Source of the DNA: Paracyclopina nana
Lineage: Eukaryota; Arthropoda; Copepoda; Cyclopoida; Cyclopettidae
Length of the DNA: 64,000 nt
Direction: 5' to 3'
Assembly (NCBI GenBank): GCA_019096065.1
Contig: JAGUCH010000001.1
Span: 1,736,001 to 1,800,000, forward strand
Shown one piece after another: positions 1 through 64,000 of the stretch (position 1 is its first letter; the number at the start of each line of letters is the position of its first letter). The notes beneath the pieces were generated by a model, which was not told where the DNA came from, did no database searches, and saw nothing but the letters and a program-made list of their open reading frames with translations. The position numbers and the translations under genes were made by a program.

Positions 1-3000
1 AGGTAAGCAAGTTTAATTTAGGTCAGTTCCAACAGCAAATAGCATGACGAAATAGGCTTATTCGAGCCTTTTGAGCTGACTCTGATTATAGCTGAGATAT
101 TCAGCTTATTTGCTGTTGCTCAGTAGCCTTACTCAGTTAGATTGTTGTTGGTGCTTCAGCTGAGACACTTTTTAAGACAATTGCTCAGTATAAACTGAGA
201 TTCTTACTGAGCATTTTAAATGTTCTTCTTTTAAGAACTATATATACCTCTCAGCTCCAGTTTCTCAGCTAATCTCTTCTGAGAAACTGAGGCACTTCTT
301 TCTTAACCAGGACAATCAATAAAATACTACAATTCAAACGTATAAGTAGCTCATTGTTTTTACCTTTATCTTAAGAATTTTATAGAAGTTGCAAAAGTTA
401 TGTAAGGTGCATATATTTTGTTATGAATACTTAATATGAGTTCTTCTTTTGACCTGGCTAAACATGTACATTTTTATATTTTAGCTTCTCAGCTGTAGAT
501 TTTCATATAGTATTGAATAGTTATGAGGTTACATAAAAAGAAAAAATTGGTGATTTGATGAGGTGATTTTATTCTAGCATGGATGTGACAGGATAGCCTG
601 TTCTGGTGCCCTTAGGATCTTGGAAGCCCAACAATTGTCAATGACACACAACCACAGCTACGCTCCAGCTAGAGTCCTCACTGATGACAATTTCTTTGGC
701 CAGAAGCACTGGCAAGGTAAAGTGAATCCTCCCTCATCTACTACCAGTAGCACATCTAGGTACATAGAAGATAAGCAAGTCAGCCAAAGGAGAAGGCCCT
801 CAAGCATTCTCCCCCTGGGAATCACTTACAAAAATATGAACAACTATAACCACTTCTCCACTGAGTCAGTTCCCAAAGTGGTGTTGACTCCAGAGAGCCC
901 AAAATTTCCTGCCACCACTCTGTATGACCCAGAAGATAGTGGCCTCAGCCTCTTTGGCACAACCTCCACTTTGACAGCTACTTGTCTAGACATTGACATG
1001 GAGTCTCTCTCCTCCAAATCATCCAGAAGCTCAGATGGCTCTTCTGGATCCTCAGATCCAGCTTTTAGTGTTTCCAGAGCAGTGCTGTCCAAGAGCAATC
1101 TCAAGATCCTGGACACCAAAGGACAATCTGTGGTTGCTTCCACTGCATTTACAACATTGACAGTCTCCTCCACCACTTCTTGTTCCTCTGCCTCATTGTC
1201 CACCATGACAAGCAGTCCTCCAAATTTCACATTAACCTCCATCAATCCATACAGGAGAATATTTGAGCAGAGACAGCAATTTTATGAGCATTTCTCCAAT
1301 GCCAATGGGGAATTTAGCAATAATGGCAACAAGGCTAAATCTGGATGGCAAAGAATGCAGGGCTCAGGCGATGTCTTCACAGTGAGGACCAACATCGAGC
1401 CTTTTGGTCCTTTTGTCATAGAGCATGATGTGAAAGCCAACAAGAAGTATGTGCGAAGTGAGGCTGGATCTGCCACTCCTATGATTTGTTTGAATCCGGA
1501 TGCTCCACAAGATGAGCAGCGTTATGCCACCAGTCATTCAGGCGACGGAGTGGAGTCTCACCTGGAAGTCTCCTTGAACAAATCTGGTAGCATCATCAAG
1601 ACCAGACACCAAAGGCTCAACAATGAGGAGAATTCAGTGCTGAAATTGCTGTATGGTGAAGGAGGCAAAGTGCTGGAGATCAATCAAACACAGTCAGTGA
1701 TTGTCCCCAGAGCGACGGCCTATCATCATAGGCCCAATTCAGCCTATTGCACAGGGGGCAACATGTCTGGAACATCAGGCATTTTAGTGCCCAGATACAA
1801 CTCGATGCCAAATTTGGATGGGTTCCAGCGAAGGCCATCCGATTTGGGCTTTAATACTCATCCAGCTGACGAAGAAAGGAGGCTGGCTTACACTAGGGGT
1901 AACTAGTGAAACAAAACCACGTGTGCTGTTGATGTACTAACTCAAACGAGTGAATATTTGAGTCTGCCAAGGCAACCTTAATTTACCCTGACTTTCCCTA
2001 ATTCAGAAATCAGTCTCTCGTGAAAATGCCAAAAAGACATTAATTTTCTACGTCTTTTCTAGCTTTAATAAGTCACCAAATGGATCAGCGCATGAAACTG
2101 AAGCATCGACTGCATCAATCACGCGGCGAGCTGCAGTTAGTGAAACGAAATGTCCACAGTCTGGAAATGCTACTCGATGCTCGCACTAAATTCATTCAGA
2201 CTGGCGTAGTCGATGTAAGTACAAAAAGGAAAATGTCATTTTCGTCTTTCTTTTCAATTTTTTTGGGAAACCTGACCTTTGCTTGGGTTCGGCTTATTCT
2301 GAGTATACTATATGCTGTGTATAGAGGAGTAATTTAATTATGTGTGTCTTTGACAGGTCGAGGCTGCAGATGAGCTTGAGCAAGACGTATCTCGTCTTCA
2401 GCACCATTGTGATGATATGGCTAGTCAGGTGACTCAATTGACAAAAGGAATCGGTATGATGCTGCTACAATTTATCTGAATCGTGTCATTGAACCGTATC
2501 CTTAGCAACAAGCTTTCGATCAACTGTACTGCCAAAAGAGGCCAAAGCTTCTTTGTTTTTTCCAAAATTATTCATTTTGTGATAAATTGATCTAGACATT
2601 TACGTCATAGCATTTTTGCTTCAATAGAGTAAAAAATACGTGCTACGTATTAATCACATTACTAATAATCTCCTTTTATATTGCAGTTCCTTTAGGAGAG
2701 ACGAGTATTGACTTTTACGAGTCGTTACCCGCCATGCTATGTGATAAAGGCTTGGTGTCCAAAGCAAATAAAGGTACATTAAATGCACTAAATATCAGCC
2801 TTTTGTTCATGAATGCACTTCTCAATTAAAAAATGGACTTTTCCCATTTTCTGACTTTTAAAAAATCGGGTGTGGCATTTAGAGATAAAAAGTTACAAGT
2901 CTCCCATTTGTCATTGGATTAGTTTGAAAAAGAGGAAGGGCTCTCTGTTTTTTTTGTAGTTTAATTCACGTGTCCTCTCCAATTTGGCATTACAACTAAT

Positions 3001-3344
3001 GTTTTCATTCAATTTGCCTTGTTTTCCCTTTAGGCAACCACCGTCCTCGAACAGCTCCAACGACTCCAGTGGCGGCCTCTTCATCAGCTATCAATGATCC
3101 CTCAATAAAGTCGATTTGGAACACCACCACCGCAAGTAATGCTACGCCAGGGTCAACAGTATTGAATAACAAATTGCAGTGGTCATGTACAAAGTGCACG
3201 TTTCTCAACCACCCAGCATTGAGTATGTGCGAGGAGTGCGAAATGCCTAGGTTCAACATTAATGGACACGGAGGAGAAGAGGCGGAAGACATCAATGATC
3301 TGGACAAAAGTTCACCACAAAATTGCCTATGTCATGGAGCTTGA
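1..3344 (+). CDS. TAB2/TAB3-like TAK1-binding adaptor (5' end outside window)
   Basis: Adaptor of the TAB2/TAB3 family, which links ubiquitin chains to the TAK1 kinase in NF-kB/JNK signalling. Supported exons are 1-2 (the window opens at AG|gtaagc), 616-1898, 2063-2214, 2357-2453, 2687-2773 and 3034-3344; all splice phases agree. The large exon is Ser/Thr-rich and probably disordered. Exon 2063-2214 begins with a helix matching the TAB2 coiled-coil segment that follows its 'YTSALL' stretch. The last exon carries an Npl4-type zinc finger (about 3180-3250): W-x-C-x2-C-T-F-L-N-H-P-A-L, then C-x2-C-E-M-P-R, nearly identical to the K63-ubiquitin-binding finger of human TAB2/3. The N-terminal CUE domain would be upstream of position 1 and is not seen. 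The open frame reads on to a stop after 1898, but only the splice donor there gives the conserved coiled-coil. Identification is strong; TAB2 versus TAB3 cannot be decided. Confidence 0.85.
3..615 (+). other. Intron of the TAB-like gene, CTGAG/CTCAG-rich
   Basis: The stretch from gtaagc at 3 to the acceptor 'cccttag' ending at 615 is intron. Positions 60-300 carry many copies of CTGAG, GCTGA and CTCAG. No gene is seen. Confidence 0.6.
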
Positions 3345-4180
3345 ATATCGGCTTACCTCATTTGTATTACAGTAACACCAATTACGCCAGCTTGAAAAAA
3401 TCATTCTAGTACAGTATGCAAGTGTTTACATGAATAACGCACAAATATATTCAGCTTTATCCAGAGAGTTCAATTCATGATGTTCAGCGCTTTTAAAATT
3501 ATGTCCTGATAATTTTTAAAAACTCTTTGATTCCTGTAAAAAGCTTGGAGCATCTCGTGAAATATTGCATTCTTTTCTAAACTTGTGCCTGTAGCTGTTT
3601 GCATTTTGCACCAAATTTGTTCGTGGTCTTTGGAGGCCATCTTAACAAGTTACTTTCGCCGCTTTTTGTTTATGCCCAGGAAAAAAGGGTTGACTTTTTT
3701 CAGGCATTTTTTAATCGATACAAAGGGCTGCGTGCCCAACCCGCCCAAGAATGTATGGTCTAAAAAATAGCCAAACCGATGAATCATTTTAAAACTATAC
3801 AGCTAAAATCATCAGTTTAAATCAATAATCAATTTGCTTTTTATGTTTACATCTACATGATTAGAGTGGCTCTTTGAAACGACCCTTAAACTGATTCAAA
3901 TTATATCCAGCGCGAGGTACGTATATGTAGAAATCCAATCACTAGGAACAAAAGCAAAAGTTAATTAAGAAAGTACCCGAGCTGTCTGAGTGGTTTTACG
4001 TAGATTTAGCATAAACTTGATTACGTCATGAGTATTAAATTACAGCTCGTTCCCATTACAATAACCAGCACCAGTCGGCAAGAAAATCTTCTCTTTCAAA
4101 TGGTAACACAAATTGTTTTATTCACTAAGAATGCAAAACATCACATAGTATAATTCTGGTACACAGCTTATATTCAACAT
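3345..4180. other. Intergenic space between convergent genes
   Basis: This holds the 3' UTR of the TAB-like gene and, at its right end, the 3' UTR of the GPCR on the other strand. Short open frames here (for example near 3585) have no recognisable domain and no splice partners. I see no other gene. Confidence 0.5.
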
Positions 4181-5980
4181 TTAAAGTTGGAATGTATGAA
4201 GTCGACGTCGCATGGGAACTTCAGGTTCATGGTTGCGAATGACCCCATTACTGAAAGGTTTTGAGCCACATTTCATGCTCGCATGCAGGTTGTTTTGGAC
4301 ACCTGAGGCTGTATATGACCTGGGACGTAGTGAGCTGAGTGAAGAGGTGGTGGCTTGAGGCACCAGGGTTGTCCCAGTGTTCGTTGAGGTCGCATTTTTG
4401 GCCTCTTGTCTCGAGGGCCAGCAAGAGCAGCAACAGTCGAAAAGAGAAAGCTGCAGGTCTCGATTGAGAGCAATATATATCCATGGGTTCATAATGCTGT
4501 TTAAGGTGACAAGCCAGAAAAACCACTCAGTGCAGTGATCTGTAAAATATTAAGGATGAACTCAGAACAAGTCACAATATTATTGCTATGGGTGTAAGTA
4601 GAATAATACCTAATTGGTGTTCTCCTTGGATCCAAGCCGCCCATAATTGAATGACCACGGCAGGAACAGAGCAGACCACATATCCAGCTATGACTACTAT
4701 GGTCTGCTTCACTGATTTGATCTTGGCACGTGAGATGCCTTCCAAAGAGTGAGCTCTTGGCCGAAAAGAGCAAGCGAAGTCTGGTAGCGCTGAGGCTGGT
4801 TCCAGCATAGGGGAAGCTGTTGTTGATCAAAGGAAAAAAGCAAATGAGACATGCTATTTATGCAACTTAAGTAGATTTTTTACCTGAGGACCACCTGACC
4901 ACGCTCTGCTTTGTTGACAGTGCTCTTTGATGGTTGGCAGGAAGCATCCTCTTCTTGGCAATCAGATTCCGCCTGATTTTTGAGCAAATCCGCACGTAGT
5001 AGAAGCTGAGTGCAATTAATGGGGCCAGAAAATTGGACAGAGCAAACCACGTGACGCAAACACGAGCTCCCCAATCATCTGAAGGAAATAATGAGCATTA
5101 ATGAAGCAACAGCCAGACTATCACTTCATGTAGTGAAGTCTACATCTGGGAATGACAAAGGGAAAAAAGAAATGTGTTTACTTTGCCCGTTACCAAGCTG
5201 AGCTTGGCACGTGGGTCCTTCATGATGAGCCTCATCGTTGACTTGGACGAACAAGACAGCTTGTGGAATGCAGAGAACCGACGAAATTCCCCAAGCTATT
5301 ACAATTTTTAGCTTGGATCTGGAGGGCTGCCAAAATCGGTTGGTCATCGGGTAGCAAATGGCTTGAAAACGGTCCATTGCAATCATCACCAAAATGTAGG
5401 AGCTGCGAAGAAAATACAACTGTGAATCTCCAAAGAGCTACATTCATTTGGTACTTTTCTCGTTTTAATGCCCTCTTGAGCATACTAGAAAAAAATGTAC
5501 TTTTATCCAGTTGCTTCCATTCATGACCGAAACCGTGCTTGTGACACTTTTAATTTATCACCACGCGAGTCTTTCAAGGGAAAATTACTACTTTTACCAG
5601 CAAATAATGAATTCGTACCTCAAGTATGGGCCAAACATTTGGATGAATTTGATCGTTTTGCACATGATGTTCCCCCCTGGGAAATGTGAGCCTCCCACCG
5701 AAGTCAAGATCAGATCGGGTAGAAGTGAGGAGAATGCCACCAAAATGTCCGCAATTGAGAGATGCAGCAGGAAGAAATACATCCTCGTCAATTTGCCCTG
5801 CTTTCTCCTCAAAATGGCCAGGATGCTGCAGAGGTTGCTCAACAGGTTGAGCACCATGAGGGTGGACAAAATCCCGAGTTTGAGGCTGTTCTTCTCGCCA
5901 TCAGATTCAACTGTAGCCATGATGTCCGACATGGAAAGCAACAAGTGGATGACTGAGAAGAAGAATAAGAGGCCTTTCAC
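4181..5980 (-). CDS. Class A neuropeptide GPCR, AKH/corazonin/vasopressin-like superfamily
   Basis: Plasma-membrane receptor for a peptide hormone, by family. Five exons on the minus strand join in phase: 5980-5619, 5402-5194, 5078-4884, 4816-4610 and 4539-4181 (stop TAA 4183-4181), giving about 443 residues. TM1 lies in 'LGILSTLMVLNLLSNLCSI'. TM2 has 'LLHLSIADILVAF' with the conserved LxxAD. TM3 ends in 'MDRFQAICYPM', a DRY variant reading DRF. The ICL3-TM6 region is 'KIKSVKQTIVVIAGYVVC', and TM7 is 'NSIMNPWIYIA', the NPxxY variant NPWIY. The extracellular Cys before TM3 (IMCK) and in ECL2 (PTCQ) are present. The short Ser-rich tail has a Cys cluster 'CCCSC', a likely palmitoylation site. 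Sequence style fits the GnRH/AKH/corazonin and vasopressin/CCAP group; the ligand cannot be assigned. A leader-like hydrophobic stretch follows the first Met. Confidence 0.83.
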
Positions 5981-6785
5981 TCGAACGCTCCCAAGGGAAC
6001 TTTCTCCTCTGCTTTATTTTGCGAACGCAATACGAGCTCGCGGGTTCATCTGTAAAAAAGCCATGTACGCAACAAAAGTCTCTCTCGACCCTTGAATTTT
6101 CACACGAGCGCGGCCTTGTTTGTAAGCCTGTTGTGAATTGGAGCAGTAAAACCAAATGGCAACCCCATCAATTTTCAATTTACAAAGGATTATTTATTGC
6201 ATCGAGCCACAGAATATGCGCACTGTACTCTCAAGGGAGTCATATAATGATGTTGTGCATAATAAGTTTATATTGCCTCACAACCATCTCTTTTTCTGAA
6301 TCACTTATATGGTAAATTACCCAAATTGTCTGATTTGTGTATCTTACATAAGAAGAAGACTTCATTGATGTTGGTGTCGTAATATCCCGATTATACTATG
6401 GTTTCTTGTTGAGATGAGGATGTTACGCATTATATGAGCCATGTGAAAGGATCACAATCGCGAAAGGTTGCCTAGGAAAAATAACACTAAAAATACACAC
6501 TCTTTCAAAATACATATGGATAAATGGGGCTTTAATAAAATAGTCTACGTATTGCATATAATCAAACACTAAATAACTATAAACGTGTTATAGGTATAGT
6601 ATATCCAAATTGTTGGCGATAATTGTCAATGGTTATTGGCAGAATCGCAAGTGTTGACATTCATTATCTAGCACATTGTGGAGACAACCTAATACTTTTG
6701 CTGTAGCTGCAATTGAACGCGATGAATGCAGCCAAACATCCTACTGAGCACACACGTGTATCCAATTTATGTCAGCTTTTCATTG
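5981..6785. other. Upstream region of the GPCR gene; no gene seen
   Basis: An AT-rich stretch between the GPCR start and the small gene at 6841. It presumably holds the GPCR promoter and 5' UTR. Open frames reading into it from the GPCR are antisense shadows. Confidence 0.45.
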
Positions 6786-6840
6786 TTACTGACCAAAACA
6801 AAAAGTCATCTTTGTTTCATCAACTGGTTTATTGGTGTCT

Positions 6841-7283
6841 TTAAAATCTGAATTGTTCAAAAGCCATCCTTTTTTTCCTGTCGTTGTTTCTGAGTCCAAT
6901 GACAATTCCTGATCTTCCCCGATTTCCTGAAGGTGCTTGACTTTGAGCTTGGAAACTTCTGCGTTGGCCTTCATTGGAATTAGAAGTAGCTGCGGCGCCC
7001 ACAACGACTGACCTTGATCTTGAAGAAGGCTGCTGATCATCGGATAAAGGTCTGCGAACTTCGGCTCCATTGGCGGCAGCACCAATGACAAATTTTCGCC
7101 TAGGAGCTGGAGGATCAGGCAGAGTGTTTCCAGTTGATCCAATCACGAACTGCAACAAACCAAATCATCTCGTTTGCCTCAATCATTTGCCTTTACAGTG
7201 GGAAAAGGTGACTACTGAGTCACGTGCTTGGGTAGGCCTTTTATGGCAGTACAAGTATAATAGGGCAATTATAAACGCCTCCA
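6841..7283 (-). CDS. Possible small secreted-peptide precursor
   Basis: I do not recognise this gene. The main exon 7150-6841 starts after a good acceptor (tttgttgcag) and has an internal repeat: FVIGSTGN, FVIGAAANG, VVVGAAATSN and IVIGLRN, separated by basic or Arg-rich linkers. It ends in 'DRKKRMAFEQFRF' and a stop. A candidate first exon (7283 to about 7215) begins MEAFIIALLYLY, a plausible signal peptide, and would join in phase through an intron starting gtagtc. Repeats separated by basic sites and a C-terminal FRF suggest a neuropeptide-like precursor. However, no Gly follows FRF for amidation and the basic sites are irregular. The function is unknown, and the first exon is a guess. Confidence 0.35.
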
Positions 7284-7379
7284 TGCCCTCTCTACGCGCA
7301 TGGAGAGGTTTAGGCAATTAGCTTTTCTTTTAAGGTGTGTGAAAGTACGCCTGCGAATGTTTCAGTAGTGGCTGCGTAA

Positions 7380-7471
7380 ACAGTCTGTCCCAGAGATTTC
7401 TGTACACTTTGAAATCAAAAGTGCGAGTTAAAACTTCTGGACATACCAAACACAATCCCAACCAGACAAAC
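7380..7471 (+). repeat. Left arm of a large inverted repeat, mariner-like tip
   Basis: Begins ACAGTCTGTCCC and runs to 'CCCAACCAGACAAAC'. The reverse complement of 19098-19751 starts with a closely similar tip (ACAGACTGTCCC, then GTAGATTTTTGCACACTTAG) and ends with the same CCCAACCAGACAAAC. This left copy looks like the right one with about 560 bp deleted internally. It may be one end of a 12.4-kb element, or a separate MITE copy. Confidence 0.5.
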
Positions 7472-8640
7472 TGAAAAATAGTACCGAATTAGTACTTATC
7501 TAATACAGGTATTTATTCCGTTGATTAAGGCATTTCTACCGAGAAAAGTGTAACGCTTTGAGTAAACATATGATTTGCAAAATACTTATTTTTTAAAATA
7601 AATGCAATCATTTTAAAATCATAAAAAATGCAAAGCCCACATCCCAGTGATGCCATAAGAATGATTAAATTTTTCATTTATTGTGAACTTAAAAAGTTAT
7701 TTCAATTTGAAATTTCATGTTTTGACTTTTTGATAGTATTAATTTCCTAGAAATGCCATTTTGATAGGATTAAGAACCCCTTTTTTTGTCTGTTTTTGTT
7801 GTATGTATTATTTTGGTATTAAATGTAATAAATACTTTGTTATTATAAATGCAGAGTGAGCAAATAGAGTTCGATTGCTGTAATTGTTCAAATACAACTG
7901 TTATTATTTGATCTGTCATTTATTACTTTCTTATAGATATTTGTTAATCAATCAAATACTTATATTAATAAATACAATTAGAACATATATAATATGATGG
8001 TGAGTGCCATGTTTGATGAAAAGTACAATCTAAATTTTATTTATTTAATATACACTTTGTTTTATCAGTTAAATACTTTAATGTTTTTATTCGTATTGTG
8101 TTGATATATATGTATATATTTCCAAGAAATGTCATTTTGAGCTTATTTAATATACATTATATTACTGAATAAGCACACGGTAAGGAAAATATACTAATTA
8201 AGTCATTTACTAAAGCACAAACTTAGGAACTTTTCATGCCTTAGATTTGAGGGCTCAATTCTCTACTTAAGAGAACTGTATCCATTCATCAGACTAGATG
8301 ATTGGTAATCATATATAGTTATGTGAATTATAAGCACTTAAGCCAATATCTTCTTTCCTAACAAATACATTTGATTTTTTATGAAGTTTTACTTATTTTA
8401 TGAGAAATAAGAATGAATAGCATATTTAGGTATTTACAGCTAAAAGCTATAAATACTTTTTTTCAAAATCTGTAACAAAATAAAAGTTATTTACAAGAGA
8501 ATTTTCACAAAGTAATGATATGTAAGCAGCGCCATCTCTGAATAATTTACTAAATTTAATTTAAGAAAACAGATATTATACTGATTTACAACTGACCAAT
8601 TAAATCAGGCTGGTACTGATTAAAGACTGACTAAGTATGA
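7472..8640. other. AT-rich non-coding stretch
   Basis: Strongly AT-rich, low-complexity sequence with no open frame of note. It lies between the inverted-repeat arm and the 160-bp tandem repeat, and resembles 18423-19090 on the far side of element A in composition. Confidence 0.5.
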
Positions 8641-8933
8641 GCTTCACTATTTCGGATGGAACAGCATTAGTAGAGACTGTGGAAATAGCATTAGTACAAA
8701 AAAAGTACTGACTTTTATTCTTTGCTGTTTTCGAAGCCACTCAGAAAGAGTGCACAGTCAGGTATGGCAATAGTAGTAAAATAGCATGCCCACTTTGTAA
8801 GCTGCACTATTTCGGATGGAACAGCATTAGTAGAGAATGTGGAAATGGCATTAGTATGAAAAAAGTACTGACTTTTATTCTTTGCTGTTTTCGAAGCCAC
8901 TCAGAAAGAGTGCACAGTCAGGTATGGCAATAG

Positions 8934-8937
8934 TAGT
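8934..8937. other. Target-site duplication TAGT (left)
   Basis: TAGT directly precedes the 5' LTR of element A and recurs at 18182-18185 directly after the 3' LTR. Confidence 0.8.
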
Positions 8938-9182
8938 TGTAGCAGGGAGCGTGTCGGCCTACGGGTCGACCGCTCGCTGCGCGCGCTCGCCTCGGGCGCG
9001 CGGTAGTATAACGAGTAGTATAGTGTGATCATCAGTAAAGGAAATAAATTCACCGCATTGACACGTGTTGTCTGCGGCCCAAAGACTGACCTCTGCTAGC
9101 CTCCAGGCCCGTCCCCGCTTGACGTAGCCTAGATACGAGTAGTGGCTTGATAAGTCACAGTAGTATATCTCGACCTACTACA
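8938..9182 (+). repeat. Element A 5' LTR
   Basis: 245 bp, TGTAGCAGGG...CTACTACA. It contains a GC-rich palindromic stretch near 8965-9002, an initiator-like ATCATCAGTA near 9030 and AATAAA at 9043-9048. It matches 17937-18181 apart from one base. Confidence 0.92.
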
Positions 9183-9184
9183 GA

Positions 9185-9202
9185 TGGCGCGGGTCGTTGG
9201 AC
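9185..9202 (+). other. Primer-binding site candidate of element A
   Basis: TGGCGCGGGTCGTTGGAC begins 2 nt after the LTR end. The TGG start pairs with a tRNA CCA end. I cannot name the tRNA. Confidence 0.5.
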
Positions 9203-9532
9203 CTGTGATTTCATCACTCCACTACCCATTAAGTACATCCTGCCGGAAGCTATAAGTGCTAAGTATACACAATAAGTACAAAAGGGATAATAGTGCTGCT
9301 CAAATAATATCATGCTCAAGTCAACTGCCAGAACATGAACCTACGTGCAAGCCACGAAGTAAAGAGAGATTAATGCTGAGAGCATAAAAGGCAGTTGACT
9401 ATAAAAAGTAAAATAGTGGTGGCTAAAAATGTAAAAATGTGAAGCTCAGACCAGAGCAAAAGGGCAAAGATCACTCTGCAATAGCTGCAGCTGCAAACAA
9501 TCAAAAAGCTATCAAATAACAATCAAAGGGAT

Positions 9533-9895
9533 TGTCCGTGAGAGCCAGCGGCCGAATGGTCAGCCCGGCCAACGCTGGTGCAAATCATTGTAGATCCTAG
9601 TTAAGCTAGGGCCGGTCAACTCACGGGCAAATTCCAACTGCAGGTGATCAAATAGTAATTGTTATGGGGGGACAATGGCCGAATGGTCGGGGCTGCTAAC
9701 ACCAGTCGCAAATCATTTGGATTTCAGTGAATGCTGGAGCCGGCCACCCCATGACAATGTACAAATAAAGGGGTGGAGAAGGAGGATAGAAGCTCATGAC
9801 CGCGTGGTGACCACATGACCGGTAGCGGATCAACAGCTGCGAGCTATCAGGATTCCACTGAAGCTAAAGCTGGTCACCACGTGCGGGTCACGGTC
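9533..9895 (+). promoter_or_regulatory. Three tandem stem-loop domains in the element A leader
   Basis: Three consecutive units are each closed by complementary arms. Unit 1 (about 9534-9629) pairs GTCCGTGAG with CTCACGGGC. Unit 2 (9657-9758) pairs ATTGTTATGGGG with CCCCATGACAAT. Unit 3 (about 9795-9895) pairs CGTGGTGACCA with TGGTCACCACG. Units 1 and 2 also share GGCCGAATGGTC and CAAATCATT inside. The repeated structure suggests a folded RNA signal (packaging, dimerisation or translation); the role is inference. Confidence 0.55.
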
Positions 9896-10008
9896 AAATA
9901 AACGATAACGAGAAATGTGACACCAGCGTGGCATTTTTGGTGGTCAGTAAACAATCAATAAATGTCACGCCACAACCCTCTGCAGCGACCTGCGAGCGCG
10001 TTGGCGGA

Positions 10009-10045
10009 TATATAAGACCGCGCTGGTGGGGAATAGCCATCAGTT
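10009..10045 (+). promoter_or_regulatory. Core promoter consensus upstream of gag
   Basis: TATATAAG at 10009-10016 is followed by the arthropod initiator TCAGTT at 10040-10045. This puts A+1 at 10042, 33 bp from the first T of the TATA box, about 70 bp before the presumed gag ATG at 10111. It would give a transcript lacking the LTR and most of the leader. Confidence 0.5.
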
Positions 10046-10110
10046 CCTTTCGGGCTTTCCCCCAGTTAACAGTAATCACAACTCACTTCATTGTTGAATC
10101 GTAGACCACC

Positions 10111-11161
10111 ATGGTAATTATAATAGCACATTCTCACAAAAGACCGAAAGCTCACTCTTCTCCCCCACGCATAGGCCCAGCCACCACAAGATATAGCTGC
10201 TGCAGTGGCCCTTGAGGTCAACCGCCAAATGAGAGCCAACGCTGCTGTTCAGCATCGGCCTCAACAACTCCAACTGCTCCGCGAGACAGACAGCCGCTCC
10301 TTCCAGCAATGGCGGATGCACATCGAGTCCCAATTCGAGGACTCGATAGAGTCTGAAGTCACCAAGAAGATGCTGATCAAGGCATCTATTGTCGGCCTTG
10401 CGTTGGAAATGATCAACTCCATCGACAAGAAGTCGGGCGATAATACGTACACCTACAAGCACTACCTCGACGACCTTGAGAAGGCCTTTGTGGACGAGTC
10501 GGCCCGAGAGGCCGCCAGGGTGGCATACGACACCGCCGCGCAGGGTCCCCATGAATCCGTAATGACCTGGGCGGCACGCCTCAAGTCGCTCTACCTGAGG
10601 GCTTTCGCCAATGATGCACCGCGGTGCGCCAAGGTCGACAAGGATCCAGAGGTCATTAGGAAGTTCACTATCAATCTGCGGGACCCCCAGACACGCTGGC
10701 TGGTAATCGCCAGCAAATATGATACGCTGACGGAGGCCGCTTCCAATGCATCCTCCAAGGAGTGCCTGGTAGGATTAGCCGGCGGCAAGGCCAACCCCCT
10801 GGGGCAAGGGGGCATCATGCAAATCACCCAAGAGGGCACCCCAGACCAACCCGACGTCGCCAAGATCATCGCCGCTCTAGGTGACAAGGCTAACATGAGA
10901 TGCTACGGTTGCGGCGGCTACGGCCATCTCAAGGCTCAATGCACCAACCAACGCCCAAACAGCCAACGAGGGCGAGGAGGATTCCGGGGCCGGGGACGTG
11001 GCGGCCGCGGGCGTGGCAATAACAATCCATACCACGCCGCCCCGCCGGTCTCGCCCCAAGAATATAATAAATATCGCAACGCGGCCATCGCACATGTGGC
11101 CAGTGCCCCCGTGGACGCCTACACCTGGGAGGCGCCAAAAAACGGAGCCAGCCGGTCCTAA
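10111..11161 (+). CDS. gag: Element A Gag, capsid and CCHC nucleocapsid
   Basis: Structural polyprotein that packages the element RNA. The frame is open from 10175 to TAA 11159-11161, but a TAG at 10172-10174 closes it upstream and no early ATG lies in frame. The likely start is ATG at 10111-10113 in an ACCACC context. A 61-nt GT-AG intron (gtaatt at 10114 to catag at 10174) directly follows it and puts the ATG in frame; this is inference. The N-terminal two thirds is helical and capsid-like. A single CCHC knuckle, C-Y-G-C-G-G-Y-G-H-L-K-A-Q-C, lies at 10903-10944, followed by an RGG-rich RNA-binding tail. The last codons contain the frameshift site for Pol. Confidence 0.85.
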
Positions 11162-11170
11162 GGGACCGGC
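11137..11170 (+). promoter_or_regulatory. -1 ribosomal frameshift signal, gag to pol
   Basis: Slippery heptamer A AAA AAC at 11137-11143 is in the gag frame (CCA AAA AAC). A 7-nt spacer follows, then a perfect 8-bp hairpin GCCGGTCC/GGACCGGC at 11151-11170 with a 4-nt loop. The gag stop TAA lies at the top of this hairpin. A -1 shift enters the pol frame, which is open across this point. This is the classic retroviral arrangement. Confidence 0.88.
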
Positions 11171-14100
11171 CATCAATGGAACCATCCATCACCTCACCAA
11201 ACACGTTCACATCTGACAAGGCCCGATCATTCCTCGCCCATATTTCCAACATTAATAAATCATACGTATCTGAAGTTCCAATACGCCTCAACAACGTCAA
11301 ATCAAGAGCACTCATCGACAGCGGTAATACGTGGAGGTCGGTCATCTCCTCCACGCTTGCAACCAAATTAGGGTTCACAAAAGCTCAACTTGCGCCCCTG
11401 ATAGGAGAAACTGTCAACACAGCGGGCCAAAATCAATCTCTAGAAATACTCGGCGAGGTACCAAAGCCATTGATGCTTCACATTGGCACCTACCCGCAAC
11501 CTTTCCTATTTCGACCAGCTGTCATAGCTAACCTCACCATGGACGTCAACCTGTCGGGGCCCTTCATGAAGGCCCACGACATCGACCAGCTACATAGTGC
11601 CAACTCGCTCCGCATTCGAGGACGAATGATCAAGTTGGCAGGGGGGACACTTAATGAAAATGACAGTCGCGCAATCAACGTCCATGCCGTCTACATACGG
11701 GGTGAAACCACAGTGGGGCCAATGTCTTGTTGCGCCATTCCCGCAAAAATCCCCACCTGGACCCGATCGCCGCACATCGATGGGATTGTTGAAGGATCAG
11801 GGGACTTCATGGAGGCCACTGAGCTGCACCCCTGGCAGCGAGCCCTCATCCGACCAGATGAAAAGGGCAACTGCGTTGTCGGGGTTATCAACACTACCGC
11901 AGAGCCTCTCATTATCCACAACAACACCCGGTACGGGCAAGTTGAAGGCTTGAGGCGAGTACCCACCGTGGCCAAGCTAGCAGCTGGAAGCTACGTAGCC
12001 AAGCTCGAGGGGGCCCAAACCCGGCCGCAGGGCCAGTACACGGCCGAGATGGCCCAAATCTTCATTCAAGAATTCGACCTAGAAAACAACGACATCTTGA
12101 GCACCCCTCAGCTAAAGGCTCGCACCTTGGCCCTGCTGCTACAATACCAGGACACCTTCAGCCTCGATGGGTCCTCGGGCCAAACCGACTTGGCCGAGCA
12201 CCGCATCGATATCATCCCGGGTACTCAGCCCATTAACATCCGCCGGCGGCCCATCAACCCGCACTTGCAGAAGTCGCTAGAAGAACAAGTCCAGAAATGG
12301 CTCCAGGAAGGCATCATCGTCCCTATTCAGTCGCCCTGGTGCGCGCCGCTGGTCCCGGTCACCAAGAAGAATGGGAAGACCCGGTGGTGCGTAGATTACC
12401 GCGCACTGAACAAGGTAACCATCGTCGACACACATCCCATTGGCGACATTCGGGATAACCTCAATTGGCTGGCGCACTCGCAAGTATTCTCTACCCTGGA
12501 TACGACGGGAGCCTTTCACCACGTTCCCGTGAGGGCCGAGGACATCCCGAAGACAGCATTCGCAGCCAATCACTCAACGTACGCATTCGCCTACATGCCG
12601 TTCGGCCTCACCAACGCGCCCCGAACGTATGCGCGCCTCATCCAGCGGGTCTTGGAAGGGATCCCATACGACATTGCCTTGCCATACCTCGACGATGTGC
12701 TGATCCACAGCCGCGATGTAGAATCTCACTTCGGCCACCTGCAACGGGTACTGGACGCCCACCAACGGGCTGGCCTCAAACTGCAACCATCCAAATGCCA
12801 CCTGTTCCGCCGTCGCATCACGTACCTGGGGCACGTCATCACGCCTGAGGGCCTCTCTGTGGTCCCCGAGTACATCGACGTGGTCAAGAAGTGGCCCCTG
12901 CCACGGACCCGGCGGCAGCTACGCATCTTCCTGGGAAAGTGCGGCTATTACCGGTCCTTCATCAAGGATTACCAGAAGGTCGCCAAGGCTTTGACAGACA
13001 AACTCAGCCGGGAAGAAGACGTCCCCGATACCGCCGAGTTCGAACCCTCGCTGGAATACGTTGCCGCTTTTGAGGAGCTCAAGAAGCGGCTGTGCATGGC
13101 GCCCATCCTGGCTTTCCCCGATTTTGAGAGCCCGCAGCCATTCATCCTGGACACCGACTGGAGCGGGGACAACCAGTGCGTGGGGGCCGTCCTGTCGCAA
13201 GTACAAGGGGGAAAGGAGCGAGTCATCCTCTTCGGGGCCAAGAAGCTGACACGGAGCCAGGCTAACTACTCCGCCACCCAAGGGGAACTCGCTGCCGTCA
13301 TCATCTGGCTGCGCAAGTGGCGGTATTACCTCCAATATCGGCCTTTCATCCTCCGCACGGACCATGCCGCTCTGCAATGGATTCGCACCATGGAGGAGCC
13401 CCGTAGCATGCTTGCCCGGTGGTTGGAGACCATCAGCCAGTTTGACTTCAAGGTCGTCCACCGGGCCGGAACCAAGCACGCCAACGCCGACGCCCTGAGT
13501 CGCGCCGAGCACGTCACCGACACCGAGGGCACGGACGTGTCCAATGAGAGCTGCGCGGGCGTCCAAGCGATGATAGCCTCGGCCGAGGCTGCCCTGGACA
13601 TGGCCAACCCCGCCGAGTGGATCCAGGGGCAAACAGAGGACGAGGATTTGCAACTGGTGCGGCGACTGATCAGCCAGCAGAGCCGACCGAGCCCTGAGCA
13701 CAAAGAGGCCGCCTCCCATCGAGGCAAGATCCTGCTGGGCCTCTTTGACAGCCTCTACCTGGATGATCAAGGCCTCCTTCGGTACAAGAAGGAAGAAGGA
13801 CAAGGCCGAGAGGCTCGCCACCTGGTCGTGGTTCCTCGGTCCTCGGAAGAAGGGCTAGTGAGGCACATTCACGAAACCATGGGCCATCAGGGCAGAGACA
13901 CCACTGTTGACCGGGTCTCCCGCCGGTTCTACATGCCTAACGCCACCCGAGTTGCCGCGGAGGTCGTGGCTACCTGCCGCACCTGCCAGAAACATCAGCC
14001 GGAGACCGCGGACCAACGACACTCACTACATTCTCACCGGGCGGGCTATCCCTGGCAAAGGGTCGCCATCGACTACGTGGGGCCCCTCAAGCCCCCTGTC

Positions 14101-15402
14101 GACGGACATCAGTACCTCTTCACCGTACGCGACCTCTTCAGCCGATGGATCGAGGCTTTCCCATGCGCCTCGGCCAGCGCTGACACCGCCGTGAGGTTCC
14201 TGACCTCAGAGATCATCCCGCGATATGGGCTAATGGAGAACCTCCATTCTGACCGGGGCACCCACTTCACCGCCGCCCTGTTCCAGCAAGTAGCCAAAGC
14301 ACTAGGTGTCCGGCACTCCACCACGCCGGCCTACAACCCTAAGTCTAACTGGGTTGAACGGGCCCACCGGGACCTCAACGGCCTCCTGGCCAAACTGGTC
14401 TGCGGGCGACCATCCCGCTGGAAGGAAGTACTGCCCGTCGCCCTGTTCATCATGCGCACCACCAAATGCCGCATGACCGGCTACGCCCCGTATGAACTGC
14501 TATTTGGGCGGCCTGCCACCTCGCAACTGGACCTTCTGTTTGGAGACCCCCAACCACTTCTGAGAGAGGCCTCTGAGGCCGGGCAAGTTGCCCAGGCCCT
14601 CAAGGCTCGAATCCAGGCAGCCCACGAATGGGCCCGAAAGAACATGGCCACATCGATCAACCGACAAAGGATGGCCTACCACAAGGACAAAACGACGTAT
14701 GTCCCGGGGCAACAGGTGTGGCTGTACACGCCCACCGTGGCCCGCCACATCTCCAAGAAGCTCCAAACCTTCTGGTCAGGCCCCTGGACCATACTTAGGA
14801 AGGTCAACGACGTGACCTTCGAGATCTTGCCTGACCCCTCATGGATTCGAAAGAAGTCCGAGGTCGTCTCGATCGACAGGCTCAAATTGTACCGGGCAAC
14901 GGCGGAAGATGCCCACGATGGCAATGCCGGCAACCCGCCGCCAGCCAATGCAGATCTATCCATGCGAGGTGATGAGTTTGCTGAAGATGTTGCGCTCCCT
15001 TCCGATGATGAAGGCGACAGTGAGAACAACATCGAGCTCCCAACAACCGGCCACGAAACGGTATCAGCACCGTCACCTCGGGAAGCACGCTACCGCAAAC
15101 TTAGGACCCAGGCGGAAATGCTGCAACAAGAAACAGCAGATTTCCTGGGGGCCGAAGTTGAAGTTGCCCATGGAGCATCATCTCCTGCAACCAGAACCAG
15201 ATCACGCTCAGGCCAAAAATCAGATCAACCAGATCCAGAGCTACCTCCGCTGGCACCAATCAATATGCCGCCATACAGACCCCTGGTAGCACAGCCTACG
15301 GTCACGATGCCACAATTCAGGCCACTGCCTGAAATGAGCGATTCTGAAAATGATGATTTTGCTACACCAACAAATTCGAGCAGTGCTTCAAGCACAGAAT
15401 AG
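11137..15402 (+). CDS. pol: Element A Pol: protease, reverse transcriptase, RNase H, integrase
   Basis: Replication polyprotein expressed by the -1 shift at 11137; the first ATG in this frame is at 11176. Residues are counted from there. The aspartic protease D-S-G is near residue 48. The RT has RWCVDYRALNK near 395-405 and the catalytic YLDD near 502. RNase H starts ILDTDWSGD near 655. The integrase zinc finger has H-x3-H then C-x2-C (HIHETMGH...CRTCQKH) near 896-940. The integrase core D/D/E sits in AIDYVGP, HSDRGTHF and NWVERAH, near 965-1060. A long Pro/acidic tail follows. The domain order PR-RT-RH-IN with this RT signature is Ty3/gypsy. No disruption is seen. The minus-strand open frames across it are shadows. 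Confidence 0.93.
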   Translation, partial: KKRSQPVLRDRPSMEPSITSPNTFTSDKARSFLAHISNINKSYVSEVPIRLNNVKSRALIDSGNTWRSVISSTLATKLGFTKAQLAPLIGETVNTAGQNQSLEILGEVPKPLMLHIGTYPQPFLFRPAVIANLTMDVNLSGPFMKAHDIDQLHSANSLRIRGRMIKLAGGTLNENDSRAINVHAVYIRGETTVGPMSCCAIPAKIPTWTRSPHIDGIVEGSGDFMEATELHPWQRALIRPDEKGNCVVGVINTTAEPLIIHNNTRYGQVEGLRRVPTVAKLAAGSYVAKLEGAQTRPQGQYTAEMAQIFIQEFDLENNDILSTPQLKARTLALLLQYQDTFSLDGSSGQTDLAEHRIDIIPGTQPINIRRRPINPHLQKSLEEQVQKWLQEGIIVPIQSPWCAPLVPVTKKNGKTRWCVDYRALNKVTIVDTHPIGDIRDNLNWLAHSQVFSTLDTTGAFHHVPVRAEDIPKTAFAANHSTYAFAYMPFGLTNAPRTYARLIQRVLEGIPYDIALPYLDDVLIHSRDVESHFGHLQRVLDAHQRAGLKLQPSKCHLFRRRITYLGHVITPEGLSVVPEYIDVVKKWPLPRTRRQLRIFLGKCGYYRSFIKDYQKVAKALTDKLSREEDVPDTAEFEPSLEYVAAFEELKKRLCMAPILAFPDFESPQPFILDTDWSGDNQCVGAVLSQVQGGKERVILFGAKKLTRSQANYSATQGELAAVIIWLRKWRYYLQYRPFILRTDHAALQWIRTMEEPRSMLARWLETISQFDFKVVHRAGTKHANADALSRAEHVTDTEGTDVSNESCAGVQAMIASAEAALDMANPAEWIQGQTEDEDLQLVRRLISQQSRPSPEHKEAASHRGKILLGLFDSLYLDDQGLLRYKKEEGQGREARHLVVVPRSSEEGLVRHIHETMGHQGRDTTVDRVSRRFYMPNATRVAAEVVATCRTCQKHQPETADQRHSLHSHRAGYPWQRVAIDYVGPLKPPVDGHQYLFTVRDLFSRWIEAFPCASASADTAVRFLTSEIIPRYGLMENLHSDRGTHFTAALFQQVAKALGVRHSTTPAYNPKSNWVERAHRDLNGLLAKLVCGRPSRWKEVLPVALFIMRTTKCRMTGYAPYELLFGRPATSQLDLLFGDPQPLLREASEAGQVAQALKARIQAAHEWARKNMATSINRQRMAYHKDKTTYVPGQQVWLYTPTVARHISKKLQTFWSGPWTILRKVNDVTFEILPDPSWIRKKSEVVSIDRLKLYRATAEDAHDGNAGNPPPANADLSMRGDEFAEDVALPSDDEGDSENNIELPTTGHETVSAPSPREARYRKLRTQAEMLQQETADFLGAEVEVAHGASSPATRTRSRSGQKSDQPDPELPPLAPINMPPYRPLVAQPTVTMPQFRPLPEMSDSENDDFATPTNSSSASSTE

Positions 15403-15590
15403 TAGAAGAATGAGCAGCACAACGAAAAGACGGCCGCAAAATTTTGGGGGCCCCCCTAAGTATACTTTGAAAATTCTGCGGCTTGAAAGAAAGCGCAATT
15501 AATAAAGAAATAATAGCAGCACAAACCGGCAGGTGTACAATAATGAGGCAGCATGTCAACACGTTTCCTTTACTCTCTTTTCCAGAAGCA

Positions 15591-17918
15591 ATGTACTTCA
15601 CAATACTGATGACGTTCACTCTACTACTCGAGGTGCCGAGCGCACAACCCCGGCCTCAACCTGCTCTACAGGAAGGAGGAGACGGACCACCTGAAGACCC
15701 GGCTGCCACCTTCACGGTGTTTGACTGCGAGTCACCAAAATCAACCCACGAGAGCGTCGACTTGAATGACCCGGACGAATGCGATGATATCGGCACCACC
15801 TATGAATCGGCTGTCAACATCACCGTGCAGGTGCTGCAGACTGCGACGACCAAACCCGTCGCCGCCCACCGTTGCCACGTGACCCTGACCCGCGAAGTGA
15901 CCAGATGCGGATTCGACAGCGTCAGCTACGGGACTCAGATCGTTGCTTACCACCAGCCCTATACCGTGTCGCCCCAGGCCTGCCGCAAGGCGGTGGAACG
16001 GGGCTACCTGATCGTCGAGGGCCAACGGGTGAATGTGACCCTCAACGTGCCCGCCAACCTGGCTTACTTCTCTCGAGGGGGCCTTGACGGAGACCACCGA
16101 TGCAGGACCATGTCATTCAGCCACAACGGTGTCATGTATCACCGCTCTTACGAGCAGACCCGGATCGACGCCCTTGTCACCGCTGTCTATGGAAAATTAC
16201 ACACCAGCTCTGGACGAGTGGTGTTCGATAATCACATCGTGGCCAATTACCGGGACAAGATCGTCCACGACACGCTCGAAGGCACCATGGTATGGGAAGC
16301 TCATGACACCACCTGCATGGAAGAGACCTCTGAGGTCTATCAAGGGCCCGCTTCACTATACCCGCACCAGAACTCCACCATGTTAGGTCAGGTGGGGGAT
16401 CTGCTCCTGATTGCCCGCGAGGAGGAATCCAGGTACGCAGGATTCGTCCTTAAGGGGGTCCAGTCGACCTGCCAGCGGCGGGTCTTCCGGACTCAGCTGA
16501 GGGACTTTGCAGTCGTCCTTCTCCGCCCGGGCGAAGCTCCCATCGCCGCGTCAACCCACCTGACGGAAGAGGTCCACCACGCTCACGTGCAGACCCAACT
16601 GGCTTTCCTGCACGCCGAGCACGCCCTGCATCTCGACGACCGGTTCAAATTCCTGCAGGACCTCATCTGCAAGAATGAGCGGAGCATCCTGCACACCAAG
16701 CTGCAGGACATGGCCAGCGGTGGGTCCTCCTACGCCACGCTCGACTCCCACGGGCCCGGCCATTTGGTCACCCGGGCTGGGGCGGTTGCCTACATCACCA
16801 GCTGCTACCCGATGCAGGCCATGACGCGTGCCTTCCCTAACTGCACGCAGGAGATCCCCGTGTTGGTCGGGAACCATTCCCGGTTCGCGGATCCCCTCTC
16901 CTTCATCTTGGTGGACCGGCCCAGCATCATACCCTGCGACGCCATCACGCCTGTGAAGTGGAGGATCCAGGGACACTGGATGTGCGCTACTCCTAGCATC
17001 CACTCCTGCACGCCGCCGTCGCAATTGGACCCCACCTCCGATCGACAACATGGACGCCCCTACGAGATTGGTCGGGGCCTAGGAGGCGGTATCTACTCCG
17101 CCCAGCAGCAGGCCGAGCACGCCCTCTACCTGCAGCTGTACCACGCGCGCGAGGCCGTGGTCACCACTCTGACGTCCAACGTCCTGAGGAACAGCTTCGC
17201 ACGCGGATCGGGGGCCACCACCCTCTGGTCCGAGGACGACATCGACATGATGGTTGACCAGGTGGGCAACGCCCTCATCCCTTTCTTTTCGACCGTGGGA
17301 AAATACTGGAGCTACATGACCGGAGGTTTGGTGATCCTGGGCCTCATCAAGATCATCCTAGGCTCTATCATCCGTATGATTATCCTGTATCGCCGCCGGG
17401 GGCTTGGGTGGTGGTTGATGTATGGCCTGTGGCACACTGCCTTCATGGCTGTCGAACTCCCCTGGCGCATGGTAGCCAACCTGGGTAACGACGGACCCTT
17501 GTTCCCTGGCGACGACGATGAGGATGATGGCCACCCGGATTTCCGGCGCCGACCCCGCTGGAAGCGAGACCACCGAGAACGAGCGGCCACCGAGCTCAGC
17601 GACTTCACCGTGCAAGATGGTTTGGAAACGGGAGAGAAAGACCCCTTGGATGCCCCGGACAAGTCGACATCGCCCCTCAAGGCTCTCCGCCGGTGGACGC
17701 GGCCCGACAAGGAGACCCAAGCATATCAGGACCTCCAGGCCCAGATCCGTACGATTCACCAGCAATACACGGATCTATACGGGGTCCTGCAGCAGACACT
17801 TCCCCAGGCACGCGCGGTTGACGCGAATGGGACCCAGCCCAGCGCTCCCGCCATGGAGGGTCCCCCTCGGGGCTCCCTGCTAGACCTGACTCAACCCGTC
17901 ACTGCGAGGACACAGTAA
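15591..17918 (+). CDS. env: Element A envelope glycoprotein, chuvirus-G-like
   Basis: Predicted membrane-fusion glycoprotein, about 775 residues. The start is chosen at ATG 15591, five bases after a strong acceptor (tttactctcttttccag, exon from 15586), as expected for spliced env mRNA. The first residues form a signal peptide ending near 'VPSA'. An ectodomain rich in Cys and N-x-S/T sites follows. A long hydrophobic span lies at about 17310-17390 and a second one at 17400-17460, with an acidic cytoplasmic tail. Cys spacing and motifs (an early xFDC, a later CMEE..EVYQGPA block and a 'FVLKG..STCQRRVFRTQ' block) resemble arthropod chuvirus glycoproteins, which are known to have been captured by LTR elements. 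That relationship is my pattern match, not a search result. The frame is open further upstream (to 15483) without need. Confidence 0.75.
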   Translation: MYFTILMTFTLLLEVPSAQPRPQPALQEGGDGPPEDPAATFTVFDCESPKSTHESVDLNDPDECDDIGTTYESAVNITVQVLQTATTKPVAAHRCHVTLTREVTRCGFDSVSYGTQIVAYHQPYTVSPQACRKAVERGYLIVEGQRVNVTLNVPANLAYFSRGGLDGDHRCRTMSFSHNGVMYHRSYEQTRIDALVTAVYGKLHTSSGRVVFDNHIVANYRDKIVHDTLEGTMVWEAHDTTCMEETSEVYQGPASLYPHQNSTMLGQVGDLLLIAREEESRYAGFVLKGVQSTCQRRVFRTQLRDFAVVLLRPGEAPIAASTHLTEEVHHAHVQTQLAFLHAEHALHLDDRFKFLQDLICKNERSILHTKLQDMASGGSSYATLDSHGPGHLVTRAGAVAYITSCYPMQAMTRAFPNCTQEIPVLVGNHSRFADPLSFILVDRPSIIPCDAITPVKWRIQGHWMCATPSIHSCTPPSQLDPTSDRQHGRPYEIGRGLGGGIYSAQQQAEHALYLQLYHAREAVVTTLTSNVLRNSFARGSGATTLWSEDDIDMMVDQVGNALIPFFSTVGKYWSYMTGGLVILGLIKIILGSIIRMIILYRRRGLGWWLMYGLWHTAFMAVELPWRMVANLGNDGPLFPGDDDEDDGHPDFRRRPRWKRDHRERAATELSDFTVQDGLETGEKDPLDAPDKSTSPLKALRRWTRPDKETQAYQDLQAQIRTIHQQYTDLYGVLQQTLPQARAVDANGTQPSAPAMEGPPRGSLLDLTQPVTARTQ

Positions 17919-17936
17919 CCTTCTAGCGTGGGGTGA

Positions 17937-18181
17937 TGTAGCAGGGAGCATGTCGGCCTACGGGTCGACCGCTCGCTGCGCGCGCTCGCCTCGGGCGCGC
18001 GGTAGTATAACGAGTAGTATAGTGTGATCATCAGTAAAGGAAATAAATTCACCGCATTGACACGTGTTGTCTGCGGCCCAAAGACTGACCTCTGCTAGCC
18101 TCCAGGCCCGTCCCCGCTTGACGTAGCCTAGATACGAGTAGTGGCTTGATAAGTCACAGTAGTATATCTCGACCTACTACA
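17937..18181 (+). repeat. Element A 3' LTR
   Basis: 245 bp, near-identical to 8938-9182, with AATAAA at 18042-18047. TAGT follows. Confidence 0.92.
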
Positions 18182-18422
18182 TAGTAAAATAGCATGCCCA
18201 CTTTGTGAGCTGCACTATTTCGGATGGAACAGCATTTGTAGAGACTGTGGAAATGGCATTAGTACGAAAAAAGTACTGACTTTTATTCTTTGCTGTTTTT
18301 GAAGCCACTCAGAAAGAGTGCACAGTCAGGTATGGCAATACTAGCAAAATAGCATGCCCACTTTGTGAGCTGCACTATTTCGGATGGAACAGCATTAGTA
18401 GAGACTGTGGAAATGGCATTGG

Positions 18423-19097
18423 AATGCATTTAAAAGGGAAAAAGTATACATTTTTATAAATAGTCTTTAAATAAAAGTTCAGAGAGAATAACCAATAATA
18501 AATATGATGACTGCTGACTTCACACTTTGAGATTATTTATTTGAATATTTTTATGAATACTGATTTAAAACTTCTTATTTTATTTTACATAATACAAATA
18601 AAATATAGATCATTTTTGAATTAATTAAAAAAAAAGATATAATACTTATTGAAAAATGTGAAAAATATTGATATAGTACTACTTTCATTTATGGAAATTT
18701 TTATTACAAATATATAATTATATACCAATTTAAATAAATCAGTATTGATAATATATTTAACGTAAGGAATACTAATTAAATACTAAATAAATACTAATTT
18801 TAAAAATAATTATTTTAATAAAATAATTATGCTTGTCATCTTTATTTTCACTATGTCATCATTAAGGATAATAATTAAGCGTATATTCATTGAAAAATTT
18901 AATGTAAGACTATAGGTCCAAATTGCAAAAAACGGGATATTTAAAAAAATCATATCTCCAATAGTACAAACATTACAAAATTTTTAAAATGCTATTCTTC
19001 ATACATTAGCTATAAAGAATATGATTTCATTATTATTTTGTTAAAATTCGTAAATAAATATTACATATCGATAAAATACAGATTAAAACCTGCTAGT
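18423..19097. other. AT-rich non-coding stretch
   Basis: Very AT-rich, with no gene. It mirrors 7472-8640 in composition. Confidence 0.5.
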
Positions 19098-19751
19098 TTG
19101 TCTGGTTGGGATGGATACCGTAGGAAAGCTTGAAACTTAAGCCATCTTTTTTAGTTTTGAGATTTTTAAAAAAGTATTTATTCAAATTTTGATACAGACC
19201 ACCAATTTGATAGTTACTCAAAATACACGCCCATTTTCCCTGATTTTATTTGATGAAAAGACACTTTCACGAAAAAATTATTTATTCAAGTTCACTTAAA
19301 ATTGGTTAAACATTTGATCTTCATAAACAAAAAATCCCAAAGATGTGTTCCTTAAAACACTAATTTTGAATTTTTTTTAGTAGCCAGTGGCCTTATAATG
19401 AAAAATATCCTTTCCAATTGTCTAGCTTTCTGATGAGCCAGCACAGTGCTGCAAGATTTTTTTTCCATGAAAAAATGTCAAAAAATGGCAGGGATTGGCT
19501 TAGCTGAAAATTCGGTCAAAAAAAGGCCAGTTTCGGCAAATTAGCTTTTTGAAGGAAAAAAATTAAGGCTGCCTCAGGAAAATTAAGTTTTTTCATTTTT
19601 TTACTTTTAATTTCTTTTGTCCATTGAAGCAAAAAGAGATGGCCAAAGATTCAAGCTTTCCAATGATATCCATTGTGTCTATTTATATTTCCCGAATTTG
19701 TAACACACACTTTAGATTTCTAAGTGTGCAAAAATCTACGGGACAGTCTGT
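19098..19751 (-). repeat. Right arm of the large inverted repeat
   Basis: Read on the minus strand it starts ACAGACTGTCCC and ends CCCAACCAGACAAACT, matching both ends of 7380-7471 in inverted orientation. Its stretch near 19635-19720 (AAAGATTCAAGCTTTCCAAT...) is also related to the MITE at 33097-33487. TA-like bases flank the outer tips, but a target duplication is not clear. Confidence 0.5.
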
Positions 19752-20060
19752 ATATAGTGAATGAATCTGATGATTAATTTTGGTGACATAACACTCAAAT
19801 GGCTTAACCAGAATTATAGAGTCACTTTCTACGTTGCATAAGAATGAAAGTTTTCCTTCTTGCATGACAAGTTGAATAATTCCCTTTTTGGGAGCATTGA
19901 CTTACACCCATTTGATCTTTGCCTCTGTATCTTGCAAAATACCTACTGCGTATGTGAGAGTAAACTTGCTCTTACAAAAGTCGTTCATTTTATAATGTCT
20001 CTTTGTGCTCTTCAAGACAAGGAAAGATCAACGAGTCTGACAAATTATCTACTTCTATTG

Positions 20061-20739
20061 TTAGCTTTGGTGAGCAACGCAATAGAGAAGTTGACTTACT
20101 GGCTCAGGCTCTGGTTCAGGCTCAGGCTCGTGCACGACAACGACAGGTGGGGGCAGAGGGATAAGATGGGGCCCACCCACGAAAAAGGTGGCTTGACCCT
20201 GCTTAGAGATCGGGTTGGCCACTGTGTCAAAAGTGCTCGCAAGCCTGGACACTTGGAAGTGCGCGTGGGGTGCAGGATTGATGTCAACCACATTGATGCC
20301 AGTATCCAAAGGGATCACTTCAAAACCAAGTTGAATGTCCTCACGTGTCCTTGTTGGCACTCGCACAATCTCATCAACTGGTTTGCCCACCTGACAAAAT
20401 CATGCAACAATGACTTCATTAATTAGAGACAAAAGAACTGCGTAGGTACTTGTTTTTTACCTGGTACAACCGTTGCTGCTCAATTCTGTAGCCTCCAGCA
20501 TCTGAGATGTAGTCAAACAGGCGTAGAATGCCGTTTGGGTCCACCCAGCCATAAGTTCCAGTCACTGATCCATCCCTGTGTCTTTCCTCTTTGCGGTATT
20601 GGCCACTGAGCGTTTGATACCTGAAGAACCTCTCTGGGCCTTGATCCGTTTGAATGTGGTACTGAGCTGGGCTTGTCAAAGGCTCTGGAACTCCATGGCT
20701 ATTTGCCAAGCTAGCTGCCAGACTCACAGTGACAATCAA
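20061..20739 (-). CDS. RR-type cuticle protein (first and last exon uncertain)
   Basis: Secreted structural protein of the exoskeleton; the RR (CPR) domain binds chitin. Exon 20739-20461 follows an acceptor (tttctatcag) and starts with the end of a signal peptide (LIVTVSLAASLANSHG). The RR core has FFRYQTLSGQYRKEER then GTYGWVDPNGILRLFDYISDAGGYRI. Exon 20390-20100 continues in phase and ends in an EPEPEPEPEP repeat with a gtaagt donor. The end is probably just beyond: an acceptor at 'acaatag' would add two codons before TAG. The exon with the initiator Met is not found. Its partner is the cuticle gene at 21083-25116 on the same strand, and the two are similar enough to be tandem duplicates. 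Confidence 0.78.
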
Positions 20740-21082
20740 CTGATAGAAACAAGAAAATACTATGTACTTGACAAAATTATTATTAAAGTATGTAGTACTT
20801 CGTGGAATCTAGCCGCGTTGTTCTCAAATAACAAATATAACTTTTGCGGCAAGAGTCTACGAAAACAAATCAATTCAAGTATAACCTTAAAATTAGCCCA
20901 AAATGGCATACTGTCAATTACTGCTGGGAAAAATTATGAAGCTTTATTTTTAAGGCTGAAAAACATAAACAAGGCAAAGAAGGATATTAATATATAAGCA
21001 ACATGCAATAAGTGGATATGATTAGAAGCAATCATAGCAAATTGACTAGCTGAGTGTTTTTCCCCTTGTTGCACTAGAGAGA

Positions 21083-24000
21083 TCAGTTGGCTTCAAAATA
21101 TGTGTTGGGTCCGACGTAATCGTTCTCTTTAGCCTTTTGAATGCCTTTTGCACCATGCGGTCCAGTGGAATATTTGACAACGCGCCTCACTCCAATGGGA
21201 TCAATGTAGCCGTATTCTCCAACTCTGTCGCCATTTTGGAGGACGGCTTCATGGTGGAAAGTTTTGTCAGTTTGATAATTGACAGAAGTTGAAGCTGGCT
21301 CAGCTTCTTCCTCCTCATTTCTGCTATTCGGCCTCTTTTTTCGTTTGACCACGTAGAACCTGCCCGTTGACTGAGCGTCAGCAGGGCTTCTTTGCAAAGG
21401 CACCGAGTTCCCATTACTTTGAGGCCTATATTGCAGCCTGTAGCCTTCTCCTCTGGGTTGAATATTAAACCTTCTTCTATTCGATGGCGGAAGAGACTTG
21501 ATTACAGCAGATGCTGCTGTTGTTGTTGTTTCAGGGGTCAAAAGACTCTCTTTTGTAAGACCAACTACGTCATCCACGTCGAAAATAGGAACAAAGTCAG
21601 GTGAGATTCGTCTTTCTTGCCGTTCAGAGGGCAAAGATCGGATGTCTTGATTGTTTGGCAGCTCAAAAAGAGCCTTTTTCTTCTTTTTCACCAACTTTTT
21701 CGGTGAAGGGCCTTCATCCTCAATTTTGTTGGAGCCTTCGTCTTCAATGTAGAGGTAGTTTGCATGAGCTTAGGTACATTATTCAAAAGAGTAGAATTTC
21801 AATTAAGCAGCGAAAGTTTTCGTAAAAACCCAGGCTTTCGTAAGTCGTAGGAAATATAACTACGCAGTTCCTTCATCTTTACAATATTATGCTTCCCGCG
21901 TTGCCCACATATTTTCGAACGATTGATGTGTGAAATTGGTTCTCACTCGGAAAACAGCGCACTTTCTCCCGTAACTCGATTTTTCATATTTCTCCAAAGT
22001 GTGCGAAGGGAGAAAGGAAACTTTTACGCCGAGAATTTCAAATGAAGTAAACCGAATTTGAGGGTTAAACAGAAAAACTACGCACAAACTTTGGGAGGAG
22101 AACCCACAAAAAGGATAGAGTTCATCAATTTGATTGCTAGGATACTACGAAATATATAGGTCAGCTTATAAAACAACCTAATTAGATTGTTAAACAAAGA
22201 AGGTTAGCAAGCTGCGTAGAGTCTGTCCGCCAACTGCGCTTATTTCCTGAGAAGTTCTCTATTCAGTTAGCGTTTTATGTACCCACGTTCATTAAGCAAG
22301 ATGTAAATTGCAGTTTACCCAATTAAACCTGTTTGCATCGATCAGCTTCTACAGAATTACGCCTCGTGCTGTGAAATGTCCTAAGCTCATGCTAATTACC
22401 AGGATGTTGTTCAATCTGGAAAGCCCTGTCTTTTGTGATACGGTAGCCTTGATTGTCAGCTATGTAGTCATACATCCTCATGATTCCCTCTGCATCAACC
22501 CAACCATAAGAGCCCACAACCGATCCGTCATCCAGTCGAGTTTCTTTGCGGAATTGGCCACTCCAAGTTTGGTACTTGAAAAATCTTCGATCACCTTCAT
22601 CTGTTTGGATATGATATTGGCTCGGAGTAAATTCATCGGACAATTCCAGTCCTCGCGTGGTTGTTATTGAGAGCATCAGCAAGAACGAGGTCTGAAAGTT
22701 TTCAAAGAGTCAGCAAGCAAAAGTTTGTTAATTCTGAATCGGTTATTCATCATCATGGTTTAATCAAAAATTATTTTTTGGCTGCGTGGCAAAAATGACA
22801 AAATATGCTTATGATGCATTTTTGGCCGAATTCTGAGAAAAAATTAGAACGCAGGAAGGAAGTTGGTTAACAGCCATGAAACCAAGTTTTTAAAGCCTAC
22901 TGCAAGGTTGGGCAGCTTAATTATTTTGAGCAGTAAGAAGATTGAGAAAAGAGGAACAAATGGCCATAATTGCTATTACTATTAGCTGAGACGGCTGAGC
23001 AGTACATAAGTTGCGACCATATATTTTCCATGATTTTTTTACTCTTGCTCAATTTAGAGGAGGATAATGAACATTATGCATCTGCAAGTGGATAATGGTC
23101 ATTATACCTTACTTGATCCTTGCGCCATCTATTTCATTTGAATATGATAGAAAAAAGGAAGGATCTAGCAAGATTTGAACTCGGGGCACCTGGTTGGCGT
23201 GCCGACGCTCTACCTCTGAGCCAACGAATTGCTTCATGTAACGTTAGTTAAGAGCCGGGTCTAAAGCGCTGGATGTACGTAGTCCGCTCGCTGCTCGAGG
23301 CAGTGAGTGACGTCACTGACTAACACATACATGCAGGTCTTTAGCCGGGTCAAATACAAATAGCAACTGGCGAGCGCTGCATACATGGCCGTACCGGCCG
23401 GCCAGGCGCAGTTGCAAGACGCACGGCAATAAGCGCATGTTGCAGGCTAGACCGCTGGGTCAACTTTGTTGAGCTCATGCATCTGCAATAAAGCGAGTCG
23501 CAAAATCTAAGGCATTTTTTGCAAAAAAATTGAGCCAAAATCTTTCCTAAATTCAGTTTTAGCCAATGCTTGAAATGTTGGGGTTAGCTAATTGTAATAG
23601 GATTATACACCTCTAGGCTGTCGGATAACACTCATTATTTTTTAGTGTCTCGTGCCAATCAATCGTTCGCTCCGCTCACTCGTGATCTGTCACTTGACAC
23701 TAAAAAATAATTCGTGTTATCCTCCAGCCTAGAGGTGTATAATCCTATATTTTCATCGTGCTTACGTACGACTTTTTCTCTTGTATAAGGAAAAGTCAAT
23801 CCAAACTCGTAACAACATCTATTTATACTAAGCAGTGATTTTGCGGGAAAATATTGACAGTTTCACGATGTAAACACATCCGAGGAAAATCAGGGCATTT
23901 CTTTGTAACCTTGACCTTTAGTGTGGTTTTTCGTTCACGACGCATATTTTCTTCTTCGCGGCTTTAGCTAAAAGAAGGGGATTTTTCTCGCGCACTTCAA

Positions 24001-25116
24001 ACGCTGCTGTGTAATAATTGGCAGTTCTATATTTCTGCAACAGGTTAACAAGTGAGTAAAACAGGTGGCATTTCAGCTTTATAATTCTGCCATGGCCTTG
24101 AACATCTTCTTTGCAAGAAGATCTAGTTGCACGATATCTGAATGGATTACCTCAACAACTACAACTGCATTAAAGGACCACAACTCATGTGCCAAGTGCC
24201 TGAATTAAGGTGATAAATCTTGCTGAAAGAATGGCCTTTTCACATCATCTTTTGCGTTTTATTAAAAGCCCAAAAATAATCGGAGGTTGGGTTGACAAAA
24301 GTCATGAAAAGTTCCGACTGCACTCAACAAATATTGCAGAGAAAATAAACAAAAAGTACAATTGTAGGTGTGAATTAAAGAGCTCATTGTTCCGTATTCA
24401 TCTCGCTAAAAGCTTCCTTAAAGAAACAGCAATTTCGAGGTCACGAACCCTTCTCACGTTGTAACAAATGGTAGCGACCTTAAAAGAGACGCTGCAACGC
24501 GAAGGGGACGAATCTGCCAAAAGGAGGAAGGCTCAATAATTCGTGCAATTTCCGTAGTCTCAATTGTTGTATATAACTGCCAAAAATTGGATCAATCCAG
24601 ATTCTGTCATCTGGCTTTGAAGCGTCGTAGTTTTCCCAATTATAAATGTCATGTCAAAAAAGAAGAAGAAGAAAAAGAAAAAAAAACCCAGCTTTTTATG
24701 GGTTTTCCACAAAATGCAGCAAAGGTACATATCTCCCAGTTTATAATAAAGTTTCTCAAGAAAACGCCCATGCTCGAAAAAGTAAGAGAAAAAACTCATG
24801 CAGGAAGATACGGTGATGATGTGAAAACCGTTTCAATTACCACTACTTGATCATCTAGCTACGCACGAGACCCTGAATAAATTCATCACGAAATGTTTAT
24901 CATCCTGTAATAATGGCACATATGAAAAGAGGCCATGATATCATTTTTTCGCATTGAGCCACGCAAAATTCCAATCCGGATCATGATCTTGAATTTAAAC
25001 CTAGGCTAATCACTCACACGACCTTAAAGTGTATTTGTTACATTTAGTGAAGGAAAAATGTTAGATATGAAAGTATTTTAAGCTATTTTTCAGTCACTCA
25101 CCAAAATGGACCTCAT
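21083..25116 (-). CDS. Two-domain RR cuticle protein
   Basis: Cuticular chitin-binding protein. Exons 25116-25102 (MRSIL), 22691-22400 and 21768-21083 join in phase; the junction completes the signal peptide MRSILTSFLLMLSITTTRG. The first RR-like core is FFKYQTWSGQFRKETR plus GSYGWVDAEGIMRMYDYIADNQGYRI. The third exon has a long basic and Pro/Ser linker (KKLVKKKKK near its start). A second, diverged RR-like core follows, HHEAVLQNGDRVGEYGYIDP, ending in YFEAN. Two such cores in one protein are uncommon. The 2.4-kb first intron holds a hairpin MITE and a tRNA-like sequence. The tiny first exon carrying only the start of the signal peptide is typical of arthropod cuticle genes. Confidence 0.8.
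23160..23226 (-). repeat. tRNA-derived sequence (SINE or tRNA pseudogene)
   Basis: On the minus strand an A-box-like TGGCTCAGAGGTAGAGC is followed by a B-box-like GAGTTCAAATC at tRNA spacing. The arms are imperfect and the T stem does not pair well, so this is more likely a tRNA-derived SINE than a functional tRNA. It lies in the first intron of the cuticle gene. Confidence 0.45.
23598..23747. repeat. Hairpin MITE / foldback element
   Basis: Near-perfect inverted arms: AGGATTATACACCTCTAGGCTG...GATAACAC...ATTATTTTTTAGTGT on the left, and ACACTAAAAAATAAT...GTGTTATCC...CAGCCTAGAGGTGTATAATCCT on the right. About 50 bases separate the arms. No coding capacity. Confidence 0.8.
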
Positions 25117-27324
25117 CTTGCTCCGTGTTGATTGCAACACAGCCACAGATGCACTAACTGGATTGATATTGTCTTTGTTGCTGCCTTTTTTGACCACCTA
25201 CGCAAATTGCCTCATCAGGATCGCGTAATAGCCAATGACCAAGAAGGATTTTGGGGGCAACATATGGAGTACGCGCGAGCTCCTACCGAAACCAAAAATC
25301 CAACTGCTTCTTCACCTTCAAATGCAAACTTCAACGCGCGCCATAAAGCACGCAAGTCATCATTGCGGCAAGAAGACTTTTTCCATGCCAAATTATGTAT
25401 TTAACGAAGGCACCAAAAACCCTCAAAAAATTCCCGTTGGCCAAATTCATATAAACTCCATCAATTTTTCAGTTTCTTTAATAATTAAAAATTAATGTTA
25501 TGAGATACTCAAGGGCTTTTAATTATGCACGGTTGCCCTTTTATTGATCTTTTGTCGAAATCCTTTGGAGCCTGCGATGTGATGCAATTTCCGGATTTAG
25601 TATTTGGTTCCAATTTGGGTAAAAAAAATGCTTTTTCCTTGTCCAAAAATAGCTTTTGTGGCTTTTACGCGGATTTCTTAAAGTTGGTTTGATTCCTTGT
25701 TAGGAATCAAAATTGTATAAATGCACGAAACTCCTACATACATGAGGTATTTTTGTCCTAGAGACACATTAATTTTGATTTAATAAAAAATGCAACAATT
25801 CAAATTCTATTTTAGCTGGGTGGTATAGTTAGTATATCAGGTATAACTTTCATCAATTTCAAAGTCATAAAAGGGAATGTGAATTTTAACAAGGATATTT
25901 TGGATCTCAGCTTTTAAAGCTGAAAAAAGTCTATTTTAAGGAATTAATTGAATAGACGAGCCATGGTTACCGCAATGTTCAAATTTTCCTTCATGTTTGC
26001 CATGGAAACTTGTATTCTAGTACGGAATGCGCCATTTCGTCGCATACAAAAAACCCCAAAGATTTTCAGCTCGGATTATCACAAGCTCTCAAAAGCAGGA
26101 AGAACATAAAAAATCCCACCATTTTAGTAGCTTCACTTCTTCATAATAAATGTGAAGTTATCAAGCAGATATTGTATATCCTGTAAGATTGTCAATAATG
26201 CCTTGAAATTCTCGAATTATGCACTTGAATCTTCCGGATCCGATGCTGAAATATTCTAGATTGTCATGCCCAATTTGTTTGCATTTTTCACTGAGCTTCC
26301 TGACATTTTTTGGCTATCAGTTCTTGGTCCATCTTGATAGCGACTACTCTGGTTTTTGGGTGGATATGGAGGTGGCAGTGGACACTTTTAAAACGTTAAA
26401 TGAACCTATTGCTATGTTTACTTTTAAAGGAGCACATTTACTTTGCTTAGTCCACTCTCTTTAAATCTTTGAGCCATTTTTAATGCCTACAAAGTCTCTG
26501 GGCCTTTTGTGCTTCAATGGAGTTTGGTTAATAAAATGCATCATTTCAAGTCCTACGCAACTGGAGTCGTTAATTTTAGCCCATCTTGTAGGCCCATCCC
26601 CTCAGCTGAAAAATGCCAGACTTGACCAAACAGGTGTGCAGTTTGACGAGCAGTAAACGCCTAAAATGCTCCCCTCTCTCAAAAATTAACAAGCATCAAA
26701 GCACAAAGAAACACAATTTGGCATATTACCATGAAATTGTGCTTCAACAAAGAAGCTTAAAATAGCAAAATATTCTTGCTCGCTTTTTTGTATTTTTTTC
26801 AAAGTGTGGCATGGGAAAGAATAAAAAACGATGAAACTCTTGGATTGTTTTGTTCTTTTTTTTCAATGTCATCACTTGAGAACATCTTGCTGGATGAGTT
26901 TCTCAATGATGAGTATCAGAGTGTAAAACGTGCTTTTGGTATGTCAGCATATGACACAGGACATTAATAAAGTAAAGAAAAGTTTTTCTTACAGACTCGA
27001 TAGCGGGCTTTAAAAGGTTTGCTGATTTTGAATTTAAACTTACATGAAAGAAAATCAAAATAAGGTATTTTAAAGCAGGAAATGACAGTTCTTGAATTTT
27101 GGAGCAAAAGGTAAATGAATGCTTATGGCTCTTTGTAATTTCCTGTATGAGGCTTAAAATTTGGCTAATTTCCTCATAAGCTTTTTAGGGTATGATCTAG
27201 ACCTTTATATTTAGAATGCACATTGGAAAAATCCAGTTTTTATTACATTGCATTGATGTCGTTTGTTAACAAGCAATTAGTTGAAGATTTCCATTTCAAT
27301 TGTGGTGATTACGATGAGAATATT
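25117..27324. other. Intergenic, no supported gene
   Basis: AT-rich sequence between the cuticle gene start and the 7TM pair. Short open frames (for example near 26219 and 26776) have no domain, splice support or signal peptide that I can defend. Confidence 0.4.
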
Positions 27325-28158
27325 TTACCATTGAATACTCGGCCTTTTGAATGCGAGTTTGTAGTAAGCATGCAATTTGGGTGAAAAAGCAAGGATTGAG
27401 CCAGGGAAAATGCAGCTTACATACAAATGCCATAGCAAGAAAAAGTCATAGCAAGCCATGCCAGCAAACAGCATCAGAAACGAAAATGCTAATGAAACAT
27501 AGACTGATTCAGTGTTCATCAATTCGTGAGAAGTATTCATTCGGTTGCCTATTACATATCTCCTCATGACCCATAACCTAAGTGCAGCCAAGATAACAGC
27601 GTGTACAACTCCAATACCCAGAGCTATCGCCATATTCGACTTGGTTGTGATGCTGATGCAGTCAGACTTCAAATAGTAGTAGTAAGACATGGGATATTTG
27701 CCTGAAGCTACAAAGACCAACAAAGATAAGGAAGATAGTGAGAAAATGGTCACATTAAGCCTGAATACAATGAGATTATCAGGAGTATCATTGATATATT
27801 GAGACCAAATGACCAAAACTGTCCTCATGACTCCATTTGCCAAATTGTTTATGTAATAGCCTGTCAGGCTGTATTGGGCAATTATGCCAAAAATGGCGGC
27901 TTGTATAGGACTGCTGGTTAAAGTCAACTCATTGAAGAGGAGGAGAAAATGGTTGAGAGATATGATGACAACCATGACATTAAAAAAGCTGGCTTGAAAA
28001 GCATCCAAAAGAGTTTGTTGGCCTAATGGCTTTGCTAAAAGGTATTTTCTTAGGAGGATACAGGCAGCAATTCCAAATGGAGAAGCCAGCCAAATCAAAA
28101 CTAAATACCAGGTCCTGAAGTCGGAATTAAACTCAAATCCCAAATTGGGGAAAGTCAT
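27325..28158 (-). CDS. Orphan seven-transmembrane protein, copy 1
   Basis: Single-exon 277-residue protein with seven hydrophobic segments (about residues 17-37, 57-75, 85-104, 130-150, 175-197, 217-240, 243-262). The first loop carries the motif LLRKYLLAKPLGQQTLLD. It is paralogous to the next gene at 28292-29143: same length, same KPLGQQ(T/S)LLD loop, a shared GKYPM/DKYPM block and a LK(S/A)DC block. I know similar intronless 7TM families from copepod genomes but cannot name a ligand. A chemoreceptor or peptide GPCR role is possible. Typical class A motifs (DRY, NPxxY) are absent. Confidence 0.72.
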   Translation of the reverse strand: MTFPNLGFEFNSDFRTWYLVLIWLASPFGIAACILLRKYLLAKPLGQQTLLDAFQASFFNVMVVIISLNHFLLLFNELTLTSSPIQAAIFGIIAQYSLTGYYINNLANGVMRTVLVIWSQYINDTPDNLIVFRLNVTIFSLSSLSLLVFVASGKYPMSYYYYLKSDCISITTKSNMAIALGIGVVHAVILAALRLWVMRRYVIGNRMNTSHELMNTESVYVSLAFSFLMLFAGMACYDFFLLWHLYVSCIFPGSILAFSPKLHAYYKLAFKRPSIQW

Positions 28159-28291
28159 GCTGCTTTGGTATAACTTTGGTAACTATGGGAGAGTATTCAT
28201 GGAGCGCAAAAATTGCTCTTAGTTAGCAATTGAGAAGGGTCATAGATGGCGCTCTTTTATTAAATACAGTTAACAATACATTCCAAATTAT

Positions 28292-29143
28292 TTATCTTAA
28301 TGAGAAGCCCGTGAATCTTGAAGCCAGGAATGATCTGAATTTCTTGCAGAATACCACAATAGAAATGGGACACAAGACACAAATATAGAAGTGTAGGGAT
28401 AGCAAAAGGTCGAAGCACAGCTTGCTCAAGGCTAGCATTGAAAAGCCAAAGGCTACAGTGACATAAACTGTCGCAGTTGTAATCAGCTCATTAGAAGATG
28501 AGGTGAGTTCTTGGTCAGAATCAATGTATTTCCTCTTTATCCAATTACGTAAGCTGAGTAAGACGATAGATTCGATCACACCCATTCCCAGAACAGCATT
28601 CAAATTCGACTCATTTTGAAAAGTCAAGCAGTCAGCCTTCAAAAAGTAGAAGTATGCCATAGGGTATTTGTCTGTTAGGATAAATATGGTTGTGGTCCAA
28701 GTTAACATTGCCAAAATCAAAGCATGAATCCTTTTTAAAATTGACGAGTCAGGAATATTCTCAAAAATTTGCGGTTTGATAACCAGAGCTGATCTAGTTA
28801 GCCCATTAGCCAAGTTAAGCATGAAGTAGCCAGCAATGCTGTTTTGACTAATTAGTCCCATTACGAAAGCAGTTGAAGGGCAAATTGAGGCCACCATTTC
28901 TTGATAAAAGAGTAAAAAGTGATTTATAAGTATGATGCAACTCGTAAGTTTGAAGTAGCTTGCTTGCACTACGTCAAGCAAACTTTGCTGTCCAAGGGGC
29001 TTTCGTTGAAGGTATTGTCTCAGAAGAAAATTCACTGGGATTCCAAATAGGGTTGAAATACAGAGCACGATTAAGTACCAATACCGAATCTTGTGATTGA
29101 ATTCCAATGGGAGACATTCACTTTTTGTGATTTCACTATCCAT
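28292..29143 (-). CDS. Orphan seven-transmembrane protein, copy 2
   Basis: Single-exon 283-residue paralogue of the gene 134 bp downstream. Shared blocks are LRQYLQRKPLGQQSLLD in the first intracellular loop, 'GYFMLNLANGLTRSALVI', 'DKYPMAYFYFLKADC' and 'NLNAVLGMGVIES'. The two copies are in tandem on one strand and clearly diverged, so the duplication is not recent. No signal peptide; N-terminal Met followed by an acidic stretch. Function unknown. Confidence 0.72.
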   Translation of the reverse strand: MDSEITKSECLPLEFNHKIRYWYLIVLCISTLFGIPVNFLLRQYLQRKPLGQQSLLDVVQASYFKLTSCIILINHFLLFYQEMVASICPSTAFVMGLISQNSIAGYFMLNLANGLTRSALVIKPQIFENIPDSSILKRIHALILAMLTWTTTIFILTDKYPMAYFYFLKADCLTFQNESNLNAVLGMGVIESIVLLSLRNWIKRKYIDSDQELTSSSNELITTATVYVTVAFGFSMLALSKLCFDLLLSLHFYICVLCPISIVVFCKKFRSFLASRFTGFSLR

Positions 29144-29401
29144 GATAATTAATGCTTATAAAACTTCTAATGAGGTTGAGTATGGTGTACGGTTTTGTGA
29201 TGCCCAACAGATTGGAGGATTACTTTGCAAATGACAATCCTTTTTGAGCTTGGTATTAAGCAGCTTTTCAGGTTTCATAAGGTCTCTTTAAAGCCCACTC
29301 GATCCTTGCTCTCAAGCAAGAAAAAAATTCTCCTAGTTCTAAAGCATTTATTTATATTTTTCGATTATGGTGAAGATATCAAAATAATTGATCAACCAAG
29401 A

Positions 29402-32068
29402 TTAAGGTTGACTAAAAAGGTTGGCAAGCTCACGCTGATATTTCTTGACAATGAACCTCCTGCAAAGCTTGAAGGAAGCTGTCACTAAGCCTGTATCAGG
29501 AGTCCACTCGTCCAAGGTGAGCAAAATTTTTTTGGGGCACTCAATCTTTTCCAGGCCCATTTTAGCTCCATATCTAGCCAAGCTTTCTACGATCTGGGCA
29601 ATGACAACTTCTTGCTTGATTGCTTCAGCAGCTTTCATGTTTGAAATGGTGGACAGCTCTGAGATTGAAGGAATGACAATGGCCACGCAGTAGTCTTGGT
29701 AAGAGTCTGCATAAATGCAAATGTTTTCGACGAGAGCATGAGTTTTGAGCACTGACTCGATTTTTCCATAAGAAATGAATTCTCCGTGCTGAAGTTTCAC
29801 AAGATCCTTCTTTCGATCAACAATCCTATGATAAATCAATTATATTTTTGCTATAACTATCAAAAGTTTGACCTAGCAAGAAATGCCCTATTAAACAAGT
29901 ATCTGTTCACTCAATAAGGTGATGCTGATAGTAAACAAATTGTTACAAAGCTACCAGATCTGAATTGTCAACTAATTAAAAATAGTGACTCTTTCTTGAA
30001 ACAGTTGGTGATTTTCGAACAAATCAAAACGAGCAAATCACTCAGTTTTATCAAAGTAGGACATGAGCCAATTGAATTTCAATTTCATTACCTAACGACT
30101 CCATCTGACTCAACTTGTCCAATATCTCCAGTTCTGAACCAGCGAATGCCATCTTCATCGTAAAAATCCTCTTGGGTCTTTTCCTCATTCAAAAAGTATC
30201 CCAATGCAATGGTTCTAAAGAGTCAAAAGTGAGCAACCAAAGTTTAAAAAATAGATATTCCAAACCTTCCTCCCACGTGAATTTCTCCTCTTGGATAAGG
30301 GTAATCAGTAATGAGGTAATTTCCTTCATCCCAATTCACCAACTTAATTTGGCAGTTCATGGCTGGATCACCAACCCTGCCAGTTGATCTGTCAAATTGC
30401 CTGCAATAGGTAATCATTTTTACATAGTGGAATAACTTAAAAAATGCAATATTACGAGGCTCCTGTGGCACAAGCAGTGGTCTCAGTGAGGCCATAGCCA
30501 GGCATGAATTGAGCACTGAGACAGGTTCTGGTCAGGGAATGAGTGTCTGGAGACAAAGGAGCACCACCTAGTCCCATGAGCCGTAAGTGACCTCCAAGGA
30601 TGTTTCTGATCTTCTTGAACAAGGTATTGTTCAAGATGGGAGTGTCAAATCCTCTGTCCTCCCATTTGGTCTTGTACTGGACAAAGTAGTTGAAGAGCTC
30701 TTCAGTCACTGCTCCTTTTGAGTGGATTGTATCAACAATGTTCTTGTAGATCCTTTCCATGATCAAAGGCACAGCACACATGAATGTAGGCTTGAACAGG
30801 GATGCATCTCCTTTGGTACCAGTCTTGATTTTGGTGCTTTTATCAGTGAGAGTATGAGCAGAGCTGAAAAATCAGTCAATGCAAGATTCAATTTCTTAAT
30901 ATTTTCCAATTATTACCTGTATCCAATTTCCATGCCAAGCATAAGACAACTTGTCTCCACCATCAGCTCAAAAATGTGGGATAGGGGAAGGTAGGCTAAA
31001 TACCTATCCTGACAGTGGTAATCTGCAGTACTGACAAAATTGGCAATAGAGGCCACCATATTGTCATGACTGATTAAAACTCCCTTGGGAGTTCCAGTGG
31101 AGCCACTGGTGTACATGATGATGGCACAGTCATTTGGCTTAGGTGGACTAGGAGGTGGAACATTGCCATACTTGAGAGTCAGCAATTCCTTGTAGCCAAA
31201 AACATTGATTGAAGGCTTGACCTTCTTGACCAAGTCCACTGACTGCAGCTGGCCATCAACAGGTGATTCAAAAGCCACCAGAGTGTGCACTGAGGGACAT
31301 TTCTCCAGGACTTGGCTCACTTTGGGCAAAGTTTCTTCAGAGCAGACCAAGAACTCCACCTGAGTCTCATTCAATACATGAGTGATGCCTTCATTTCCCA
31401 GATTGGCATATATTGTCACAATTGAAATGTTGTTCTTGAAGCATGCAAAAGCTGTCAAGATCCACTCAGCCCTTGTCTCAGCAAAAATGGCAATTTTATC
31501 CTTGGATCTGAGTCCAAGATGCCTTAGAGCCTTGCTTATTATGGTGGCCTCATAGCCAACATCTTCAAAGCTCCTGAATTTGTAGTCTCCCAGCTCCAGT
31601 TTTCTGAATGAAAACAAGGCAATATTATTTGATTAGACTTTTTTTTAATATAATATTTGCTTACTGCAGAGATTTTCCATTTGGCAACAGTTCCACATCT
31701 TGGCCAATCACTTGACGAGTTCCAAGGCAGTTTCTCTTGCCTCGAGACTTTGAAACCTTTAAAAAAGAATAAGTAAGTAAAAGTTAAAACATGGCAATAG
31801 CGGTTACAAAGTCAATGATCTTGTCCATGGTATCCAAGCCATTCCTCTTCATGGTAATTCCAACCTCCCTGTGAGTCTTGAGGCTATGGAATATAATGCA
31901 ATTTGGCCTGTTTTCTCTTCTTGCATGAACTTCCTTGTGATATTGGAGCTGCTTCCATGGCTTGTAGTAAATGAAGTAAATTGGATACGTGACAAAATCG
32001 TAAATAGCAACCACAATTTGGATCAATGCTAGCAAAATTTGCAGCAGGAGAAACTGCAGTTTTTCCAT
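29402..32068 (-). CDS. Long-chain acyl-CoA synthetase, ACSL3/4-like
   Basis: Activates long-chain fatty acids to acyl-CoA using ATP, at ER or lipid-droplet membranes. Seven exons join in phase: 32068-31808, 31756-31665, 31603-30917, 30863-30456, 30400-30266, 30214-30092 and 29825-29402, about 709 residues, the usual family length. An N-terminal membrane anchor ([20 protein letters not shown]) is followed by the AMP-binding P-loop [14 protein letters not shown] in exon 3. Then come the adenylate motif GYGLTET in exon 4, the RTGD motif (WFRTGDIG) in exon 6 and the [13 protein letters not shown] fatty-acyl signature in exon 7. The N-terminal anchor and the [10 protein letters not shown] sequence favour the ACSL3/ACSL4 branch. 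All catalytic motifs are present and no break is seen. Confidence 0.93.
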
Positions 32069-32299
32069 GGTCAGCTTCTTTGAAGGTCAAAGAGCAGCTA
32101 AAAGAGGAGTGGAATGAAAACAAAGAAAATCCAGTTGAGTGAGACTGGATCACATGTTGAGATCCTGATCACGTCTAGCTGCTTTTGTGAAAATTCATGT
32201 TATGCTATGAAAAAACAGCATCACGTGATTTGAAGCAAACTTCCGAAATAATTATTAAGCTACATCAATCTTGCTTAAAATAGAGCAGGAAATAATGAG

Positions 32300-32576
32300 T
32301 CGCAACACTCCACTGGACTAGGCTGGTCAGCTTAGTCGTTTTTAGACGAGCAATGGTTCATATCCATAACTTGATGATCATTTTCCATAAGGAATAAGAA
32401 CATGGGTCTGTATCCTTTCTCATGTGGTTGTCAGACTTGGCAGTTTCAAAGTCTTCAAGTTTGTGGGCATCATCCTTGCGACATTACTGTAGGCAAGGTT
32501 CATAAATCTGTATTGTAGGATCGAGTCTGGTGGTGGCCAATGGACATGACTTAGGATGAGGCTGCAAGCAATTCAC
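32300..32576 (-). pseudogene. Decayed partial copy of the WDTC1 last exon
   Basis: This stretch aligns throughout with 32690-32963, the 3' part of the WDTC1 last exon, at an offset of about 386-387 bp. Shared blocks are GGCTGGTCAGCTT, ATGGTTCATATCC, GGATGAGGCTGCAAGCAATTCAC and others. Substitutions and small indels break the frame. It is a tandem partial duplication left behind just downstream of the gene. Confidence 0.8.
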
Positions 32577-32678
32577 AAAATTTGTTATGAAATTGATTAG
32601 AAGCAATTTTTTAAGAATGGTAATTTATAACTAGGTAATTATTCTATAATAATCATGTTTAAGATAGCATTTGACATA

Positions 32679-35600
32679 TCAGGAGGTGCGACACTGAACT
32701 GGACCAGGCTGGTCAGCTTCGTTGTTTTCAGACGAGTCATGGTTCATATCCCGAACACGATAGCCCATCTCCATGAGGAAAGACTCAAATGGGTCTGCAT
32801 TCATTCTCCTCTGGTTGGCAGACATGGTGGTTTCAAAGTCCTTGACCTCTCGGTCATCATCCTTGCCACATTCTTCTGGACGGGGTGACCAGATCCGGAC
32901 ATGAGGATCGATTCCGGAGGTGGCCAACAAGCATGAGGTAGGATGAGGCTGCAAGCAATTCACAATGGAGTCATCGCCAATGAGCACTTTGACAATGTTG
33001 GTGGTCTCTCGGTCCCATATGAAGAATTTCCCATCATCTGATCCAGCAATGATGAACTGGCCCTCACTGTAACGATAAATACACACTGAAATATACAGTC
33101 TGACCGTTCAAAATTGGACGGTACCGGAATCTTAACTTTTTGTCACATATTCAAGAAATACAAGACTTTTAAATGATAGTGTTGGAAAGATTGAGCCTTT
33201 TTCTATCTTTTTTGTATTAGTAGAAAAAATCAATTTAAGGAGGAAAAAACCGGGAAAATTCAATTTTCCCAAGGTAATCCAGAAAATTGTCACGAAAAAA
33301 CTGGTGAGTCATTTATTTTTTGATGTCACGGGGAATTCACTATAATATTTTTCATTTTGTCAGAAAACAAAAAAGATGTCTAAAGGTTCAAGCTTTCCAA
33401 CGATACCCATTAAGCCACAAAATTCATGAATTCATAACACAAACTTTTGATTCCCGCACCGTCCAATTTTGAACGGTCAGACGGTATGTGCGGGATACAG
33501 ACAGGTGCATACATGTATTCTGCGCCATTTCAACAGAATTAGGTCACTTAGCTAGTAGCTCACAATTCGTTTGTTTGTCTGTCATTCATTTCTTCAACTT
33601 TTGAAATATTATCTACTTGCACAATTTCAAAAAAGAAAGAGGTGCATTTGCTGTAGCATAGAGGTCAGAATAACCTATGCTTGGTTATATAGAACCCGTA
33701 AACAAGTTCACATCAATCCTACCCGCGAATTATGCAACATTTTGGAAGTCCGATCGCTGTCTGCATCAGACCTCCAATTTCTAAAGAATCACTTTTTCTC
33801 AATTTTTTTTTTGCAAGGAGGGCTAGGAATTCTGCCAAGTAACTACATATTGTAATTTAACCATATTTTGAGCCATATTTTGCCAGGAAATTTGATTTTT
33901 CGGCTAATTTACTTCGAACTACTTCTCGAGCCTCAAAAACGGGGTTACTCAGTTTTTTTTTCTCGAGCAGCGTCAGCTGAAAATCCCAAATGTTGCCCAT
34001 AAAGGCCGCTGGGGTCACCCTACATCAATCCGATTCACTATTGACCACTATAAAATTAGCACTATGAAAATAAGTTCTAATGACTTATTAATCCAACAGA
34101 AGGCCCCATAATCCAGTGTGCTTTCCATCAAACTCATTAGAAAGGGCATTTCATCATAAAAAAATTAGATTTTTTGTTACGGTATTGCCATAAGGTACGA
34201 GCCTAAAAATACAGATAATTTGGCCATAATTAGGCCAGTTATTTGTAAGAGGGAAAAGCACAGATTAAGGCTACTTTTGAGACTCTCGGGCACCCACAAG
34301 CAAAAACCTGCACTTATAACTGCAACATAATTTGACCGCTACCTGTGCGAGGAATATACCCTTAATAACTACCAATGCTCTCACCTGCCAAAGAAGTTGG
34401 CCTCTTTGATGTCAGTTGTTGTGTTACAGTGGCCGCAAAACCTGAGCTTGAAGTCTGTAGCAGTTTGCTTGAGCCCTTGAACGATCTGCTCGATCTCAGT
34501 GATGCGATCGAATCCTGTAGAGCTATTTTCTTCAGAGGACTCCGGATTAGTGTCACTTTCACGCAACTTTTTCTCAAGGGACTTTAAAGCTTGGGCATCA
34601 GCATGAGACGGGAATTTGGTCCTGGACCAAAAAAGAATCTCAATTTAAAGTTATGTTTTGCATGAGTATGATTTCACCTAAAAGTGTTCACCAAGGAGTT
34701 GGCGAGGCCGAAACGTTTAAGCTCAATGAGGATCTTGATAATTCTGAGATAAGCCTTCACGTTGCTGTCATCCATCTGTATCACATTGTAGCTGTCCAAG
34801 AGTGCTGAGTAGAGGTCTCCATTCCAGTTTCGCTTTATGTATGCAGCTGCTCGATTACCAAGCAAAACGGGGTGATTTCTGCTCATAATCAGACCCTCGT
34901 TGTAGATCCTTATTGCCTTTGTGTACTTTTCCTCCTCATAAGCTTTATTCCCCTGGATTTTCAGCTCTAATAGGTCCAACTGCATTTCAGCACACAGCCT
35001 GCTTTCCATTTTCCCTATGGGAAGGCAAATTTTGGAAAAAACACAAGATATGTTAGAGCCGAATTTACCTTCAGGATTTTTGGTGAACTGCTGAAAATCT
35101 GGGGATTCCAGCATAATCTGCTTTCCATAGAAAACATCAAACAAATAGATCTGCTCACTACCCATGTTTGCCAACAGTTCACGGCCATTGGGCGAGAATG
35201 TGACATATGAGGACGTGAAATTGTCTCTCCCCCAGAACTTGGGCCTTTTTGTGGCTTTGGGTAGGTGCCCGGCAATGAAATACTTTGCATATTGCTGATT
35301 GTTCCAGTCATACTCAGAGATGGCTTCTTCTCGTAGATGAACTCGCCTTTCTCTCAAATTCAAGCCTTCCCCAACAGTCTCAGGCCACTGTAGAAAAAAT
35401 TAAAGAATCAAAATCTTTATTGTTTAAAAAGTATTGGTAAAGAGACTTACTTGCATTACATGACATTTCAGCTTCCTTCTGTCGTACATACGAATGTAAG
35501 AGTCAGTTCCACCCACAGCAAGGTATTCTGGAAACACAGGGTTGATGGCCATGCATTTCGCTTCATATCCAGGCCCAGCATCAGCATGCAGATTGATGAG

Positions 35601-38600
35601 CACTCCAACTTCCTCAGGAGGAGACCTTATGTCTGTTTCACTGCAATGCAAAAAAGTCACATAAGAGCCAAATGCTTAATTTTTTCAGCTTAAAACAGCC
35701 CTTCTGGTAACTCCGGAGCAAGTTGTGCAAGAATTAAAGATGCTTACATGATTGAGCCATCTTCTGAGGCTGACCAAAGGATGTTTGGACAGGTGGGAGT
35801 GACCTCCATTCTTTTGACTCGGTTCACGTGCTTCCTGTAGCGCTGCACCGTCTTTTGGGCCTCCATGTCATGGAGCTCAATCACAAAATCAGCTGCCCCA
35901 CTGGCTATCAAATTGTTCCTAGTTTCCGGCATGAACTTGACGCTGAAGATGTTGCCATTGTGGCCGGTGGCGATGGAGTTGACGCGCCTGCCCTGAAACG
36001 GGTTCCAGACCATGACATGCACGTCATCTGAGCCGTGGTGTGCGACGGTCACACCCTCTGAAGCCTAGGATGGTTAGCATCGGCTTCATGGTCACGGTAC
36101 CGTTCGCAGCCTCCGGGTGCTGGCCGGATGTCTACCCGCCTTGGACCCAAAGCCGCAGCCTCGGTGCTCCAACTCCGGCGAGATACATCACATGGCAAGC
36201 TTCAGTGCTGTAGACCAGTGATTGGGCCTCCTACCCTCGTCCTCAACGGCCTCAACAGCCTCAGACGAGGATGCATAACTGCCCAGGAAACCTCTATACA
36301 AGTTATGGTCGAACAAAGTCAAACAAGGTTGTCGTATTCACTCAGCTTTTAACACCACACAAATTAATGGCAGCAAATACAAAGAAATAAGTACTGCAGT
36401 AAATATTCTTGTGGCCATCTTCTTCATGCCTCAGCACACTTTGGAGAACTTTGGTGGGACAATAGCAGGGCAGAGCTCACTCAATGGGCTATGTGCACTT
36501 GGTCCATGTCTTGTTTCTCTGAAGTCCCCCATCGAACTCCCCGAGTCTTCTCCTTCTTCTCCACTCGATGCATCGCAGCAAGTTCCATCAGCTTCCATCT
36601 GCTTCTCTCCGTTATCATGCAGCTGCAGGTCCTCTCTATGTAGCAGCTAGCAACTCCTCCACACAATGGCTAGCAACTTCTCCACTCAAGGTCAGGTGAA
36701 TTGCCATAGGTAAGGCTCAACGCATAGGTAGTAGCAGCAACAGCAGCAACAATCAGAGAGTTGGAGGAGATGAAAAGGTGTTTTTTGAGAAGGGAGGTTT
36801 TGTGATTTTGAGGTGGTGATGTAGCGGTGAATGGGCAACCTTCCGGACTTCTGGCGGCTCCACGGGCTCCACGGTTTCCACAGGTTCCACTGGAGGGGTC
36901 CAATCAAGTCCTATTCTGGTCGTAACGTGCACCAGAGACATGATGTACTTATTGCCCATCATTCCCCGGCCCTAACTTTTTCAGCTTTTGAAATAGTTTT
37001 TAAGCTCTAAAAATATAAAAAAGGTGTCATTGATCGCTTACATCACATTAAGGTTGATACAGTTATTATACTAACGTCGCGCCTCCCAGGCCACTCATTC
37101 GCACAGTAAGGCGCTGATTTTGGTCAGCATCTTTCTTGCGATCTCCTCTATTGTAGCGAAGCCGTGGGCGGGACGTATTAGGTCTCACATAGCCTCCATC
37201 ATCATAACATCGGCTGCATACTCGCCGCCTTTTCCAAATCAATATGCCCATACACGTGAATCCCAGTGCTGCAGACAATAGGCTCACCGTCAGGATTATT
37301 TCCCAATTATTGAATAAACCTCCAAGTTCATCTTCAGGGAATTTTGTAAAGAACTTCACCATATCACTTTCCCAAGGAGAGTCCTCGTATCCAGTACTTT
37401 GAGTTCCAAGGGAAACCTTACAATTGCTAAGGATCTGATAGGATCCTGGTTCCAATACCACCGAGTTCTTGAAGTCATTTAAACAAGTCCTATTAATCAT
37501 TGCACTTGAGACCAAATTTAAGAACCCTTTATAATTAGCACATCCCACATCAGTGAGCGTGTTAGTTTTAAGTGGCTCTAATTCACAGGCGTCAAAAGGG
37601 TCACCCAGAGCTAGCCCTAAAAGTACTTTAGCACAGTGCTGGACTCCTTCTGTCAAGTCAAAGTCCTTGTTTTCACACACGGTTAAATTATGGTCATGAA
37701 CGAAGCAATCACTATAGATGGGTATTTCCCGAGACACAAACACTAGATCATTTCGGCGGGTCAAATACCTATCATGCAGTAAGAATCCGTCTTTGCTTCG
37801 TGACACAATATGATATGTGACCTCAGGGGTAGGGTCCATTTCTTTATACCCAACTATTCCCTGAGTGACAAAGTCTCCACTCTGCTCAGTGTTCGCCAAA
37901 GGTTCATAAACATTAGTAATGGTGGCCGCATTTCTGTCACTATTATGCGCCAGAGTTGGTAAGCTGAACCGTGTGCCTGCCTGCCCAAAATTTCTGGCAA
38001 ATTGCACAACTGTGTCAGCATATGACAATACTTGCTGCAGATCATTTGGTAATAATCCAGACTTCAAAAATACCTTGCTAAAACCTTTCAGTAGTCGAAA
38101 GGCCAAAGAAACTTTCGGTGGTACTCTCAGTGGAGTGGTATTTGCTATCATGCCATCGGTGAATTTTGTCGATTTACCTGATTCTGCTAGGGCCATCACG
38201 GCGTTGTAGGCCTTTTCAAGGAAGCTTTTCCTCCCAGACAATTCAGATTTGACAAAGTCCTTATGGGTGATGACAAAGTCATTTTGAACACATATTGTTG
38301 CCTTCCCATCACTGTGTGGTGCATGGGCTTTAACTGACGTCATGGTCCTCGGCCCTTGTCCCACAGTGAAATACCCCGTGATACACGGGTAACCTGCAAT
38401 TATCTCATCATCCGGTTTTTTCTCATACCCCACTTGAGGAAATGTGGTTTTCCCATCCAAGGACATAGGTACCTCATTGACGATCCGAAACTTTACACAT
38501 AAAGTTACCTTAGTGGCAAGAGGGCTTTCCTTTGCCGTATAACGTAATAGTTCTAGAAAAACGTCCATGTCTTCATAAGTTTTAGGGGCAAATGGTACAA

Positions 38601-41600
38601 ACCCTTGACGTTTGGAACAAGCTTTGTCGATGGTGTTAGGGGTACTCTCTTCTCCAACTGCCAACATATTCCCAATATGGACCAAGTCCTCCTTGTCCTT
38701 AACTTCTTTTACCACGGTGTCAATATTATTCAGGACGCCAATTGTTGATTGCAAAAGGCCACTGTAATCCTTCGTATCTAACACCATAGCCTTTTTCACC
38801 ATTCTAGGATGATGGACCACTCTAACTGGAACTAGGGCATGTCCGGAATGGCAAAGTGCCTCATCCAGTACGAACTGAGTATTTGGGTAGTTGGACAGGC
38901 CCCAAGTGCCAGATCCCAAAAGGGTGAGTATGAAGGCCAATTCAAACGACATCTTACCAGCACAAACTCTGATCAGAAACTATTTGGGCCCCAAGACCGC
39001 TAACTTTCCTTATAAACCCAGACAAGTATGGGCACGCCACCTCACTATGTCTAGACATTCTTTGCTTTTTTCCATTGGTTTTTTATTATCATAGCATGTC
39101 GACATGTATGGTAAAAAGTTAAGAGTATTGGCCCACAACCAAGTATTTTATCAATATGTACAATTCGATTCTGAAGGGTAATTTCATTTTTTAGAACTGC
39201 CCGACAAATCCATTAATCGCCTCAGTGAATACCTTGATGTCGCTGGGGGTCATTTCCTCCATTTTAGCCTGGAGGAGATAGTTCACACGCTCCTTATTCT
39301 TATCGACTTTGGAGCGCTTAGCGTGCAAAATGTCTGGTCCATTCGTTCCTGTGCCAAAAGGGCGCCCGCGCGCTACATCGGCGTACAGTCTAGGTCCTCG
39401 CCTTGGTTTTTGTTGCCAAGACTTCTCCACAAACGCAGCTAGTTTTTGGGGCCTGGCCCCGGCTGTGTACCTCACGCATTGCGGATATGTCCCAATGGCT
39501 CGATCGACAAACTGGGCTACCATGGTAGGCAGGAGTGCGGTCATATCGATCTTCACGTCCAATTTTCGTGGTGCTTGAGCCACGCCATTGTTAAGGCAGG
39601 ACGGCGGTCCCACATACAGTTGCACGTAAGGCGACGTCAAATCATGGAACATCCGCGGATCCCAAAATGATGAGTCCAATGTTGGCATGATCTGAATGCA
39701 GCCTCGCTTGGTATAATGTTTGGAGACTACTACAGGGAGTTGAGCTCCACCCTGTCCACGGATTCCATGCACATAATACCCAACAGCTGTTGGGCTCTGG
39801 ACGGCAGACCAACTCCTGACATTGGCCAACTTATGGACATTCTCGTCATATTCCATCTTGTCAGGCAAGTTGTAGACTGGTAGATTGTCTAGCATCGGAA
39901 ATATAACAAGAAAATCGAATCTCCTCCTTTACTCACTGGCTCGATAATCAATTCAATGCAGTCAAAGTTTTTCACCTTCAATGGCCTACGAGGCTCGGTC
40001 CGTTCATAGGGTTCTCCATTTATCCTAATCGTCAGGTCAAAAGGCACCTCCTTTCCAACAGTCATGACCTCTTTCGTAGCTATCTTCAACAGGCTTGCAT
40101 CATAATGCTGCTGTATAGTAGCTCTGGTCCGGCTCGCCTCCCTCGCATAGGCCTGTAGACCCTCCATGTGGGGAGGCCTGATCAAATCCTCAAATGGCAA
40201 TGGGTACCCCAAACTGGAGGATACCCTTTCCAATGGGACCTCGAGGGGTTCCTCTTGGTCCTGGTGCCTAGTCGTCTGATTCTGGGCTTGGTTCTCAATA
40301 TTGACAGCAGGCATGTTGCGATCCATAACTGGCTCATCATCCTTTAGGAGCTCACTAACCTCTTGTTCGTTGAACTCTCCAGTCTTATCAGTCTCCATCA
40401 TAGAGACCAATGCAGATTCTCCTTCCATGGATTCGGTGATCAGAGACATCCTTAGATTATCGAGGCTATTCAAGCTATCGCTCATTTCCAGACTGTTGCT
40501 GTAAGGCCGTAACCTGCCCTTTTTATACACATCTTTACAGGTATGCCCCACACTCTCGGGCATTTAAATGCGTGGGTTGTCCCTTTTAAAAAACCCAAGG
40601 TCATTTTTTGTCTAGGTAAAAAAGAACAAGTTAACAGGACTTATACCACTTCCTTATAAGATGGGCGCGTGCGCGCACGCTCATCGTCGAGTTGCACGGA
40701 CATTTTTGACTTCCTAGGTCGAGAAACGTAGCGAGGGTGCAACAGGCAGTTGCAACTCTCAGCTTTCACTTAATGTTGATCATTCTCCCATCGGACTTCG
40801 TCCAAGCTGGTCACTTTTCTAGAGATATTCCAATCCCAATCAACTCGCGATGGTCATTTTAGCCTGGGTTTCTCTAACTCCAGAGGGCAGCTCTACAGAG
40901 GCTCCCACTGAGGTTCCAATCCAGCCATCAATGGTGGATCCTGCGCTAGTGGATTCTCAAACCACGGGCCCAGTAAGTCCTACTGTTGCTATTCCTGAGA
41001 GTGGCATTTCTGAAGCCGAGGGTGGACCTGGATTTGGCCCAGCTCCTGTCGACCCCTTTGAAGTGGAGGTGTTTGACCCCCGAGATTTAATGCCAGCGGT
41101 ACCAAATGGTTATCGTCCCATTGCCCCTCAGAGGGACTGGATCGATGAGGTTTTCAATTACCACCGATACGGTGTAATGGGATGGATCGGTCTTGGAGCG
41201 TCCATTGGGATGGCTTTGGTAAGTTCAACCTTATAACTAGTTTTGCAACTATGGCCAAACTTTTATTTACCACCTCTTCCTTACAGATTTTGCTTGGCAT
41301 GTTGGTGTACTTCTGCGTGTGGACATCACGATGGTGCCGTAGGTTCGTGGCCACGTTTCGAGCTATTCGTACGGAGTCAGCGGCTGCCAGTGGAGCCATG
41401 CAAATGCTTCCAACAAAGGCCCCATCTGAGCATGCAGCGGTATTCCACTGCTGTACACCAGAGGTCCGAGCTTTGCCACCAGCCCCGATTATGCGTGACC
41501 CTGATGTCCATTCGCTCCAAATGGCAATGGCTGCCATGGACCCCTATGGAACACTACGCCGGAATCCCAGCATCATGTCCGGGCTGGCCCACATCTATGA

Positions 41601-44600
41601 CGTCCCTAATCCCAAGGGCTGGGTAAGGACCTATCAATTTATGAACTGTAAACAGGTTACTCATGTACTCTTTTTCATGCACCTTTTCAGGTACCTGTTA
41701 CTGAAGGGTGTGGACCGCGGACTTTGAAGAGACGATCTCGCCGGGCTCGAGCCCGAGATAACCGTCGCTTGGATTCGGCAGCGGAGTCCATTCCGGACAA
41801 GGACGAGATCACTGAGGCTGAACCTCTCTCCATCGCAGATGAGGACCAGGATTCCGCCGAGTCAAAGGCTTCCCAGGACGTGAACAGCGATGCCAACTAA
41901 GGATCGCCACAGACTTATTGCAAGACGAAGAACGCTTTCTTTTCGCACGTATTTAAGCGCGTTTTCTGTAACTTTTCGCACTTTGTACTTTCATCGCGTT
42001 GCAACTTTCTCACTTTATAACTCGCACTTTTCCGCAGTCTTCGCAGACTTTTCCACTTTTTCAAGAACTAGCAGACTTTTCGAGGCCTTGAAGACTTTTT
42101 TAAAGCCGGCTTTTGCACTTGCACTCGTCTTGTTTTTATTTTGATCTGATCTCAAAGCTTCCGATATACTCGAGTATATACTATAGTACTTGTATTCTAT
42201 ATATATGTAATAAAGAATTCGAATTCAAGTGGATTAGTAGGTATTAGCAAAGCCGTTACCTTCATCTGACAGCGCTCCCAGACTTTACGTAGATGCACGT
42301 AATAAAAAGAGGCTTTTTTACACGAAATTTGGCCGATTTCAGACCGGATTTTTCTGGTAGTGCGCCTTGTTTACTAAAAAGTCCAAAACATGGCGGGCTT
42401 CCTACACGGCTTGTTCGTAAGTTTTTATTTCGATTAAAATCCGGTGAATCCTTTCGTTAAACTGTATCTTTTTCATTGGGAATGCAGAATCCTTCTACTA
42501 CAACGGTGGCGCCAGCCACCGAGGCTCCCGTAGGGGCGCCCCCCGCGGCCGAGTCCGCGGCGGGGTGGCCCCAGCCACCTGCGGCCCCGCCCGCAGGCCC
42601 TTTGGGCCATCAGGAGGCGTGTCCTCCCTGCCCCGTTCAGGGCTTCGTAAGTGCATTATTCGTTATCTATTTGGTCAAAGCTTGACTTTTTTCTCGTATT
42701 ACAGGCCGAAGAGATCCTCTAGGGCGTGGCCCTGAACGTGGCAGGGGCGGCCACGTATTACGTGGTGGTGCTCCCCGCCCTCGCCTGGGTCCACCGGACG
42801 AAGCCGAGAGGCCTCTACCGGCTTGTCAGCCGCGTGTGGGCGGAGCCCGAGGACCTCCCCCGCATTTCTGCGTGGGTCCTCCGCATGATGGGCGTGGCGG
42901 AGGCGGACCCCCTTGAAGGAGTCGTCTAGTAAGTCTAACTTATTCACTTAAGCTATCACAGCTCCACTATATTCATCTTATCTTTTTGCAGAAATCGTCT
43001 CGTTATCGGTAGGCCACCGCACCGGCCAGGGCTGGCCCCAACGTGGCCCAAGGCCAGCCCGCCCCCCTCGCCTGGAGGCCTCCCTTACGGGACAATAAAG
43101 TCCACGTTCATTGTACTCTTTGTGTCTACTGTGTTCGCCGCAACTCATTTCGCGTTTACCTCAGCAGATAGCTCAGCCTTATGAAGCTCAGCACCTTTCT
43201 AGTCAAGTTCAGCAGTTCATTATCATAGCCAAGCACATTTCGAGTCCAATTTTTTACATTTCATGGCCAAAAGGACCGTAGACCATATCTCAGGTGTCAA
43301 GAATTGCATTTTAATTGCATAATTAATCATTAGCGAATCATTAGCGGCCCAAATCCACAGATTCGGGCCTGTAAATAAGCTAGCATTCCAGCTCGACCTT
43401 GACGGCCTTGACACTGCAAACGATGCTTCAATGTTCAAGAAAAGCGTTTACTATAGCCCTGCATTCCAGTTCGGGCTTGATGCAGCACCATATTTGAGTG
43501 TCTGCGATTACTACCGGCCAAGCGTTGGTGCTTATGGGCTACCAATGCCAATTTGGCATCCTTTTTTCCTTGGGCATTCCGGCTCGGCCTTGAGTGCGGC
43601 GAAGGAAACGTAGTCCCTACAGGACTGGAAAACCGGCCGTATGTCATTGCACATAGCAAAAGCAAGCTCAAGCACTAGGCAATGGCACAATATTCTTTTC
43701 CATATCAGGCTAGAAGACGTGTATTTTTCATTTTCTCACATGTCAGTCTACAATGTGTGCTGACCTAGCTTGTTTTGCTAGCGCTGTGTTTAGCGTAAAT
43801 TGAATTCTCCACCAAAAAAGAGGGGATTCATGTGGCAACTGCAAGATAGCCACATTTCAGCACTTCTTTTATTTAACAATATGCCTAATCTTTGTGCACT
43901 TTGAACCTTTTCTTCTGTTAGTCCATCTGGCGGTCATTAGCGGTATCATTATAACATTAGTCATTTTCATTCTCTTGACTTTTATGTAACGTTTTATTTT
44001 ATTCCTTGTACCCGCCTAATAAATCCCGGAATTTGGGTCACCACTCGAGTCAAGTATGGCCATTTTTGAGTTTAGATAAGTTCAAAAACCTTCCCAGGTG
44101 AATTGTAGGTGCACCGGCGGTTCCACTCTTCATTGTTCGTTTTAGCCTTGGGCAAAACGTTTTTAGTTCGTGGTTAGGCGCATGGTGGCGCCACCATTCT
44201 ACATCTCCAAGCGAAGCCGCTCAAACTGGATTTTTCTAGTGTGGGAGCGTCTCTGGATTTTTGTTCCATAACAACTTTTTGCCCCCCTTGGAGTCGGGTA
44301 TCTGTTCAACAGAAACTGGCTCAGCGTCTTTGCGCCATGCAACTCACATTTCAGTCTATCTTGCTCAAATGTTTTTTTGTCTAGCCATTTTGAACAGACT
44401 CATCGATTACGTTTTTATCTGTTATCACTGAATTGCATAGCTATTATAGCTCTGCATTCCAGCTCGGTCTTGATGCGTGCATCAAGTTCGGGTGCTCATA
44501 GCCGAAATTAATTTAAAAGATTGAGGTTATCAGCACCGATCTTTTCAGCTAATTTCGGTTAGCACTAATAATAAGATCCATAAAGCAAATTTTGCACCTT

Positions 44601-47600
44601 TATGTGCTAGTGTTCAGATTTATAGTTTTTGTGGCACTTTGCCATTTCCAGTTTTATCTAGAAATTTTGTTTACAATACTTTCTCAGAGCGCGAGTGCGC
44701 TCAAAATTTGTGAAATTTTTGGGGCGCAGGCTGCATTTCCTGCGGCTCGTATATATACTCCCCCCTCCACAATTTTCTGCATTTTGTGGGAACTGTAGTG
44801 AGCAGTCACACAAAATTCAGGTAAGTATGTTTTCGAATCTTTTACTATAAAAGATCTTATCGGCTAGGCTAATTTTATTCAATGTTATTTAAACGATGGC
44901 GCCCGTGGGCACCATCCATGATATCAATAAACTAAATCGTGCCATAGTAAGGAGAGAAACACGGCACATATTGAACTTTATTTGCATTTAGAATTACAAT
45001 TTCGTTTGTCACACATAGACTGTTGGGCAAATGAAATGTAAAATGGTATTTTATGGGGAAACACTTGTTCACCTCCAAGGTACCCCAGTTGTATCCAAAG
45101 CTGATGAGTTCACCAGCATATAGGTTTTTTGTTGTCTTTAGTAGCCACAAAGGAGCGGCCCATTCCAATAGAGAGTGGGTCCCTACATTTTGTTGAGGCA
45201 TGAAGACCATAGTTTGGGCTGATTATTCGCCCAGGCACAAAGCTGTACTTAGTATTTCAAGATCCCTTCTTAGGGAGATGAATCCCATTTTTGTACAGAT
45301 TTCCATGTTCCATCCTACTCAAAGTCCGGAGGCGTCACGCCTAGACCTGCGTTATGCAACCAGGTCATGGTCGAGACACTCTGATATTATAGGCACAGTA
45401 GTCGTTGCAACAGAGTGTTTGTTTTATGGCATATACTACTGTGGTATCGTTTCCATGCCAGAACATGTGTGATTTATAATCGTCCTTTTTTATCGATGCC
45501 CAATCCTCATTTCAGAGGTTGTGCATTTTCCTAATTTCTTCTGGAAGTTTTCAATATCGTTCCAAGATTTTATATAGTAATGCTGCCAACACAAGCCCTC
45601 ATGCGTATTGTGAGGTTTATTGTGTCCCACTTGCACAGTGCCTAGTGCCAACTTTTGCTGTACTAAGGTACGAATGTCCCAGTAGCTATCAATCCACGCA
45701 AGGCATGGAGTGGATAGCGGTTCTATTTGGGCATAGCTCAGTGGAGCTTTAACCATAGTTTTCAAAGCATATCTATTCAGATGGGGCATTAGCCCCTCTG
45801 GTATTACGCCCATCTGCAACTTCCCTCTTGCATGGCGTGTTCATAGTACTTTACTGTATATAACTTATATAACAGTTAACTTTATTCAGGCCAATCGGCC
45901 CATCGTCTTTTGTAAGCTTGGTCTCCTACTATAGTAGTAAGGGGCAAGCACACGTAAGTACCGGTCAAATTTTGATTTGCATCGGTATTTGTCAGGAAAC
46001 AGGACAAAATTATTTGTCCCATCAATATTGTAAAAATAACCTACGCAAACTTCATTTATTTTGTCAAAGCAAGCGAGGTTTGGTTTGTTGTTGGATTGAA
46101 CAATCCCTGGAGGAAGTCCAAATCCAGTGCCTTGTGGCTTCCATCATTTTTATACATACTTCTAGAACCGCTAACGAACTGCAGAGAGTATGTTTCGTTA
46201 GTTGTTTTCTTGCTGTCAATGTACTGTTCAGCAACTTATCACCTTTATGCATATTGTACCTTACTGGCGGGCATGTGAAGAGACATTGCCCGTTCGTGTC
46301 CATTTCTATGATCTTTTTGGCAAGTGGCCAAATTCAGGTCCGCAATCGACATTTTGCATTAACTTACTTTTGGGTGCGCTTGATTGGTAAAACGGTGCGC
46401 CCATATTGGACTGACAAAGTAAAGGTAGTGACCCCATAAAATATGGGCACTAAGATTACCGTCATCACGTCCTTTCTTACGAATCTCTATTTAAACTTCT
46501 TAAAAGCTAGCTTGTATAGTTCATCATAGGTGAGACGCAGCCGCTTCATTTCATTTATGTTGCTATCATCTTGGTGATCCATGCCAGTTGCTTTAAGAAA
46601 CTGAATATAATCAGGGACTGCAGCCATGTTTTTATTCAGTTTCCAATTAGGAATTACCTCTTCTAGTAACTCTCTCTCTTTTTGGTCAGGCCTTTCTTTC
46701 GTATTTGTAAACCTAACACGGGCGAATTCCTTGTCCTCCCGATCTAAAGGAGCTATTCGTGGAATATTAGGAAAGTATTTTTGTTCTTTACCAACTTTGC
46801 TTTTCTCTTTCCCATACTTTCTTATTCCCGCTAACTCCCTGTAATTTACAGTTCCCTTTCTCTCCCGCAGTTGTCGTCTGGGAAGGATCCGTAATGGAGT
46901 GGGCTCACTAATTCCGGGATCAACTGCTGGTTGAGCAGCGGCCGAGGATTCTGGTTCCTTTGGTTCGGCGAATGATGTGGCTGCCGAACTACTCGGCTGG
47001 TCAGAAGACACCAAAAGGTTCGTGTCAAGGAGCTGTTGAACATTCTGTGAAGGACTTGTATCCTGTTCAGTTGTCAATGCTGCTTCGGAACGAGTCAATG
47101 CTTCAGAGGGATCAGGCTGAGCAATCGCAGGAAGACCCGCAGGTACGTTCTTTTTATTATACTTTTGAAACCCTGCCAGGGAGCGATAATTAACGTTTTT
47201 TCTTCTTCTTAGGTTATGAGGAAGAAAACTTAATGGAGACAACTTTTCTGGTTCATACGGAGCCCGTACAACAGCCTCAGGTGGCTTCTGAGTACCCGGT
47301 TGTGGAACTACTGGGCCAGTTTGCCTGACAGTGGGGTGTGCAACCCCAGGAGTAGCTTGATGAGTAAGGTGCTCCTTTTCAGTCATAGCCAGGTCACCCA
47401 AAGGTGTAACCTTTGCCGAGGGGTGCTCAAGTACGTTTGTGCTTGGCACAGTTTGTGGTACTCCCGCATTTGGTAACTCACTATTTTTTGGTTGCAAATC
47501 AGGTTTTCTGACCGGACTTTTCATTATAGTATACCGAACTTGAGGCTCCCCTCCTTCAGCTCCATAAATCTCCGGTTTCGGGGCACTGGGCCCTTCCATA

Positions 47601-50600
47601 GGATTATCGATTGGTGGAGAGGGAGGCCGTTTACGTGGTGAGAGTTCTAACTGGCGTCGTACAATATCGATTGCTTTTTGAACATTCTGTTTAATGCTTT
47701 TTGTCAACGGTGTACGCCGCAGATTTTTACGAGCAGTATAATAAATTGTAGTTGTGTCATCACTATCACTACTTTCATTTTCATCATCGTGTGTATTTCC
47801 GCCGAATGGATCAGTAGGCAGTGCTAATTGCATACTTTCCAGGCCAGCAGATAAAGATTCTAGGTCAGTGTCAAATTTGGAAGGTGCGATGAAAGATGCT
47901 GCTTTTTCAACAATCTCCTCTATATTATCATTGTCCTTATTAGGAGTTGCAGACATACTTTGGTCAGGAGTGTGATATTTCTCCGGACTTTCAGGTATAT
48001 CTGGCACACGTTGATCACGGTATTGGCCACGAAAGGCCCACTTTACAGGGCTGACCCCTGCAAGTGTCCCTTCACTGACGTTCGAGCGATCAGGAGTACT
48101 AATATGGTCAGGTTTGACACTTGGTAAATTCGGGTATAATCTTTCTTGTTGGGCCATTTCAGCAAAAGTAGGAGGGCCACGTTGGCTCAAGGCCAGCATG
48201 TCCTCATAAAATGCTTCATTGGGCCCTGTATTTGCACTTAGTGCAATTGCTTGTTCAATAAATTCATCAGTGCCAGTGTCAGACAAAGAATCACTTGCTT
48301 CTTTGTGGAGAATATTATTACCAGCATTGTCAGCTAGGTATTTTTCTTCTAACTTCTTACGGTCATATTGTTCCCACTGCTTTTGCACGAGTTGTTTATT
48401 TTCCTCCTGTATTCGCAAAATATCTGAGGGCTTAAACAAGCTCGCTGCCTTTTGCATGAGAATAGAACCAGAGCGCTTATAGGTTTGGTGAATCGCACTT
48501 GGCTCTGTGTCCATTGATGTGGACTGTGAAATCAATGAACTTTGCGAGGCCACTATACTAGAGGCCTTTGTATGACCCCGCAAACTATAATCATGACTTT
48601 CAGGGGCTGCCCCTTCAAGAAATTCGATAACCTCATTCCTTGCTTTTTTACGTAGAATTTCTTCCGGAGTGTAAGGTCGTTTCAAGAGGTTGGACAACTT
48701 TTCCGGAAGAAATCTATATAGTTCATGGAATCGATATAACTTGACATGATCTAAGCTTACTTCACGAGTAAGCCCATCATAAAGGTATGGCTTTACAGTC
48801 ACAGTCGAATGCTGTCCAATGTCAATAACTTCAAACAAATCATCCATAAATTTATACCGTTGTTTATTTATGGGATGTTTTATAACTAACACTAATGATC
48901 CAATCTCTGGTTTAAAGGAAGGTCTTTCAGTAGCCTTCATTTTTTCTAAGTGGAACTGTTCTTCTAGATCATATTCACGCATGCGTTGACGCCATTCGGC
49001 TTTATGAATTTTGTCCTCGCTTTCACTAAGTATTTCAAATACATCCCGTCCTAAATGATAGAACGGCATTTTATCGAAAAATAACGAAAAAGGTGTGGGG
49101 GTGATCTTCACCCCTTTATCATCAGTATATGCCAAATAAGTAAGAGGGCGATTATTTATTGCGTAAATAGAAGTCTTAAACACATCGCATAACCTCATAT
49201 TGTATGAGTTGGAGTTTAGGACTAATGCACTCCTTATTATTCGTATAGCATTTTCAGCGTAAGCGTTCGAATGCTTGTATGGCGATAAAGTTCGGTAATG
49301 ACATAACTCCTTAATTTTATAACGATCAACAAGGCGTTGGAGGGCCTTATTAGTCGTTAGCTGGGCACCATTATCTGCAAGTAATGTTTTTGGCACCCCA
49401 AACAAAGAAATTACTTCTTCCATAGCATTCGCTACCTGCTTATATTTAGCATCCAATAGTGGTTTAGCAATTATCATCTTAGAATAAACATCGACAAATA
49501 CTAACAGGTCTTTTGCGGAAGACCCTTTGACTAAAGTGTCATCGAACTTGGCCAAATCAATCATTACCAATTCCCATGGCTGAGTCGGGATGCGGAAACG
49601 CCCCTTCCCAACAAACCTAGTATTAGCTTGGCGGTATAAAGCACAATGCATGCACGCACCAATAATAATACGACTGATTCTGGCTGAGTAAGTTGAATAC
49701 ATAGATTGGGTAAAAAGAGTATTAGTCTTTTACTTCCCAAATGGTTATGTAGCAAATGAATACATGCCATCAGGTACACACAGTTGGGCATACTCATATA
49801 TACTTTCGTATTGGTCGCAACGCTAAAAGGTAACTTTACATTCTTGCGAATGACCAACAGGGCACCGTCAAGGACACGATATTTTACCGCAACATCTAGT
49901 GGTACTTTCTCTGGAGGCGAAAGCATAATTAGATTTATTATCTTTTGTGTTTCTTCACAATTTTGTTGCAACTTAATGAGTAGGTTGCGTGTAATTCCTG
50001 GTAAATGTGGCGATATTCGCCGTTTAACAGTGACTGTATCTACTCTTAAGTTATTTTCTATATGATTCACTGGCGAATCAAAATCAGCTTCACCATGAAA
50101 TGAATGGGATAATTTAGAAAGTATCTCGTCCTCAAGAATTTCATCATCATCATGTTTTGCTTGAAGTAAGGTTGACGTGTCGTCGTGCACAAATGGCGGC
50201 TTCGTGCCGATCATGTCAACCCATTTGTCATTTAGGCAATGCAACCTTTTCTGGAGTAGAGTCTTACTCATAGTTCCAGAATTCACAAGTGTATCATACA
50301 CATGTGTAAGTAATTCCTGTGTCGTTAGCACCTTATCTTTGATTGCATCGGGCAGAGGGTATTTATTTGCATAAATATCCTTCGTAATCTGCCCCGCAAT
50401 AGAGTAGGGCGCATAAAATACAGTTTCACCTTCTGGCGTTTGATGGTACTTATTTAATAATACATCAACTACTTCTACCTCTGTGCGAGGTACAGCTCTC
50501 AATTTCCATGCTACAGGCAGGGAATAAATACGAGCTGCTAGTCTATGAGTGAAAGCATCTTTACCAGTAAACGAACTAGCCAGCACGCTGGCTATTGATA

Positions 50601-53600
50601 GACAATCCGTAACTATGACTAGTCGCTCATAGGCGAATAGTATGCTTTTAAAATGGTTTATCATTGTTAAAACTCCTAATGCTTCACGCTGAAACGAGTG
50701 GTACGAGAGGCAAACTGATAAAGGAAAGCGTGCGCTGTGTGCACCAACACACACAGCTTTACCATCCTCATTCACCTCCATTAATAAAGCTGAGGTGCTA
50801 ATTACCCCAGAATCAACCACTAAATAACCTTCTTTAAAACGTGGCAATGCCAGTGACATACCTGTTTTAATCTCGTCTATTACTTTATAGAAACATTTTT
50901 CTTGGAAAGCAGTGAAGGTGAACTTTCCTGTTTTCCCTTGCGCTGTTTGTAATACATCTAGCAGTGGAGCTGTGTATGTAGCCATGTTAGGACAGTACTG
51001 GCTTAACCAGTTTGTCATTCCAATAAACTTTTGCAGCTGTTTCTTGGTTGTGGGAATAGGGAAATCATCAAATGCAGACCTGAATTTATCGGGCATTCGC
51101 ATAGTCATAATCCCATTTTCGTCAATAGATATTAGGTGCCCTAAGACTGTAGCTTCTTTAACACCTAATTGTGTCTTTTTAATTTGTAATAGGGCATTTA
51201 AGTCCTTGAGGCTTTGAAACAACTTCCTCAGATCACCTAAATGTCGTATGTAATCATCCAATGTAGCAGGCCTAGGCTTGCCAGGGTTCTTACAGGCCAC
51301 AACCAAATCGTCTACATATACACATGTAAAGGGCAATATCTCAGGGTTAAGGGCCTGTTGGAGGAGCTCTGCGAACATTCTCGGAGCAATGGCGATCCCT
51401 TGTAGGCATGACTTACTTTTCAGAAAGACTGATCTATATATACTGCGAGGGGACGTTACTGCAAAGCAGCACATATCAGCACTATCAGAGTCCACAGGTA
51501 AGTTATCGTATCCGGATGTTACATCGAAAGATGACATTAAACACGAATTAGATAACATCCCTAGCAAGGTAGGGATAGGTGGCACTATGTGCTCCGAAGT
51601 CGTAAATATCAGATTTTTATTAAAAGATGTTAAGTCAACTAGTAGCCGAGGCTTGCGTTGCTTCATAGGCAGCTTTTCATCATTTGGCCTTGAAGTCAAG
51701 AAACAAGGGCAAGCCGAGTACCTATTAAGTGACTTATCCACAATTTCAATTAATCCAGATGACAGCATTAATGCTATTTTACGGTCAACCTGCGTAGTTT
51801 CATACTCCGACATGTTAAATACTTTTGGCACTAATGGTTTATCATCCTTTAACTGGAACTTCATGGGTTCGACATTCCATAGCCTATATGATCTAGGATC
51901 CTCCGAGAATATAGTCTTATATTCTATTAAGAGGTCCCTAAAGTCTTCTCTGACCTCATCCGGAATGTGTTCTAGATCCATGTTCAGGATCATTTCTGGT
52001 TTCAATGGAAATGTATAACCTGCTACTCCATTTAAAACACGGAGGGGGTCAAATTCACTTGGAAATTTCAAAAGGAGATTATAAACCTCATCATATAGTT
52101 TTTGGTTATTTCTCTCATCTTTAGAAAGCTCCAGGCTAGCTGATACGAGGTCTAGTTCAGAAGGACTTTTTAGAACTGTTTGTCTGACACTGGTATCCAC
52201 AATAGGACCTTCGTAAATAGTAGTGAAGCTCTTAAGTGGCACTTTGATGCCCATGTTCTTTGCCAAGCAAGGCTTGCACGAGCAACCATGTGGTTCAAGT
52301 ACAAATGGTATAAATTTACCAAATTTTGTCTTTATATCCTCTTTGGTAAGGTCATCAGGGTACATTTGTAACCCAGATAACACTAGCAATGCAGCGGTGG
52401 TTGCCATACAAAGTGGGTCACCTACATGCACATCGCCATCCATAAGTGTTCTGATCCACACGTCGTCGGCCACATTTTGGTACCGTAATTGACCAATTAT
52501 TATGTACATAAGCGTGGTTAAGTAGCCAATATTCTCAGCATGTTCGCTAGGGACATGGAATATTAACTCAACATTGTTGGACAACTTAAACATGATACCA
52601 TGAGCTCCAAGAACATTTAGTTCAAAATACTTATCTAGTTCATTTCTTTGATAAGCAAGTGGGTAATTCTCATACTCATGTATCATCATAGTTATTATGA
52701 CCCTATCCATCCCATTGAGGTAGGATTCAATAGGACACAAGGCAATGGTCATGCATGGTGGGCAAATATACTTATATTTTAGCCATACTACTTTAAGTTT
52801 ATCCACCATCATATTCATCTTTATTACAATGCGCTTTTGTTCGCCAGACAAAAGTTTATGTCCTGGGACAATAACAGCCCACGGTAATTCATCCCATTTT
52901 TCTCGTTTCATAAATTTGCTAATTATCACATCAGTTATCTCTTCGTAACCATCACTTTGGTTAGCTGAGATAAATACGTAATTTCCTTTTCTACTAATCA
53001 AGGGCTTGTGGCTTCACTTCAATGGCTCATAGGCATTGAAAAAATGCATATCAGTAAAAGAAAGACCATTTATATCCGTAAACTGCACAATTACGTGCGA
53101 ATCCAAATAATTGCAGTAACATGACTCCATTTCATGCTCCAGGGCCTTTAAACTAATGTTAGCCACATGGGCTGCAACCGTACTCTTAAATTTCTGTTTC
53201 TTGACAATCCTGGCTCGCCCAATCACTGCATGTGCATTTAAGTAGATGGGATCCTCAGTATTATTCCCAATATTTACTGGGAAAGTACCTTTACGAGTGA
53301 CAGCAGTAAGTGCCCAATCAGAGGTCACTCCGCGGTACTCGTTACTAGGCATAAAGTTTAAGTACTTATCCACCAATCCGGAATAAACATTTTTCTGGTG
53401 ATGGGTACGACCAAGGTCGTCATCTTCGTCAGAGTCAGAATCTATTTGAATGTCATTACTGATGACAGGTAAATCATGAGGTAAACTAGCCATGGTGGTC
53501 ACTTCTTCTCCAGGGAGCAGAGTGATCCCTTCATTTATTGCCACTGGGTAGAAAGCCTCTTTTGATAGTAAGAGTGGAATTTTCTTATGTTTAGATTTTC

Positions 53601-56600
53601 CAGGGAAATCCATAAAGTGCTTTCCATCTTTACTAGTCATCCGGACATTGTTGTCCACTAATAACGAAGTTTCCTATCATTAATAGTGTATCACAATCAG
53701 ATACAAGGAAAACAGCCTGTCTGATTAAAACACGATTTCCAAATGCAACTTGAATAGAGACAGCTTCATTCCCTGGGAATTCTTCTCCATTGAAGTTCTT
53801 AATTACATAATTAGTTTCAACTCGAGGTAGAGTGTAACCAATCTTGTCTTCGATCAGTTTTACAAGGGTGCGTGATATTATCTGCACCATTGCTCCACTG
53901 TCAAATAAAGCATGCAAACGTATTTTTCCAGTTATCTCCACTGGTATAAAATACCTTTCACAAACATTGTGTAGCTTTAATGAGTATATACTCAGCATGT
54001 CATCTTCAAGTTCCGGATTCGGTAAAGGTTCAAAATGTGTTACTGGCTCTGCTTCATTAGCATTTACCGATGCCAGATGTGTAACGATACCATCATTACT
54101 ACAAGTTTTTTGCTCATCATTCGTGCTACCTTTTACAAAGTAGTACCATAAAGCTATTATTGCTCCACTACAGATTACTGTAATTGGCCAATAATTCCAA
54201 CCAAATAAACAATATTGACATATTGTTATTACAATCAGTATTATGCTAATCTCATTCACAGTCATAGTATGCTGAGGGACAAACCGACTTTTTCTACCCC
54301 TTATTGCAAGAACCAGAGCCTTTTCGTCCTTACTTCCACGAGTCATAATTTCAGCATTTTTTACAGATTGCTCCTTTAAATAATCAAAGTAAGCTCGTCC
54401 TACTTCTTTGTTACATTCTCCCCTCATAAATGAAGGCAAGATGTAACTATCTTTATCATTCTTATTGGGAGTTTTTGTACTTGGTCCCATTATTGTTTAC
54501 GAGCAGGTCGTGTCTTCCAACACTGTTCTCCCCTAAACTCAAGGTGCAATCCTTTACACAATGGGCACAATGTGCCATCGTTTCTAATCGAGGTCAAATT
54601 CGTGTTTGGGTAATTCGTACACTGTGTAGCGTAATGCATTTGGTTGCAGAACAAGCACCCATTAGTCTGAAGAGGGTTTCCTTCAGGCAACTTAGATGTA
54701 TCTATGTTAAAAGTTTTTCCCAGCCTATTTATTTTCTCGGATGGTGATTCAGCTTTCATCATAGCTACTTCAACAGCTTGCCTACTCAATTCAAAATTTG
54801 CTCGAGCCAACTCGCTTTGTAGCTCATTTATTATTTTAGCACTTCGTTGACTACGGCCAGAGGCTGCCGACATAGTGCTAGCACTGTCTAACACCTCCTC
54901 TTCAGTAGCTTCAACCATAGCAATTCTAGGTTTGGCACGCATATTGGGTACCATTGGCAGCCTCTCCTCTTTATGAGCCCTATCCGGGTCCCTTGGCACA
55001 TAAGTACCTAGGTCACTACCAATTAGGTTCATCATGATATTGTAGGCGTGCAAACTCCTAGCAGGTATATTCGCTCTCAGCAGATAGTCGTTGTATTTGT
55101 TTACTAATGACTGGTAATTCTGAGGCCAATGACGTCCTAAGAGTGCAAAACCATCAGAGATGGCTTCAGAGACTGCATGAGCATCTCCGCCATCTCCAAT
55201 GGTTGTGCTATGTATCTTCATTCGCAGTCGAAGAATTGCCTTAAGTGTGGCAGTGAAGCACTCAGTAGGCTTCCGGATCATCTCCTGAATGAGGAAATAT
55301 GGATCCTCTTTACGCACAAACTGCGTGTAGTTAAAGATATCTTGCCATAGCAATTCCATACCATCTTTTCCTTCTCCAGCCATCCCCTTAAAATACTCAC
55401 TAGTATTCTGGGATGAAGCCTCACACATGGCTGTTAACAAAGCTGCATGAGACCAATGCTGTCTGCCAGCCTCGTTCGCCATATAGTCCAGAAAATTTAT
55501 TATATTCTCAGCAGTTAATGAGGAACTATGTAAATCAAACTTTTTAGTATATTTGTGCCTAATCTCCTTCATTGACTGTGAGCTTGCATACTTAACATGG
55601 CCATTCGTAGGTGCAGCGATGTAACCTCTCATGGTAGTCGGATCATAAATGCTCCTAGAAGTGTCAGCTGATACTCCAGCGGCCACACTTATTTCAGGGG
55701 TCTTCAAGTAGCCCTCTGCCAATATCTGCTTTTGGAGAGAAGTAAACTCGTCCCTCGTGCTAAGTACACTAAAGAGCTTCTGCATCTCAATCAATTTCTT
55801 TCCTGAGGATAAGTTTGGGTCAACCATCTGAAGGATTACTCGTCTGGCTGATTCCACATCCTTAATCTCGTCGGTGTTAATTAACTTCAGCCTCTCTGAA
55901 ATCGGAGCAGACTCATCGTAGATGACGTCAGTTCCGGCACCATTCTTTCCTTCGTCGCAGCATCTACTATGCTTAAGGTTCTTTCTAAATTCTTACTGAA
56001 GATAGACTCTACTTTTGCCCCAACCATGTGCTTAGCCGTGATTTGTGCAGAGGCAATGATTTTATTTGCCGTGCTTGCATCATGCATTTTCGTGTAGTAA
56101 GCTTTTACCGTGTTCAATTCCTGAATATTCAAATGGCCTCCTGACAACATCTTTTGTACCATCCTATGTACAACTTCCATTGGAGGAAGCGTGACAGAAT
56201 TAGTCAAGTTGTGCAAATCACGAGGATTCATTTTAGTCGAGGTTAGGACTGACTTATTTTGGCCATTCAGATCAACACCTGTAGTGAACTCATGATGGTT
56301 AGTCCCAGGTGGACTTGCTATCGAAGACATATCTGGAACAGCATTACTCGTCTCATTGTTTGGAAAATGTACACTCTGGCCTGAAGTTTTCTGTGGCTTC
56401 AGGTTAAGCGGCTCATTTAGGAAATAATCGATTTGTAGGCCATAAAGCCTCGCTACAATGGAAAATCCATCTCCAAATGCCCGTATCTTTAGCCAATTCC
56501 TGGATATCAATGTCGCAACCATTTCATGCGTCCCTGACATTGCGTAGGTCATGGAGCTTCCATCAACTTCTTGGATACGCTGCAGATCTTTCTTTTCCTC

Positions 56601-59480
56601 AATACGAGTTAGGAACTCATCCAGACCAAAACAAATGCATAATAAAGCACAGGTCGTGCTTGTCAATGAATTAGGGTCAAGTGCATCAATATATTTAACC
56701 ACATTTACAACCTGGCCTACTGGATCTTTAAGAGGCATAGTCCTAATGATTGCCGTAATATGATCATCCAACGGTCTAATTGGCTCCCTAGGAACAATTA
56801 CTATCCGAGTCCTATCCCAGACAGCTGCTATTTGTGCTGGGGTTACCGTAACAAACTCTAGTGCTTCAGGGTAAGCAACGTGTGGCAGAAATCTTTGCAA
56901 GACAGTCCTGCTGGTCCCATTTGGGTGGCATTGGGATAAGTACCCTTGAAAAGTGTCCTCACTAATCCCAAGATGTTGCAACAATCGATCCTTTACTTTC
57001 GTAACTTCCTCAGCCAGAGTAGGTCCAGTGATCCTAGAATCCTGATTAGCCATTCTTATCTTGTAAAAAGCGTGACGGAGTCACACGAAGTATTTCTTAT
57101 CTCTTAGAGGTGCAACGGAGTCACACGCAATATTCTGGTCTTAGTACACTACTGTGTGTACTAAATTCGGTAATACCGAATTAAAAGCTATACGCTGTTC
57201 AAAGCACAGGGAAGCTTGTCCTAATTACTACGCCGCGTCAAGTGACACAGAGAAAAAGGTTGCAGTTGCTAAGCTCGTTTATTTATTTTTTGTCTAGGCT
57301 ATGAGCGGCCAAGACAAAACACACACACAAACGCACGCACAAATACACACACTCACTTATTACAATATAAAAGATGGAGTAAAATTTGGCACTACTGGTG
57401 CCAACAGGTGTATGGATGGTAATTTCTTCTAAGTCTCTGAAACAAAGGTGCATCAACTTTTTACGCAAAAAAGGTATGCCACTTCGCCAACCAGTGTCGA
57501 CTCAGTGAATGAAAAATAAAAGTTTGCCCACTCCTCCTCGAGTTGCGGGCCGGCCAACCTTCCCTGTGCCCTCGGCAACTTGTCCAAGGTTAGCCAGTTT
57601 TTTGGGCCCCAAACACGCATTTTCCTTTGTGGCTCCCACTCTGGCTCCACGCGTGGCCTATTTGGGGTTTGTTGACTCACAACGGAGTCATGGATTACAT
57701 CATCTTCTTCCATCTGTGTGGCCAAACCCACGGACGAGACCCACTAGTGTCGCAACACTCTTGCGCTCACTCGCCCCATTATGGATAGGCAACAGAGGCT
57801 CAGGTCGCAACCTGCACCTTGGCTGGCTTTCCGGCTGCCATGGCACCCATACTCCAAGCTATGCCATGCGGAGCCTGCACGCATGCATTCACCTCCGGGA
57901 AAGACAGTGTCATTGTTACTTTGTGTAGGCCCATCATCATAACAATGGTCCATGGAAGACATCATCAACGGGCTGGTGGTACGTCACGGCCTGTACCTTC
58001 TTGCACTCCCCGCGCGCCAGTTCCAACCCGCCAACGGCATCAATGCGCAATTTGGGTCTAAGGGAATCTAAAGCCTACGCACCACATAGGCCCAAATGCC
58101 ATCGGAGTGACCCCCATCGGCTCGTCAGCCTTCGGGATTTTGCTTTTGTACTGTAGTAGACACACCCTGATCGCAATCAGCGTGCGGCCCAACCTGCGCC
58201 GCAGAGCAGGAATCTTGATCCACACCAAGACATTTTCCGGGACTTCGTAGTATTTTGGTCATCAAACCTTTAGGAGAGAGAGTGGCCTTCAATCCCTCCG
58301 GGGCCTCCAAAATGGTGTGCGACGGTCACACCCTCTGAAGCCTAGGATGGTTAGCATCGGCTTCATGGTCACGGTACCGTTCGCAGCCTCCGGGTGCTGG
58401 CCGGATGTCTACCCGCCTTGGACCCAAAGCCGCAGCCTCGGTGCTCCAACTCCGGCGAGATACATCACATGGCAAGCTTCAGTGCTGTAGACCAGTGATT
58501 GGGCCTCCTACCCTCGTCCTCAACGGCCTCAACAGCCTCAGACGAGGATGCATAACTGCCCAGGAAACCTCTATACAAGTTATGGTCGAACAAAGTCAAA
58601 CAAGGTTGTCGTATTCACTCAGCTTTTAACACCACACAAATTAATGGCAGCAAATACAAAGAAATAAGTACTGCAGTAAATATTCTTGTGGCCATCTTCT
58701 TCATGCCTCAGCACACTTTGGAGAACTTTGGTGGGACAATAGCAGGGCAGAGCTCACTCAATGGGCTATGTGCACTTGGTCCATGTCTTGTTTCTCTGAA
58801 GTCCCCCATCGAACTCCCCGAGTCTTCTCCTTCTTCTCCACTCGATGCATCGCAGCAAGTTCCATCAGCTTCCATCTGCTTCTCTCCGTTATCATGCAGC
58901 TGCAGGTCCTCTCTATGTAGCAGCTAGCAACTCCTCCACACAATGGCTAGCAACTTCTCCACTCAAGGTCAGGTGAATTGCCATAGGTAAGGCTCAACGC
59001 ATAGGTAGTAGCAGCAACAGCAGCAACAATCAGAGAGTTGGAGGAGATGAAAAGGTGTTTTTTGAGAAGGGAGGTTTTGTGATTTTGAGGTGGTGATGTA
59101 GCGGTGAATGGGCAACCTTCCGGACTTCTGGCGGCTCCACGGGCTCCACGGTTTCCACAGGTTCCACTGGAGGGGTCCAATCAAGTCCTATTCTGGTCGT
59201 AACGTGCACCAGAGACATGATGTACTTATTGCCCATCAGCCGGAGGCCAACAATTGGCCGTCCTCGGACCACTGAATACAATTGACACACCCATCGTGGC
59301 CTTCAAGCTGAGTCTCGAGGCCAAGACGTTGAATTGAGGCCGATGTCACTTGGAACTGACGACGAAAATCGAGGCTGCTCAACAGCTGAAAAGAAAAAGT
59401 TCTTTTTCCGCCAAATGTTTGTTTACGTTTTTGCAGCTTACTGAAACCTCTCGCCGAAAGAGGCCGGTCGTCAAATCCAT
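32679..59480 (-). CDS. WDTC1: WDTC1/adipose orthologue, split by element B
   Basis: WD40 plus TPR protein, in animals a DDB1-CUL4 substrate receptor that limits fat storage (Drosophila adipose). Exons: 59480-59442, 59385-59239 then 36031-35748 (one exon cut by element B), 35640-35451, 35387-35069, 35014-34678, 34621-34385 and 33066-32679. With the insert and one GCCG removed, the frame is open for about 646 residues. Visible: the start 'RLGLETQLEGHDGCVNC', WD repeats, the TPR block around GNRAAAYIKRNWNGD, the conserved RFCGHCNTTTDIKEANFFG and the C-terminal GPVQCR(T/P)S end. All follow human WDTC1 closely. The insertion lies in blade 1, between the codons for LLASG and SDD. On this haplotype no normal mRNA is expected unless 23 kb were spliced out. 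An ACSL gene lies downstream. Confidence 0.93.
33097..33487. repeat. MITE in a WDTC1 intron
   Basis: Terminal inverted repeats of at least 25 bp: GTCTGACCGTTCAAAATTGG at the left, and its reverse complement CCAATTTTGAACGGTCAGAC at the right. Weaker inverted similarity continues inward (TGGAAAGATTGAGCC versus GGTTCAAGCTTTCCA). It is about 390 bp with no coding capacity. The inner part is related to 19635-19720. Confidence 0.8.
36032..36035. other. Target-site duplication GCCG (left)
   Basis: GCCG precedes the element at 36032-36035 and follows it at 59239-59242. One copy belongs to the WDTC1 exon. Confidence 0.88.
36036..36961 (-). repeat. Element B 3' LTR
   Basis: 926 bp, beginning TGATGGGCAATAAG on the minus strand and ending GCACACCA. 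It has the same length as 58313-59238, the shared open frames translate identically, and I saw no difference. The sequence just before it on the minus strand (AGGGCCGGGGAA) is a polypurine-tract candidate. Confidence 0.93.
37066..38952 (-). CDS. Element B membrane glycoprotein, envelope position
   Basis: 628-residue predicted type I membrane glycoprotein in the normal place of env, directly before the 3' LTR. It has a signal peptide (LAFILTLLGSGTWG), an ectodomain with about 15 Cys and several N-x-S/T sites (for example NTTP, NLTV, NRTC), a membrane span near residues 555-577 (WEIILTVSLLSAALGFTCMG) and a basic cytoplasmic tail of about 50 residues. I do not recognise the family; it is unlike the env of element A and unlike baculovirus F proteins as far as I can tell. 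An upstream TATA box (39009-39018) suggests its own transcript. Entry or fusion is inferred from position and topology only. Confidence 0.8.
   Translation of the reverse strand: MSFELAFILTLLGSGTWGLSNYPNTQFVLDEALCHSGHALVPVRVVHHPRMVKKAMVLDTKDYSGLLQSTIGVLNNIDTVVKEVKDKEDLVHIGNMLAVGEESTPNTIDKACSKRQGFVPFAPKTYEDMDVFLELLRYTAKESPLATKVTLCVKFRIVNEVPMSLDGKTTFPQVGYEKKPDDEIIAGYPCITGYFTVGQGPRTMTSVKAHAPHSDGKATICVQNDFVITHKDFVKSELSGRKSFLEKAYNAVMALAESGKSTKFTDGMIANTTPLRVPPKVSLAFRLLKGFSKVFLKSGLLPNDLQQVLSYADTVVQFARNFGQAGTRFSLPTLAHNSDRNAATITNVYEPLANTEQSGDFVTQGIVGYKEMDPTPEVTYHIVSRSKDGFLLHDRYLTRRNDLVFVSREIPIYSDCFVHDHNLTVCENKDFDLTEGVQHCAKVLLGLALGDPFDACELEPLKTNTLTDVGCANYKGFLNLVSSAMINRTCLNDFKNSVVLEPGSYQILSNCKVSLGTQSTGYEDSPWESDMVKFFTKFPEDELGGLFNNWEIILTVSLLSAALGFTCMGILIWKRRRVCSRCYDDGGYVRPNTSRPRLRYNRGDRKKDADQNQRLTVRMSGLGGATLV
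39009..39018 (-). promoter_or_regulatory. TATA box candidate for the glycoprotein gene
   Basis: Minus-strand GTTTATAAGG lies about 57 bp upstream of the ATG at 38952, in the gap between the glycoprotein and basic ORFs. Confidence 0.45.
39191..39895 (-). CDS. Element B basic ORF, unknown
   Basis: 234 residues, no signal peptide or membrane span. It is net basic in its second half (KPRRGPRLYADVARGRP, HAKRSKVDKNKER), which suggests RNA or nucleocapsid contact. I do not recognise it. Its ATG overlaps the stop of the preceding ORF in the string ATGCTAG (39895-39889). This suggests coupled termination and reinitiation from one mRNA. A GT-AG intron joining the two ORFs (gtgagt to ctag) was tested and does not keep frame. 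Confidence 0.6.
   Translation of the reverse strand: MLDNLPVYNLPDKMEYDENVHKLANVRSWSAVQSPTAVGYYVHGIRGQGGAQLPVVVSKHYTKRGCIQIMPTLDSSFWDPRMFHDLTSPYVQLYVGPPSCLNNGVAQAPRKLDVKIDMTALLPTMVAQFVDRAIGTYPQCVRYTAGARPQKLAAFVEKSWQQKPRRGPRLYADVARGRPFGTGTNGPDILHAKRSKVDKNKERVNYLLQAKMEEMTPSDIKVFTEAINGFVGQF
39889..40563 (-). CDS. Element B acidic ORF, unknown
   Basis: 224 residues. The first half is acidic and probably disordered (SLITESMEGESALVSMMETD, ELLKDDEPVMD); the second half is more ordered and basic. An acidic ORF followed by a basic ORF and then a glycoprotein recalls the P-M-G order of mononegaviruses, but I see no homology and regard that as a superficial likeness. Its start faces the plus-strand gene at 40850 across a 286-bp gap with a palindromic TATA. 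Confidence 0.55.
   Translation of the reverse strand: MPESVGHTCKDVYKKGRLRPYSNSLEMSDSLNSLDNLRMSLITESMEGESALVSMMETDKTGEFNEQEVSELLKDDEPVMDRNMPAVNIENQAQNQTTRHQDQEEPLEVPLERVSSSLGYPLPFEDLIRPPHMEGLQAYAREASRTRATIQQHYDASLLKIATKEVMTVGKEVPFDLTIRINGEPYERTEPRRPLKVKNFDCIELIIEPVSKGGDSIFLLYFRC
40564..40849. promoter_or_regulatory. Probable bidirectional promoter inside element B
   Basis: Separates divergent genes. It contains CTTATAAG at 40653-40660, a palindrome that reads as a TATA box on both strands, and the palindrome GCGTGCGCGCACGC at 40667-40680. Either strand would start transcription within about 150 bp of its ATG. Confidence 0.45.
40850..41900 (+). CDS. Element B antisense spliced membrane protein 1
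   Basis: Not recognised. Three exons, 40850-41218, 41287-41622 and 41691-41900, with canonical gtaagt/ttacag and gtaagg/ttttcag borders, join in phase to give 304 residues ending TAA 41898-41900. The N-terminus is Pro/Thr/acidic. One membrane span (about residues 115-138) is created exactly across the first intron (GASIGMAL then ILLGMLVYF). A basic juxtamembrane stretch follows (SRWCRRF), then a long C-terminal part with an Arg-rich cluster (KRRSRRARARDNRR) and an acidic tail. There is no signal peptide, so a tail-in topology is plausible. It runs opposite to the retroelement, so full-length element RNA would carry it as antisense and its introns would not be removed. AATAAA lies at 42209-42214. 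Confidence 0.7.
42390..43098 (+). CDS. Element B antisense spliced membrane protein 2
   Basis: Probable diverged relative of the preceding gene. Exon 42390-42416 (MAGFLHGLF) joins exon 42488-42646 (Thr/Ala/Pro-rich, PSTTTVAPATEAPVG). The third exon may start at 42705 (acag) or 42723 (ctctag), in the same phase. The first choice meets TAG at 42720-42722 after five codons. The second runs through one hydrophobic span (VAGAATYYVVVLPALAWV) and a basic part to TAG at 42927-42929. A further GT-AG intron follows the stop, and AATAAA is at 43093-43098. It is strikingly GC-rich compared with its neighbours. Whether the TAG is avoided by splicing or is a nonsense mutation cannot be told from sequence. 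Confidence 0.5.
43130..44931. repeat. Repeat-bearing spacer of element B
   Basis: There are no long open frames. Four degenerate copies of a GCATTCCAGCTCGGCCTTGA-like 20-mer occur at 43383, 43461, 43574 and 44454, with similar flanks at the second and fourth. A perfect palindrome ATGGTGGCGCCACCAT lies near 44183-44198. A TATA-like GTATATATACTCCCCCC near 44749 is followed by CAG|gtaagtat near 44820 on the plus strand. This could be a further promoter with a short non-coding exon. Confidence 0.5.
44932..46467 (-). pseudogene. Broken (or heavily spliced) gene of element B
   Basis: On the minus strand there is a signal-peptide-like start (MTVILVPIFYGVTTFTLS at 46467) running into a gtaagt. Coding-looking fragments follow in changing frames: about 46303-46064, 46040-45880, 45819-45490, 45500-45350 and 45210-44932. 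Several have Cys and N-x-T motifs. The frames are separated by stops and small shifts with no consistent intron borders, so a decayed secreted or membrane glycoprotein gene is the best reading. I have not reconstructed it. Confidence 0.4.
46487..49702 (-). CDS. Element B integrase with a very long tail
   Basis: Inserts element DNA into the host genome. The ORF begins inside the integrase zinc finger: C-x2-C is here (CMHC), while the matching H-x3-H (HLLHNH) is in the RT frame. The catalytic core has D in LVMIDLAKF, D in LLADNGAQ and E in NAYAENAI, with about 39 residues between the last two by my count, where 35 is usual. About 850 residues follow the core, rich in Ser/Pro/acidic residues. 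They contain two related motifs, NYRSLAGFQKYN (near 47155-47195) and NYRELAGIRKYG (near 46815-46850), each after an Arg-rich LR.RK stretch. The tail may be a separate fused product. A -1 frame change near 49711-49717 is needed to reach this ORF from RT. Confidence 0.85.
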   Translation of the reverse strand: MYSTYSARISRIIIGACMHCALYRQANTRFVGKGRFRIPTQPWELVMIDLAKFDDTLVKGSSAKDLLVFVDVYSKMIIAKPLLDAKYKQVANAMEEVISLFGVPKTLLADNGAQLTTNKALQRLVDRYKIKELCHYRTLSPYKHSNAYAENAIRIIRSALVLNSNSYNMRLCDVFKTSIYAINNRPLTYLAYTDDKGVKITPTPFSLFFDKMPFYHLGRDVFEILSESEDKIHKAEWRQRMREYDLEEQFHLEKMKATERPSFKPEIGSLVLVIKHPINKQRYKFMDDLFEVIDIGQHSTVTVKPYLYDGLTREVSLDHVKLYRFHELYRFLPEKLSNLLKRPYTPEEILRKKARNEVIEFLEGAAPESHDYSLRGHTKASSIVASQSSLISQSTSMDTEPSAIHQTYKRSGSILMQKAASLFKPSDILRIQEENKQLVQKQWEQYDRKKLEEKYLADNAGNNILHKEASDSLSDTGTDEFIEQAIALSANTGPNEAFYEDMLALSQRGPPTFAEMAQQERLYPNLPSVKPDHISTPDRSNVSEGTLAGVSPVKWAFRGQYRDQRVPDIPESPEKYHTPDQSMSATPNKDNDNIEEIVEKAASFIAPSKFDTDLESLSAGLESMQLALPTDPFGGNTHDDENESSDSDDTTTIYYTARKNLRRTPLTKSIKQNVQKAIDIVRRQLELSPRKRPPSPPIDNPMEGPSAPKPEIYGAEGGEPQVRYTIMKSPVRKPDLQPKNSELPNAGVPQTVPSTNVLEHPSAKVTPLGDLAMTEKEHLTHQATPGVAHPTVRQTGPVVPQPGTQKPPEAVVRAPYEPEKLSPLSFLPHNLRRRKNVNYRSLAGFQKYNKKNVPAGLPAIAQPDPSEALTRSEAALTTEQDTSPSQNVQQLLDTNLLVSSDQPSSSAATSFAEPKEPESSAAAQPAVDPGISEPTPLRILPRRQLRERKGTVNYRELAGIRKYGKEKSKVGKEQKYFPNIPRIAPLDREDKEFARVRFTNTKERPDQKERELLEEVIPNWKLNKNMAAVPDYIQFLKATGMDHQDDSNINEMKRLRLTYDELYKLAFKKFK
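49564..53001 (-). CDS. Element B reverse transcriptase and RNase H
   Basis: 1145 codons. The N-terminal third is unassigned and includes a Cys cluster CSCKPC. The RT has RKPRLLVDLTSFNK, SFDVTSGYDNLPVD and the catalytic YVDDLVV, then the gypsy-type thumb TKKQLQKFIGMTNWLSQYCP. RNase H follows (LVVDSGVISTSAL; conserved E in QREALGV; D in IVTDCLS). The end enters the first half of the integrase zinc finger and then runs out of frame. The upstream ORF 53658-53014 is in the same frame, separated only by one UGA, so this may be reached by stop readthrough. Confidence 0.87.
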   Translation of the reverse strand: MISRKGNYVFISANQSDGYEEITDVIISKFMKREKWDELPWAVIVPGHKLLSGEQKRIVIKMNMMVDKLKVVWLKYKYICPPCMTIALCPIESYLNGMDRVIITMMIHEYENYPLAYQRNELDKYFELNVLGAHGIMFKLSNNVELIFHVPSEHAENIGYLTTLMYIIIGQLRYQNVADDVWIRTLMDGDVHVGDPLCMATTAALLVLSGLQMYPDDLTKEDIKTKFGKFIPFVLEPHGCSCKPCLAKNMGIKVPLKSFTTIYEGPIVDTSVRQTVLKSPSELDLVSASLELSKDERNNQKLYDEVYNLLLKFPSEFDPLRVLNGVAGYTFPLKPEMILNMDLEHIPDEVREDFRDLLIEYKTIFSEDPRSYRLWNVEPMKFQLKDDKPLVPKVFNMSEYETTQVDRKIALMLSSGLIEIVDKSLNRYSACPCFLTSRPNDEKLPMKQRKPRLLVDLTSFNKNLIFTTSEHIVPPIPTLLGMLSNSCLMSSFDVTSGYDNLPVDSDSADMCCFAVTSPRSIYRSVFLKSKSCLQGIAIAPRMFAELLQQALNPEILPFTCVYVDDLVVACKNPGKPRPATLDDYIRHLGDLRKLFQSLKDLNALLQIKKTQLGVKEATVLGHLISIDENGIMTMRMPDKFRSAFDDFPIPTTKKQLQKFIGMTNWLSQYCPNMATYTAPLLDVLQTAQGKTGKFTFTAFQEKCFYKVIDEIKTGMSLALPRFKEGYLVVDSGVISTSALLMEVNEDGKAVCVGAHSARFPLSVCLSYHSFQREALGVLTMINHFKSILFAYERLVIVTDCLSIASVLASSFTGKDAFTHRLAARIYSLPVAWKLRAVPRTEVEVVDVLLNKYHQTPEGETVFYAPYSIAGQITKDIYANKYPLPDAIKDKVLTTQELLTHVYDTLVNSGTMSKTLLQKRLHCLNDKWVDMIGTKPPFVHDDTSTLLQAKHDDDEILEDEILSKLSHSFHGEADFDSPVNHIENNLRVDTVTVKRRISPHLPGITRNLLIKLQQNCEETQKIINLIMLSPPEKVPLDVAVKYRVLDGALLVIRKNVKLPFSVATNTKVYMSMPNCVYLMACIHLLHNHLGSKRLILFLPNLCIQLTQPESVVLLLVRACIVLYTAKLILGLLGRGVSASRLSHGNW
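53014..53658 (-). CDS. Element B protease-RT linker ORF
   Basis: 214 codons in the same frame as RT, ending in UGA at 53016-53014 (context AAG UGA AGC). The segment GTFPVNIGNNTEDPIYLNAH is typical of the stretch after the protease in Ty3/gypsy polyproteins. An acidic run (DSDSDEDDD) interrupts it. It overlaps the preceding ORF by 26 nt in the +1 frame. Confidence 0.65.
   Translation of the reverse strand: MDNNVRMTSKDGKHFMDFPGKSKHKKIPLLLSKEAFYPVAINEGITLLPGEEVTTMASLPHDLPVISNDIQIDSDSDEDDDLGRTHHQKNVYSGLVDKYLNFMPSNEYRGVTSDWALTAVTRKGTFPVNIGNNTEDPIYLNAHAVIGRARIVKKQKFKSTVAAHVANISLKALEHEMESCYCNYLDSHVIVQFTDINGLSFTDMHFFNAYEPLK
53633..54490 (-). CDS. Element B membrane-anchored aspartic protease
   Basis: 285 codons. 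Two adjacent hydrophobic spans near residues 80-120 (ISIILIVITICQYCLF, WPITVICSGAIIALWYYF) precede a retroviral-type protease with the active-site D-S-G in LHALFDSGAMVQIIS near residue 200. A membrane anchor on the protease is unusual for LTR elements. The ATG overlaps the stop of the capsid ORF as TAATG (54492-54488). Confidence 0.7.
   Translation of the reverse strand: MGPSTKTPNKNDKDSYILPSFMRGECNKEVGRAYFDYLKEQSVKNAEIMTRGSKDEKALVLAIRGRKSRFVPQHTMTVNEISIILIVITICQYCLFGWNYWPITVICSGAIIALWYYFVKGSTNDEQKTCSNDGIVTHLASVNANEAEPVTHFEPLPNPELEDDMLSIYSLKLHNVCERYFIPVEITGKIRLHALFDSGAMVQIISRTLVKLIEDKIGYTLPRVETNYVIKNFNGEEFPGNEAVSIQVAFGNRVLIRQAVFLVSDCDTLLMIGNFVISGQQCPDD
54490..55857 (-). CDS. gag: Element B Gag, capsid/nucleocapsid part
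   Basis: 455 codons from a GTG at 55857. The frame is open further upstream, overlapping the end of the first Gag ORF in the -1 frame, and no in-frame ATG is near. The middle is helical and capsid-like. A coiled-coil stretch (INELQSELARANFELSRQ) precedes two Cys/His knuckles, C-LF-C-NQM-H-YATQ-C and C-PL-C-KGL-H...C, of the CX2CX3H type seen in BEL/Pao Gag. It ends ARKQ at the TAATG overlap with the protease ORF. Confidence 0.72.
   Translation of the reverse strand: MESARRVILQMVDPNLSSGKKLIEMQKLFSVLSTRDEFTSLQKQILAEGYLKTPEISVAAGVSADTSRSIYDPTTMRGYIAAPTNGHVKYASSQSMKEIRHKYTKKFDLHSSSLTAENIINFLDYMANEAGRQHWSHAALLTAMCEASSQNTSEYFKGMAGEGKDGMELLWQDIFNYTQFVRKEDPYFLIQEMIRKPTECFTATLKAILRLRMKIHSTTIGDGGDAHAVSEAISDGFALLGRHWPQNYQSLVNKYNDYLLRANIPARSLHAYNIMMNLIGSDLGTYVPRDPDRAHKEERLPMVPNMRAKPRIAMVEATEEEVLDSASTMSAASGRSQRSAKIINELQSELARANFELSRQAVEVAMMKAESPSEKINRLGKTFNIDTSKLPEGNPLQTNGCLFCNQMHYATQCTNYPNTNLTSIRNDGTLCPLCKGLHLEFRGEQCWKTRPARKQ
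55887..57053 (-). CDS. Element B Gag, N-terminal part
   Basis: 388 codons from ATG 57053, the first substantial ORF after the 5' LTR and leader. It is soluble and helical, without a signal peptide, a membrane span or zinc finger. I assign it as Gag by position and by its continuity with the following ORF, which opens in the -1 frame before this one stops. Confidence 0.65.
   Translation of the reverse strand: MANQDSRITGPTLAEEVTKVKDRLLQHLGISEDTFQGYLSQCHPNGTSRTVLQRFLPHVAYPEALEFVTVTPAQIAAVWDRTRIVIVPREPIRPLDDHITAIIRTMPLKDPVGQVVNVVKYIDALDPNSLTSTTCALLCICFGLDEFLTRIEEKKDLQRIQEVDGSSMTYAMSGTHEMVATLISRNWLKIRAFGDGFSIVARLYGLQIDYFLNEPLNLKPQKTSGQSVHFPNNETSNAVPDMSSIASPPGTNHHEFTTGVDLNGQNKSVLTSTKMNPRDLHNLTNSVTLPPMEVVHRMVQKMLSGGHLNIQELNTVKAYYTKMHDASTANKIIASAQITAKHMVGAKVESIFSKNLERTLSIVDAATKERMVPELTSSTMSLLRFQRG
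57054..58312 (-). promoter_or_regulatory. Element B leader region with primer-binding site
   Basis: Untranslated leader between LTR and gag. Minus-strand TTTTGGAGGCCCCGGAGG follows the LTR end. A primer-binding site starting TGGAGGCCCCGG, 3 nt in, fits a tRNA ending ...CCGGGGCCTCCA, which I cannot name. A CA-rich microsatellite lies near 57320-57360, and a repeated string (CAACGGAGTCACACG) lies near 57110. A possible 86-codon ORF (ATG 57713 to 57453, acidic N-terminus) is unsupported. Confidence 0.5.
58313..59238 (-). repeat. Element B 5' LTR
   Basis: 926 bp, apparently identical copy of 36036-36961. GCCG follows at 59239-59242. Confidence 0.93.
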
Positions 59481-62100
59481 GTTCCACTTGGTATATCTAG
59501 CACATTTTTCACATTTTCTGCACTTTTTGTGAAGTTTACTTTTGACAACTACGCAAAGCGATGCACTAATTCTAAGGCTATACAAATTAAGCTTATTTCT
59601 TTAAACAGCCCTTTTTAGAAGAAAAAAGTAGATAAGGGTATCCCTTTTTGTATTTCTGTAAAACATAAGTGATTTTTGAAAACTACTTCCCCTTTTTCCC
59701 AATTGGAAAATGATTGAACAGTTTAGCTGCTGCTGGACTTTGTTTACGATAATTTTTCTTTTCTAACGGAAATTGATGGGTTTTTTATTCACGCAACCTT
59801 TCCTTTGAAGTTTAAAATTTCAGTGAGCGCAATATTGATTTCGGAATCTATAAATTATTGCATGCTTAAAATTAATTGTAAATATTTTAAGAGTGATTTA
59901 TTTTAAAGGTCATGTATAATAAATGTGAATGAATTAACACCGCTAATTCAGCACAAAGACGTTGTTGTATCGCATGAGGGCAAAACTAGGTTTTGTATTA
60001 ATATTGCTGATTTCAATCTTTGCAAAGGCGAACAAAAAGATTGAGCTGAAAAGATAAAGAAATGCGAAATAAATGCACTTTTGGCCCAGCCATAAATAAG
60101 TATGAAGAGCCAGGTGTGTGCTTTTCGTTGGCACTTGAGAATTTGTGTATGTACTGCGAAAGCATATTGTTCCAAGATATCGATTTATGATGTGTGTGTA
60201 TCGATTGCATTACACACTAATGCTAATGCATAACCCCTCTCAGCAGTACACGAGGGCTTTTCATTATTTATTGCGGCAAAACTGACATCATTAGTTATCA
60301 TTGTTGCTTGCTGACAGGAAACGATATCGGTAATGATGTCAACCACGCCTGCGTAAAGTCAGCACAATCAAATGCCAGATTCGAGAAAGAAAGCAGCAAT
60401 ATGTTTCATGTCCAAATGTAATGCTACCAGCAACCTGACCATTATTAAAAGCAGAGCTAGTGAGCTCGCCATTCCATTGTAGGGACGGAAATGTTGCACT
60501 ATTATGAAAAATTCCTTTATAGCACTGCTCTGCAGTTATTGTGTTTTCAAGTATCATCATCGAAGAGGGATGTTTTGATGATCATGATTCATGATCTGTT
60601 TGCGAATCTGTCCACTAATGAATTGGCATGGCTACCCACTGCTAGGATGAATCATTTTGGTTAACCATGCATGAGGTCTCCTGCCATCAGGGAGAAATTC
60701 TCAATTTTCACTAATGATGTAGCTCACAGTTGCTGTGGACTGAAAATTGTTGCCAAACGATTCAGCACATTTCCAGCAGCCTCAACTGCATGGAAGAAAC
60801 ATTGTACAATTGGGTTTAAAAGAGCATGACTCGGTCAAGATTTATGTAACTAGCTTTGGCTATATCTCGGTGATTTACAGAGAGGAGAAAAAAATCTTTA
60901 TGCTCGTGTTGATCCTCTCAAATACTCCCTTGACGGCCATAGCATTGGGCTATAGCCTAGCGAGAAAAATCAATTTGCAGACACGCTTTTGCTAGTTATT
61001 TATATGCCATGCATAGTCTTCAAGAGCATTTTCCTCATTTTATCTTCCATCTCAACATTCATGATGTTCCATAGAGTCAACAAAATCGAATTTGGCTATT
61101 TGCGCAAGAAAACGGCGATTTCACGAGTAAACAAGGCATACGGAATATTTGGTTCCTTTTCAAAACAAAACACGGCCGTGCTTACTCGTTCAGTTCATTT
61201 TAAAATTCAATCAAAGGAATCTGACAACGAGCGAAAAAGGAAATGGAAAATCTCGTATTTCTGCCGAAAAATGTAAGTCATTTTAGCTTTGTTCATGTGA
61301 GAAACGCGATCGCTTTGCATTTTATTAGGCAGGAGAAGTGACGGGGTAAGCAAATTATCTGCCTTTCTTGCTGAAGAAAAAGGCGTGAATTTGTCTCATC
61401 AGTTCATCTCGGATTTCCAAAATCGGAGCAAAAACTAAAGGAGAGATCTCAAGGAGGTCACAAAAAGTGACAAAGATTAGATCAGTAATGTTTTAAGGAC
61501 GCAGAAAATGCAAGATTTTCTGATATCTTCGACCTCCTTCAAGCACAAAGCTTCATTTCTTCAGCAGCAGTTGTTGACGCTCCTAATTGAAAACACAAAG
61601 CTGTAAACTAATTTCAGCGTTTTGCTAAAAGCCAAGTTAATTAAAGAGTTGTACATTAGGAGATGAATATAAACTTTTTATGGCCGAGTAAAACTTTTAT
61701 GCCTGCTGCAAAAAAAGAAGCAAAAATCTGATGAATTTTGCCACTTTATTGCACTATAATAGAGCCAAGTGGAAGCTAAAAAATCCCTTACTTTTTGACC
61801 AGCAGTAATTAAGTTTGTACAAAAAACACCATGGCCTAGTAATTAGGCTTTGCCAAAAAAAAACCAGGAGGCAGTTATGGGTCAGTTTGGGCTTGCAAAA
61901 TGTGCATTCCTAGCTGTTTTTGCAAAACTTTTCGCCCTAGCTGATGATGATTGATAGATTGGAACAGAGGTACAACTTGCACTTTTTTGAATTTTCCCGC
62001 GCTCGGGCTCGTTCGCTCTCAGTTTCAAGGGCGCGTCCTTCCTAGTGAGGCAACAGGGAAAGTAAACAAAGTGCGAGTTTGCGCGAGCTCAAGCTCAAAT
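59481..62100. other. Intergenic between divergent genes
   Basis: It separates the WDTC1 start (minus) from the next plus-strand gene. I see no open frame with a domain or splice support. It presumably holds both promoters at its ends. Confidence 0.4.
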
Positions 62101-62305
62101 CAGCTGATCTCTCTACTACAAAGGTGAAATCTCGAGGTCTCTTGACCGCAACCTCGATAATTATTGCTGACCTTTGCCCACTGTAAGTTGCACATTTGGA
62201 CATTCTACAAATTTTATCATTTGCTGTTGTTGCAGGATAACGAGAGTGAAAAGTGCAGTGTCATCATCAACAGCCTAACGGAACATCAACATGCTGAGAC
62301 ACAAG
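62101..62305 (+). CDS. 5' end of a plus-strand gene beginning MLRHK
   Basis: A non-coding exon ends at 62182 (CCCACT|gtaagt). The next exon runs 62236-62305 after ttgttgcag and contains ATG at 62291, coding MLRHK before the donor gtagga. The rest lies beyond a long intron that fills the window to 64000. The product cannot be named from five residues. Confidence 0.45.
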
Positions 62306-64000
62306 GTAGGACTATGCTCATTTGCTGAGACTTTACAGCTGAGAATTTATGTGTTTTAATCTTTGCTGAGAAGCAATTATCTCAATTTGCTGATGAAATT
62401 ATGAAAAATGTATTGTTTCTCAGCTTTTGTTTTGGAAACAGCTGAGAGCTGCTGAGTTTGCTTTTGTTTGGGGACTGAGGTAGATCAAATTTATTAATCA
62501 GCTCAGCTGATGACTCAGTTACTCAGCCAGCTTTATGTGGTAAAAGCTGAGTTTGTTGTCATTCTCTGATAACTGTTGCCAGGCTGAATCTCAGCTGTCA
62601 AAAGTCATCTGTAGATTGCATTTTTGATACTGTTCATGGTTATCTGTAGGTTTTTTTGACCTTATTTGAGTTGAACTGGGTCAGTTTACTCTTTATTTAA
62701 CATTCCACATTCATGTGTCAAAAGATCAAATAAGCTTTGATATTCCTCGTGCTGTTTGTTTGTTGCTCATTCAGCCCGCTTTTTTTCATCTCATTGTTTG
62801 CACTAGCTAGGCCAGTTTTATTGCTGCTCTGCAGCAGTTTGACATAAATCTTGTAGACAACTAATATCACATAAAAAAGGGCTGATGGAAAAGTGTGCTG
62901 CCCATCTTTCACACATTAACACTCAACTGCTAAGAAACCTGAAACTTGCCAGCTGGTCATCATCATCACTTCCAAGTAGTAACAAAATTGCCTGAATCCC
63001 CAAGATAATGTTTGTTTACTTTTTGTGTTCAAATGCCAACATTTGTGCATTTTTTTCGCTACAGCCAATTTTCACCTTTGCTGATGTCAGCTCAAATTGA
63101 CATGTCATTAAAGCCTGACGTTTAAAAAATACTTCACTTTGGGATTTTAAGAAGGTTTGCATGCCCTCAGTGCTTTTGTCATTAAGATTCTGAACTAGGT
63201 TGATGATGAACATTTAATGATTCCTTGCACAACAGCTGTAATAACAGTTTTGAGTTCATTTAGCTCCCCGATGATGAAATGAAACCTTTTGTCAAAATCC
63301 GGCCTGGAAATCATCATTGTGGATTTTTTTCCAGCATAGTGGGAGTTTTCTTTCTCACGGTCAAAAAGTAGGCACAATGTGGCAATTACCTCGGAAATGA
63401 ATGTTGTCATTATTAAATTTGGGAAATTAGTGCCTCTATGGCTTTTTCTCACTGGCAAAGCTCATTTTACATTTGTACCTTTTTCCAGTCAATTTGAGCC
63501 TCAGTGTGGTCCATGATGCTTTATTGCTTTGATATCTCTATCTTTTTGGATTGAGTTCCTGATTTTGTGAAGACCACCCAGGCTAATTTGAAAATAATCT
63601 CTGAAACAATTTTTCAACTCTGTGACATGCAATGTCATTATTGGTAGTGATTGACAAAAAAAAAATCAAAATTGATTTTTTTATTTCTATTTTTTGGGGG
63701 CTCTGAAATGTAATTACACATTTGATGTGACAGGATCAACAAGGAGAGACATAAAAATTGCGCGTCGCGGATAAAAAATCATCCAATTACGTCAATCATG
63801 TCAAAAAATGTCAGCAGCAGCTACACAATGAGTTTCGCGTACTTTTTACAATAAATGTCCCAGGGCTGATTCTCATGGCTTTTGAAATTCAGGGAAAATC
63901 ATTTCGTATAATTGGGTTAGACATTTTTTGGTGAGTGCACAGCCTGAAAATTGCTCTATACTTAAGCGGACTAAAAAGTGGGATTTTCAGATGGACACGG
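62306..64000 (+). other. Long first intron of the MLRHK gene
   Basis: No gene is seen. Positions 62310-62620 are dense in GCTGAG, CTCAG and TTGCTGA, like the TAB intron at 60-300. The rest is AT-rich. Confidence 0.4.

What the first reader, a model, noticed from the sequence alone, without database searches (positions are those of the whole stretch)
36036..59238. A 23-kb ambisense LTR retroelement with apparently identical LTRs
The two 926-bp LTRs keep a constant offset of 22277 and show no difference that I can see, so the insertion is very recent. Yet the element is 23.2 kb and carries, besides gag-pol, at least six extra genes on both strands. Giant LTR elements are known (Ogre in plants, Burro in planarians). 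One with divergently transcribed, intron-bearing cargo in an arthropod is, to my knowledge, undescribed.
Basis: partly seen in the sequence, partly recalled or inferred. Interest (0 to 1): 0.93.

Follow-up and report, generated by a model that had tools for sequence, protein, structure and literature searches.

The report
Giant retrovirus-like element with reverse genes
This is a recently inserted, 23-kilobase retrovirus-like jumping element, present in many copies in what looks like a small crustacean genome, that carries two intron-containing genes written backwards on the opposite strand, an arrangement kept through at least three families of such elements.

Summary
The element is real. Its two 926-bp LTRs match at every base, have TG..CA ends and sit between 4-bp duplications. 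The genome holds at least 18 LTR pairs of this family. The sense strand encodes Gag, Pol (Ty3-like RT), an unknown protein X and an Env-like glycoprotein; many copies have longer open frames than the window copy, which is broken in gag, pol and X.

The other strand carries two compact spliced genes, P1 (3 exons, 304 aa) and P2 (4 exons, about 130 aa), probably membrane proteins. All five introns are present in 38 of 38 aligned copies; P1 is open in 30, P2 in 36. P2's main exon is under purifying selection (p=6e-7; dN/dS about 0.18 between subfamilies). It lies 2.7-3.2 kb from X, on the opposite strand, in 76 of 79 places, including a family whose X is only 25-26% identical. The Env-like protein has no database relative found and a predicted C-type-lectin-like domain.

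Giant LTR elements and antisense retroelement genes are each known; I found this combination in none of eight paper searches. No RNA evidence was available.

The parts
58313..59238 (-). 5' LTR (the element reads on the minus strand)
   Evidence: 926 bp, identical to the other LTR; TG..CA; flanking GCCG duplication
36036..36961 (-). 3' LTR
   Evidence: as above
58288..58306 (-). candidate tRNA primer-binding site 6 bp inside the 5' LTR
   Evidence: the 19-mer occurs 49 times in the genome; 19 of the 49 lie 6 bp from an LTR listed, the other 30 were not checked; the matching tRNA gene was not identified
54490..57053 (-). Gag region; two ORFs here (55887-57053, 54490-55857), one 863-aa frame in 34 of 95 rows; cysteine-histidine clusters at its end (by eye)
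46487..54490 (-). Pol region: weak aspartic-protease match preceded by a hydrophobic stretch (by eye), RT, RNase H, integrase core, long C-terminal tail; interrupted in this copy
   Evidence: Pfam; Ty3 is the best PDB match; 8 of 41 rows list a 2669-aa open frame without stops
43100..46486 (.). about 3.4 kb without a clear coding signal, between pol and the antisense genes
   Evidence: six-frame selection scan: no segment here passes correction for 166 tests
40850..41900 (+). antisense gene P1: exons 40850-41218, 41287-41622, 41691-41900; 304 aa; Pro/Thr/Ser/Ala-rich N-terminal part, one hydrophobic segment split by intron 1, tail with IYDV
   Evidence: splice sites in 38 of 38 copies; open in 30 of 38; same three-exon layout in L047/L046
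42390..43099 (+). antisense gene P2: exons 42390-42416, 42488-42646, 42723 (or 42705)-42928, 42992 to AATAAA at 43094; about 130 aa, one hydrophobic segment
   Evidence: selection p=5.8e-7; dN 0.174, dS 0.945 versus L046
40564..40849 (.). 286-bp gap between the divergent genes X and P1, with a TATA-like box at about 40653 kept in 37 of 38 copies
39191..40563 (-). gene X, unknown; two overlapping ORFs here, one 458-aa frame in 33 of 96 rows
37066..38952 (-). Env-like gene: 628-aa protein with a hydrophobic start and C-terminal hydrophobic helix (type I membrane protein, inferred); residues 83-228 predicted C-type-lectin-like

Best explanation
A young copy of a giant, Env-bearing, Ty3/Gypsy-related LTR retroelement (an endogenous-retrovirus-like family). 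It copies itself through a minus-strand-sense RNA that runs from LTR to LTR and encodes Gag, Pol, X and Env. Between pol and X, on the opposite strand, lies a cassette of two compact genes, P1 and P2, each with introns of about 60-85 bp and a poly(A) signal after it, probably transcribed from internal promoters. Their introns survive retrotransposition because the replicating RNA is antisense to them, so it is not spliced there. P1 and P2 are most likely element-encoded accessory membrane proteins: a Pro/Thr/Ser/Ala-rich outside part, one membrane span, and a tail inside the cell. Shown by sequence: LTRs, duplication, copy number, exon structure, reading-frame selection on P2 exon B, conserved opposite orientation. 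Inferred: transcription, splicing, membrane topology, particle formation and the role of P1/P2.
For: LTR identity and duplications. At least 18 LTR pairs, 14 of them spaced 22.1-22.6 kb. Ty3-like RT and an integrase core. All five antisense introns present in 38/38 copies, with lengths that vary (67-69, 68-69, 70-76, 75-83, 62-63 bp), while P1 is open in 30/38 and P2 in 36/38. Donors GT and acceptors AG kept in 37-38 of 38. Selection on exon B in its plus frame, with dN/dS 0.18 against 0.7-2.1 in the five other frames of the same DNA. Exon B with X on the opposite strand in 76 of 79 places, 7 of 7 in the most distant family. Same P1/P2 order and the same intron inside the P1 hydrophobic segment in L047/L046 and L052.
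Against: No RNA data were available: no transcript, splice junction or promoter is demonstrated. Only P2 exon B passes multiple-test correction on its own; segments holding P1 exon 3 and exon 1 have p=5e-4 and p=0.009 among 166, the P1 exon 2 frame gave no clear signal (17:30, p=0.12), and an overlapping minus-strand frame (41157-41543) scored nominally better there (14:15, 2 stop-creating, p=0.024). P1 is broken in 8 of 38 copies. P1 in the distant family aligns poorly apart from the hydrophobic segment, its intron position and a YDV motif, and a motif as short as YDV can recur by chance. P2's hydrophobic segment is only moderately hydrophobic in two of three families (best 19-residue mean 1.6-1.7). 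The window copy itself is defective in gag, pol and X.
Confidence: 0.82

Rival explanations
1. P1 and P2 are host genes captured by the element in reverse orientation and carried as passengers.
For: Compact introns and poly(A) signals after each gene look like ordinary host genes.
Against: A six-frame search of the whole genome with exon B gave 79 matches, 76 of them beside X on the opposite strand. Of the other three, two lie among Gag/RT or Gag/Env matches of the element (C2:16258507, C3:5436063) and one (C6:6501187) was not placed. They persist across families whose X is only 25-26% identical, so any capture is old and the genes are retained.
Confidence: 0.12
2. The reverse-strand frames are by-products: the block is noncoding or regulatory (for example antisense RNA that controls the element), and the ORFs are chance.
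For: Antisense noncoding transcripts of retroelements are known (PMC7264820, passages). Most other plus-strand segments look neutral.
Against: Frame-specific synonymous excess (p=5.8e-7), dN/dS about 0.18 against 0.7-2.1 in five control frames, and frames kept open across exons in most copies while intron lengths drift.
Confidence: 0.04
3. The in-frame TAG in P2 exon B is read through, so that CAG at 42702-42704 is the only acceptor.
For: TAG kept in 38/38 copies and in L046, inside an otherwise conserved frame; the CAG upstream is a good acceptor and is kept in 37/38.
Against: In the distant family (L052) the homologous exon also begins right after TAG|GGC, there with a pyrimidine run just before it, so the TAG reads best as an acceptor itself, with the upstream CAG as a second site giving a short product. 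Two other AGs lie within about 30 nt upstream in L052, so this is not proof.
Confidence: 0.15
4. The element is an exogenous or infectious retrovirus of the host rather than a resident retrotransposon.
For: The Env-like gene is full-length without stops in 34 of 72 rows, LTR pairs without divergence, and mosaic copies as expected from recombination between co-packaged genomes.
Against: All evidence is from integrated copies; the Env-like model is poor outside residues 61-250 and no fusion machinery was recognised.
Confidence: 0.3

Closest known systems
Burro giant Gypsy-like elements of planarians (PMC6431247, passages)
   Same: Gypsy-like, internal region over 20 kb (here 21,351 bp), extra coding, possible Env
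   Different: Burro carries its extras mainly in one huge polyprotein (BIR, ankyrin and others) plus accessory ORFs; here there are separate genes, two of them antisense and spliced, and no such Pfam domains in the ORFs scanned
Ogre of legumes (PMC6431247, passages)
   Same: Giant LTR element of similar total length
   Different: By that review Ogre's size is mostly due to long LTRs (1.9-6.5 kb); here the LTRs are 0.93 kb
Plant Retand, Grande and RIRE2 antisense aORFs (PMC11963269, PMC7264820; passages)
   Same: Antisense gene between pol and the 3' LTR, conserved in many copies; Grande has an antisense promoter upstream of its gene
   Different: Plant proteins described there are TRP28- or SMC-like or nuclear, and the word intron does not occur in either paper; here two spliced genes for predicted membrane proteins in an animal, with an Env-like gene
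HTLV HBZ/APH and BLV AS transcripts (PMC10186651, passages)
   Same: Spliced antisense transcripts in a reverse-transcribing element
   Different: Those start in the 3' LTR and encode mainly nuclear regulators; here the genes lie behind an apparent internal divergent promoter and encode predicted membrane proteins
Gypsy elements with captured Env (Errantivirus; Anakin with chuvirus Env; PMC12440569, passages)
   Same: Gypsy-type pol plus a glycoprotein gene
   Different: The Env-like protein here matches no Pfam family above chance and none of the 7,996 scored candidates of the large protein set at E<=1e-3

Membership tests
LTR retroelement | paired direct LTRs with TG..CA ends and a short target-site duplication | tested here: met
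LTR retroelement | tRNA primer-binding site | tested here: inconclusive
   tRNA-3'-end-like sequence beside the 5' LTR, 49 genomic copies of the 19-mer; no matching tRNA gene identified
Metaviridae (Ty3/Gypsy) | RT closest to Ty3 | tested here: met
   PDB by sequence: 4ol8 3.5e-21 and 7q5b (named Ty3-G Gag-Pol) 1.2e-20; 8r0s 2.9e-14; 7kse/7o0h 6e-11 to 9e-10; 4hkq 6e-5. That 4ol8 is Ty3, 8r0s a caulimovirus, 7kse/7o0h foamy virus and 4hkq MLV-type is from recall
Metaviridae (Ty3/Gypsy) | order protease-RT-RNase H-integrase | tested here: met
   (protease match weak, best E 0.0014)
Metaviridae (Ty3/Gypsy) | GPF/Y motif in integrase | tested here: inconclusive
   no GPF/GPY seen by eye in the expected part of the translation; no profile test
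Metaviridae (Ty3/Gypsy) | placement in an RT/IN tree with reference families | not tested
   reference sequences for the other families could not be obtained
Belpaoviridae (BEL/Pao) | Peptidase_A17-type pol | tested here: not met
   no PF05380 hit at E<=1, while the same genome has at least 150 such matches
Retroviridae / Lokiretroviruses | tether domain between RT and a second, active RNase H | tested here: not met
   RT and RNase H align to Ty3 in one stretch (residues 441-805); only the Gypsy-type RNase H families appear
Troyka | CG..CG termini and 3-bp TSD | tested here: not met
   TG..CA and 4 bp
Plant antisense-aORF elements (Retand) | antisense ORF between pol and 3' LTR | tested here: met
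   P1 and P2
Plant antisense-aORF elements (Retand) | TRP28 domain | tested here: not met
   no Pfam hit at E<=1 for the three P1/P2 exons scanned; the other exons were not scanned
Retroviral antisense genes (HBZ type) | spliced antisense mRNA started in the 3' LTR | not testable with these tools
   splicing predicted from sequence; start site unknown without RNA

The most novel reading that the evidence does not exclude
A so far undescribed lineage of giant ambisense retroviruses or retroelements in small crustaceans. It has kept, through deep divergence, an internal divergent promoter driving two antisense, intron-bearing membrane-protein genes, and uses a C-type-lectin-like glycoprotein at its surface. 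Placing genes on the strand opposite the genomic RNA lets a retroelement own permanently spliced genes.
Probability: 0.55. Interest if true: 0.88.

Novelty: new variant of a known kind. Interest (0 to 1): 0.8.

Why it matters
Introns in a retroelement's own RNA are normally lost or must escape splicing; genes on the reverse strand avoid that conflict. A multicopy, apparently current animal family with several divergent relatives in one 92-Mb genome makes it possible to test why such genes are kept, how a 23-kb RNA can be copied and packaged, and what two small reverse-strand membrane proteins do for a retroelement. The Env-like protein had no relative in the searches made, and the P1/P2 exons scanned matched no Pfam family.

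Tried and rejected
Env homologues: five-sequence alignment against the large protein set, none at E<=1e-3 (7,996 candidates scored); one chance-level PDB sequence hit; no BFVD fold match at E<=0.001. Viral-contig scan with RT: none. RT in the large protein set: 15 hits, 18-26% identical. Pfam and NCBIfam gave only chance-level hits for Env, X and Gag, and Pfam none for three P1/P2 exons. PDB by sequence gave nothing for the integrase ORF. Copia RVT_2 gave nothing, and its control genomes were silent too. A fold of X or Gag was not run because too few diverse sequences could be fetched. An RT tree was not built for want of references. The idea that 45918-46439 is a gene was dropped. Stop read-through in P2 was mostly dropped in favour of an acceptor. 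A sense splice acceptor before X (motif at 40612) is kept in only 32 of 38 copies, so I do not rest on it. No paper on such an element appeared in the listings of eight searches (open-access library only).

Full report
Observation. The two LTRs (36036-36961 and 58313-59238) are 926 bp and identical at every base; the ends are TG..CA and the insertion is bounded by GCCG on both sides. The window is C1:1736001-1800000 of a 92-Mb, 10-contig eukaryotic assembly. An LTR search scored 40 of 126 candidates: 36 of the 40 rows form 18 pairs, 14 spaced 22.1-22.6 kb and 4 spaced 28-32 kb; in 14 of 18 pairs both LTRs have the same score against the query, in 4 they differ. Equal scores do not prove identity; only two pairs were compared base by base, and both had 0 differences with 4-bp duplications (window GCCG; C6 CAAA). 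Chance is excluded and these insertions are young.

Sense genes. The core genes read on the minus strand. Pfam finds a weak aspartic-protease match, RT, RNase H and the integrase core. By sequence the closest solved structures are Ty3 RT (3.5e-21 and 1.2e-20), then a caulimovirus-type enzyme (2.9e-14) (group names partly recalled). In the large protein set the RT has only 15 hits, 18-26% identical (7,995 candidates scored). Elsewhere in the genome Gag is a single 863-aa frame in 34 of 95 rows (93 of 120 candidates scored), Pol a 2669-aa frame without stops in 8 of 41 rows (40 of 453 candidates scored), and X a 458-aa frame in 33 of 96 rows (all 103 candidates scored); rows include fragments and other families. 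The window copy is therefore broken in gag, pol and X although its LTRs are identical. Either the breaks were already in the RNA that was copied (mobilisation by intact copies), or some are assembly errors; I cannot tell which.

Antisense genes. A plus-strand exon was first seen as a protein match to a relative element whose RT is 74% identical: 72% aa identity over 69 aa in one plus frame, at most 65% in the other frames reported. Exon structure was then read from splice motifs and checked in 38 copies of the block (window plus 37 fetched). P1: 40850-41218, 41287-41622, 41691-41900, 304 aa. P2: 42390-42416, 42488-42646, 42723-42928, 42992 onward, AATAAA at 43094. Donors 38/38; acceptors AG in 37-38/38, the first P2 acceptor being CAG in 20 and TAG in 18 copies. 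The introns are present in 38/38, with lengths 67-69, 68-69, 70-76, 75-83 and 62-63 bp, while P1 is open in 30 and P2 in 36 of 38. AATAAA after P1 (42209) is kept in 37/38 and after P2 in 38/38.

Selection. A six-frame scan of 166 stop-free segments, using sites varying among the copies, gave P2 exon B 35 synonymous: 23 nonsynonymous (29% synonymous expected, p=5.8e-7). The segment with P1 exon 3 gave 19:13 (p=5e-4), with P1 exon 1 20:22 (p=0.009), with P1 exon 2 17:30 (p=0.12), with P2 exon A 9:7 (p=0.033). Against my reading, a minus-strand frame over P1 exon 2 (41157-41543) gave 14:15 with 2 stop-creating sites (p=0.024). Nothing beyond 43.1 kb survives correction. Between window and L046, exon B has dN 0.174 and dS 0.945; in the five other frames of the same DNA dN/dS is 0.7-2.1. 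The copies recombine and are related, so the p-values are indicative only.

Depth of conservation. Exon B has 79 matches in the genome (all 81 candidates scored): 56 at 78-100%, 16 at 65-74%, 7 at 44%; two rows have an internal stop. For each I looked for X upstream within 12 kb, using 82 of the 96 X rows. It is there on the opposite strand in 76 of 79 (54 of 56, 15 of 16, 7 of 7) and in none on the same strand, at 2.7-3.2 kb; in the seven most distant copies X is only 25-26% identical. L052, from the distant family, shows the same order, the same phase-0 intron inside the P1 hydrophobic segment, a YDV motif in the P1 tail and the P2 exon A/B junction. There the exon begins after TAG|GGC, which suggests that the conserved TAG in the main family is a splice acceptor rather than a stop to be read through.

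How it works. LTR-driven RNA of minus-strand sense is the genome and the mRNA for Gag and Pol; X and Env presumably come from spliced sense RNA (a candidate acceptor is kept in only 32/38). Plus-strand promoters (a TATA-like box at about 40653 is kept in 37/38) would make P1 and P2 mRNAs that end before a 3.4-kb noncoding stretch. Since the copied RNA is antisense to P1/P2, their introns are not removed in it. Each protein has one hydrophobic segment (best 19-residue mean 1.6-3.3) preceded by a Pro/Thr/Ser/Ala-rich stretch (34-57%) and followed by basic residues at or near its end, suggesting N-outside membrane proteins; their role, perhaps in release, attachment or protection from re-infection, is a guess.

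Recombination. Identity of copies to the window switches between blocks (for example L028: 0.88-0.91 over about 41.7-43.2 kb, then 1.00 to 46.7 kb), as expected from template switching or gene conversion.

Host. A host acyl-CoA ligase gene has its best hits in unnamed metagenome proteins (62%); the first clearly named organism is Lepeophtheirus salmonis (45%), a copepod, followed by insects (best 120 of 3,679 hits listed). A small marine copepod-like crustacean is my inference.

Known kinds. Giant LTR elements (Burro, Ogre; PMC6431247, passages), antisense aORFs in plants (PMC11963269 and PMC7264820, passages) and spliced antisense transcripts in deltaretroviruses (PMC10186651, passages) are each in print. 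Troyka (PMC12440569, first part and passages) is excluded by its termini and TSD. I found no report of a giant animal element with spliced antisense membrane-protein genes in the eight searches named under Tried and rejected. I rate it a new variant of a known kind.

Noticed in passing
window 8638-18426: A second LTR-type element on the plus strand, 53-63% GC at 10-18 kb against about 40% around it: PNMA-like Gag, Gypsy-type Pol and a glycoprotein matching the Monjiviricetes fusion family (E 3.9e-72). Its flanking repeats lie in swapped order left and right, which I cannot explain.
   Followed up: partly
window 27328-28182 and 28295-29155 (minus): Two neighbouring open frames that look alike by eye, with many hydrophobic segments, perhaps receptor-like; no Pfam family above chance.
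   Followed up: no
G000 C6:6470711, C6:1145477, C9:747166, C3:834813, C8:5345308: Gag matches at 26% with 848-aa open frames: perhaps a fourth giant family; by eye no P2 exon B match lies within about 25 kb of them.
   Followed up: no
G000 C4:864792-893582: Two copies of the cargo block 22.28 kb apart in the same orientation, suggesting tandem elements that share an LTR.
   Followed up: no
G000 whole genome: At least 150 BEL/Pao-type matches (150 of 243 candidates scored), many in open frames of 1,400-3,100 aa: the genome seems rich in young LTR elements.
   Followed up: no
LTR pairs at C3:4804109, C1:2620487, C3:3945511, C2:16519080: Four LTR pairs are 28-32 kb apart, so about 6-9 kb seems inserted or duplicated inside those copies.
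   Followed up: no
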